Origin: Prevotella sp.
Lineage (GTDB): Bacteria > Bacteroidota > Bacteroidia > Bacteroidales > Bacteroidaceae
DNA length: 40,223 bases
NCBI GenBank assembly: GCA_017554385.1
Contig: JAFZIL010000023.1
Coordinates: 1 to 40,223, forward strand
Direction of reading: 5' to 3'
In this document: positions 1 through 40,223 of the stretch, one piece after another
Numbering within the stretch: the stretch's first letter is position 1
How the letters are laid out: the number at the start of each line of letters is the position of its first letter
Made by a program: the position numbers and the translations under genes
The notes under the pieces: model-generated
Told to the model about the DNA's origin: nothing
Databases searched by the model: none
What the model saw: the letters and a program-made list of their open reading frames with translations, nothing else

Positions 1-106
1 CGGCAACTTGTTTCACTTCACGTATGGTGGCTTTGGCAAAGTCGTTGATGCCCAGCTTTTCAATCAGCTGGTCGACAATCTCTTTCTTGATAGGTGTAGG
101 TTGCAT
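1..106 (-). CDS. Probable PLP-dependent aminotransferase, N-terminal fragment
   Basis: Only the first 35 codons lie in the window; the gene runs off the left edge. The start ATG is the complement of 104-106. The peptide opens MQPTPIKKEIVDQLIEKLG and continues with a KATIRE segment. This resembles the N-terminus of a Bacteroidota class I/II aminotransferase family whose members start with a similar helix and a KA(T/S)IRE motif just before the first conserved region. No catalytic lysine or cofactor site is visible because the rest is missing, so the call rests on recall of that N-terminus. The gene is divergent from recN and has its own promoter-like TACCTTTG at 147-154. Confidence 0.5.
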   Translation of the reverse strand, partial: MQPTPIKKEIVDQLIEKLGINDFAKATIREVKQVA

Positions 107-146
107 GATTATAATTCAAAAATTAGAAAATGAGAATATTAATGTG

Positions 147-154
147 CAAAGGTA
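147..154 (-). promoter_or_regulatory. -7 promoter element (TACCTTTG) of the leftward aminotransferase-like gene
   Basis: The minus strand reads TACCTTTGC, an exact match to the Bacteroides -7 consensus TAnnTTTG, about 41 bp upstream of the leftward ATG. No perfect -33 TTTG lies at the expected distance. The position just upstream of a divergent gene start supports the call. Confidence 0.6.
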
Positions 155-198
155 GTCGTTTTTTTCTCGAAAAATGGGATTTGTTCGTTAAAAATGCG

Positions 199-206
199 TA
201 ACTTTG
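199..206 (+). promoter_or_regulatory. -7 promoter element (TAACTTTG) of recN
   Basis: TAACTTTG matches TAnnTTTG and lies 60 bp upstream of the recN ATG. A TTTG occurs at 180-183, but its 15-bp spacing is shorter than usual, so only the -7 box is convincing. Confidence 0.5.
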
Positions 207-222
207 TGCCGACTTTTAGCAA

Positions 223-254
223 AATTGAAGAATTGACGAATTGAAGAATTGAAA
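223..254 (+). repeat. 4 x 8 bp tandem repeat in the recN leader
   Basis: Four copies of AATTGAAG (second copy AATTGACG, fourth AATTGAAA) run head to tail and end 11 bp before the recN ATG. The sequence resembles the heptamer arrays at junctions further right (for example 22908-22942 read on the minus strand) but has an 8-bp period. It would lie in the 5' untranslated region of the recN transcript. Confidence 0.85.
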
Positions 255-265
255 AACGTGACATC

Positions 266-1927
266 ATGTTAAGTCATTTATACATCAAAAACTTCACCCT
301 CATCGACGTGCTCGACATTGAGCTGCGCCCAGGCTTCTCGGTTATCACAGGCGAGACGGGAGCCGGCAAGAGCATCGTGCTTGGAGCCATCGGCCTGCTG
401 TTAGGACAACGGGCAGACCTGAAAGCCATCAAGCAGGGAGCTGACAAATGTGTGATTGAGGCTCACTTCGACCTGTCGCGCTACGACCTGCAGCCGTTCT
501 TCGAAGAGAACGACATTGAGTATGATGCCGCCGACACCATCGTCAGGCGTGAGCTGACGGCATCGGGCAAGAGTCGCGCCTTTATCAACGATGTGCCTGT
601 GGCACTATCGGTACTGAAGGAGTTGGGCGAGCAATTGGTCGACGTACATTCTCAGCATCAGAACCTGCTGCTGAACAAACAGGACTTCCAGTTGGAGGTG
701 GTCGACATCCTTGCCGCCGACCGCGATGCCCTCGTGGCCTATCAGCAGCTCTTTGCCGACTATCAGTCGTTGCAGCGTAAGTTGGAGACCTTGAAGGAGG
801 AGATAGAACAGAACAGGCAGAATGTCGATTTCCTGCAGTTCCAGTATGACGAGCTGTCGAACGCCCGGCTGGTAAGCGGTGAGCAGGAAGAGCTGGAACA
901 GCGCAGCGACACGATGACCCATTCGGAGGACATCAAGAAAGCCCTGTACGAAGCCGACAACGCCTTGTCGGGCGAGCAGAACGGCGTCGTAGCCTCACTG
1001 AGACAGTCGCTCCAGGCTCTTCGCGGCATAGAGCGAGTCTATCCTCAGGCCTTGGAACTGGCTGATCGCATGGATTCCACCTATATAGAACTGAAAGATG
1101 TGGCGCAGGAGATTAGTGCGAAGCTGGAGGAGACCGATTTCGATCCTGCCGAGCTCGATATGGTGAACCAGCGCCTGGACAAGATCTATGACCTGGAGAA
1201 GAAGTACAGGGTGGAGACCATCGACGACCTGCTGGCCATTCAACAGGAGCTGGAAGAGAAGCTGGGAAAGATGGAGAATAGTGACGAGGCTCTGGCCGAG
1301 TTGCAGCAACAGCTTGACTCCATGCAGAAGGTCATTGGCGAGAAAGCCCAGGTGCTGACCACTCTGCGACAGCAGGCAGCAGGCCAGATAGAGAAGGAGA
1401 TGCAAGAGCGGCTGGTCACCTTGGGCATGCCGAACGTGCGCTTCAAGGTAAAGATGGCGACAGTACCCTTTGGACGTAACGGTCAGGACAAGGTGTTGTT
1501 CCTCTTTAGTGCCAACACGTCGACAGCCCTGCAGCCAGTATCGCAGGTGGCATCGGGTGGCGAGATAGCCCGTGTGATGCTTGCCCTGAAAGCGATGATC
1601 AGCGGGGCCGTGAAGTTGCCTACGATTGTCTTCGACGAGATTGATACGGGCGTGAGCGGAAAGATTGCCGAACAGATGGCAGCCATCATGTATGAGATGG
1701 GGCAGCATGGACGACAGGTGATTAGCATCACCCATCTGCCGCAGATTGCCGCCCAGGGCAGCACCCATTACAAGGTGTATAAGGAGGAGACCGAGCAGGG
1801 TACGACGAGCCACATGCTGCTGCTTACTGACGAACAGCGCGTCAGCGAGATTGCCCAGATGCTCAGCGGAACGAACATCAGCGACGCTGCCATTGAGAAT
1901 GCCAAGCAGCTCATGGGAAAAATTTGA
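266..1927 (+). CDS. recN: DNA repair protein RecN
   Basis: SMC-like ATPase that acts in double-strand break repair in the cytoplasm, working with RecA-dependent recombination. The 553-residue length is normal for RecN. Walker A is GETGAGKS at residues 29-36. The middle of the protein (about 150-370) is rich in Glu, Gln and Leu, as expected for the coiled-coil arms. The ABC signature VASGGEIAR lies near residue 428 and Walker B TIVFDEIDTGVSG near 453-465, followed by the ITHLPQIAA segment typical of the family. ATG at 266 is chosen because the N-terminus MLSHLYIKNF matches the usual start. It is the first gene of a four-gene rightward cluster; the next gene starts 26 bp after the stop. Confidence 0.97.
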   Translation: MLSHLYIKNFTLIDVLDIELRPGFSVITGETGAGKSIVLGAIGLLLGQRADLKAIKQGADKCVIEAHFDLSRYDLQPFFEENDIEYDAADTIVRRELTASGKSRAFINDVPVALSVLKELGEQLVDVHSQHQNLLLNKQDFQLEVVDILAADRDALVAYQQLFADYQSLQRKLETLKEEIEQNRQNVDFLQFQYDELSNARLVSGEQEELEQRSDTMTHSEDIKKALYEADNALSGEQNGVVASLRQSLQALRGIERVYPQALELADRMDSTYIELKDVAQEISAKLEETDFDPAELDMVNQRLDKIYDLEKKYRVETIDDLLAIQQELEEKLGKMENSDEALAELQQQLDSMQKVIGEKAQVLTTLRQQAAGQIEKEMQERLVTLGMPNVRFKVKMATVPFGRNGQDKVLFLFSANTSTALQPVSQVASGGEIARVMLALKAMISGAVKLPTIVFDEIDTGVSGKIAEQMAAIMYEMGQHGRQVISITHLPQIAAQGSTHYKVYKEETEQGTTSHMLLLTDEQRVSEIAQMLSGTNISDAAIENAKQLMGKI

Positions 1928-1953
1928 AAAGTAAAGAATTGAAAAAAAGAGTG

Positions 1954-3645
1954 ATGAAACGAATCATATTATTTGGAGTATTTTCTTGTGTCTTTCTGAC
2001 TGCTGCTTTCTCACAGCCGTTCAATGTGAAGAAAGTGTCGAAGGCAGTGTTCACCTTGAAGACCTTCAATGCCGAGGGAGCCTTGCTTGCCAGCAATAAC
2101 GGCTTCTTTATCGGCGACGACGGTTTGGCTGTGAGCAGTTTCGAACCGTTCCGAGGTGCCAGTCGCGCTGTAGTGATTGATGCACAGGGCAAGGAGTGGC
2201 CCGTAGAGTCCATCTGCGGAGCCAACGACAGTTACGACCTGGCGAAGTTCCGCGTCGCAGCGAAGAAGGTGCAGGGACTGCCTGTCGCTTCCGTCCAGAT
2301 GACTGAGGGTAGTGAGTGCTGGCTGCTTGTCGTTGGCACACAGCGTGCCGTAACGGCCGAACAGGCTGCTGTCCGACGCGTGGAGAACTTCCGTGACGAC
2401 TATGCCTACTATACCCTTGCAAGGAGTGTTGGTAGCGCGACCCCTGCTGCCGACGCAGAGAGCTGTCCGTTGCTCAATGCTGACGGGCAGGTCGTGGGTA
2501 TCATGCAGCGTGCTGCCTCGGTGGCCGATTCTCTGAGCTATGCCGTAGATGCCCGCTTTGCCGACAGCCTGCGCATCACAGGGTTGAGCATCAACGACCG
2601 CGCATTGCGCTCGGTGCTTATCAAGAAAGCATTGCCGGAACAGAAGGACCAGGCGTTGCTGACACTCTATGTAGCTGGCGCGTCGACCGATTCTGCCACC
2701 TACGCTACAATGGTTGACGACTTCATCGCTCAGTTTCCTGACTCGCCTGACGGTTACGAGTATCGTGCCCAGCTGAAAGCAAGTGCCAACGACTTTGCCG
2801 GTGCCCAGAAGGATATGGAACGGGCCATCTCGGTGGCAGAGCAGAAGGATGAGGTGCATCTGTCGTACTCGCGCCTGATATTCCAGAAGGAACTCTACAA
2901 GAATGATATTCCCTACGAGCCTTGGTCGCTCGACAAAGCCTACGACGAGGCAGGAAAGGCATACGAACTGAACCCCCTGCCCATCTATCGTCGTCAGCAG
3001 GCGCAGGTGTGCTATGCTCAGAAGAAGTATGACGAGGCCTACCGCATCTATGAACAGCTGATGGAGTCGCCTTTGCGTGCTGCCGACCTGTTTTTCGAGG
3101 CATCACGCTGTAAGGAGCAGCTGCGCGACACCGTAGCCCAGCTGGCATTGCTCGATAGCGCCGTCTGTCAGTTCTCACGTCCCTACCTGCAGGAAGCCGC
3201 CCCTTATCTGCTGGCACGTGCACAGGTGAGGCATGATGCAGGTAAGTATCGTGATGCGGTGAACGACCTGAACGACTACGAGTCGCTGATGCGTTCGCGT
3301 CTGACCGATCATTTCTACTACATCCGTTTTCAGGCCGAGGTGGGTGGACGCCTTTACCAGCAGGCCCTTGAAGACATTGACAAAGCTATCGGCCTCAGTC
3401 CTGAATACGATCTCTACTATGCTGAGAAAGCATCGTTGGAGGTGCGCGTAGGCCTCTATGAAGATGCTATCGTTACTGCCGAACAATGTGTTAAGGTGGC
3501 ACCCGACTACAGCGACGGCTATCTGTTCCTTGGCCTTGCCCAATGTCTGAAAGGGCAGAAGGAGGAAGGACTGAAGAACCTGCAGAAGGCAAAGGAACTT
3601 GGCGACCCGCAGGCTGAAGGGCTGATAGAGAAATACGCACAGTAA
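1954..3645 (+). CDS. Secreted degenerate trypsin-fold protease with C-terminal TPR repeats
   Basis: Protein of 563 residues from ATG 1954, which gives a clean signal peptide (MKRIILFGVFSCVFLTAAFS). An in-frame TTG at 1924 overlaps the recN stop and would spoil that signal. Residues about 25-200 look like an HtrA/trypsin-type domain: GFFIGDDGLAVSS and CPLLNADGQVVGI correspond to the usual G.GV.V.N.H and GxSGxPL.N..G.VVGI blocks. The catalytic His position appears to be Glu64 and the Ser position Glu169 (sequence AESCPLL); the Asp of DLA is kept (Asp95). Residues about 240-560 are TPR-like helical pairs such as YEYRAQLKASANDFAGAQKD and SDGYLFLGLAQCLKGQKEEG. It is probably a periplasmic scaffold rather than an active protease. 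Upstream gap is 26 bp and downstream gap 28 bp. Confidence 0.8.
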   Translation: MKRIILFGVFSCVFLTAAFSQPFNVKKVSKAVFTLKTFNAEGALLASNNGFFIGDDGLAVSSFEPFRGASRAVVIDAQGKEWPVESICGANDSYDLAKFRVAAKKVQGLPVASVQMTEGSECWLLVVGTQRAVTAEQAAVRRVENFRDDYAYYTLARSVGSATPAADAESCPLLNADGQVVGIMQRAASVADSLSYAVDARFADSLRITGLSINDRALRSVLIKKALPEQKDQALLTLYVAGASTDSATYATMVDDFIAQFPDSPDGYEYRAQLKASANDFAGAQKDMERAISVAEQKDEVHLSYSRLIFQKELYKNDIPYEPWSLDKAYDEAGKAYELNPLPIYRRQQAQVCYAQKKYDEAYRIYEQLMESPLRAADLFFEASRCKEQLRDTVAQLALLDSAVCQFSRPYLQEAAPYLLARAQVRHDAGKYRDAVNDLNDYESLMRSRLTDHFYYIRFQAEVGGRLYQQALEDIDKAIGLSPEYDLYYAEKASLEVRVGLYEDAIVTAEQCVKVAPDYSDGYLFLGLAQCLKGQKEEGLKNLQKAKELGDPQAEGLIEKYAQ

Positions 3646-3673
3646 CGAACCACCAAAATAACGTGCTCGCTTC

Positions 3674-4372
3674 GTGGCCAACGATTACTTCAAGTTCAGG
3701 CAGTTTACCATTCAGCAGGGCCGTTGCGCCATGAAGGTTGGTACCGACGGCACCCTGCTCGGTGCTTGGGCACATGGAGGCAAGCGCATCCTGGATATAG
3801 GTACAGGCACCGGATTGATAGCCCTGATGATGGCTCAGCGTTTCCCTGAGTCACAAGTGACGGCTTTCGATATCGACGAGCAGGCTGTCATGCAGGCACG
3901 GGAGAACGTAGTCCTGTCGCCCTTTGCCTCACGGATAAGCATCCTATGCGAGGATGCGAGGTGCTATGAACCTGATGCTGCCTACGATGCCATCGTCTCG
4001 AATCCCCCTTTCTACGACCGTTCGCTTGTCTGTCCAGACAATCGTCGCAGTCTGGCTCGTCACACCTCGTCGCTCGACTACCGCTCGTTGTTCTCGCTGG
4101 TACAGAGATGTCTGGACGATGAAGGCGAGTTCTCGGTTGTCATCCCTTCTGAATGTCAGTCGAAGCTGGAGAGTGAGGCCTCGTTGGCCGGATTCTTCAA
4201 AGTGCGCGAGTGTGCCGTAAGAACCATCCCACGAAAGGCACCGCGACGTTATCTGCTGGCTTTCGCGAAGCATCCTTCAGCATCATTTGCTCCTGAAGAG
4301 GGCGTCATTGAAGAAAAGCCGGGTAGCCGCTCTTCATGGTATACAGAACTGACAAAAGACTTTTACCTATGA
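3674..4372 (+). CDS. trmN: tRNA1(Val) (adenine37-N6)-methyltransferase
   Basis: SAM-dependent class I methyltransferase of the YfiC/TrmN6 family, 232 residues. It methylates A37 of tRNA1(Val). The SAM-binding motif DIGTGTG is at residues 41-47 and the adenine-N6 catalytic motif NPPF at 110-113. The N-terminal segment FTIQQGRCAMKVGTDGTLLGAWA is characteristic of the family. The start is GTG at 3674 (MANDYFKF); no ATG fits that conserved start. The stop overlaps the next ATG as ATGA, which implies translational coupling. Confidence 0.9.
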   Translation: MANDYFKFRQFTIQQGRCAMKVGTDGTLLGAWAHGGKRILDIGTGTGLIALMMAQRFPESQVTAFDIDEQAVMQARENVVLSPFASRISILCEDARCYEPDAAYDAIVSNPPFYDRSLVCPDNRRSLARHTSSLDYRSLFSLVQRCLDDEGEFSVVIPSECQSKLESEASLAGFFKVRECAVRTIPRKAPRRYLLAFAKHPSASFAPEEGVIEEKPGSRSSWYTELTKDFYL

Positions 4373-5139
4373 ATATCGTATTGTTGCAAACAGACATCGT
4401 CTGGGCCAATCCCGCTGCCAACGTCGAACGGGCAGAGAGTCTGATGGATGAGGCGCCAGGTGCCGACCTCTATGTGCTTCCTGAGATGTGGGCTACAGGC
4501 TTTGCCACCCAGCCGGAAGGCATTGCCGAGGAAGAAGAGCGTGCCCTTTCGCTGCAGTGGATGAAGAGGGTGGCAAGGGAGAAGGATTGTGCCGTCTGCG
4601 GCAGCCTTGCCATGAAGACAGGCGACGGTACGTTCCGCAACCGCAATTACTTTGTTACGCCCGACAGCGTCAGCTACTATGATAAGCACCATCTGTTCAG
4701 TCATGGGCATGAGGACAGGTCTTTCAAGGCTGGAGATCAGCATGTGGTGGTAGAGTGGAAAGGCGTGCGTTTCCTGTTGCTTACCTGCTACGACCTCCGT
4801 TTCCCGGTGTGGTCACGATGGGGTAGGGCAGGTGAGTATGATGCCATCCTCTTGGTGGCCAACTGGCCTTCGAGCCGGATGCTGGCATGGGAGTCGTTGG
4901 TACGTGCCCGTGCCATTGAGAACCAGTCGTACATGATTGCCGTGAACAGGGTGGGTACAGACGCTCAGGGCATCGGCTATGACGGTGGCAGCGTCGTGAT
5001 AGACCCTGTTGGCCGTACGCTTGCCGAGGGACATGAAAAAGTCGAACAGGCCATTTCGGGCGTGCTCGACATGGTCAGCCTCCGGCATATGCGACAGCAT
5101 TTCCGGGTACTCGACGACAGGGATCAAAGGAACGTATAG
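4369..5139 (+). CDS. Omega-amidase / nitrilase-superfamily hydrolase (YafV/NIT2-like)
   Basis: Cytoplasmic carbon-nitrogen hydrolase of about 256 residues. The Glu-Lys-Cys triad is visible: Glu in LPEMWATGF (about 39), Lys in YYDKHHLFS (about 106) and Cys in LLLTCYDLRFP (about 140). The TCYDLRFP motif and short length fit omega-amidases, which deamidate alpha-ketoglutaramate and related 2-oxoacid amides. ATG at 4369 is chosen over the in-frame ATG at 4336 because it gives the family start MNIVLLQTDI and the ATGA overlap with trmN. The 3' end overlaps the convergent small membrane-protein gene by 16 bp, so there is no room for a separate terminator. Confidence 0.88.
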   Translation: MNIVLLQTDIVWANPAANVERAESLMDEAPGADLYVLPEMWATGFATQPEGIAEEEERALSLQWMKRVAREKDCAVCGSLAMKTGDGTFRNRNYFVTPDSVSYYDKHHLFSHGHEDRSFKAGDQHVVVEWKGVRFLLLTCYDLRFPVWSRWGRAGEYDAILLVANWPSSRMLAWESLVRARAIENQSYMIAVNRVGTDAQGIGYDGGSVVIDPVGRTLAEGHEKVEQAISGVLDMVSLRHMRQHFRVLDDRDQRNV

Positions 5140-5327
5140 GCAATGATGACGGCAAGCACCATGATGAGGGCAAGGATATAGCCCGCACGAAGCCCGTATT
5201 TGGCTATCTTCTTCCGTCGCTCTATTGCCAGCAGACTGTTCCGCTTGAATTTACTGGCACCATCCATCTTGTGATGGTGGTGGTGATGGTGATGATGTTG
5301 TTGTTCTTCTTTTTTTTCTTCTGCCAT
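5124..5327 (-). CDS. Small His-rich single-pass membrane protein
   Basis: Protein of 67 residues. It starts MAEEKKEEQQ, then a run of nine consecutive His, then a basic segment (KFKRNSLLAIERRKKIAKYG) and one transmembrane helix (about residues 48-66). The charge pattern puts the His-rich N-terminus in the cytoplasm. The central DGAS.FKRNSLLAIERRKK segment resembles small uncharacterised proteins I associate with Bacteroidales, so it is probably a real gene; function is unknown. It starts 15 bp after the GH106 stop and so is likely the last gene of that transcript. Its 3' end overlaps the nitrilase gene tail to tail. Confidence 0.75.
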   Translation of the reverse strand: MAEEKKEEQQHHHHHHHHHKMDGASKFKRNSLLAIERRKKIAKYGLRAGYILALIMVLAVIIAYTFL

Positions 5328-5342
5328 TGTAGTTTTATGTTA

Positions 5343-8009
5343 TTATAGTTTCTTTATTAGCTTCACTTCAGAGTTCAGACCACTGGGCATAGGTTCCCAC
5401 TGGTCGTAGAGGGTCTTCTTATAGTTGATGTCGACCACATTGATTTCTTCCATCTTACGCCACTTCACCCCCTGCCGGTCCAGTTCGCTGATGCGGTTGG
5501 CGGGCAGGTTGGTTACCTCGATACGGAGCTCGTTGTCGCCAGCCTTTAGCGTGTTCTTGCAATCAAGGACGAAGGGTACCGACCAGGCACAGCCTATGAA
5601 CGTGTCGTTGATATAGACACGGGCACTCTCGCGCACGTCGCCCAGGTCGATCGCCCATGAGCTTGCATTCTTCAGTTGATCCTTCGTCAGCTTTACATGG
5701 GTGGTGTAAATGCCAGTGCCCATGGTCGTTCTTGTCTTACCGTCAAGGTTCTCCCAGCTTTGTAGCTTGTCCAGCGTGTACTGCTTGTCTACTTTGGGCG
5801 CTTCCTCGGTGAAGGTAAGTGTCCAAGGGCCATCCAGCATGATGGGTTCTTCGATGGCAAAGGTGTCGACCAGCTCGTTCGCCTGCAGGGTGCCAAGGTT
5901 GTCGACCGGCGTGTCAAATGTCTCCAGTATCATTGATTGCCCGCTCTTCAGATCAATGAGAATATCATCTTCATCCCCTAAGGCAACAGCATATCTGTCG
6001 CCGTTGAGGGGATTGAACCATAAGGCCTGCTTGAAGGGAACAGAAAGACGGATGTATTCGCTGATGTCGTTGGGTGTCAGGTTGGCAATGAAGTAGTGAT
6101 ATCCAGTAGGGTTCTTGCGGCGGATGGCTTTCAGCCCCAGCTGTGTCTTCATGGTCTCGGGCTTGGCGGCACGGCCCATCTCATCTGCGTGCGTACCATA
6201 TATAATATGTGCACCCTTGGCTTTCAGTTCGTCGATATGCTTCTTAACGCCCTCAGGCATCTCGCCGCTGCCGGGAATAATCAGTCCCTTGTAGCGCGTG
6301 CCTGCAGCCGTCTGTAGCATACCGTCGTTATAGGTCACGCCCAAGAGCAGACGCTCGGAGATATAGTCACAGTCGAAACCGGCACGGTCGATGTCGAGGA
6401 TGGTCTGTCGGAACTCAGGCATCAGCTTGCCCATAGCGTGTATGGAGAACTGCATGAGCAATTTGCCATTGGGTTTCTTCCAGGCATCGCGAACTGGCAA
6501 TAGCACGAGGAAGTCGTTGTCGGGCTGTCCCCATTGCAGGAAGCTCTGACAACGCTCTACATACTGCATGAAGTAGGGTGCATCGCGCCATATCGAGTTC
6601 GTAGGACTCATGTCGATGGAGGCGTAGAACTTCCATCCTGGCCACTCATCGTCCTTGGGCGAGTAGCAGGTTCCATGAAAGAACATGTGGTTCACACCAG
6701 CACAGAACATCAGGTCAAGGTCAGGCTTCAGCTGTGAGAGCGAGGTGCGGAAATGCTCCGTCAGCCAGGTAAAGGTCTCGCTGCTGGTATAGGGCTTACC
6801 ACAGACGTGGGCTGCCGATGGCGCATACTTGAACATCGAGTAGTCGCTGTCGTTCTTGCGGGTCTTGCCTGGGTCGGTGCGAAGGCCCTTGATGCCGAAG
6901 TCGGAGAGGCCGAACCCCTCAATCTCTGGGATGTCTACGGCAGCATAGCAGTCGATGAGGTTGGCAGGTGAACCGTGTGCCTGATTGCGGGTGATGGCTC
7001 CATGCTTGTGGGCCCATGCCGTCCACTGCTCTGTGAAGTTCTCCAGAAGCAGGTCGCCAAGGGTTTCGCGGTAATCGCTAATGGTTTGAGATTTGAGGTT
7101 TCTTGCGTCCCTCTGGTAGCAAGCGTCCTTCGGCCGAGCGGAGGTTTGAGGTTTTATCAGTTCTGGCAGATGCTCTTCAAGCTTGTAGCCCCGACGTTTT
7201 TCAAACTCCTCGAAGAGTGTAGGGGTCCAAGTGGCTGCTTCCACCTCGTAGCTGTCGTTGAAGAACGTATGTGGATAAGGGGTGTGGGTACGCTCGAAGG
7301 CATCCTCGATATGCTTTAGATAGTTGGCTACAGCCTTGCGGTCGAAATGGTCGATGACCAGTCCTTCGCCACCGGGTGCAGCGCGCTTCACCTTCATCAC
7401 GCCGTAGCGCACATAGACAGCTATCACACGCCAGTTGTCGTTTTTCTTCGTCCCCTTCGGAGCCTTCCACGTCAGCACGTCATCCTTCATTGCCGATGTC
7501 ACATCGATAGCACCAGCGGCGCCGTAGATCATAACCTTCTGCAGCCGACTGTACTTGCGGTCTTTCTCTGCCACTTGCAGCCGAAGTCCCTCAACTTTCT
7601 TTCCTATAAACGTTGTGTCGACGAACACCACCTTGCAGGCCGACTCTTCCAATGGCACCCAAGGGCCGCCAAAGGGCCAGCCCGTACCTGTGGCCATGTC
7701 GAGTTCGATGTTGTTCTGCCGGCATTGCTCCTGCGTAAAGCGAAGCATCTCCATCCACTTGTCGCTCAGGAAAGGGATGTTGTTTGCTTCGTTGCCCTGC
7801 ACACCGTAGAGCGGAGTAATCTCAACGGCGCCGATACCATGCCTGGCATACTCCTGCAGATTCCAACTGAGATTCTCTTTGTCAACGGCAGACCCCAACC
7901 ACCACCATCGTGTGCCGGGTTTGGCTTCTGGGGTAGTCGTAGGCCACGACTGGCTATGAACTGCCAGTGAAAGCGTAGCCAATGCGATGGATATGAAGAG
8001 TCTCTTCAT
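5343..8009 (-). CDS. Secreted GH106-type alpha-L-rhamnosidase
   Basis: Enzyme of 888 residues with signal peptide MKRLFISIALATLSLAVHSQ. The N-terminal block GTRWWWLGSAVDKENLSWNL followed by ARHGIGAVEITPLYGVQG is the hallmark of glycoside hydrolase family 106, which removes alpha-L-rhamnose from pectic rhamnogalacturonan and related glycans. A conserved-looking SSETFTWL segment (Glu about 411) lies in the catalytic core and is a candidate catalytic region. Residues about 720-880 form a beta-sandwich (GPWTLTFTEEAP, then VYINDTFIGCAW) typical of these enzymes. It starts 3 bp after the CE12 stop. Residues about 284-308 are encoded by a repeat element (7084-7156) also found in two other genes of this window; I infer an in-frame insertion in a surface loop. 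Confidence 0.85.
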   Translation of the reverse strand: MKRLFISIALATLSLAVHSQSWPTTTPEAKPGTRWWWLGSAVDKENLSWNLQEYARHGIGAVEITPLYGVQGNEANNIPFLSDKWMEMLRFTQEQCRQNNIELDMATGTGWPFGGPWVPLEESACKVVFVDTTFIGKKVEGLRLQVAEKDRKYSRLQKVMIYGAAGAIDVTSAMKDDVLTWKAPKGTKKNDNWRVIAVYVRYGVMKVKRAAPGGEGLVIDHFDRKAVANYLKHIEDAFERTHTPYPHTFFNDSYEVEAATWTPTLFEEFEKRRGYKLEEHLPELIKPQTSARPKDACYQRDARNLKSQTISDYRETLGDLLLENFTEQWTAWAHKHGAITRNQAHGSPANLIDCYAAVDIPEIEGFGLSDFGIKGLRTDPGKTRKNDSDYSMFKYAPSAAHVCGKPYTSSETFTWLTEHFRTSLSQLKPDLDLMFCAGVNHMFFHGTCYSPKDDEWPGWKFYASIDMSPTNSIWRDAPYFMQYVERCQSFLQWGQPDNDFLVLLPVRDAWKKPNGKLLMQFSIHAMGKLMPEFRQTILDIDRAGFDCDYISERLLLGVTYNDGMLQTAAGTRYKGLIIPGSGEMPEGVKKHIDELKAKGAHIIYGTHADEMGRAAKPETMKTQLGLKAIRRKNPTGYHYFIANLTPNDISEYIRLSVPFKQALWFNPLNGDRYAVALGDEDDILIDLKSGQSMILETFDTPVDNLGTLQANELVDTFAIEEPIMLDGPWTLTFTEEAPKVDKQYTLDKLQSWENLDGKTRTTMGTGIYTTHVKLTKDQLKNASSWAIDLGDVRESARVYINDTFIGCAWSVPFVLDCKNTLKAGDNELRIEVTNLPANRISELDRQGVKWRKMEEINVVDINYKKTLYDQWEPMPSGLNSEVKLIKKL
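7084..7156. repeat. Composite repeat element inside the GH106 gene
   Basis: Heptamer-like runs (TTTGAGA TTTGAGG at 7085-7098 and GGTTTGA GGTTTTA at 7143-7156) flank the core CTCTGGTAGCAAGCGTCC at 7111-7128, followed by CCGAGCGGAGG. The core matches the elements at 12858-12890 and 14755-14787 apart from a TAG insertion. It is translated as part of the enzyme, in a different frame from the other two copies. Confidence 0.7.
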
Positions 8010-8012
8010 AGA

Positions 8013-9248
8013 TTAGTTGCCGTCAGGTTTTGCGTTTTCTACGATGCGTGAGGGAGCCCATCTAAACTCCTGCCAGTTGTCTGGATGGTTGGGGTCGAAG
8101 TCCTGCCAGTCCTTGCGTAGATACTGTACGATAGGCAGGTTCAGCTGCTTCATGCCCATCACCACGCACTTCGCCACCTCATAGGCACCGAAGGGATTGA
8201 AGTGGGTGTTGTCTTCCAACTTGCGTCCATACATCTCGGCAGGATAGTGCACGAGCATGTGCTTTGACTCCTCAGGGCCTACGGCCAGATAGAGTTCGGT
8301 GGTCATCTTGTTCAGGTCGATGAGGGGCACGTTCTCCTTCTCTGCCACCATCTTCATGGCAGCGGGGAAGTCACCGTGGGTATTACGTATCGACTTGCCG
8401 TCCTTCTCGAACTGTCTGCGCTGTGTAGGCGTGCAGAACACGATGTCGGCTCCTTTCGAACGAACCTGATCGATGAATATCTTCAGTTGGTACTGGTAGT
8501 GATACCAGGCACCGTCACCGGGCTTCTTTTCTTTCTCGTCGTTATGCCCGAACTCCACGAACACGTAGTCGCCCTTCTTCAGCGTAGAGAGAATCTTGTC
8601 GAGTCGGAACGAGCCGATGAACGTGCGGGCTGTGAGTCCGCTCTCTGCATGGTTCGAGATGGCCACCTCAGGACCGAACCAGCGGGTAATCATCTGTCCC
8701 CACGAGGCCCAAGGCTCATGGTTCTGGTCGACGACGGTTGAGTTTCCGCAAAGGTAGATGGTGGGCACGTCGGCGGGCTCCACGTGGATGCTCTTCACTG
8801 CCGGCATCGGCCCGTTGAACTCCAGCGTCAGACGGTCGTCCCATGCCAGATAGCCCTTCTCGCGCTCCTTGATTTTCACCTTCTTTCCTTCCTCAATCAG
8901 CGGTGAGCGCTTGTTTACGGAAAACTCGAACGTTTGCGTGTCCTTTGCCTTGGGTGTCAGGATGTTATCCATCAGTAGTCTTCTGCCTTCGGCACGCACG
9001 GTGGTGTTGCCGTTCTTCTTACCACCTATCACAACGCGCACCTTGTAGTTGCCGTCGGGAACCTTTACAGAGAAATAGAAAGGCTCACCCGGTTTCTTCT
9101 TGTCAGGAGCAGGGAGCACGTCGTAGCCGTAGCCCTGCTGGTCGTTGTAAATGGGCTGCGGCTTCGTCAGGTCGAAGTCAAACGTCTGAGCGAAGAGCGT
9201 CGTGGCAGGTAGTAGTGCCAATAGCCCCAAAATAGTTTTTTTCATCAT
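8013..9248 (-). CDS. Secreted SGNH-hydrolase esterase (CE12-like rhamnogalacturonan acetylesterase)
   Basis: Protein of 411 residues with signal peptide MMKKTILGLLALLPATTLFA. Residues about 22-155 are a beta-rich N-terminal domain (YGYDVLP, GNYKVRVVIGG). The catalytic domain then begins with TIYLCGNSTVVDQ (nucleophile Ser about 170, block I), followed by SGLTARTF, VFVEFGHNDEK (Asn of block III) and DNTHFNPFGA (Asp/His of block V). This set matches carbohydrate esterase family 12, which deacetylates rhamnogalacturonan. It is followed after 3 bp by the GH106 gene, a pairing consistent with joint attack on acetylated pectic side chains. It lies 24 bp downstream of the lipid kinase gene. Confidence 0.85.
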   Translation of the reverse strand: MMKKTILGLLALLPATTLFAQTFDFDLTKPQPIYNDQQGYGYDVLPAPDKKKPGEPFYFSVKVPDGNYKVRVVIGGKKNGNTTVRAEGRRLLMDNILTPKAKDTQTFEFSVNKRSPLIEEGKKVKIKEREKGYLAWDDRLTLEFNGPMPAVKSIHVEPADVPTIYLCGNSTVVDQNHEPWASWGQMITRWFGPEVAISNHAESGLTARTFIGSFRLDKILSTLKKGDYVFVEFGHNDEKEKKPGDGAWYHYQYQLKIFIDQVRSKGADIVFCTPTQRRQFEKDGKSIRNTHGDFPAAMKMVAEKENVPLIDLNKMTTELYLAVGPEESKHMLVHYPAEMYGRKLEDNTHFNPFGAYEVAKCVVMGMKQLNLPIVQYLRKDWQDFDPNHPDNWQEFRWAPSRIVENAKPDGN

Positions 9249-9249
9249 G

Positions 9250-9277
9250 ATTTGTTGTTTGATTAGTTTTGATTAGT
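9250..9277. repeat. 10-bp direct repeat at the lipid kinase/CE12 junction
   Basis: On the minus strand ACTAATCAAA occurs twice in a row. The first copy contains the stop codon (TAA) of the lipid kinase; the second fills the rest of the 24-bp gap before the CE12 ATG. It is another junction formed of a short tandem repeat, here with a 10-bp period. Confidence 0.6.
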
Positions 9278-10208
9278 TTGGTATCAGAAAATTGATGATT
9301 TCTTGTTCAACCTCAATACGGTATTCGCCAACGGGCGTCTTCATCAGACGGCCGTCTATTCCCACCATAGCGTGGCGGGCTTCGTTTACTATGATTTCGC
9401 GGGTGCGGAATGGGTGTACGCTGTGGTGATTGAGGAAGCGCCCGGTAATCAGCAACCAGAGCCCCTCGATCAGTTGCACCATCTGAGGCGTGTATACCAC
9501 CGAGACGTCGAGCATGCCGTTGTAGGGCACTGCCGACGGTGTCTGTCCGTAGCCAGGACCATTGCCTATGCATACAGTCATCACGCGGCGGTCTATGGTG
9601 TCGGTGTTGATTTGCAGGCTCATCTTATATTCCATTCGGTGGAACAGCATCACAACGAGCGAAGAGATGAACGACAATGTACGCGACCCAAACAGTCGAC
9701 GCGTCTGACGGCGCAGGTTCATGATGTCGGCTGTCATGCCAATGTTGATACAGTTCAGGAAGTACCGATGGCATTTCTCGCCCTCTTTGTTCGTGTAGCG
9801 TATGCACCCTAAGTCAATCTTCCTCACATGGTGCTTGCAAAGCCAGTCGATAGTCTGTTCGTCCTTGTCTTCGTCGAAACCGAAGAAGCGGGCAAAGTCA
9901 TTCATGACGCCATTTGGAATGACGCCGATGACTATCTCATCGCGGATGCGCTTTTCTTCCTGCATCAGACAGTTGACGACATCGTTCAGTGCTGAGTCGC
10001 CGCCAACGATGACGATGTTCTTGTAACCGTTGCTTATCAGCATCTTGGCGAGCCTTGCCACGCTGTCGCTGTTTTCGCTTTGAACCATATCGTATACAAT
10101 GCCACGCGCGTCAAGCAATTGTCTGATTTTCTCCCAACGCTTGCGACTGCCTGTGATACTATTCTTGGGACAGTACAGGATGCCCCATCTTGTCGTTTCT
10201 ACTGTCAT
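9273..10208 (-). CDS. Diacylglycerol kinase-family lipid kinase
   Basis: Cytoplasmic lipid kinase of 311 residues (DAGK catalytic fold, YegS/DgkB-like). The nucleotide-binding motif is GGDSALNDV at residues 69-77, where the family usually has GGDGTxxEV, so Gly-Thr is replaced by Ser-Ala. Other family features are present: VIGVIPNGVMNDFARFF, the NCINIGMTADIM segment and a C-terminal VGIDGRLMKTPVGEYRIEV region near the usual DGE. It may phosphorylate diacylglycerol or a sphingoid lipid (Bacteroidota make sphingolipids); the substrate cannot be read from sequence. It has a promoter box at 10247-10254 and is first of four leftward genes that include CE12 and GH106. Confidence 0.85.
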   Translation of the reverse strand: MTVETTRWGILYCPKNSITGSRKRWEKIRQLLDARGIVYDMVQSENSDSVARLAKMLISNGYKNIVIVGGDSALNDVVNCLMQEEKRIRDEIVIGVIPNGVMNDFARFFGFDEDKDEQTIDWLCKHHVRKIDLGCIRYTNKEGEKCHRYFLNCINIGMTADIMNLRRQTRRLFGSRTLSFISSLVVMLFHRMEYKMSLQINTDTIDRRVMTVCIGNGPGYGQTPSAVPYNGMLDVSVVYTPQMVQLIEGLWLLITGRFLNHHSVHPFRTREIIVNEARHAMVGIDGRLMKTPVGEYRIEVEQEIINFLIPN

Positions 10209-10246
10209 GCTACCGTTATGAAGGTAATGTAATTATAAATTCAGCG

Positions 10247-10254
10247 CAAAGGTA
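10247..10254 (-). promoter_or_regulatory. -7 promoter element (TACCTTTG) of the lipid kinase operon
   Basis: The minus strand reads TACCTTTGCG about 39 bp upstream of the lipid kinase ATG, an exact TAnnTTTG match. No clean TTTG is present at -33. It is the only leftward promoter seen for the four genes 10208-5124. Confidence 0.6.
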
Positions 10255-10420
10255 ATGAAAATAAATCGAATAAGCCACATAAAGAGTTTAGTTTTTTCAT
10301 TTCGTGGTCAAAAAGTACAGCATTTTGCAATCTATATATGGCAAAAAAGGCCCTATTGCCAGAATCATATCAAGATGGGTTTGACCTATATCAATTTCCC
10401 TGTATTTTTATTCTCAAATA

Positions 10421-10452
10421 TTTGCACGAGATGCGTAAAACCACTAATTTTG
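10421..10452 (+). promoter_or_regulatory. Orphan rightward promoter (TTTG-N20-TAATTTTG)
   Basis: TTTG at 10421-10424 and TAATTTTG at 10445-10452 are separated by 20 bp, an excellent match to the Bacteroides consensus. No rightward gene follows; the next feature on that strand is a terminator 59 bp on. Confidence 0.65.
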
Positions 10453-10458
10453 CACCAT

Positions 10459-10543
10459 AAATATTTGATTTGTTTTAGTAGATTAGTTTTTAAGTAGTTT
10501 GTTTTTTGAGAATCGGCTGTCGTGATGACAGTCGATTTTTTTT
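10459..10543 (+). ncRNA. Candidate small non-coding RNA, about 85 nt
   Basis: Predicted from the promoter at 10421-10452 and the intrinsic terminator at 10511-10543. The predicted transcript is AT-rich, has no plausible open reading frame and ends in a stem-loop with a U8 tail. It resembles no RNA family I know. It could be a trans-acting small RNA, or an RNA pairing with the 3' region of the leftward HTCS transcript, which would run through this site antisense to it. Confidence 0.4.
10511..10543 (+). terminator. Intrinsic terminator, rightward
   Basis: The 11-bp stem AATCGGCTGTC / GACAGTCGATT (one G-U pair) has a 5-nt loop and is followed directly by eight T. The T tract lies only on the right, so it terminates rightward transcripts although no rightward gene precedes it. 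Confidence 0.75.
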
Positions 10544-10619
10544 GTTGTTTATATGAAACCTATCCCAGGAGTTCCTTCAGTTTGCTGACATTGCCGTTAG
10601 ACTACTATGGGCTGGAAGT

Positions 10620-13600
10620 TCAGGCGCTCGGTTTTGCCTTCGCATTATGTTCCTTGACAAAATCGGCAGGTTTCTTACCGAACTGTTTGAAGAAGCATTT
10701 GGAGAAATAGGAGGAACTGGAGAATCCTACCATGTAGCCCACCTCGCTGATGAGGTAGTTGCCCTGCAGGAGCAACTGTGCCGCACGTTTGAGTCGCACA
10801 ATCTGGATCATCTCGTTGGGAGTGACATCGGTGAGTGCCTTGATCTTGGCAAAGAGTCCGCTGCGACTGATGTTCAGCTTCTCTGCAAGGAAGTTGACAT
10901 TCAGGTCGGAATTGTTCACGTTATCCTCGATGAGTGCGTTCAACTTTACAAGGAACTGGTTGTCGACCGGTGTTGTGGCCATCTCGGTGACTGGCTGCCA
11001 AGGCTGTGTTGAGAATTTTTGCATGAGCTGCCTTCGCATCTGTATGATTTGGTTGATGCAGGCCTCGACATATTCTAAAGAGAAAGGCTTTTCGATATAG
11101 ATGTCGGCCCCGCCTCGCATACCCTTTACCTTTGAGGCATCGTCGGTCTTGGCTGTGAGCATGATGAAGGGGATATGAGAGGTATGGGCGTTACGGCGCA
11201 CTTGTCGGCACAGTTCTACGCCATCCATACGTGGCATCATCCAGTCGCTGATAATGATACTTACCTCGTTGTGGCTGAGCAGCTCGAGGGCCTCAATGCC
11301 GTCGTATGCCACTAGCACTTCATATCGATGACTGAAGTTGTCCCTAAGGAAGCTGACCATGTCCTCATTGTCGTCGACGATGAGCATGGTGGAAGGTGGA
11401 TTGTGGAGGGGTGAGGATTCTTCGACAAGTGGAGCGGTATGGTCGAGCGGAGATTTGACTTCTATTGAACTGGTTTGGTCGTCCAGTTCCACGCACTCTT
11501 GGCTGACGGGGAGTTTAACCTTGAAGGTAGAGCCGCGCCCTACTTCTGACTCAACGGTGATGGTGCCATGATGCAAATCGACGATATTCTTCACGATATT
11601 GAGTCCGATGCCCGTACCTGGCTTGTTGTCATGCGCCTGATAGAAGGGTTCGAAGATGCGTTGACGGTCTTCTTCGCGGATGCCAATGCCGTTGTCGCTG
11701 ACGATGATGGCAAAAAAGGGGTCGGCAGGATTGACTTCACAGGATAGACGTACCTCGTCCTTGCTGTACTTGTTGGCATTGGTCAGCAGGTTGCTGACAA
11801 CTTTTGTAATGGCTTCCTTATCAACGATGGCGATAAAGTGAGGGTCGGGATAATCGACGGTGAAGCGCTTACCCCCCTGTTCAAAGGTAGGTGCAAAGCG
11901 CTCGCAAACATTCTGGATCAGCTGGCAGATGTTCTGTGGTGCAAAGTGTATTACGATCTGCTGCTGTTCAATCTTGCGGAAGTCGAGCAACTGGTTGACA
12001 AGCTGCAACAGCCGATGGGCATTGCGGTCGATGACTTGAAGCGATGAGTGGTGGATGGTGGATGGTGAAGAGTGTGTTTCTATTTCCTTCTTTATTTGTT
12101 CCAACGGCCCTATAATCAGCGAGACGGGTGTACGGATTTCGTGAGCAATCATCGTGAAGAAATTGAGTCGGGCCTCACGCACCTCATTTTCTTTTTGTTG
12201 AGCCAGCCGCTGCATCTCTTGCTGGTGCAACTGATTGGCTCGCTGCAAGCGGTAATGAATGTAGTACCAGACAGCAGTTACAATCAGCAGGAGATAGAGC
12301 GTTTTTGCCCACCAGCTCCACCAGAAGGGCGGATGTACACGGAGGTGCAGTCGGGCCTCATGGTCGGACCACACACCATCGTTGTTGGTAGCCCGCACCC
12401 TGAATGTGTAGATACCAGCAGGCAGGTTGGTGTAGGTGGCCGTATGCTGGTTGCCTATGAGGTGCCAGTCGTTGTCGAAGTTCTCCATCATATATGCATA
12501 CTGGTTTTTCTGTGGAGAGCAGTAACTGAGCGAGGCAAACGAGAAGCTAAGCATACGGGCGTCGTGATAGTCAAGTTCCATCTCGTCGGTCAGCGTGAGG
12601 TCGAGCGTGGCTCCGTCATCAGTCAGCAGTTCATGACCATTGATTTCGAGCGACGTGATATAGACCGGTGGCATGACGCTGTTGGTCTTGATTTGGTAGG
12701 GATAGAAATAGTTCAGACCGTTATTTGAACCGAAATATATTCGACCGTCGCTGGCCTTCATGGCTGCATTTGGCTGGAACTGCTCGCTCAGCAGACCATC
12801 GTGGAGGGTGAATCTGGTGGTTTGAAGGCTATGTGCTGAGGGCTGAGGGCTGAGAGCGGAGGATTCATGCTCTGGCAAGCGTCCCTGAGGGTTGAGGGTT
12901 GAGGGTGGCTCGTAGCGTACGATGCCACGTTCTGTCGACAGCCACAGCACTCCTTGGTCCTCGACGATACCCATCACGTTGCAGTTGGGCACGTCGAGAG
13001 GGATCCGAGTGAAAACATCGTCATCCTTTTCCTGAAGAAAGAGTCCGGTGGCTGCACCCGCCCAAAGTTGCCCACTGTGGTCGATATGAATGCAGTTTAC
13101 CTGACTGTCGGGCAATGATGCTTTGTGACAGGCATTTTGGGCATAATACAACAAGCCGCCTCCCTGAGTAGCCAGCCACAGCTGTCCCTTACCGTCTTCG
13201 TCGATATCGATGGTCGTTGCCTCTAACTTGTCAACAAGGTTGAAATTGTCGGCTGAGGGGTTGAAAAGATGAAGACCGGTCCTTGTCGCCACCCAAGTAC
13301 GTCCTGCCTGATCGTGGTGGATGGCGTAGGAACTATAATCGTCAAGACACCCCTTGGTGTTATCAGGGATATAATGGCGCAAGTGGCCATTGGAAAGATG
13401 GAGGACGTAGACGCCCGTAGTGTAAGTGCCTATCCACAGTTCCTCACCTTTTATGGCAAGGGCATGAACGTTCAGACTGCCCAGCAGACCGCGATGGGGA
13501 TAGGCAACAAACTGTCGGCTGGCAGGTGAATAGCACATCAGACCGCCATCGTCGCTGGCTATCCAGATGTGGCCTTGCCGGTCTTCACAAAAACGCGAGA

Positions 13601-14714
13601 TGACATTTCCATTCAGCCCCATCTCCACCGACAGACCATCGAAGCGACGTCCAACAGGCGAAACGTAGGTCACACCTCCATAGAACGTGCCTATCCAGAG
13701 GCCTCCTTCAATATCGTTAGTGATAGAATAGACAAAGCGGTCAGACAGTCCCCGTTGGTTGAGCCCGTGCTTCCATTGTTTAGTCATGGGGTTGAAATAT
13801 ACCAGGCCGTCATCGCAACCGATGCAGATCACGTCATTGCCTAGCATCTCGGACGTTTCTGTTCCAACCTGTTGCATGATGGCTGCCGACTCGCCCTGAT
13901 TTTCGAAAAGCGTGTGGATGTGCAGGCCAGCCTTGGTTACTGCAGGCGAAAGCACCTGTTCCAGACGGCCATCGCTGTGCATGAGTAGTAGTCCGTTCTC
14001 CCATGTCCCCAACCAGAGCTGACCGTCGTGGGTCTGGAGCATACAAAGCGCGCCATAGTTGCCGTCGAACAAGAAGTCGACAGGTTCGAACTTATCGTGC
14101 AACCTATTCAGTCGGCAGACGGCATGATAGCTCCAGTTGGTGACCGTCCACACCTGATTGCTATTGTCGACAAAGACTTGTGCTACTGGATCTCCCCCTA
14201 CATCGTATTGTCGCACCTGTCCCGTTTTCAGTGCATAGCACCACACACCGTCGGCCATAGTCGAGACCCATAGCTGGTCGTTCTTGTCGAGGGAGATATG
14301 GGTGACAGCAGAATGGATGTCTAAGGGGAGCCGTTCGGCACGAGTATCTTTGGTATGCTCAGCATGAGTCCCTTCGGCAAGCTCAGCACTTGAACGCTCA
14401 AAGCTGAAACAGAACACCCCCTGTTCGGTGCCTACGTAGATGCCCTGTTTACCAGCCATAAGAGCCGATATATACTGGTTGAAGCCTAACGCTGCTATCT
14501 TGTAAGGCTTCACCGTGGTCCCATCGTAGCGACACAGACCATTGTCGGTACCGAACCACAGGTAGCCGTATCGGTCTTGCACGATGTTTCGCACAGCAGT
14601 TGATGTCAGTCCGTCGTTCATCGTAATATTACGATAGCTGTAGTTGTCTTTTGCAACAGCATGCAATAGGCTGCATAGATAGACAACGACTAGAAGAGCG
14701 GACTTGTTCTTCAT
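10620..14714 (-). CDS. Hybrid two-component sensor kinase/response regulator (HTCS)
   Basis: One-protein regulator of 1364 residues that senses a ligand in the periplasm and activates a nearby uptake locus. Order: signal peptide; beta-propeller of repeated blades with WFGT/WIGT-type strands (about 25-700); Y_Y_Y-like domain (about 715-790); transmembrane helix (about 803-822); HisKA with HEIRTP (phospho-His about 858); HATPase (NKYS, DNGIGI, GTGIGLNI); receiver with VDDNEDM and SDWMMPRMDG (phospho-Asp about 1157); AraC-type HTH at the C-terminus. It starts 10 bp after the preceding stop, so it may be read as the last gene of the 25-kb operon and control it. Repeats are embedded in frame at 11388-11415, 12046-12073, 12835-12905 and 14338-14385, two of them in kinase linkers. 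All key catalytic residues are present. Confidence 0.95.
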   Translation of the reverse strand: MKNKSALLVVVYLCSLLHAVAKDNYSYRNITMNDGLTSTAVRNIVQDRYGYLWFGTDNGLCRYDGTTVKPYKIAALGFNQYISALMAGKQGIYVGTEQGVFCFSFERSSAELAEGTHAEHTKDTRAERLPLDIHSAVTHISLDKNDQLWVSTMADGVWCYALKTGQVRQYDVGGDPVAQVFVDNSNQVWTVTNWSYHAVCRLNRLHDKFEPVDFLFDGNYGALCMLQTHDGQLWLGTWENGLLLMHSDGRLEQVLSPAVTKAGLHIHTLFENQGESAAIMQQVGTETSEMLGNDVICIGCDDGLVYFNPMTKQWKHGLNQRGLSDRFVYSITNDIEGGLWIGTFYGGVTYVSPVGRRFDGLSVEMGLNGNVISRFCEDRQGHIWIASDDGGLMCYSPASRQFVAYPHRGLLGSLNVHALAIKGEELWIGTYTTGVYVLHLSNGHLRHYIPDNTKGCLDDYSSYAIHHDQAGRTWVATRTGLHLFNPSADNFNLVDKLEATTIDIDEDGKGQLWLATQGGGLLYYAQNACHKASLPDSQVNCIHIDHSGQLWAGAATGLFLQEKDDDVFTRIPLDVPNCNVMGIVEDQGVLWLSTERGIVRYEPPSTLNPQGRLPEHESSALSPQPSAHSLQTTRFTLHDGLLSEQFQPNAAMKASDGRIYFGSNNGLNYFYPYQIKTNSVMPPVYITSLEINGHELLTDDGATLDLTLTDEMELDYHDARMLSFSFASLSYCSPQKNQYAYMMENFDNDWHLIGNQHTATYTNLPAGIYTFRVRATNNDGVWSDHEARLHLRVHPPFWWSWWAKTLYLLLIVTAVWYYIHYRLQRANQLHQQEMQRLAQQKENEVREARLNFFTMIAHEIRTPVSLIIGPLEQIKKEIETHSSPSTIHHSSLQVIDRNAHRLLQLVNQLLDFRKIEQQQIVIHFAPQNICQLIQNVCERFAPTFEQGGKRFTVDYPDPHFIAIVDKEAITKVVSNLLTNANKYSKDEVRLSCEVNPADPFFAIIVSDNGIGIREEDRQRIFEPFYQAHDNKPGTGIGLNIVKNIVDLHHGTITVESEVGRGSTFKVKLPVSQECVELDDQTSSIEVKSPLDHTAPLVEESSPLHNPPSTMLIVDDNEDMVSFLRDNFSHRYEVLVAYDGIEALELLSHNEVSIIISDWMMPRMDGVELCRQVRRNAHTSHIPFIMLTAKTDDASKVKGMRGGADIYIEKPFSLEYVEACINQIIQMRRQLMQKFSTQPWQPVTEMATTPVDNQFLVKLNALIEDNVNNSDLNVNFLAEKLNISRSGLFAKIKALTDVTPNEMIQIVRLKRAAQLLLQGNYLISEVGYMVGFSSSSYFSKCFFKQFGKKPADFVKEHNAKAKPSA
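11388..11415. repeat. 4 x 7 bp run in the HATPase-receiver linker of the HTCS
   Basis: Plus strand GGTGGAA GGTGGAT TGTGGAG GGGTGAG. It encodes SSPLHNPPST just before the receiver domain MLIVDDNE. Confidence 0.65.
12046..12073. repeat. 4 x 7 bp run between the two HisKA helices of the HTCS
   Basis: Plus strand GAGTGGT GGATGGT GGATGGT GAAGAGT. It encodes about THSSPSTIHHSS (residues 880-890), just where the two dimerisation helices turn, so it lengthens that hairpin. Confidence 0.75.
12835..12905. repeat. Composite repeat element inside the HTCS beta-propeller
   Basis: Three copies of GCTGAGG/GCTGAGA (12835-12855) and three of (C/T)TGAGGG (12885-12905) flank a core with TGCTCTGGCAAGCGTC. The 33-bp stretch 12858-12890 matches 14755-14787 at 30 of 33 positions. 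It encodes a Pro/Ser/His-rich insert (residues about 603-626, including GRLPEHE) that looks like low-complexity sequence within a blade. Confidence 0.8.
14338..14385. repeat. 2 x 24 bp tandem repeat inside the HTCS beta-propeller
   Basis: Two adjacent 24-bp units (14338-14361 and 14362-14385) agree at about 19 of 24 positions and share a GAG(T)..CTT.GG..(T/A)GCTCA pattern. They encode the polar insert AELAEGTHAEHTKDTRAE, out of character with the propeller strands around it. Confidence 0.7.
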
Positions 14715-14724
14715 ACTTAATGAG

Positions 14725-15954
14725 TTAGTTTATTTTGAACCGATAGGGGTACGAGGAGGGTTCTTGCTCTGGCAAGCGTCTCTGAGGACCGAGCGGAGGA
14801 GCGCCCATGACCACAAGATAGAGATGGCGTAAGGTCTTGCCACGGGGGATGGTAAAGGTTGTAGCATTGGATGGGCTATAGAGACTCTCATCCTGTGTGG
14901 TGACTCCCACGAAGCCGTAGCGCAGGTTCTTTCCGCTTAGCCGTATGCGGAAGGACCTTGAACGTAGGTCAACGAGGCTGTCGAGGAGGATGGCATTGAA
15001 GCCATAGTCCTCGGGAGCGTTCTTTGGAGCCAGCCACTTATTGGGCAGGCGTTCCAGTTCTGTGTTGAAGGTACAGGCGTATGGGCGTGTCTCCTTACGT
15101 GCATGCTTGAAGTCGAAGTTCACAAGGTGCTGGTAGCCTTGAAACATCTCCTCGCTGAATTCGTCCTCATTAAGGTTGTATATGCGTTTGTAGGTCAGTA
15201 TGGGGTCTTCTTCCCTTCGTCCCTGACGGTAGAGCTCGGCAATGGAAGGCCGTCCGTGGAGATCGCTCCACCACTGGATGACATATGGCGAGTGGTAGAT
15301 ATTTTCCATTGCAAGGAAGGCTTTGTGGGTAAGCGTCTTGAAAGCCTCGAAGTGATAGTTCTCGTCGCGAAGCCACCAGGGGTTCACCTGCCAGAGCATC
15401 CACTGTGAGGTCATCTCGTAGAATCCGCTGCCTCCCCATGCATCGCCCACTGAGTCGGCAGGTATCTGCAGCTGGAAGGAGTGTCCGAGTTCGTGAGCCA
15501 TACAGTTCATGGTCTTGTCCTGTATACGGTTAGGCGCTACCCATAGGGCACCGATGGTATTGTCGTAGGTGCCGCCGTAGGCAGTGCCGTCGAGCGAGTA
15601 CCTCACCATGACCATCATCTTGTAGCGGGAAGACTTGCTCTTTAATGGACAGACAAATTCGAGCGTGTCACGGAAGAAGTTATAAAACGTCTGCACCCGC
15701 TCCATGAGTACGGAGAGGTTGAAGGCCATGGTTTTTCCTTCGAGTTCTGGTGGGTTCTGCAGGTCGTTGCCGAAGCCGCGTTCCCAAAGGAAGATGACGT
15801 CGCGCGTCTCAGCAGAGCGCTTCCAGCACCACTGTGAGGTGTCGCTCTCCAGGTTCATTGCACGGAGGTCTTCAGGGATGTAGATGCTCTTCTGTGCTAC
15901 GCTGAGTGCCGGGGGCAACAGGAATAATGCCAGGAAAGGGATGAGGCGATTCAT
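14725..15954 (-). CDS. Secreted zincin-like HExxH protein (DUF6055-like)
   Basis: Protein of 409 residues from ATG 15954; an in-frame TTG at 15963 lies inside the junction repeat and is unlikely. Signal peptide MNRLIPFLALFLLPPALSVA. A zinc-site motif MAHELGHSFQ (His154, Glu155, His158) is followed 22 residues later by a candidate third ligand, Glu180 in GFYEMTSQW; this is the gluzincin pattern. The C-terminus carries a beta-rich segment ending YPYRFKIN, like the family I remember as DUF6055. Proteolytic activity is inferred, not shown. Residues about 388-400 (PLGPQRRLPEQEPSS) come from a repeat element. It is ninth in the operon, 19 bp after SusD and 10 bp before the HTCS. It appears distantly related to the protein at 32873-35443. 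Confidence 0.7.
   Translation of the reverse strand: MNRLIPFLALFLLPPALSVAQKSIYIPEDLRAMNLESDTSQWCWKRSAETRDVIFLWERGFGNDLQNPPELEGKTMAFNLSVLMERVQTFYNFFRDTLEFVCPLKSKSSRYKMMVMVRYSLDGTAYGGTYDNTIGALWVAPNRIQDKTMNCMAHELGHSFQLQIPADSVGDAWGGSGFYEMTSQWMLWQVNPWWLRDENYHFEAFKTLTHKAFLAMENIYHSPYVIQWWSDLHGRPSIAELYRQGRREEDPILTYKRIYNLNEDEFSEEMFQGYQHLVNFDFKHARKETRPYACTFNTELERLPNKWLAPKNAPEDYGFNAILLDSLVDLRSRSFRIRLSGKNLRYGFVGVTTQDESLYSPSNATTFTIPRGKTLRHLYLVVMGAPPLGPQRRLPEQEPSSYPYRFKIN
14755..14795. repeat. Repeat element in the 3' end of the HExxH protein gene
   Basis: The 33-bp stretch 14755-14787 matches 12858-12890 at 30 of 33 positions, and the following CCGAGCGGAGG also occurs at 7134-7144. It encodes QRRLPEQE in the same frame as GRLPEHE in the HTCS. 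Confidence 0.75.
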
Positions 15955-15989
15955 AATTCTCAATTTTCAATTCTCAATCCTCAATTTTA
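15955..15989. repeat. 5 x 7 bp array at the SusD / HExxH junction
   Basis: Plus strand AATTCTC AATTTTC AATTCTC AATCCTC AATTTTA. On the coding (minus) strand the units read like GAGAATT. The array ends exactly at the downstream ATG (15952-15954). The upstream SusD stop (TGA, 15974-15976) lies inside it, so its last four residues (KIED) are repeat-encoded. Confidence 0.9.
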
Positions 15990-17821
15990 AGGTACCAGTT
16001 GTTGGGGTCGGAAAGGTCGACCTTTATCAGCGAGCGCATGGTGGCTTCGTCGTCAGCTCCACGGCGCTGATAGATGCGACGGGCAAGATAGGAGGGGTCG
16101 TTGCGGCGTAGTGCGACGCGCATGAGGTCGTAGTAGCGATGTCCTTCAAAGGCGAGCTCGAGGGCTTCCTCGTCGATGATGAGGTCTTCGACATGCTCTA
16201 TCTGATACTGTAGACGAAGTGACGGATCGGTGATAGTGGTGTCGTCGGGTAGGACATAGGTGTCGTTATGGTCGGTATAGCCGGAGCCACGGGAGTGGAG
16301 TCCCATCGTATTCTCGGTTGATAGTCCCGCACTGGTCTCAAGGATGTAGCTGGTGTTGGGGAAATTGAAGGAGCTAAGCCATAGGGAGTCGCTCTTGTCG
16401 TAGTAGGGTATGACCTCGTTGAGAATGACGCTGTTGTTGACTCCCTGTTTCAGTATCTGGAAGGCGAAGCGTGGGAAGCCGGCACGGTTGAGTGCCTCGG
16501 CCAGTCGCAGGTAGACAATGGCACGGCGATAGAGATGGACGTTGCGGGTGGTGTACTTGGCAAAGGTAGAGTAGCTTTCGACACGCCGTCCGTTAGGAAG
16601 GTGGAGATTAAGGTTTTTGGTGAGGGTATAGGCTGAGCGCAGTCGCAGGTCGCCCTTGTACTCCTCGTCAATGCCGTCAGGAGCAAGGATATACTCGCCA
16701 CCGGTGGTGAACTGGCAGTATTTCTGGGCCAGGGAGATGTTGCGCATGCTTTGCGATGGCACGATGCTCGAGCGGTACTCGTTGTTCTCGGTGGTATTGA
16801 AAAGGTCGCGCAGTTCACTATAGTTTCCTTCCGACGGTATGGAGTCGCCTGGTATCATGGTAATAAGCTCGCTGTTGGCGTTGACGCTCTCGTTAGAGAA
16901 CATGCTGGCCCAGCTGTCGGTAGTGCTCATCCACCGGCTGTCGTTGTTCCTGAAACGTACGGCGTTGGTGCTGATGGTGTAGGCGGAGTTGGTGCCGTTG
17001 CGTGTGCTTAGGTAGCGATAGTAGCTCTGTGCTGCCTCTCGGTATTGGCCCGCCCAGAGGTAGAGGTCGCCCAGGAGAATGTTGATGGGGAAATAGAACA
17101 GTCGCGAGTCGGTGCTGCGAATGTTCCGATAGCCGGGCAACTCGGTGTCGGCATAGGGCGCAATGTCACTGATGAAGTACTGGCATATGCGTGAGATGTC
17201 ATAACGTGGGAAATCCTGCTCAGACTGTTCCTTGGTGAGTATGGGCTCGACGATGAAAGGTACTGACCCGTAGTTGAGTACGAGCTGGAGGTAGGTCCAG
17301 GCACGGAATGCCTTGACTGCTGCATATTCCTTCATGAAGATGTAGTCGTTCCTATTGTCGCGTAAGGCGGTGTCGGCATTGGCAATGAAGTAGTTGCAGT
17401 TGTTGATGATGGCGTAATAGTCGCGTGGCTGGTTGTACTTGTTGGTGCTGACGGCAGAACCATCAGCCGCAGTTGAAGTCGAGAAGAAGGCTATGTCGCG
17501 TAAGTCGGACGAGGCATAGGAGGTAACGTCGACGAGGTCTCCGCGTAGTTCGCCCAAGAGGATGGTGCGGTCGGCTATGACCTGCATCTTATTCATGATG
17601 CCCGCTACAGACCAGAGTGTGTCGGCATCGCTGCTGAGCGAGTGGTCATCAGCATAGATTACCTGGTCGGACTCGTCATAGAGGAAGTCGGAACAGGAGG
17701 AAAAGGCCCACCCAATCCCTCCCAAAGGGAGGGATGTTTGTATAGATAAAAGCATGAGGAGGGTGGCTTTTGCCTTCTTGATTATTTTATTCATCTTTGT
17801 CATCTTATTTATCTTTGTCAT
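15974..17821 (-). CDS. SusD-like surface glycan-binding lipoprotein (pair 2)
   Basis: SusD/RagB-family protein of 615 residues that caps the SusC transporter on the outer face of the outer membrane. The lipobox Cys is in FSSCSDF. Helical TPR-like segments (AVKAFRAWTYLQLVLNYGSVPF) and the C-terminal DEEALELAFEGHRYYDLMR motif identify the family. Three in-frame ATGs (17821, 17803, 17794) arise from an 18-bp tandem duplication; 17794 (MNKIIKKAKATLLMLL) gives the most usual signal peptide. Part of that signal (TSLPLGGIGWAF) is encoded by a GC-rich palindromic repeat, an inverted copy of which sits just after the SusC stop. The gap to SusC is 90 bp, the largest in the operon. Confidence 0.93.
   Translation of the reverse strand: MTKINKMTKMNKIIKKAKATLLMLLSIQTSLPLGGIGWAFSSCSDFLYDESDQVIYADDHSLSSDADTLWSVAGIMNKMQVIADRTILLGELRGDLVDVTSYASSDLRDIAFFSTSTAADGSAVSTNKYNQPRDYYAIINNCNYFIANADTALRDNRNDYIFMKEYAAVKAFRAWTYLQLVLNYGSVPFIVEPILTKEQSEQDFPRYDISRICQYFISDIAPYADTELPGYRNIRSTDSRLFYFPINILLGDLYLWAGQYREAAQSYYRYLSTRNGTNSAYTISTNAVRFRNNDSRWMSTTDSWASMFSNESVNANSELITMIPGDSIPSEGNYSELRDLFNTTENNEYRSSIVPSQSMRNISLAQKYCQFTTGGEYILAPDGIDEEYKGDLRLRSAYTLTKNLNLHLPNGRRVESYSTFAKYTTRNVHLYRRAIVYLRLAEALNRAGFPRFAFQILKQGVNNSVILNEVIPYYDKSDSLWLSSFNFPNTSYILETSAGLSTENTMGLHSRGSGYTDHNDTYVLPDDTTITDPSLRLQYQIEHVEDLIIDEEALELAFEGHRYYDLMRVALRRNDPSYLARRIYQRRGADDEATMRSLIKVDLSDPNNWYLKIED
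17705..17748. repeat. GC-rich palindromic repeat, copy within the SusD signal-peptide region
   Basis: Contains CCCTCCCAAAGGGAGGG, which is self-complementary. The 32 bp at 17705-17736 match the reverse complement of 17880-17911 at 30 positions; the match weakens but continues to 17748. Confidence 0.85.
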
Positions 17822-17824
17822 CTT
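17789..17824. repeat. 18-bp tandem duplication at the SusD start
   Basis: On the minus strand AAGATGACAAAGATAAAT is repeated with one change (G for A). It creates a second in-frame ATG, giving MTKINKMTKMNK. Confidence 0.85.
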
Positions 17825-17867
17825 ATATCGTTCATTTGCTGTTGTGTGGTTACTATTACGGGAGATA

Positions 17868-17911
17868 TTTCTATATAGACATCCCTCCCTTTGGGAGGGT
17901 TTGGGTGGACC
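17868..17911. repeat. GC-rich palindromic repeat, copy directly after the SusC stop
   Basis: Contains CCCTCCCTTTGGGAGGG followed by TTTGGGTGGACC. It abuts the SusC stop codon (17912-17914) and is the inverted partner of 17705-17748. In the leftward mRNA the two arms could pair and enclose the SusD start codon. Confidence 0.85.
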
Positions 17912-20900
17912 CTACAGGTTGATCTTCACTCCTGCCACAAACGAACGGCTCTGCGGCAGTCGGCCCAGGTCAATGCCTTGTCCGATGACGCTGCCCGTCA
18001 TTGCGGACTCTGGGTCGACACCAAGATAGCGGGTTATGGTGAACAGGTTGTTGGCCTGAATCCAGAACTGGAAGCCCTGTAGGAACTGGGTGTTCATGGG
18101 CAGTGTATAGGAGAGGGTGACGGTCTTCAGTTTCAGGTAGGATCCGTCCTCAATCCAGCGGTCGCTGAACCGGCTGTTGCCCATAGGATCCTGGAAGGTG
18201 GCACGTGGTATGTCGGTCTGCTGTCCTTCTGTTTGCCAGCGCCGTGTAATGGCAGTGGTCTGGTTCATGAAGCGCGAACCGCTCTCAAGCTGCTGTCGCA
18301 TGTAGTTGTAGACGTCGTTGCCCAGTGAGTAGTTCATGTTGACGTCGAGCTTCAGCCTTTTCCATGCTATCGAGGTGAAGATGTTTCCATAGATGTCGGG
18401 ATTGGGATCACCGATGACGGTGCGGTCGTTCTGGTCGATGAGGCCTTTGTCGGCGGCAGAACCGCCGACCACACTGGTAGAGAGGTCGGCAAAGTGGATG
18501 TCGCCTGCTCCGAAGTAAAGACGGTCGATGCCATTGTCGGCTAAGATGTAGAGTCCTGCTGCTGCTGCCTGTTCCGAGGTGCTGAAGACGCCCTCGGTGC
18601 GGTAGCCGTAGAAGAGGTTGGCAGGCTGGCCTACCTCGGTACGGATGGTGGCTCCATAGACATTACTGTCGATAAATGTTTGGTTGTCAGACAGTTTTGT
18701 CACCTCGTTCTTGTAATGTCCCAGCGATGCTCCCAGTTCCCATTGCAGGTTCTTGAGTGTGAGTACCTTGGCCATAGCACTGATGTCGAAGCCCCTATTC
18801 TTCAACTCGCCACTGTTGGCCCAGTTGTGTTCCAGTCCGGTGACGTAGCGTAAAGACTGGTACATGAGCAGATTGTCGGTGGTGGAGGTGAAGTAGTTCA
18901 TTCGCAGGTTCAGACGGTTGCCGAACAGGTTGGCCTCGATACCGGCATTGAGCCTACGGGTGGTCTCCCATTGCAACTGTGTATTGCCAATATTCTCAAA
19001 CGTCAGGCCAGAGACGTCTTCCAAGAAGTTGTGGGAAACGAAATAGCTACGGGCTGCATGATAGTTGATGTCGTCGTTTCCGCTCACGTCGTAGCCAATG
19101 TTGAGCCTTAGATAGTTGAGGGCGGAGAATTTGGAGTTTAGAGCTTGAAACCACGACTCATTGCTGACGATCCATGCGGCCTGCACGCCTGGGAAGATGC
19201 CCCAGGGTACCTGGAACAGTTTAACGGCCTGTTGGGCATCCTTGCCGAAACGCGATGAGGTCTCTGCGGTAAGGCTTGCCTGCAGGTAGTAGCGCTGGAG
19301 ATAGTTGTAGTCTGCCTGTGCATACCATGCAATGTTTGTCCACTTGTCGCTGTTTCCTGAGGTCTGTGCGTGGTCGAGGGAAGAACTGATGGACGGCATC
19401 TTGTCGCTGGCAGTGTTGTAGCCAAGCTGCGACGAGAGAGTGTAGGTCTCCCAGTTCACTCGTGCTCCTCCAAACACGTGGAGTGCGTGCGCTCCGAAGC
19501 GGTTGTCGTAGTCAAGTCGTGTGTCGCTCATTACAGAGTTCTGCTTACCAGCCATTGAGCGTACCTCGTTCTGGACGTACGCACTTACACTGGAGACGTA
19601 ATAGGCTGGTACGCCATTAAGAGGGATGTAGAGCTTCTCGTTGGTGTTCACCAGGTTATAGCTGAAGTGCTCGCTGAGGGTGAGATGACGTCCAAACCGA
19701 TACTTTGGAGTGACGGAAAGGTTGATCATCGAGTTTTCGAATCGGTTCTTATTCTCAGCATCGCCATAGTCGTTGACAGCAAGCGGATTGGCCAGCTTGT
19801 AGTTGTAGTTGGTGTAGTCGGCGAGTGCTTCGTCGAGGTAGCTCTCGTCAGTAACATCGATATAGCCTTGGCGCACCTTTCCGTTGGCAAACGTCCAGGG
19901 GCTGAGCATAGGGCTTTTGGCGTAAGCCAGAAAAGCCGGTGAAGTGGGCGTACCCTCTGTATAGTTGGCAGGTGCCCCGTCGTTACGCAGGTTGCGTGTC
20001 TGGTTGGCAAAGGATGCATCGAAGCGGATGCCAAGCTGCTGTGTGAGGCGTATATCGGAGTTGAATCGTATGTTGATGCGGTTCATGGAATTATATCGCA
20101 GTGTGCTCTGATGGGTGATATATCCCAAGGAGAGGTTGTAGTCGGCCACATCGTCACCGCCCTCGACATTGATGCTATAGTTCTGTGTGATAGCAGTGCG
20201 ATAGACCTCGTCTTTCCAGTCGGTGTTGTTGTGATACTGATCGTAGTAATAATAGGTTGGACTCTCGTTGAGGAACTTGAAGTCCTTGATGGTGGTACTG
20301 GTGGTCTTCAGCAGGTCGCTGGCATAGCTGCGATACTGGTTGGCGTTCATCACGTCGACGTACTTTGGTTCGAGGGTCACCCCTGCCGAGAGGCTGGCCG
20401 TGATACGTGTGGCCATGCTGTGATTGCGTCTCGTGGTGATGAGGATGACACCATTGGCACCCTTTGCCCCATAGAGAGCCGTACCGCTCTGGAGCACCTC
20501 GACGCTTTCGATGTCTGTAGGACTGATGTTCGAAAGGATGTCGTTGTAGAATCCGTCGTGCAGTGTGGTACGGCTATACTGCTGGTCGAAGATGACCCCA
20601 TCGATGACGATGAGCGGCTGGGCATTGGCGTTGAGCGAGTTGAGACCACCCATGAACATCACACTACCGATGCCAGGCGTGCCGCTGCGGGTTACTGTAT
20701 GTACATTGGCACCAAGTCGCTTCTGAATCTCATCCTCGACGGTTACGGCGTTAGAAAAACGGAAGTCTGAGATGGAAGCCCGTGCCGAAATACTGGTGCC
20801 ACGCTGATAATCGTCAGTGAACGAGTCGGGATACAAGCGTGCATCTGCTTGCTGCTCTCCGTTCTGGAGTCCTATTTTGGCGAGGTTGAAATCTGGAGCC

Positions 20901-21193
20901 GACACTTCGAGTGAAGAAGCGAAAAGCGGCACCCTCAACTCGTAAGAGCCGTCGCTCTGTGTGAGGGTACTGTAGCCCTCGATCTCGGCCACACGTACCA
21001 GCGCACCGCTCATAGGTGTCATGGCTGTGGCATCGAGCACACGTCCCTTGACCATGCGTGTGGGATACTGTTTTCTGGGCATCTCCTTCTTGGCTACAGC
21101 CGGTGTCAGGGAGCCGCTGTCGTCTTCCTGTGCAAGTACCGGCAAGGTGTTCAAGAAAAGGAGTGAGAGTCCGAAAATGATATGTCTTTTCAT
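17912..21193 (-). CDS. SusC-like TonB-dependent outer-membrane transporter (pair 2)
   Basis: Protein of 1093 residues with signal peptide MKRHIIFGLSLLFLNTLPVLA. The N-terminal carboxypeptidase-regulatory-like domain (MVKGRVLDATAMTPMSGALV, about 47-120) is divergent. The plug domain carries PLIVIDGVIFD and a DIESVEVLQSGTALYGAKGANGVILITTRR block (about 190-260). The remainder is the 22-strand barrel, ending RSFVAGVKINL. It imports a ligand captured by its SusD partner, energised by TonB. It follows a FAS1 gene after 13 bp. Confidence 0.94.
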   Translation of the reverse strand: MKRHIIFGLSLLFLNTLPVLAQEDDSGSLTPAVAKKEMPRKQYPTRMVKGRVLDATAMTPMSGALVRVAEIEGYSTLTQSDGSYELRVPLFASSLEVSAPDFNLAKIGLQNGEQQADARLYPDSFTDDYQRGTSISARASISDFRFSNAVTVEDEIQKRLGANVHTVTRSGTPGIGSVMFMGGLNSLNANAQPLIVIDGVIFDQQYSRTTLHDGFYNDILSNISPTDIESVEVLQSGTALYGAKGANGVILITTRRNHSMATRITASLSAGVTLEPKYVDVMNANQYRSYASDLLKTTSTTIKDFKFLNESPTYYYYDQYHNNTDWKDEVYRTAITQNYSINVEGGDDVADYNLSLGYITHQSTLRYNSMNRINIRFNSDIRLTQQLGIRFDASFANQTRNLRNDGAPANYTEGTPTSPAFLAYAKSPMLSPWTFANGKVRQGYIDVTDESYLDEALADYTNYNYKLANPLAVNDYGDAENKNRFENSMINLSVTPKYRFGRHLTLSEHFSYNLVNTNEKLYIPLNGVPAYYVSSVSAYVQNEVRSMAGKQNSVMSDTRLDYDNRFGAHALHVFGGARVNWETYTLSSQLGYNTASDKMPSISSSLDHAQTSGNSDKWTNIAWYAQADYNYLQRYYLQASLTAETSSRFGKDAQQAVKLFQVPWGIFPGVQAAWIVSNESWFQALNSKFSALNYLRLNIGYDVSGNDDINYHAARSYFVSHNFLEDVSGLTFENIGNTQLQWETTRRLNAGIEANLFGNRLNLRMNYFTSTTDNLLMYQSLRYVTGLEHNWANSGELKNRGFDISAMAKVLTLKNLQWELGASLGHYKNEVTKLSDNQTFIDSNVYGATIRTEVGQPANLFYGYRTEGVFSTSEQAAAAGLYILADNGIDRLYFGAGDIHFADLSTSVVGGSAADKGLIDQNDRTVIGDPNPDIYGNIFTSIAWKRLKLDVNMNYSLGNDVYNYMRQQLESGSRFMNQTTAITRRWQTEGQQTDIPRATFQDPMGNSRFSDRWIEDGSYLKLKTVTLSYTLPMNTQFLQGFQFWIQANNLFTITRYLGVDPESAMTGSVIGQGIDLGRLPQSRSFVAGVKINL

Positions 21194-21206
21194 ACCGTGT
21201 ATGTTT

Positions 21207-22907
21207 TTAGTGTTCGTGGATGTCGCCCAGTGCTGACGGACGGAAGATGATACAGTCTATACGCAATGTGCTGGAGTGGGTGGAGGTTTGTCGGGCGGTA
21301 ATATTCGACTGTACGTCAAACCTTACCTTGGCATCCTGCAGACCATAGCAACTGGTGGGAAACTGGTAGTTTGATACCATCAACACGGTATCGACGGCTG
21401 CAGGGTTGGTTGTCTTGTTTCCGTTGATGCGTCGTGTGTAGACGTGTCCGTTCTCGTCGTTGTAGTTCAGGTATGACCTTACGATGCTGGGCTTGGTGGT
21501 GTCAGCGACAGCCAATGTGTCGTAGGCAGTGGCAGGAACGAAGACGGCATAGATGTCATACTCTATGCCCGAGAGCACATTTGGAACACTAATGCCTACG
21601 GCCAGTTGGGCGGTGATGGGGTCGGGCTTGATTTCAGCAAAGGCGTTACCCGAGACCTTGCCATAGAAGGGATTGGCCGTTGTCACTTCACGAATGGTAA
21701 GCGCTTCGTTGATGTCAATTTTCTCAGCATCTGACTGTGAGACGTAGATGGTGTCGACCGACTGCAGACTCTCAGCCTCGACCTTGATGGTTTGGGCAAA
21801 GGTGTGGAAGGGTGAGAGATGCCACTGGGATGCTTTGCGCACATGACCGTTACTGCACACGATATCGCTGGTAGCGTGGAAGATGCCACCCTCGTCGAAA
21901 GGACGATAATAGGTGTAGTAGGGATAGTCGGGAGATGAGGAACGGAGGGTGGAGGGCTGGTGGAGAGTGGAGACTGCACTGTCCTGAAATGCCACGTCGG
22001 GGTTGAGGGTCTTGCTGAAGAAGGCTCCTCCTAAGATGGCCATACGGGTATTGGCATAGGCCATCGAGTCGCGCTTAGCCACGTTCTTTGCATACTTGAA
22101 ATAAGGCTCATACTGCTGAATCAAACGGCTCCATTCGCTGTTCGTAGGACAGAGCAGCCAGTAGGTGCTATCCTCAGAATTGATGAGTCCGTATTGTTCA
22201 AGGATGATGTTCCTAAGGTCGGAGACAGAGTCGAGATATACGGTCTGCCCGTCGACAATCTCACCCGGTACGCTCTTTGCATCATTGAACTCATAGACGG
22301 AATAGCTGTTCAGGAAGCGGTAGACGCTGTCGAGTTCGGTATCATGACCCAGATATTCGAAAACGTTGGGGAAGTAGTCAACAGGCCCGTCAAGGGTAAA
22401 GAGCAATCCGTTGTTGTAGAGCGCATTTGTAGAAAGCAACTTGCGGGTGCCCAGTGTAGTAGCCGTCAGCACCTGATACTTATCGTTCATCATCGTGATA
22501 GAGTCGTTGGTGAGCGAAGAAACGGGATACTTATAGAGTGCTATATGGTTCTGTAGGAACTGGCGCACCACCGTGTTGTCATTACTGCGTCCTTTCAGTC
22601 CTCCACCTTCTGCCTTCCACTTATCTATGAGACTGTCGGCCTGTGACGATGTGAACGAGTTGTTAGTAGGTGCAAACACCGTGAATGTCTGGCTCCCGTC
22701 AAGCATCTGGTTGTAGCCACATGCCTCGACCACACGGGCAAAGTTGCTCAGCTCTGACTGTGACTTGATGGCTTGCCAGAGCGTCCCATTATCAATGGTT
22801 GAAGCATCATAGTGGTCGTTCCAGTCGTCGCTACAGGAGGATAGTGCTGCGCCGAAAGCGCAGCCTACGGAGAAAGCGGTGATTTTCTTTATGTTCTTGG
22901 TAATCAT
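21207..22907 (-). CDS. FAS1 (fasciclin) domain surface lipoprotein, 566 aa
   Basis: ATG 22907 is chosen; the in-frame TTG at 22916 lies in the junction array. Signal MITKNIKKITAFSVGCAFGAALSS with lipobox Cys25 and the surface-export-like SDD after it. A FAS1 domain (about 35-170) shows NFARVVEACGYNQMLDGSQTFTVFAPTNNSF; a second FAS1-like stretch follows (about 190-350). The C-terminal part (about 375-560) is a beta-sandwich, possibly ligand-binding, ending STLRIDCIIFRPSALG. FAS1 domains usually mediate adhesion; here a role in capturing substrate for the adjacent SusCD is inferred. A short heptamer run (21944-21972) encodes STLHQPSTLRSS. Its signal region resembles that of the preceding FAS1 gene, suggesting a shared origin. 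Confidence 0.85.
   Translation of the reverse strand: MITKNIKKITAFSVGCAFGAALSSCSDDWNDHYDASTIDNGTLWQAIKSQSELSNFARVVEACGYNQMLDGSQTFTVFAPTNNSFTSSQADSLIDKWKAEGGGLKGRSNDNTVVRQFLQNHIALYKYPVSSLTNDSITMMNDKYQVLTATTLGTRKLLSTNALYNNGLLFTLDGPVDYFPNVFEYLGHDTELDSVYRFLNSYSVYEFNDAKSVPGEIVDGQTVYLDSVSDLRNIILEQYGLINSEDSTYWLLCPTNSEWSRLIQQYEPYFKYAKNVAKRDSMAYANTRMAILGGAFFSKTLNPDVAFQDSAVSTLHQPSTLRSSSPDYPYYTYYRPFDEGGIFHATSDIVCSNGHVRKASQWHLSPFHTFAQTIKVEAESLQSVDTIYVSQSDAEKIDINEALTIREVTTANPFYGKVSGNAFAEIKPDPITAQLAVGISVPNVLSGIEYDIYAVFVPATAYDTLAVADTTKPSIVRSYLNYNDENGHVYTRRINGNKTTNPAAVDTVLMVSNYQFPTSCYGLQDAKVRFDVQSNITARQTSTHSSTLRIDCIIFRPSALGDIHEH
21944..21972. repeat. Heptamer-like run inside the 566-aa FAS1 gene
   Basis: Plus strand GGAGGGT GGAGGGC TGGTGGAG AGTGGAG, one unit being 8 bp. 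It encodes a Ser/Thr/Pro-rich loop (STLHQPSTLRSS). Confidence 0.55.
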
Positions 22908-22942
22908 AATTCTCAATTCTTAATTCTCAATTCTTCATTTTA
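22908..22942. repeat. 5 x 7 bp array at the FAS1 / FAS1 junction
   Basis: Plus strand AATTCTC AATTCTT AATTCTC AATTCTT CATTTTA. It ends exactly at the downstream ATG (22905-22907), and the upstream stop (TAA, 22940-22942) forms its far end. Confidence 0.9.
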
Positions 22943-24997
22943 CAGCATGCTTTCCATAGCCCCCTCATCGGTGACGCCATATACACTTTTGGGTACGAGC
23001 TCGAGGTAGTCGAGCATGAACTCGTTGTCGTTGCCCTGCTTGGCCGAGACGCAGCGTATGCGTAGATAGTGGTCTTCCTCAGGGTTGATATGTGTGGTAC
23101 AGATGACCATCCGTATGGTGAGAGGCTGGGTGGCGAAGATGGTCTGCTGTGTACTGCCCTGTGCGTAGCGATAGCCTCCGGCAGCTCCGCGATAGTAGCC
23201 CTTGTTCTTGAGCACTTTCTGATCGGTAGCGAGGTCTACAGCCGACATGGAGTTGTAGTCGGCCTTCCAGTCGGTGCCGAGGATAGAGGGATCGTTGAGC
23301 TGCTTGGTCATATCGAGCGGTATTCCCTGAGGAATGTCATCGAAATAGAACTGTGCGACGCCACGGGTGCCCTCAGCTGCAAAGCCGAGACGCAGTTGCC
23401 ACTCTCCCTCGAACGGAACGGGTGGAATCTTGAAGGTGATATCGAAGTCGCCGAAGAGGTTCATCTCGTCGCCCTCATAGCAGTCGTAGTAGTCGTGTGG
23501 ACGGCGGTAGACGAAATGGCAGCCTTCATTGATGGTCACGCCCTTGAGGTATCCGTTGGGGAAATAGTAGTTGCGTCCGTACTTGCCGGTTTCGTCGTAG
23601 TCGGGATCCTGTTGCTTCATGCCCCCATTGCGCTCGTTCAAGCGGATGTCGTTGGTCATCAGTTCTGGGAAGATGGTGGAGAAGTCCATGCGAATGCGGT
23701 CGTTGAGCACGATGTCGCGTGTGGTCTCGTCGAAGGCAAGTATGTCGTCAACGTAGAAGTAGCGCCCGTTCAGTGCGTCCTGCTTGTACTCGGTTTCGAC
23801 GGTTGGGTAGATGAGGGTTCCAAGCGTGGTGAAGAGGTCGTCGTAGCGGCGGTTCACGTATCGCTGGCCTAAGGCGCTGCCACCGGCCCATTTACGTACT
23901 GTGAGTCGTTCGAACTTCATCATCGTGTGAGGAAGCATGGTCTCGTACCAGTCCACTGGATTCATTACTGTGGTCAGGATGCCTATGTCCTTATAGGGAG
24001 TGAGATAGTTCCATCCCTTGACATCGCGTGTGAGCACATGATAGGCGAGGAAGCGGTTCAGCGGATTTTTCGGATGCTTGATATGGGCAAAGTCATGATA
24101 GTCGGCGGTAGCGTCCTCGGGATATATCCGGTCGTAGATCTCGCAGGCTTTCTGATATAGTCCTTCTACGGTGGAGATGCCATACTTGGCAAGCAGCACA
24201 GAGTCAGTGGGTACGAAGATGGTAAACCCGGTACGCTTTTCATCGGGCACTGTGGCCGTCTCCTTATTGACATGTGAGATATAGCGGTAGCGCGTGTACT
24301 GGGCAGGATCCCAGTTGGCATCTCTAAACAGGTAGAGAGAGTCGCGCAGACCAGTCATTTCGAAGGCAGCTACATAGAGCGATATGCGCGGATTCTGCTT
24401 CATCACATCGATAATCATGCGGTTGCTGCTCTCAAGGACTTCGGTTACGGGCTGCATGATGCCGTTCTCCACCGAGTCGTCTTGCAGTGCGAAGATGATG
24501 TGTGACGTGCCATTCAGGAATACGACTGCATTTCCTGCATCATCTTGTCCGTGGGTCACCTCGATATAGCGCCGGTTCATGTTTGCCGTCGAGAGCACGC
24601 CATCGTCCATATCGGCAGTCGTGTACATATTATCGACCAGGTGTGTGCGCACTAGCGTGTCGCAGTCCTCCTTGCTAAGCTGACTGACGGATGTCATTCC
24701 CCGCTTGGAAAGATAGGCGTGCATGGCCTCGTTGGTTGGCGGAAAACAGGTGTATGCCCCGTAAGTGGCCAACAGTTTCATCATGCCTGTACGTTCTACG
24801 GCTGCTGTGAACTCGCTGAACTGTTCATGCCCGTAGAGATACTCGCTCATCATCTGTCCCTTGAAGGTGTAGAAATTCGAGGTGTCGGGTTCGTCGGAGC
24901 AAGAAGTGAAAAGTAAAAAGTGAAAAGTGGCAAGCACTGCGCAGACAGCGCAGCCTACGAGACCGGTGCGGGTTGTTTTTATTAGCTTGGTAATCAT
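22940..24997 (-). CDS. FAS1 (fasciclin) domain surface lipoprotein, 685 aa
   Basis: ATG 24997 is chosen; the in-frame TTG at 25006 is within the junction array. Signal MITKLIKTTRTGLVGCAVC, then ATFHFLLFTS encoded by heptamers, lipobox Cys33, then SDEPD. First FAS1 domain about 45-205 (FTAAVERTGMMKLLATYGAYTCFPPTNEAM). Second FAS1 domain about 240-400 (TGFTIFVPTDSVLLAKYG, NPLNRFLAYHVL). The C-terminal third contains a beta-sandwich (WQLRLGFAAEGTRGVAQFYFDD) ending FMLDYLELVPKS, possibly carbohydrate- or protein-binding. It starts 30 bp after SusD. Function as a surface adhesin or accessory binding protein of the SusCD system is inferred. Confidence 0.85.
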   Translation of the reverse strand: MITKLIKTTRTGLVGCAVCAVLATFHFLLFTSCSDEPDTSNFYTFKGQMMSEYLYGHEQFSEFTAAVERTGMMKLLATYGAYTCFPPTNEAMHAYLSKRGMTSVSQLSKEDCDTLVRTHLVDNMYTTADMDDGVLSTANMNRRYIEVTHGQDDAGNAVVFLNGTSHIIFALQDDSVENGIMQPVTEVLESSNRMIIDVMKQNPRISLYVAAFEMTGLRDSLYLFRDANWDPAQYTRYRYISHVNKETATVPDEKRTGFTIFVPTDSVLLAKYGISTVEGLYQKACEIYDRIYPEDATADYHDFAHIKHPKNPLNRFLAYHVLTRDVKGWNYLTPYKDIGILTTVMNPVDWYETMLPHTMMKFERLTVRKWAGGSALGQRYVNRRYDDLFTTLGTLIYPTVETEYKQDALNGRYFYVDDILAFDETTRDIVLNDRIRMDFSTIFPELMTNDIRLNERNGGMKQQDPDYDETGKYGRNYYFPNGYLKGVTINEGCHFVYRRPHDYYDCYEGDEMNLFGDFDITFKIPPVPFEGEWQLRLGFAAEGTRGVAQFYFDDIPQGIPLDMTKQLNDPSILGTDWKADYNSMSAVDLATDQKVLKNKGYYRGAAGGYRYAQGSTQQTIFATQPLTIRMVICTTHINPEEDHYLRIRCVSAKQGNDNEFMLDYLELVPKSVYGVTDEGAMESML
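24903..24930. repeat. 4 x 7 bp run encoding part of a lipoprotein signal peptide
   Basis: Plus strand GAAGTGA AAAGTAA AAAGTGA AAAGTGG. It encodes ATFHFLLFTS, the hydrophobic end of the signal peptide just before lipobox Cys33. Confidence 0.85.
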
Positions 24998-25032
24998 AAC
25001 TATCAACTATTAACTATGAACTATCAACTATT
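24998..25032. repeat. 5 x 7 bp array at the SusD / FAS1 junction
   Basis: Plus strand AACTATC AACTATT AACTATG AACTATC AACTATT. It ends exactly at the downstream ATG (24995-24997). The SusD stop (TAG, 25028-25030) is in the fifth unit. Confidence 0.92.
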
Positions 25033-26842
25033 TCGTCCTCTCTATACTGCTGTTCTCGCCGCTACCGAAGGCTGGATTCTGCACCAGGTTCTTGTTCACG
25101 GTTATCTCGTCATTATGGTAAGGCCAGAAAATGGCGTCCATGCTTGAGAGCTTACTGGCAATAGCGGTGGTGCCGCTGGAGCCTTTCAGTGACACTTTTT
25201 CTGTGAGCTTGCCCGTGTTGCCATCGCGGAGCGAGCGTCTTACCAGGTCGAACCAGCGCTTACCTTCGAACATCAGTTCGCGCTGTCGTTCGAGGAGCAC
25301 CAGATCGGCCATATCCGCTTTGTTGGTGTATGAGTACTTCGACGCATCTAGGTTCTTGTCGCCTGACGAGCAGTTGGAACGTTTGTTGATGGTGTTCACG
25401 ATATTGAAGGCCTGATGCAGTAATGAATCAGTGGCTATAGAGACCGATGCTGACGCATCGGGCACAGCGGCTGACGCATCGGGCACAGCGGCTGACGCAT
25501 CGGTCCCACCAGCATTGTCATCCGCCATCTCCACGAGCGCCTCGGCCTTCATCAGCATCACATCGCTCAGACGGTAGAGTATCCAGTTGGCGTGGCAATA
25601 GTCTTTGGTGTATGACCCGCTATAGGAGCCTTCGAGCTTGGCCTTCCCGAGATTGACCATTGCCGTCGTGAAAGCATATTTGTTGATGCCTGAGAGCGTC
25701 TTCGATCCACTGATGGGCTGCAGGTTCTCATAGAACCGGGCGTCATACTTGTTTTCAAACACAGTATACAGCTCGTCGTTCACATCCGTACAGAGGAAGT
25801 CGGCAGGCCTGACGCCCCCGGGGAAGGTCTCGGAGTTGCCATAGAAACTACTTACCGATGCGTTCGAGAGCATCTGGTCGCTATTCATGAAGACAAGTTC
25901 AAGGATGCTCTCCCGGCTATTGCCTGTTCCGAAGATGTCCTGGAAGGCATTACCATAGTAGTTGCCGGTGCTGTAGGCATCGCTGATAAGGGGGTATCCG
26001 TCAATCATCTGTTCGTTGGCCGATACTACGCCCGACTTCTTGTCGAGTTCCTCCTGCCAGGCCGATGTCTTTGCGTTGATAACCAGGTCAGCATAGCGCA
26101 CCGCACTGGCATAGTCCTCCTTCCATAGATAGAGATCGCAGAGTAATGCATGGATCGCATCCTGAGTAATGCGTCCAGTGCGATAGTAGGTCTTCGTAGC
26201 TGGGTATTTGCGCACCGCCAGGTCTTTCACACGTTCAAGATCACCGATCAGCCGGTCCAGTATTTCGTCGAATTTCGTAGCAGGCAGGTCCAGTTTCTGG
26301 TTGTCATCTAAGTAAGGCTCGGTGAAATAGGGCACGTCGCGGAAGGTGCGAATCAGATAAAAATACATCAGTGCGCGTATCGCCGTCACCTCTGCCTCCG
26401 TCGCCTGAAGCTCGCTCTGCGTGTAGTTCGGGTCCTTCTCGGCTACCGAGGGAGCATAGTGCAGCACCGTGTTACAGCGGTTGATGATGTTATAGAAATC
26501 GCCCCACTTCAGGTAGTTGTTGCTCGCGTTGATGTTCTCCTTGAAGATGTTCGCCAGATCGGTGTTGTTCTCGATACCTGTACCGCCTACAATATTGTCA
26601 GAGCGGAACTCGCCCCAAGCCATCATCCGGTCGATGACGGCTTTGCTCTGCATAGCCGAGTAGCAGCCTGCAACAACGTTCTCTACGTCGGTTTCCTCGT
26701 TCCAGTACTTGTCCAAAACGATGGTCTCCAATGGAGCTATCTCAAGGAAGTCGGAGCAGCTAGTGAATAGTGAATAGTGGATAGTGAATAGTGCTGCGCC
26801 CAGAATCCACTTCACCGTTTTATTTATGTTTTTTGTAATCAT
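25028..26842 (-). CDS. SusD-like surface glycan-binding lipoprotein (pair 1)
   Basis: SusD/RagB-family protein of 604 residues. Signal MITKNINKTVKWILGAA, then LFTIHYSLFTS encoded by a 5 x 7 bp run, lipobox Cys29 and SDFLEIAP. Family motifs: AEVTAIRALMYFYLIRTFRDVPYFTEP, AIHALLCDLYLWKEDYASAVRYAD and the C-terminal LLERQRELMFEGKRWFDLVRRS. An Ala/Asp/Val/Pro-rich insert at about 446-464 is made by a 21-bp tandem repeat and sits in a loop before a C-terminal helix; other SusDs lack such an insert, as far as I recall. It follows SusC after 30 bp. Confidence 0.95.
   Translation of the reverse strand: MITKNINKTVKWILGAALFTIHYSLFTSCSDFLEIAPLETIVLDKYWNEETDVENVVAGCYSAMQSKAVIDRMMAWGEFRSDNIVGGTGIENNTDLANIFKENINASNNYLKWGDFYNIINRCNTVLHYAPSVAEKDPNYTQSELQATEAEVTAIRALMYFYLIRTFRDVPYFTEPYLDDNQKLDLPATKFDEILDRLIGDLERVKDLAVRKYPATKTYYRTGRITQDAIHALLCDLYLWKEDYASAVRYADLVINAKTSAWQEELDKKSGVVSANEQMIDGYPLISDAYSTGNYYGNAFQDIFGTGNSRESILELVFMNSDQMLSNASVSSFYGNSETFPGGVRPADFLCTDVNDELYTVFENKYDARFYENLQPISGSKTLSGINKYAFTTAMVNLGKAKLEGSYSGSYTKDYCHANWILYRLSDVMLMKAEALVEMADDNAGGTDASAAVPDASAAVPDASASVSIATDSLLHQAFNIVNTINKRSNCSSGDKNLDASKYSYTNKADMADLVLLERQRELMFEGKRWFDLVRRSLRDGNTGKLTEKVSLKGSSGTTAIASKLSSMDAIFWPYHNDEITVNKNLVQNPAFGSGENSSIERTK
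25450..25503. repeat. 21-bp tandem repeat in SusD (2.6 copies)
   Basis: Unit CTGACGCATCGGGCACAGCG plus G, at 25450-25470 and 25471-25491, with a 12-bp partial third copy. It encodes a 7-residue repeat (AAVPDAS). 21 bp equals three heptamers and keeps the frame. Confidence 0.9.
26761..26795. repeat. 5 x 7 bp run encoding part of the SusD signal peptide
   Basis: Plus strand TAGTGAA TAGTGAA TAGTGGA TAGTGAA TAGTGCT. It encodes LFTIHYSLFTS, the hydrophobic stretch before lipobox Cys29. Confidence 0.9.
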
Positions 26843-26877
26843 AACTATAAACTATTAACTATGAACTATTAACTAAA
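26843..26877. repeat. 5 x 7 bp array at the SusC / SusD junction (pair 1)
   Basis: Plus strand AACTATA AACTATT AACTATG AACTATT AACTAAA. It ends exactly at the SusD ATG (26840-26842). The SusC stop (TAG, 26873-26875) is in the fifth unit. Confidence 0.92.
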
Positions 26878-29800
26878 AGTCCACCGTTATGCCAAGCGTA
26901 TAACTCTTCGCCCTTGGCGTCTGTCCTCCGTCGACGGCAGCTCCGTAGCCACCGTAGCTTACTTCCGGATCTACGCCTTTGTACCTTGTCAGGATGAAGA
27001 GGTTGTTGGCACTGGCATAGAGGCTCAGTCGGTTGATGCCGATAGCCTTCTTGATGGTCTTCGGGTCAAAGGAGTAGCTGAGTTGCAGATAATTGAGCCT
27101 GAGGAAGGAACCATCCTCAACGAAGCGATCGCTGACGAGCGTGTTGTAGTTGGTCGAAGAGCCATACATAGCACGCGGTATGGTAGTAACGTCACCCTCC
27201 TTGCGCCATCGGTAGTTCACGGCCTTGCTCTGGTTGTTGTTGGTGCTCATGGCCTCAGCATCGAGTCGTGCGAGGTTCAGGATCTTGTTGCCCACGCGAT
27301 AGTTGAACTGTGTGTTCAGTTTCCATCGGTCATAGTTCAGTGTGAATCCGAAGCCTCCTGTCAGCTTTGGCAGCGACGATCCGAGATATACGATATCGAG
27401 GGCATTGATGTTGCCGTCGTGGTTCACGTCTTCATAGATGGCATCTCCACCGTTGAACATATAGTTCTTTCCTGTACCGTCGTGTGAGTAGTTATAGATC
27501 ATGCGCACCGGCTTATCCTCGTCGTCGACAACAATCTCGCCTTCCTCGCTTAACACGAAGGGTGCCGTATGGCCTGCGGCGACAAAGTCAAGCCGTTCCT
27601 GGGGTGTCATGTTCAGGAAGGTCTCGTACTGATACTCATATACCCCCTTGTATCGGAAACCGTAGATGGCGCCGAAGGGGTTGTAAAGCTGTACGCGCTG
27701 CAGCACCTCGCGGTTGCTGTAGTAGAACTTCGAGTTGAGAGAGTTCAGCACTGTTTCGTCCATGGTCAGGATCTCGTTTTTGTTGTTGCCGAAGGTCAGG
27801 TTCACGTCGGCGAAGAACTTTCCGCTTCTCAGAAGCTTGTTGGTCTGCAGATTGAGTTCCCATCCGATGTTGCGCATCGAACCGACGTTGCTGTAGGCCA
27901 GCGTATAGTAGCCTGTCGAGGAGGGGATGCTGACGTTGGGCATCAGCATGTCGCGACGCGTAGAGTGATACCACTCAGCCTGCAGTGTCAGTCGGTCGTT
28001 GAAGAATCCAAGGTCGAGACCGATGTCCCATGTCGTAGTAGTCTCCCAGCTGAGGTTGGTCAGACGGATGTTGTCGGGCTTCATCGCGCCCATGTCTATA
28101 TAGCGCGTGCCGCTGCTGTAGATACTCTCGTAGAGATAGTCGCGGTTGGGCTGATTACCCACTCGTCCCCAGCTGGGGCGAACGGCGAGCATCGACAGCC
28201 ATTTACGGGTGGTCTCCATCCAAGGCTCGTCTACAAGGTTCCATCGCAGCGAGACAGCAGGGAAATAGCCCCATCGCCGGTCTGGTCCGAACTTCGTCGT
28301 ACCGTCAGCACGCAGGGAGAAGTCGAACATATAGCGGCCTTTATAGGCGTAGTGGGTGGAGAACGTATAGTACATCGAGCGCCACTGGCTGAAAGAGCTG
28401 CTCATTCCATTGACACGACCACCGGCGGTAGGACTGGTGATGCCACCAGAAGGCAGCTTGGTAGCATCGGTACCCTGTCCGTTCGAGCTTCCGCTCGTCA
28501 GCTCGAATCGTCCCATGGCCATCAGTGAATGGTCTTTGTTGGTGAAGTGGGGTATGAACGTGAGCGTCTGTTTGGTGTTGAAGGCGACGCTCTTTGTGGA
28601 CCCCGTATAGGCATTGTTCACGCCGTTGTTCCAAGAGACCGTCACGAGCTCCTTCGGATAGAACTTGTCGATATACTCATTGAAGATGTTCATGTAGACG
28701 CGTCCTTGCCAATTGAGTTGGTGGTGGTCGTCATCCATGCCCAGCAGTCGGTAGGTAAGCTCGAACTCGGGCGTAATGTCATAGGTACGGTCGTCGTTCT
28801 TTGCTAAGCGTGCCGAGGCAACAGGGTTGACATAGACCCGCTGGTCGTCCTTGAAGACGTCGGGCGCTGACTGCAGCATGGTGTAGAACTTATCGGTGTC
28901 TGCACCCGTGAGCGGGTCCTGTTCGTAGATGCTCATGTTAGGCATCTTCTTATAGGCAATGGAGAGCAGGTCATCGTAGTTGCGCTTGGTATCGGTGTAG
29001 GTGAGGGAGAAGTTAGTTGAGATCTTGATGCGCTCGGACACATAGTAGTCCAATGCCACGCGTGTGGAGAACCGGTCCTGCCGCTGCTCGATGACCGAGC
29101 CCGTCTCGTGGTCGTAGCCACCGCTGATGCGGAAGGTGGCTTTCTCGCCACCTCCGGTCACTGAGAGGTAGTGGTTCTGTCGGAGTCCCCACTGGGTGAC
29201 GGCATCGACCCAGTCGGTGTTGTTGTTATATTGCTCGTATTCAGAGAATGTGGGGTCGTAGTTGAGCTCACGGATGTTTGAGGCATTATCGTTCTGCTCA
29301 GGGTTGAAGTAGGACTCCTTGAGCAGCATGGTATAGTCGTCGCCGCTGAGCATCTTGTAGCCCTTTGGCTGGTAGGTGCCCGTAAGTCGGAGAGAGTAGG
29401 TGAGCTTGGGTGTTCCGCGAGCACCGCGCTTGGTAGTGATCTCGATGACACCGTTGGCACCTTGTGAACCATAGATGGCTGTTGCGGCAGCATCCTTGAG
29501 TACGGTGATGGATGCGATGTCCTCTGGGTTGACGTTCAGTAGCTGTGCGAACTGCTCATCGTTGGCATTGGTGACGTCGAAGTTGTTCATGTCGACGTTC
29601 CAGGTGTTGCCGTTGACCACGATGAGCGGATTGCTGTTGGTAAGTGTGGATATGGAGGAAGCACCACGCAGTCGCATGGTGGTGCCTGCTCCGAGGTTAC
29701 CCGAATTTGCCACGATGTCGAGACCTGCAATACGCCCCTGGAGCGCCTCGTCGACGGTGGTGAGTCCGAGACCCTCGAACTCCTTCATGTCGATGGTCTG

Positions 29801-30190
29801 TGTGGCGTATGATATCTCTCGCTCAGGAATGGCGAGTCCGCCACCGTTGAGTTTCTTCTTTGCCGTGACGGTAACCTCCTTCAGGCTGGTTTGTGAGACG
29901 AGCTTGATGCGATAATCCTCGCGGTTGATGGTTAGCGTCTGTGTCTTGCATCCCACATAACTGAATCGGAGCTTGTCTTTCGGATTGCGTATGCGCATTG
30001 AGAAATTACCGTTCAGATCGGTGGTGGTAGCCTCGATGATACGCCCGTTGGCATCGACCTCGCAGACGGAGGCGCCCATGAGCTCGCCATACTCGTCGGT
30101 CACCGTGCCATGTACAGCCTTGATCTGTGCGCTTGTCGCAAGGATGATAAAATTAAAAAATGTAAGTATAAAAAGTCTATATCGATTCAT
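26873..30190 (-). CDS. SusC-like TonB-dependent outer-membrane transporter (pair 1)
   Basis: Protein of 1105 residues with signal peptide MNRYRLFILTFFNFIILATSA. Carboxypeptidase-regulatory-like domain about 25-105 (VHGTVTDEYGELMGASV, LRFSYVGCKTQT), then the TonB-box region (LKEVTVTA), and a plug domain about 120-255 with LQGRIAGLDIV, NPLIVVNGNTW and ASITVLKDAAATAIYGSQGANGVIEITTKRG. The rest is the barrel, ending AKSYTLGITVDF. It is a more canonical SusC than the one at 17912-21193. It starts 22 bp after the FAS1 stop and is followed by its SusD. Confidence 0.96.
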   Translation of the reverse strand: MNRYRLFILTFFNFIILATSAQIKAVHGTVTDEYGELMGASVCEVDANGRIIEATTTDLNGNFSMRIRNPKDKLRFSYVGCKTQTLTINREDYRIKLVSQTSLKEVTVTAKKKLNGGGLAIPEREISYATQTIDMKEFEGLGLTTVDEALQGRIAGLDIVANSGNLGAGTTMRLRGASSISTLTNSNPLIVVNGNTWNVDMNNFDVTNANDEQFAQLLNVNPEDIASITVLKDAAATAIYGSQGANGVIEITTKRGARGTPKLTYSLRLTGTYQPKGYKMLSGDDYTMLLKESYFNPEQNDNASNIRELNYDPTFSEYEQYNNNTDWVDAVTQWGLRQNHYLSVTGGGEKATFRISGGYDHETGSVIEQRQDRFSTRVALDYYVSERIKISTNFSLTYTDTKRNYDDLLSIAYKKMPNMSIYEQDPLTGADTDKFYTMLQSAPDVFKDDQRVYVNPVASARLAKNDDRTYDITPEFELTYRLLGMDDDHHQLNWQGRVYMNIFNEYIDKFYPKELVTVSWNNGVNNAYTGSTKSVAFNTKQTLTFIPHFTNKDHSLMAMGRFELTSGSSNGQGTDATKLPSGGITSPTAGGRVNGMSSSFSQWRSMYYTFSTHYAYKGRYMFDFSLRADGTTKFGPDRRWGYFPAVSLRWNLVDEPWMETTRKWLSMLAVRPSWGRVGNQPNRDYLYESIYSSGTRYIDMGAMKPDNIRLTNLSWETTTTWDIGLDLGFFNDRLTLQAEWYHSTRRDMLMPNVSIPSSTGYYTLAYSNVGSMRNIGWELNLQTNKLLRSGKFFADVNLTFGNNKNEILTMDETVLNSLNSKFYYSNREVLQRVQLYNPFGAIYGFRYKGVYEYQYETFLNMTPQERLDFVAAGHTAPFVLSEEGEIVVDDEDKPVRMIYNYSHDGTGKNYMFNGGDAIYEDVNHDGNINALDIVYLGSSLPKLTGGFGFTLNYDRWKLNTQFNYRVGNKILNLARLDAEAMSTNNNQSKAVNYRWRKEGDVTTIPRAMYGSSTNYNTLVSDRFVEDGSFLRLNYLQLSYSFDPKTIKKAIGINRLSLYASANNLFILTRYKGVDPEVSYGGYGAAVDGGQTPRAKSYTLGITVDF

Positions 30191-30212
30191 ATTAGAAGAA
30201 ATTAGAAGAAGT

Positions 30213-32828
30213 TCATTTCAATTTCATCACCTCGTCCTCCCAATTTGTCAGCTGCGCCTTCTCATAGTAGAGGGGCCCGTCTATCTGGTGGACCACGACA
30301 TCAGAGGCATTGTAGAGCTGGGTGTTGTTGGCGTTCTGTGCGTTCTGTATCCAATATTCGCGTCCGGTGATGTTGTAGTTATCGCCTTTGGTTATAACGG
30401 AGCGACGGTTGTTGAGTTGATCGACGATGGTCAGTTGCTCATCGTCGGCAGTCACGGTGACGCTGAAGAATCGCTTGTTGAGCGGGTTGAGCGTTGACGT
30501 CTCATACTTCACGCCCTTTACGGGTACGCCACCGAGGAACACCGAATTGTCCTGAATGTGATATTTCAGGAAGTTGAGTATGCGGTTGGCCACGATGGTT
30601 CGTGCCTGCTTGAGGAGTGTGGGGTCTCTGGCAATATCGGCAAAGCGTCCCGTGGAGTCGTTGGCCAGTTCTTCATAGTCTTCCCATGTGGGTAGCAATC
30701 CCTGCTTGTGGAGCTGGTCGATACTGTCGTTTTGCGGGACGTAGACAGTGTAGTTATAGGCATCGAAGAGGGAACAGTTATAGTCGGCGCAGGTGTAGCT
30801 GCCCATGCGTGACTTAAGTAGCGTGTTGGCCGAGCCACCATTGAGCAGGAGACTGAAGAAGGACTCACATCCTTTGCGCTGGTTGAGGATACTGTAGAGC
30901 GAGCGTTTGCTGGTCAGGGGTAGGGAATGGTTGAGGATATAGCTCTTTCCGTTTCCGTTCTTAGTCTGGTCGTAGATGGTGTCGACGGTCTCGCTGGTCG
31001 CAGTCTCTATCTGCAGGCCACCCGATATGGTCATCAGTCCTTCCTTACCTGCATTTTCCACCTTGATGACGCTTCCGCCCTTGGTGTGGTAGTAGGTGTG
31101 GCCGTCCTCAATGTTTCCTATAACAATAAGATTGTCGAGGAGGTCGCGCAACCGGTTCTCCACCTGGCTGTCGGTAGCGTCGTTGAGTGGAGTGGCATCC
31201 TCGATCTTCTGTTGTGTGTTGAGATCGTAGTTGTATCGATGGGCCTTGACGGTCTTGCGGTCGCGGTCATAGTAGAACTCGTAGAGGATGGATGTGGAGC
31301 TGCCATAGGTGCAGGGGTCTACATAGCTGAGCATTGCGGTATTGGTGGGAATGATAAAGCTGTAGTAGGAGTCCATAGAGTTCAGGTAAGGTTCGTACTC
31401 GAGCTTCTCTATCGCCCAGTAGATGACGTTCATCGTGTTTTCCTTGATGAGTGCGGGGAACGAGACGGAACTGTATGAGGCGGGCGTGAACACTCGGTTG
31501 ACCATATAGACCACTCCGTTGCATCCCATGAAACAGCTGTCGACATTCTCGGTCTTAATGCCGATGGGCACCTTGGTGGTGTTGTCGACGATGTTTCTGA
31601 ACTTCGAGGGCACGGTCTGCGTGAAGGAGCGTATGAGGTTGATGTCAAGCATCTTCACCAGCACCTTCATGGGGACGTTGTCCCACTGGCCATACTCGTC
31701 CTTCAGGACCTTGCCCCCTCCTTTGTTCCACCACTCGTCGAGGGCTGCGTTGCTGGGTGCCAGCAGTGCACCGGCATCATAGTGCAGGTCGCGCCCTGCG
31801 GTGTTGCTATACATATACTGGCTCCATCCGGGGTCGAAGCTCAGGTAGGCGTCGACCACGTTGCCATCAGGATCGGTAGTCAGCTTACCGCCAGTCGAAC
31901 TGCCGAAGCTGCTGATATTGCTGTTGTCGGAGAAATACTTCAGCGTGAACACTGAATCCTGATTGTTATACAGACGGTTATACTCCTTTGTGGCAGCATC
32001 GTCGTAATAGGGAGCACTGAAGCGGTCGAGTAGCGATGCGAATTGGGACATGGAGGTGTGGTTGTGGACAATCTCCATCATATTATCGGCAGCAGTGGCA
32101 AGTCCGTCGATCTTCTGTATGTATCCGTTCTTACAGGTGATGTCGCTCTGTGTGACCTTGCGTCCGTTGACCCAGGAATCGCTAATCGAGGTCGACGCGC
32201 CGTTGGTCAGCGTTGCCAGGTCGTCGCCTGTAATCAGGTTGGTGCGCATGAAAACGGGCAGGAAGTGGATCATGGGTTTCGCCGTATTGTCACGCAACAG
32301 CACGATACCCTCGTGGCGGTTCTTGTACTTCGCCCAGAACGGGGTGTTGGGCATCTGGTCAGGATAGATGCGCGAAACCGAGTCGAATACTGAAGCGGCC
32401 GTCTCGCGTCGCATGCACTGCCCCTTCTGTGGAGGATTGCCACTGACGTTGCTCAACAACTCGAGCAGATAGGCGTTGTTGACCATTGCACTGTTGAGCA
32501 GCAACTTCTTCTGTGCCAGCGACAGGTCATCGTACTTGCCCACGCCCCAGCTATTCTGTCTGAAGAAGTCTTCGTAAACGCTGTCGTTTGCTACGAAGAG
32601 GGTTTTCGAACCCGTCTGGCTGAGTACTGCCTTCTGACCCAAGTCGTCGATGAGTCGCAATGTGTAGTTGTAGCCGCCCTCATCGCTAAGCCGCTCGTAG
32701 ATGCTGTTGCCTAACCACGATGGCTCATCCATGAGCTCGTCCTTCTCGCTGCACGCAACGAGTGCAGTGGTGATGCCGTAGCCTACGAGACAACCCATCA
32801 TGACGACTTTTAGCTTTCTTATCATCAT
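30213..32828 (-). CDS. Large FAS1-like surface lipoprotein, 871 aa
   Basis: Signal MMIRKLKVVMMGCLVGYGI with lipobox Cys26 (LVAC) and SEKDELMDEP, an acidic stretch like surface-export signals. Several fasciclin-like segments: YTLRLIDDLGQKAVLSQTG then KTLFVANDSVYEDFF (about 55-95), YSFIIPTNTAMLSYV (about 485-500) and YTVYVPQNDSIDQL near 690, ending IDGPLYYEKAQLTNWEDEV. FAS1 repeats number three or four but are divergent. It is second in the operon, 44 bp after the HExxH/T9SS gene and 22 bp before SusC. It probably sits at the cell surface with the SusCD complex as a binding or adhesion component; no enzyme motif is visible. Confidence 0.8.
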   Translation of the reverse strand: MMIRKLKVVMMGCLVGYGITTALVACSEKDELMDEPSWLGNSIYERLSDEGGYNYTLRLIDDLGQKAVLSQTGSKTLFVANDSVYEDFFRQNSWGVGKYDDLSLAQKKLLLNSAMVNNAYLLELLSNVSGNPPQKGQCMRRETAASVFDSVSRIYPDQMPNTPFWAKYKNRHEGIVLLRDNTAKPMIHFLPVFMRTNLITGDDLATLTNGASTSISDSWVNGRKVTQSDITCKNGYIQKIDGLATAADNMMEIVHNHTSMSQFASLLDRFSAPYYDDAATKEYNRLYNNQDSVFTLKYFSDNSNISSFGSSTGGKLTTDPDGNVVDAYLSFDPGWSQYMYSNTAGRDLHYDAGALLAPSNAALDEWWNKGGGKVLKDEYGQWDNVPMKVLVKMLDINLIRSFTQTVPSKFRNIVDNTTKVPIGIKTENVDSCFMGCNGVVYMVNRVFTPASYSSVSFPALIKENTMNVIYWAIEKLEYEPYLNSMDSYYSFIIPTNTAMLSYVDPCTYGSSTSILYEFYYDRDRKTVKAHRYNYDLNTQQKIEDATPLNDATDSQVENRLRDLLDNLIVIGNIEDGHTYYHTKGGSVIKVENAGKEGLMTISGGLQIETATSETVDTIYDQTKNGNGKSYILNHSLPLTSKRSLYSILNQRKGCESFFSLLLNGGSANTLLKSRMGSYTCADYNCSLFDAYNYTVYVPQNDSIDQLHKQGLLPTWEDYEELANDSTGRFADIARDPTLLKQARTIVANRILNFLKYHIQDNSVFLGGVPVKGVKYETSTLNPLNKRFFSVTVTADDEQLTIVDQLNNRRSVITKGDNYNITGREYWIQNAQNANNTQLYNASDVVVHQIDGPLYYEKAQLTNWEDEVMKLK

Positions 32829-32872
32829 ATATGTGTTAGTTTGTTTTTATTTGTTTCTTCTGTTCTGGCGCC

Positions 32873-35443
32873 TTATCTTACAATGATTTTCACCGTTGAT
32901 GCCTCCTTGCCGTTCAGTCCCTGCATGACGTAGACACCAGGAGCGATGTTGGCGGGTATGTGGTAATAGCCGTCACGTGTAAAGCTCTGTGAATAGACCA
33001 TTCGTCCACCCTGATCGAAGAGCCTGACCGGCACTTGCAGCTGCGATGCGGCAACTATGTGCATGGATACCTGCTCTCCACGATTTACGACCGTACGCTC
33101 CGGTTTGATGGTGAAGCGGGCTGAAGTCTGGGTGTCGTCAGCAAGGCCCCTGATGCCTGTGAGGAACTCCTGGTCCCTGATGGTCGAACGGTAGTTGTAC
33201 CACTTCAGCTGGGCAGCTGCGGGCTGGTAAATATTCTGTCCCATCTTCAGCCGGTAGTCGAAATGCTTCTTGCGCGTGGATTCACCTTTATATTTATAAT
33301 CGGTGTTCACGACAACGGCAATGACCACGTTGTTGGCAGGCTTGCCTTGCAACTTCATGATGACGTCGCCCTCGCCCTCTACGGGCTGAGAGTAGAATAC
33401 GCGTCCCTGCTTAGTGCGATAGCACAGCATACATACCATGTTTTCGCCCATGGGGCTGAAATGCAGACTGATGATGTCGCCCTCGTTGCCGCTGACATGT
33501 AGTGGAATTTGGTTGGCACCGCTCCATCCGGGTGTGGTGCGCCATTCTGGTTGCCACCAACCGGCACTGTCGACCTCGTTGCATCGGTACATATTGGCAT
33601 AGGGCGTGGCCTTCCAAGGCTCCACTTTCTTCCAATACGGACTCCACTCCTGCTGTACGGTAATCAGCCAGTTGTCGTCGAGCAACTTTCTACAGGCGTT
33701 CGACCACTGTCCTACGTCGATCATGGCCTGACGTGCCCTATATTCCAGTATGAGGTGGCGCATCTGGGCTTCTCCCAGGCTGTCGGCCATACCTTCAAGA
33801 ACGCGGCTTTTGCAATAGCGCCATATCCAGGGGATGGAGCCTCGTCCCAGTATCTCGCTGACGAAATGCGGGAAAAGTTCGCCATACTGCACGCCACCGA
33901 GCATGTTGCGCCAGGTGCATATCTGCTGGCTACCATCGAACATATTCACGCCCTCGGCCGATGGGCCACCGAACGAGTCGTCGAGCAGCCAGCCCGAATA
34001 GCACTCGATGGGCATAAACGGGGCAATCATGTTGCCCGCACTCAGATAGCCCATGCTGGTAGGCGTCTTGCCGGTCTTTACCAGCTCGGCCTCGCCCTGC
34101 AGCCATGTGTTGCCGGCCTCCTGATACCAGGCTGAGTTCTTACAGCCCTCGAGGTCGGCAAAGATGGCGTGGATGCCTTCGTGCACGCAGGCGTTCTGCT
34201 GGAACGTCTGGTCGGTGACCGTCCACGAGGTGTAGTTCGGGTTGTCGTTGTCGTTGGTGAACGCTGGGTCGAAACAGGCTATCGGGTAGTAGCTCAGGTT
34301 GACCATAGGCCACGATGAGCCCTGATACCATGTGGCGCCCTGCCAGCCGCCCCGGTCGTACTTCGTCGCGTTGTCGCTGTAGAGTCCGCTGCCGTAGACG
34401 TAGACCGTAGAGTAGTAGCCGTTGCGGGCACGCTTGTCGGGCGGCCATCCCATCACGTCGCGGAAGAAGGCAAAGTCTTCGTTCATCTTTGCCAGCAGAC
34501 CGTCCTTCGCAGCCTCGGTGACGTGGGCGTTCAGGTTGGGTCCCCATGCCACTGCCCACCATCCGTCGGCCTTGTAGCCTTTCGCGTTGTTATTCTCAGG
34601 CAACAGCTTCGTTGGCGGGTCAAGTGCAGGGTACTCACAGCGGTAGTCGTAGAAAAGGGTGGGCTGGTATTGAGGCCATGTGTAGCTCACGCCCGGGTCG
34701 AATACGTTGTAGGTCAACTCGGTCGTGTTGCCACACTGTCGCTGGTAGATAACGGTGTATAGTCCTGGCTGTGTTGCAACGACCGAGGGCGTGCTTTGCG
34801 TGGTGCCGTCGGGCATCGTCCAGTGCCATATCGGGTCTTCTTCCTCTCCGGCAGGCAGGGTGAGCCGTGGGGCAAGCGTAATGCTTCGTCCCTCTTCCCA
34901 CGCAATGACGGTCGAGGCATCGGTGAGGGTTGCTGCTGCACATTCACTGCCCAGATAACCGAAGATGCGCAACTCGCGCACTCCGCAGGCTTTACTGCTC
35001 CGCATGTAGATGCGAAGTCGGTTGGAAGTGATGGTGACTTCGGTCGACGAGACGTTGCTGTCGTCGGGTGCTGCGAGCGTGGACACCTGTTGCCACTGAT
35101 GTCCGTCCCACCAGCTCACATAGGCTTCGTCGGGAACGACAACATCGCCGTCGGCTGCCCAATACGCGCGAACCTCTTTATATTCATTATGGCGATCCCA
35201 CTGCAGCTCCACATACTCCCACTGTCCAAACGATTCTGCACCGTGGTTGCTGCTCCAGTAGTCGGAAGAACCTGTCCGATTGTTGTTGACGAGTGAAACG
35301 GGATGCTCGTCACCGTTATAGGAGGCCAATAGTCGCGTTGCTTTGAACGAGAGGTTCTGCAACGTCTGAGCTATAGTCTGCTGGGCCTGTGCCGCAAACA
35401 GCAGACAGGTCATCACCATCATCAAAGAATGGAATTTCTTCAT
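32873..35443 (-). CDS. Secreted zincin-like HExxH protein with discoidin-like domain and T9SS tail
   Basis: Protein of 856 residues with signal peptide MKKFHSLMMVMTCLLFAAQA. Residues about 30-170 look like an F5/8-type (discoidin) domain: DYWSSNHGAESFGQWEYVELQW, then ACGVRELRIFGYLG. A short Ig/PKD-like segment follows (about 175-250). The core (about 255-560) has VHEGIHAIF (His421, Glu422, His425) and a candidate third ligand Glu442 in WYQEAGNTW. A C-terminal beta domain resembles the end of the protein at 14725-15954. The last about 75 residues (VPVRLFDQGGRMVYSQS, PGVYVMQG) are a type A T9SS sorting domain, so export to the surface or medium is expected. It is first in the 25-kb operon and directly downstream of its promoter. 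Peptidase activity is inferred from the motif alone. Confidence 0.75.
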   Translation of the reverse strand: MKKFHSLMMVMTCLLFAAQAQQTIAQTLQNLSFKATRLLASYNGDEHPVSLVNNNRTGSSDYWSSNHGAESFGQWEYVELQWDRHNEYKEVRAYWAADGDVVVPDEAYVSWWDGHQWQQVSTLAAPDDSNVSSTEVTITSNRLRIYMRSSKACGVRELRIFGYLGSECAAATLTDASTVIAWEEGRSITLAPRLTLPAGEEEDPIWHWTMPDGTTQSTPSVVATQPGLYTVIYQRQCGNTTELTYNVFDPGVSYTWPQYQPTLFYDYRCEYPALDPPTKLLPENNNAKGYKADGWWAVAWGPNLNAHVTEAAKDGLLAKMNEDFAFFRDVMGWPPDKRARNGYYSTVYVYGSGLYSDNATKYDRGGWQGATWYQGSSWPMVNLSYYPIACFDPAFTNDNDNPNYTSWTVTDQTFQQNACVHEGIHAIFADLEGCKNSAWYQEAGNTWLQGEAELVKTGKTPTSMGYLSAGNMIAPFMPIECYSGWLLDDSFGGPSAEGVNMFDGSQQICTWRNMLGGVQYGELFPHFVSEILGRGSIPWIWRYCKSRVLEGMADSLGEAQMRHLILEYRARQAMIDVGQWSNACRKLLDDNWLITVQQEWSPYWKKVEPWKATPYANMYRCNEVDSAGWWQPEWRTTPGWSGANQIPLHVSGNEGDIISLHFSPMGENMVCMLCYRTKQGRVFYSQPVEGEGDVIMKLQGKPANNVVIAVVVNTDYKYKGESTRKKHFDYRLKMGQNIYQPAAAQLKWYNYRSTIRDQEFLTGIRGLADDTQTSARFTIKPERTVVNRGEQVSMHIVAASQLQVPVRLFDQGGRMVYSQSFTRDGYYHIPANIAPGVYVMQGLNGKEASTVKIIVR

Positions 35444-35507
35444 CGTGTAGTTATATAGTTTTATGCGTTTTAATGCAGATGCCTCCTGCAGTTTTAGGAA
35501 TTTGCAA

Positions 35508-35539
35508 CAAAGTTACTGCATTTTTCTTTTCCGCGCAAA
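35508..35539 (-). promoter_or_regulatory. Promoter of the 25-kb SusCD/FAS1 operon (TTTG-N20-TAACTTTG)
   Basis: On the minus strand TTTG (complement of 35536-35539) and TAACTTTG (complement of 35508-35515) are 20 bp apart, a near-perfect Bacteroides promoter. Transcription would begin near 35500, leaving a leader of about 57 nt before the ATG at 35443. No other convincing leftward promoter was seen in the junctions down to 10620. Confidence 0.75.
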
Positions 35540-35648
35540 CATTTCTTGCTTTTTTTTTGTTTTTATTTGTTTTTCATTTCGAAGCCTTGAAATATAGTCT
35601 AAAATGATGAAAAAATCGTCTATCTACCTTATATTTATGTGGCTTTTT

Positions 35649-35680
35649 TTTGTTCGTTTCAATAAAACTTCGTATTTTTG
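35649..35680 (+). promoter_or_regulatory. Promoter of the DUF4859-like gene (TTTG-N20-TATTTTTG)
   Basis: TTTG at 35649-35652 and TATTTTTG at 35673-35680, spaced 20 bp. The expected start is near 35686 with a leader of about 58 nt. It is divergent from the operon promoter; the two -33 boxes are about 110 bp apart in the 300-bp gap, and the AT-rich stretch between them could hold shared regulator sites. I see no clear operator palindrome. Confidence 0.75.
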
Positions 35681-35743
35681 CACAAAGTTCGAAACGAAAC
35701 AATTCACTAACTTCATTTATTAACCTAAAAATTATTACATGGT

Positions 35744-38170
35744 ATGAAAACTACTTATTTGAAAAGTCTGATTACCGCCATCGTATGCCTCTTCGCTGGC
35801 ATGCAGGCACAGGCTCAGTTCAGGGGTGCAGCAGAACAGTATCCTACAGCCGACTGGTCTGGGGCTCCCATCGAGTTCGCACTCTCCGAGGTGGCCACTA
35901 CACTGGGCACCGATGCTGCCACCTTAGGCGCAGCTATCGACGAGTATGTGAAGGCAGAGACACCTGCCACCATCCTCTTCGCTGCCAACGGTACGGAATG
36001 GGCCGCAGCACTCGAAGCTGCCAACCACGGTTTCTGGATGGCTGCCGACGGCACACCTGTGGGCTATGGCGACAATTCTGTGTGGTATTGCAGTCCATCG
36101 GTCGACGAGGCGTTTACCACGCTCACCTTCAGCGTGGGGCAGATGCCCAACGTGATGAAAGAGGGCGACAAGGGAGAAACGACCATCACCCTGAGCTTCA
36201 ACGACAAACAGGCCACCTTCGCCCTGACGCTCAACGTCATCGCCAAGCCGGTGTTTGACATCCCTGAGCCTACAACTCTCCTTGAGAAGCAGCTCAACGT
36301 CGTGGGCGAGAAGGAAACCGTAGTCGAGCAGTTCCCACGCGGTGGCTACGACAGCGATCCCGTGCGCGTCTACATGGCTGACGTGCTGACAGCCCTCGGC
36401 ATCGACAACAAGGATATGGTGACCGAGTCGCTCGACAAGCTGCTCTTTGCCACTGAGTACAATACGGGTGACGTTGAAGATGGTGGAGGCATGAAGAAAG
36501 ACTCTGTAACCAACAAAACCACTGCCGGAGGCATCGGCTGGTGGGTGCGTCCTGTACAGAACGAGAACGGCGAGGAGACCGGTGAGTGCTCATCAGCAGG
36601 ATGGGGCGATGTAGACCGCTTCTTTGTCGAGCAGTTTGCCTACAACGCTGAGGCCGACTCCCTCACCTGCTATCTCGGACAGTATCCCGGCTCGTGCAAG
36701 GACGACGAGCAGTACTTCACCAATATTTATATGGTATACGGTGACAAGGCCTATCGTCTGAAGTACACCCTGAAACTCCTCACACAGGAACAAGGCAGCG
36801 GACTGAGCACATACACGAAGGTGGGCGAGGAGACCGTCACCGTCAAACAGGAGCCGCGCGACGACTATTCGGCTACTGCCGTACATCCTGACGTAGAGGC
36901 CATTGCTGCCGCTCTGGGTTGTGAGGTTGGTGCCATCGGCATGGTTGCCCTTGACGACAAGGACAACTTTGCCAACTCAACAGCCAACAATGGTGGATTC
37001 TGGTTCAGCGATGCAGGTACCGTAGTGGCTTGGGGCAATGGCGCACTCTATGTAGAGCCCACTACTGCCAACGACTACTCGACGCTCAACGTGGGTCAGC
37101 ACCCCAACCGCAACTATCAGCCCGGAGAGGAAAGCAATGCTTACCTCTACTTCACCAACGGTACCAAATACTATGCCTACACCGTCGCGCTGAAGATTAT
37201 CGAGCCACAGCACGTAGACTATGACTTCGAAAGCGTTGAGACACGCACCTTCAACGTACAGGCTCTGCTCGACAATGCCTACACACCCAACGATCTGATT
37301 ACCATTGCTCCTGAGAGCATCGAGGCCGTCCTTGGCACTGCCACACCGACCCTCTATGGTCTCAACATCGACAGCGTGGCAGCCGTGAAGGGTACCTACA
37401 GCAATGCATACAGCTGCGACCCGAAACCCGGCTTCTGGCTGAACAAGGACGGACGCGTGTCGGTATGGGGCGACGCTGACGCACGCGTGGGCATCAGCTG
37501 GATTGACAACAGCGTCATGCGCTTCTTCCAGTATCCCAACCGCAACGCCATAGGCGAAGCGTTCACCACTCAGCTGTTCCTCGTCAACGAGGAGACTGGC
37601 AAGATGATCACCGTCAACATTACCCTCAACTTCGTAGAGACTATCACAGAAGCCGAGGTGGTTGGTACCGAGAACATCATGCTGCCCGTAACCATCCAGG
37701 AGGCTGAAATCAAGATGGATCTCACTAAGCCTGCTGAGCTGCTCGGCGTGAGCGTCGACGAACTGCTCTCACCCAACAACTACTACCTGCGCGGAATGAC
37801 CGCTGGTGGTGTCTATGGCAAGGGCGTGAGTGCCGACAACGGACTCAGCTTCGACCTTGACGGTGGCTATAACGAGTATGGCGACATCTACTTCACCATC
37901 GCCAAGAAGGGCAACGACGTGGTGCTCACCATCGGTGGCAACGAAGTGGAAGACGAGTTCAAGGCCGACGCACAGTTCTGCTTCGACGTCGACGGCAAGC
38001 AGTACGTCTACTATGTCAAGCTGCTCTCGCCCAAGGGCTATGAGGATGGCATCGAGAATGTCAGCATCGACAGCAAGAGCCACACTCTCTACGACCTGAG
38101 CGGACGTCAGGTGCAGAGCCCCGTACGCGGACTCTACATCATGAACAACAAGAAGTTCATCGTGAAATAA
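35744..38170 (+). CDS. Secreted protein of repeated DUF4859-like modules
   Basis: Protein of 808 residues with signal peptide MKTTYLKSLITAIVCLFAGMQAQA. It consists of about five related modules. Each has a helix with a LGxD-type element, a G(F/W)W..(D)G.V..WG stretch and a Y.Y.GQ(Y/H)PN strand: GFWMAADGTPVGYGD (near 93), GIGWWVRPVQ (near 265), GGFWFSDAGTVVAWGN (near 415), GFWLNKDGRVSVWGD (near 562), and a degenerate last one. This pattern matches what I recall as DUF4859. The C-terminus (YDLSGRQVQSPVRGLYIMNN) is a short sorting-type tail. An upstream ATG at 35740 is followed at once by a stop, so 35744 is used. The extracellular binding role is inferred. Expression may parallel the divergent operon. 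Confidence 0.7.
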   Translation: MKTTYLKSLITAIVCLFAGMQAQAQFRGAAEQYPTADWSGAPIEFALSEVATTLGTDAATLGAAIDEYVKAETPATILFAANGTEWAAALEAANHGFWMAADGTPVGYGDNSVWYCSPSVDEAFTTLTFSVGQMPNVMKEGDKGETTITLSFNDKQATFALTLNVIAKPVFDIPEPTTLLEKQLNVVGEKETVVEQFPRGGYDSDPVRVYMADVLTALGIDNKDMVTESLDKLLFATEYNTGDVEDGGGMKKDSVTNKTTAGGIGWWVRPVQNENGEETGECSSAGWGDVDRFFVEQFAYNAEADSLTCYLGQYPGSCKDDEQYFTNIYMVYGDKAYRLKYTLKLLTQEQGSGLSTYTKVGEETVTVKQEPRDDYSATAVHPDVEAIAAALGCEVGAIGMVALDDKDNFANSTANNGGFWFSDAGTVVAWGNGALYVEPTTANDYSTLNVGQHPNRNYQPGEESNAYLYFTNGTKYYAYTVALKIIEPQHVDYDFESVETRTFNVQALLDNAYTPNDLITIAPESIEAVLGTATPTLYGLNIDSVAAVKGTYSNAYSCDPKPGFWLNKDGRVSVWGDADARVGISWIDNSVMRFFQYPNRNAIGEAFTTQLFLVNEETGKMITVNITLNFVETITEAEVVGTENIMLPVTIQEAEIKMDLTKPAELLGVSVDELLSPNNYYLRGMTAGGVYGKGVSADNGLSFDLDGGYNEYGDIYFTIAKKGNDVVLTIGGNEVEDEFKADAQFCFDVDGKQYVYYVKLLSPKGYEDGIENVSIDSKSHTLYDLSGRQVQSPVRGLYIMNNKKFIVK

Positions 38171-38207
38171 GAATCTGTAGAATACGTTCGTGCCGAACGA
38201 ACAAGCT

Positions 38208-38251
38208 GCGCCCCGAAGTACTCAGTGTCACTTCGGGGCGCGTTATTTTTT
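38208..38251 (+). terminator. Strong intrinsic terminator of the DUF4859-like gene
   Basis: Perfect 12-bp stem GCGCCCCGAAGT / ACTTCGGGGCGC (38208-38219 and 38230-38241), 10-nt loop, then GTTATTTTTT. It lies 38 bp after the stop codon. Confidence 0.92.
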
Positions 38252-38364
38252 ACTACCGAACATTCTCTCCGTTCTGGACATTAAAAAGAGAACTGTTCTC
38301 GTCGCTGACCAAAGGACGCTCGTTCGTTGCGGCACTTCCACATCACAATATGCCTGTAGAGAAT

Positions 38365-38420
38365 CGTAGGGACAGGAACAATGATACGTTGAATCAAACG
38401 ACCTCTTACCTGTCCCCGAT
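38365..38420. repeat. REP-like inverted repeat between convergent genes
   Basis: GGGACAGG (38369-38376) and CCTGTCCC (38409-38416) form an 8-bp inverted repeat around 32 bp; outer ATCG/CGAT also match. A related CCTGTCCTTGTTCCCC follows at 38431-38446. GGGACAGG-type palindromes are typical of dispersed REP elements mobilised by RAYT transposases; no transposase is present here. Confidence 0.55.
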
Positions 38421-38445
38421 GATTGAGTGCCCTGTCCTTGTTCCC

Positions 38446-39840
38446 CTATTCCCTTATCACCATCTTCTTCCCATCACGGATATACAGCCCTCTGCCGGGA
38501 GTGCCGGTGAGACGACGGCCCTGAAGGTCGTAGATTGGTTGCGTGACTGCCGAGCTGTTTACTTTCAATCTGTCCATGCCTGTTACATTCCACAGGCTAT
38601 AGTCATAAAAGACACCGGCTTCACTTTCGCCCATAGGATAGTAGGCATCGAAGTAGCCGCGCAATTCGGCGTTATCACCAGAATTCACCACACGGCCGGT
38701 GCTCTGGTAGCCTATCAGCTCGCCATAACAGTTCAGGCAACCAACGCCCTCGAGTATCAGCATGTCGTTGCTGAGTATGTACAACTTACGCTCCACACCG
38801 TCGGTAGAAGTTACATTCTCCACTTTACTGACGGTTACATCATCTGGCATAGGATAGTCATCGCCCTCTGTGAGCGTGAAGTCGTAGAGCAACAGCTCAT
38901 CGCTGTCATCTGCCGTGACGTATACTACCACGCCGTCTGCCAACTCGGGACTTCCGCTTGCAAGATAGGCAAGGTAGCTCTGCTTTTCGACATAGACCTT
39001 ACCGTCCTGCTCACGCAGTAGTACGACAGGACAGGAGGAGCTGCCTTCCACACTGCGGCCCGCGTCTACTGCTGCTGTCTCCACAGCCACCTTGAAATAT
39101 GTCTTCTCGCTGACAGTCTCTGTGCCTGTCACGTTGAAACGTGTCTCGGTCATAAACGTTTCGCGAGGCTGATTATTGGCGTAATAGCTCTGATTGTACC
39201 TCCAAGCAGTATGTTCGCCTAACATGTGAATGCTGTGGTAAGGTGCTGCATTGATGTCATGGGAAGTGAAGAGGGTGTCGCCGCCGACCTCGCAGGAGAG
39301 AAGACAATAAGTGGGGCCAGGCACAGAAAAGGGACGGGTCAGGAGTTCACAACTTCCAATACCCTCGACCCATACAGTTTTCAAATGTCCTTGGCTGCCA
39401 GTCAGGTGGAACCGGCGGAACAAACGTTCACCGCTCCTGACGGTATCAATACGAGCCACTTTCACCTCCTCATCATCGACCACCGCTGCCGTCTCACCCT
39501 CGCTCAGACTGAAGTCATAGAGAAGTTCCGGATTAATACCGTTGTAGGCAACGTACACCTTCTGGCCCTCCTGACGAAGCGCACACCAGAATCTCTCTGC
39601 GGAGTCCTGACAGATCCTTTTGTATGTCTGGCCATTAATGATGGTGTCACGGTCGACAAACAGTGTGAAGTTGTAGCTGGTTGCGCCCTGTGTCGGGTTG
39701 TATTTAGAGCAATTGTAGTGCCACGCTTTTCCATCCTCCAGAAAATCGTCATAGACACTTTGTCCCTTTGCTACAAGGCAGCATGCGGTGAAGACTATAG
39801 CAAGGGCTAACTGCAAAAAGACTAAATGTTTCTTTTTCAT
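38446..39840 (-). CDS. Secreted two-module protein with sorting-type C-terminus
   Basis: Protein of 464 residues from ATG 39840 (signal MKKKHLVFLQLALAIVFTACCLVAKG); an in-frame TTG at 39870 lies in the promoter box and is rejected. It has two tandem modules. Each begins with AWHYN / AWRYN, carries a TYK/TYFK strand, a V(Y)V..(Y/S) stretch, then LLYDF.L.EGD/E and a V..V.......R.......G..L..EG(I/V)G segment (about 35-215 and 230-420). The C-terminus PIYDLQGRRLTGTPGRGLYI resembles the tail of the protein at 35744-38170, so both may use the same export route. I do not recognise a characterised family. It is convergent with that gene. Confidence 0.7.
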   Translation of the reverse strand: MKKKHLVFLQLALAIVFTACCLVAKGQSVYDDFLEDGKAWHYNCSKYNPTQGATSYNFTLFVDRDTIINGQTYKRICQDSAERFWCALRQEGQKVYVAYNGINPELLYDFSLSEGETAAVVDDEEVKVARIDTVRSGERLFRRFHLTGSQGHLKTVWVEGIGSCELLTRPFSVPGPTYCLLSCEVGGDTLFTSHDINAAPYHSIHMLGEHTAWRYNQSYYANNQPRETFMTETRFNVTGTETVSEKTYFKVAVETAAVDAGRSVEGSSSCPVVLLREQDGKVYVEKQSYLAYLASGSPELADGVVVYVTADDSDELLLYDFTLTEGDDYPMPDDVTVSKVENVTSTDGVERKLYILSNDMLILEGVGCLNCYGELIGYQSTGRVVNSGDNAELRGYFDAYYPMGESEAGVFYDYSLWNVTGMDRLKVNSSAVTQPIYDLQGRRLTGTPGRGLYIRDGKKMVIRE

Positions 39841-39867
39841 AATCGTTATACCTTTCTTCTTACATTG

Positions 39868-39875
39868 CAAAATTA
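39868..39875 (-). promoter_or_regulatory. -7 promoter element (TAATTTTG) of the two-module protein gene
   Basis: The minus strand reads TAATTTTGC 28 bp upstream of the ATG at 39840. A TTTG further upstream is 23 bp away, slightly more than usual. Confidence 0.55.
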
Positions 39876-40045
39876 GTAAACATATCAGAAATACTTCGCA
39901 AAAGTACTACAAAATCTACTAATAGGCAAGAAATATCCGAATTTTGAATTAACCAAAAAATTAACCAAACAGTTAAATTATTGACTGACAGATTGTTGCA
40001 AAATCCAAAGGACTGATTCCGTTCATCGTCCTTACTACTGTTCTA

Positions 40046-40081
40046 GGGTGTCCAATTTGTTGTTCCTCATATTGGACACCC
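40046..40081. repeat. Perfect 11-bp inverted repeat with 14-nt loop
   Basis: GGGTGTCCAAT (40046-40056) and ATTGGACACCC (40071-40081). There is no T tract after it, so it is not a standard terminator. It could be a protein-binding palindrome or a remnant end of a mobile element. Confidence 0.8.
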
Positions 40082-40150
40082 GACTTCAGAAACTTGAATT
40101 AGGAGTCCACTTTAAAAAGTCCACATACTGCCGCAACGGGAGGCGCAGCC

Positions 40151-40200
40151 ACTCCCCTCCCTTCAAGGGGAGGGGTGGCCGAAGGCCGGGGTGGGGTCTG
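40151..40200. repeat. GC-rich palindromic repeat, third copy
   Basis: CCCCTCCC...GGGAGGGG hairpin followed by GGCCGAAGGCC and GGGGTGGGG. It shares the CCCTCCC-n-GGGAGGG core and following GGGTGG with the copies at 17705 and 17868. The G-rich strand could form a G-quadruplex. Confidence 0.75.
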
Positions 40201-40223
40201 TAAATATCAGACAGCGAGGAATA

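What the first reader, a model, noticed from the sequence alone, without database searches (positions are those of the whole stretch)
10620..35443. A 25-kb SusCD/HTCS operon built on FAS1 lipoproteins and HExxH proteins instead of glycosidases
Seen: ten leftward genes with gaps of 10-90 bp, order HExxH/T9SS, FAS1, SusC, SusD, FAS1, FAS1, SusC, SusD, HExxH, HTCS. Known: SusCD and HTCS mark polysaccharide utilisation loci, which normally carry glycoside hydrolases or lyases; FAS1 domains are adhesive; gluzincins such as the M60 family can cleave O-glycoproteins. Inference: a surface capture, cleavage and import system for a glycoprotein, peptide or complex glycan, with near-mirror gene order suggesting duplication of a module. 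I know of no characterised system of this exact composition.
Basis: partly seen in the sequence, partly recalled or inferred. Interest (0 to 1): 0.8.

Follow-up and report, generated by a model that had tools for sequence, protein, structure and literature searches.

The report
Likely plant cell-wall glycoprotein harvesting operon
A bacterium related to rumen Prevotella carries a ten-gene surface system, built on a recurring seven-gene FAS1/SusCD import cassette and two zinc-site proteins, that probably captures, cuts and imports the sugar-coated structural proteins (extensins) of plant cell walls.

Summary
The ten leftward genes at 10620-35443 are real and in the order described. They are not a mirrored duplication: FAS1a-SusC1-SusD1-FAS1b-FAS1c-SusC2-SusD2 is a seven-gene cassette found five times in this genome and in other families of its order; the slots of seven close cassettes diverge in step (r 0.90-0.98), while SusC1 and SusC2 share 28-31%. 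One HExxH protein is DUF6055 (346.8 bits), remotely related to the extensin-cleaving Svx gluzincin (34 bits, far under its cut-off). The other (HExxH1) has no Pfam catalytic family, an invariant HEXXHX16E site, a CBM32-like domain and a remote profile link to DUF6055. Both recur beside GH127, GH97, GH43, CotH and DUF4859 genes; GH127 lies within 15 kb of 7 of 18 DUF6055 loci, 0.62 expected. Relatives of the sensor accompany DUF6055 with non-cassette SusC importers in three genomes. The enzymes fit extensin decorations (Hyp-linked beta-arabinofuranose, Ser-linked alpha-galactose). Best reading: surface half of an extensin-type glycoprotein system, with glycosidases on another contig of the same genome. 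Substrate and activities are inferred, not shown. New variant of a PUL; I found no description of the FAS1 cassette in the listings seen.

The parts
32873..35443 (-). HExxH1: 856 aa exported protein; CBM32-like N-terminal domain (about 27-165), gluzincin-type site H421 E422 H425 E442, later beta-sandwich, sorting-tail-like end under the cut-off
   Evidence: remote link to DUF6055
30213..32828 (-). FAS1a, lipoprotein-like, cassette slot 1
   Evidence: PF02469 39.0 bits; lipobox-like start read by eye
26873..30190 (-). SusC1, TonB-linked outer-membrane transporter, slot 2
   Evidence: TIGR04056 710.6 bits
25028..26842 (-). SusD1, slot 3
   Evidence: PF07980 85.7 bits
22940..25006 (-). FAS1b, slot 4: FAS1 region plus CBM35/CBM6-like C-terminal sandwich in a low-confidence model; true start probably the ATG just inside the listed TTG
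   Evidence: PF02469 57.6 bits; profile match to periostin E 2.9e-19
21207..22916 (-). FAS1c, slot 5; true start probably the in-frame ATG just inside the listed TTG
   Evidence: PF02469 38.3 bits
17912..21193 (-). SusC2, second TonB-linked transporter, slot 6
   Evidence: TIGR04056 565.1 bits
15974..17821 (-). SusD2, slot 7
   Evidence: PF07980 35.8 bits
14725..15963 (-). DUF6055 protein; H157 E158 H161 E183 invariant in the 16 aligned rows
   Evidence: PF19527 346.8 bits; NF040510 (Svx) 34 bits, cut-off 625
10620..14714 (-). HTCS hybrid two-component sensor-regulator
   Evidence: relatives adjacent to DUF6055 in G020 and G024, about 8 kb away in G091, about 26 kb away in the same locus in G009
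35508..35539 (-). promoter-like motif TTTG-N20-TAnnTTTG before the operon
   Evidence: consensus recalled
35649..35680 (+). promoter-like motif before the divergent DUF4859 gene
35744..38170 (+). protein with four DUF4859 stretches, divergent neighbour and likely partner
   Evidence: PF16151 147.2 bits
5343..8009 (-). GH106 alpha-L-rhamnosidase of the BT4145 type; neighbour, probably a separate unit
   Evidence: PF17132 187.8 bits; NF049897 1304.2 bits, cut-off 1300
8013..9248 (-). SGNH/GDSL esterase (rhamnogalacturonan-acetylesterase-like only by recall); neighbour
   Evidence: PF13472 50.0 bits

Best explanation
The operon encodes the cell-surface half of a system for plant hydroxyproline-rich glycoproteins of extensin type. 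Proposed steps: the HTCS senses a breakdown product; HExxH1 (with a CBM32-like domain, perhaps exported through T9SS) and DUF6055 cut the glycosylated backbone; the three FAS1 lipoproteins, of which FAS1b seems to carry a carbohydrate-binding-module-like end, act as surface binding proteins; two unlike SusCD pairs import released glycopeptides or arabino-oligosaccharides; GH127, GH97 and GH43 enzymes, encoded on contig C94 of the same genome (and in the same locus in G009), strip Hyp-linked arabinose and Ser-linked galactose. SHOWN: gene content and order, recurrence of the cassette, slot-wise divergence in step, conserved zinc motifs, co-localisation of DUF6055/HExxH1 with these enzyme genes, and sensor relatives with DUF6055 but another importer. 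INFERRED: substrate, peptidase activity, role of FAS1, dual import, joint regulation of the two loci.
For: (1) DUF6055 is remotely related to Svx: 34 bits for the window protein, 39.8-54.5 for six further DUF6055 proteins, two of them from this genome. Svx is reported to cleave carrot extensin but not porcine mucin or concanavalin A (PMC13164431, Results section). (2) GH127 lies within 15 kb of 7 of 18 DUF6055 loci in 60 genomes, 0.62 expected, P about 2e-6. Of ten DUF6055 loci over 200 bits outside the genus nine were fetched: five have a GH127-like gene (G712, G091, G675, G655, G474) and four a GH97-like gene (G712, G091, G675, G058), by BLAST. (3) Of five GH97 proteins scanned, two pass the retaining alpha-galactosidase model (860.9, 807.9; cut-off 800) and three fall below (780.3, 758.3, 731.7). 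(4) G000:C94 has GH43, DUF6055-DUF4859, CotH, GH127, GH97, GH127. (5) G009 has both halves in one locus; L148, L154, L166 and L182 have GH97, CotH, DUF6055L and DUF4859, and L152 CotH, DUF6055L, GH43 and DUF4859, before HExxH1 and FAS1a. (6) Sensor relatives at 44-67% identity occur in G009, G020, G022, G024 and G091; the other hits listed for the nine genomes searched are 37% or less. At these loci G020, G024 and G091 carry non-cassette SusC proteins (23-25% to the window's) and no FAS1. (7) Six of six GH127 proteins checked hold an ETC and a CC motif (meaning recalled).
Against: None of the 19 window proteins scanned is GH127 or GH97, and 11 of 18 DUF6055 loci have no GH127 within 15 kb, some because the contig ends. 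The tenth strong locus outside the genus, G039, was not fetched; its genome has no GH127 match. G589, G566 and G597 have DUF6055 without these partners. The Svx cut-off is far from met; the 412-aa protein is covered by the DUF6055 profile and shows no second domain, whereas Svx needs its second domain to cut extensin. Svx carbohydrate-site residues W136, G137 and N171 are N, C and Q at those offsets. GH127-type enzymes also act on arabinan and RG-II: two of three scanned come closest to aceric acid hydrolase (455.1 and 464.9 bits, cut-off 950; the third 55.5). The window's nearest glycosidase is RG-I type. Cassettes without HExxH genes sit by other enzymes: GH115, GH43, GH2 and PL11-like (C62), GH115, GH43 and a GH127 (C45), M4 peptidase (C61), so neither cassette nor GH127 is extensin-specific. 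Only 12 of 80 HExxH1 loci show a GH127. The FAS1b model is poor (pLDDT 57.1).
Confidence: 0.52

Rival explanations
1. A pectin (RG-I or RG-II side-chain) PUL: GH127-type, GH43 and GH97 enzymes act on arabinan and galactose decorations, and the HExxH proteins only free pectin from protein cross-links.
For: An SGNH esterase and a GH106 of the BT4145 type lie 1.4-2.6 kb beyond the HTCS, past a diacylglycerol kinase gene; two of three GH127 proteins come closest to aceric acid hydrolase; another cassette of this genome lies by a PL11-like gene.
Against: No pectin lyase or galacturonidase was named among the neighbours of DUF6055/HExxH1 that were scanned (parts, not every neighbour); the recurring partners are two gluzincin-type proteins.
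Confidence: 0.22
2. A system for another O-glycoprotein: arabinogalactan proteins, fungal or algal glycoproteins, or host mucin.
For: The N-terminal domain of HExxH1 resembles galactose-binding CBM32 modules; HExxH1 also occurs in marine and soil Bacteroidota.
Against: Most of the closest named loci are rumen or foregut MAGs of plant-eating animals; the glycosidase set matches extensin sugars; no M60 family hit for either HExxH protein at E up to 0.1.
Confidence: 0.15
3. The FAS1 lipoproteins are fibre adhesins that share the operon but are not parts of the import machinery.
For: FAS1 domains are commonly adhesive (recalled); the first 330 residues of FAS1b match periostin.
Against: The FAS1 genes keep fixed places around two SusCD pairs and, in seven close cassettes, diverge in step with them; FAS1b seems to carry a CBM-like end. 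The ten cassettes were chosen because they were complete, so fixed order among them is partly built in.
Confidence: 0.1

Closest known systems
Bacteroidota polysaccharide utilisation locus (SusCD + HTCS)
   Same: SusC/SusD pairs, surface lipoproteins and a hybrid two-component sensor in one leftward operon
   Different: two unlike SusCD pairs interleaved with three FAS1 proteins; no Pfam glycosidase among the ten genes; two gluzincin-type proteins
Svx extensin peptidase of soft-rot bacteria (PMC9266454 passages; PMC10815107 abstract and passages; PMC13164431 abstract and Results section)
   Same: HEXXH...E site and a remote sequence relation to DUF6055
   Different: 34 bits against a cut-off of 625; no second domain in the window protein; sits in an import operon rather than being a lone secreted enzyme
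Bifidobacterium longum gene cluster for beta-L-arabino-oligosaccharides of hydroxyproline-rich glycoproteins (PMC7263609, start of abstract in listings)
   Same: beta-L-arabinofuranosidase plus importer for sugars of these glycoproteins
   Different: ABC transporter there; here FAS1/SusCD, DUF6055, HExxH1 and, on another contig, GH97
Outer-membrane utilisomes (PMC7618045, start of abstract in a listing)
   Same: SusCD with additional surface proteins
   Different: FAS1 proteins in the place of the known surface glycan-binding proteins; complex formation not tested

Membership tests
Polysaccharide utilisation locus | adjacent SusC and SusD genes | tested here: met
   two pairs
Polysaccharide utilisation locus | linked carbohydrate-active enzymes | tested here: inconclusive
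   none among the ten genes; SGNH esterase and GH106 1.4-2.6 kb beyond the HTCS; GH127/GH97/GH43 on contig C94
Polysaccharide utilisation locus | linked HTCS or other regulator | tested here: met
DUF6055 (PF19527) | profile match over the gathering score | tested here: met
   346.8 bits, cut-off 27
Svx/AvrXca equivalog (NF040510) | score of 625 bits or more | tested here: not met
   34 bits; best of six other DUF6055 proteins 54.5
Gluzincin metallopeptidases | HEXXH plus downstream Glu | tested here: met
   invariant in the 50 rows of A2 and the 16 rows of A4
Gluzincin metallopeptidases | zinc-dependent proteolysis | not testable with these tools
   needs an enzyme assay
Peptidase M60 (PF13402) | Pfam match | tested here: not met
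   no such hit for either HExxH protein at E up to 0.1
FAS1/fasciclin (PF02469) | match over the cut-off | tested here: met
   39.0, 57.6 and 38.3 bits, cut-off 22
T9SS type A cargo | C-terminal sorting domain over the cut-off | tested here: not met
   18.3 bits, cut-off 23, in the window protein; relatives L199 and L212 pass the Pfam tail model, L191 does not
GH127 beta-L-arabinofuranosidase (partner genes in C94, G009, G022) | catalytic-domain match and Cys cluster | tested here: met
   six proteins over the PF07944 cut-off; ETC and CC motifs in 6 of 6 (motif meaning recalled). GH127 is not told apart from GH146 by this model (recalled).

The most novel reading that the evidence does not exclude
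The seven genes encode one dual-channel outer-membrane machine, two non-equivalent SusCD importers held together by three FAS1 binding proteins, that takes in large or glycosylated peptides and glycans; it is a plug-in importer used with different substrates (extensin here, xylan- or pectin-type loci in other copies), and this operon is an extensin utilisation locus of rumen Bacteroidota, a kind not yet described.
Probability: 0.3. Interest if true: 0.8.

Novelty: new variant of a known kind. Interest (0 to 1): 0.6.

Why it matters
Extensins are structural proteins of plant cell walls, and I found no account of how rumen or gut Bacteroidota use them in the paper listings seen. If the reading holds, it ties DUF6055, an unnamed HExxH family, DUF4859 and bacterial FAS1 lipoproteins to one process and gives a testable substrate to the 25 of 80 HExxH1 loci that show FAS1 genes. 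Whatever the substrate, a seven-gene FAS1-SusCD cassette with five copies in one 3-Mb genome would be an importer layout different from SusCD with the usual surface glycan-binding proteins.

Tried and rejected

Paper searches, ten in all, open-access papers only; I saw listings, and only 20 of 1,071, 15 of 9,799 and 12 of 69 papers. None of the titles or abstract starts shown describes a FAS1-SusCD cassette or a Bacteroidota extensin locus. The single paper (PMC10199937; passages and one section) mentions a FAS1 gene and SusCD pairs without linking them.

Limits of the counts; 32 pairs with FAS1b-FAS1c spacing in 12 genomes, 11 with a FAS1a hit upstream; the pairs G009:C4 17041/18715, G042:C3 100700/102368 and G022:C57 8135/9806 are two hits in one frame of FAS1a size and G013:C80 8021/5816 likewise, so 32 is an upper figure; FAS1a is missed in the window itself by that search. 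Cassettes were chosen because they were complete. In the three distant ones (G024, G042, G058) FAS1 slots are only 21-30% and SusD slots 26-38% identical to the close ones, no clearer than between slots, so FAS1 and SusD slots there rest on gene order; SusC1 (33-39%) still exceeds the cross-slot level (28-31%). BLAST even put FAS1a of G058 nearest to FAS1c and its second SusD nearest to SusD1. Rows cut at stretch ends: FAS1a of C45, FAS1c of G024, G042 and G058. One search left out GH127 matches under about 100 bits and fragments, which lowers the expectation a little, and used rounded genome sizes. Structure alignments used 49 of 73 long HExxH1 ORFs and 20 of 24 FAS1b ORFs besides the window's.

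Full report
Observation. The window is the whole 40,223-base contig C15 of a 3.06-Mb genome held as 98 contigs, 81% complete. Two Bacteroidetes-type promoter motifs (TTTG-N17-24-TAnnTTTG; consensus recalled) stand back to back in the 300-bp gap between the operon and a divergent gene with four DUF4859 stretches. Four such motifs occur in the window, 0.28 expected from shuffles; one of the four (10421-10452) has no gene after it.

A seven-gene cassette, not a mirrored duplication. FAS1a-SusC1-SusD1-FAS1b-FAS1c-SusC2-SusD2 occurs five times in this genome (contigs C15, C45, C61, C62, C72). The same layout is in G009, G034:C73 and G024 of the genus and in G042 and G058 of other families of the order. 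Among the seven close cassettes the pairwise identities of any two slots correlate at 0.90-0.98 (0.91-0.98 with the three distant ones), while SusC1 against SusC2 within a cassette is 28-31%. The close cassettes thus diverge as units. In the three distant cassettes the FAS1 and SusD slots are assigned by gene order, as their identities are no higher than between slots. FAS1 matches occur in 22 of 60 genomes searched, the window's own included; some are unrelated small FAS1 proteins. Other copies in this genome have other neighbours: GH115, GH43, GH2, an SGNH esterase and a PL11-like gene (C62), GH115, GH43 and a GH127 (C45), an M4 peptidase and an esterase (C61). So the cassette looks like a general importer, with flanking genes setting the substrate.

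Company of the HExxH proteins. In relatives DUF6055 often sits beside GH127, GH97, GH43, CotH and DUF4859 genes. G000:C94, in the window's own genome, has GH43, DUF6055 fused to DUF4859, CotH, GH127, GH97 and GH127; G022:C6 is alike. In G009 both halves are one locus: GH127, DUF6055, CotH, DUF6055-DUF4859, DUF4859 (opposite strand), HExxH1, the cassette, HTCS, an unnamed 1078-aa gene and a second GH127. GH127 lies within 15 kb of 7 of 18 DUF6055 loci; 0.62 expected, P about 2e-6 on a simple random-placement model. Of ten DUF6055 loci over 200 bits outside the genus, nine were fetched: five have a GH127-like and four a GH97-like gene, three (G589, G566, G597) neither, and G566 is a 3.4-kb contig; the tenth, G039, has no GH127 in its genome. 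Of 80 HExxH1 loci (the best of 233) 25 show FAS1, 14 DUF6055, 28 DUF4859, 12 GH127, 9 GH97 and 19 CotH by BLAST against reference proteins. DUF4859 is also fused to an HExxH1 homologue (47.5 bits in L112; a second, 19.9, is under the cut-off).

Same sensor, other importer. The HTCS has relatives at 44-67% identity in G009, G020, G022, G024 and G091; the other hits listed for the nine genomes searched are 37% or less. They adjoin DUF6055 in G020 and G024, lie about 8 kb from it in G091 and about 26 kb from it in G009. At these loci G020, G024 and G091 carry SusC proteins only 23-25% identical to the window's and no FAS1 gene; G020 has no FAS1 match in its genome. A SusD was recognised in G024 and G091; the corresponding G020 gene was not tested. 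In G022 the HTCS relative adjoins a cassette-type SusD2 (66%) on contig C54, and contig C29 holds FAS1b, FAS1c, SusC2 and a SusD2 of the same type; whether these are one cassette or two is unclear. So sensor and peptidase tend to stay together while the importer can change.

Mechanism. Extensins carry short beta-L-arabinofuranose chains on hydroxyproline, the longest ending in an alpha-L-arabinofuranose, and alpha-galactose on serine (PMC13164431). GH127, GH43 and a GH97 of the retaining alpha-galactosidase type (two of five over the 800-bit cut-off, three under) fit those bonds, and an Svx-related protein fits the backbone. I therefore propose extensin-type glycoproteins, cut at the surface by HExxH1 and DUF6055, bound by FAS1 and SusD proteins and imported by two SusC channels. 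Everything beyond gene content, motif conservation and co-localisation is inference. Rivals: a pectin locus (0.22), another glycoprotein (0.15), FAS1 as mere adhesins (0.1).

Known or new. It works like a PUL and meets the SusCD and HTCS features; the ten genes contain no CAZyme found by Pfam. It is not a member of the Svx equivalog. The nearest functional precedent is the bifidobacterial cluster for arabino-oligosaccharides of hydroxyproline-rich glycoproteins, seen in listings only. Ten paper searches, of which I saw listings, some of them cut, showed no description of a FAS1-SusCD cassette or a Bacteroidota extensin locus. I rate it a new variant of a known kind.

Noticed in passing
window 35744-38170: Protein with four DUF4859 stretches divergent from the operon; DUF4859 is fused to DUF6055 (C94, G009) and to an HExxH1 homologue (L112), suggesting a shared binding role.
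   Followed up: partly
G000:C62, C72, C45, C61 (L033-L036, L078-L085): Four further FAS1-SusCD cassettes in the same genome with different enzyme neighbours (GH115, GH43, GH2, PL11-like, GH127, M4 peptidase).
   Followed up: partly
L039:11107-12639, L038:10568-12541 and others: CotH-domain (PF08757) proteins recur beside DUF6055 and HExxH1 (19 of 80 HExxH1 loci); role unknown.
   Followed up: no
window 10421-10452: Bacteroidetes-type promoter motif on the + strand between the HTCS and the diacylglycerol kinase gene, with no annotated gene reading from it; chance or a small transcript.
   Followed up: no
L034:2383-5538, L084:6564-10100, L082:8524-12834: Very large proteins (1051, 1179, 1436 aa) near other cassettes with no Pfam family over its cut-off.
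   Followed up: no
L154:12566-15198: FAS1a lies in two open frames in this relative; left as found.
   Followed up: no
window 5343-9248: GH106 rhamnosidase of the BT4145 type and an SGNH esterase, a small RG-I-like pair beyond a diacylglycerol kinase gene.
   Followed up: partly
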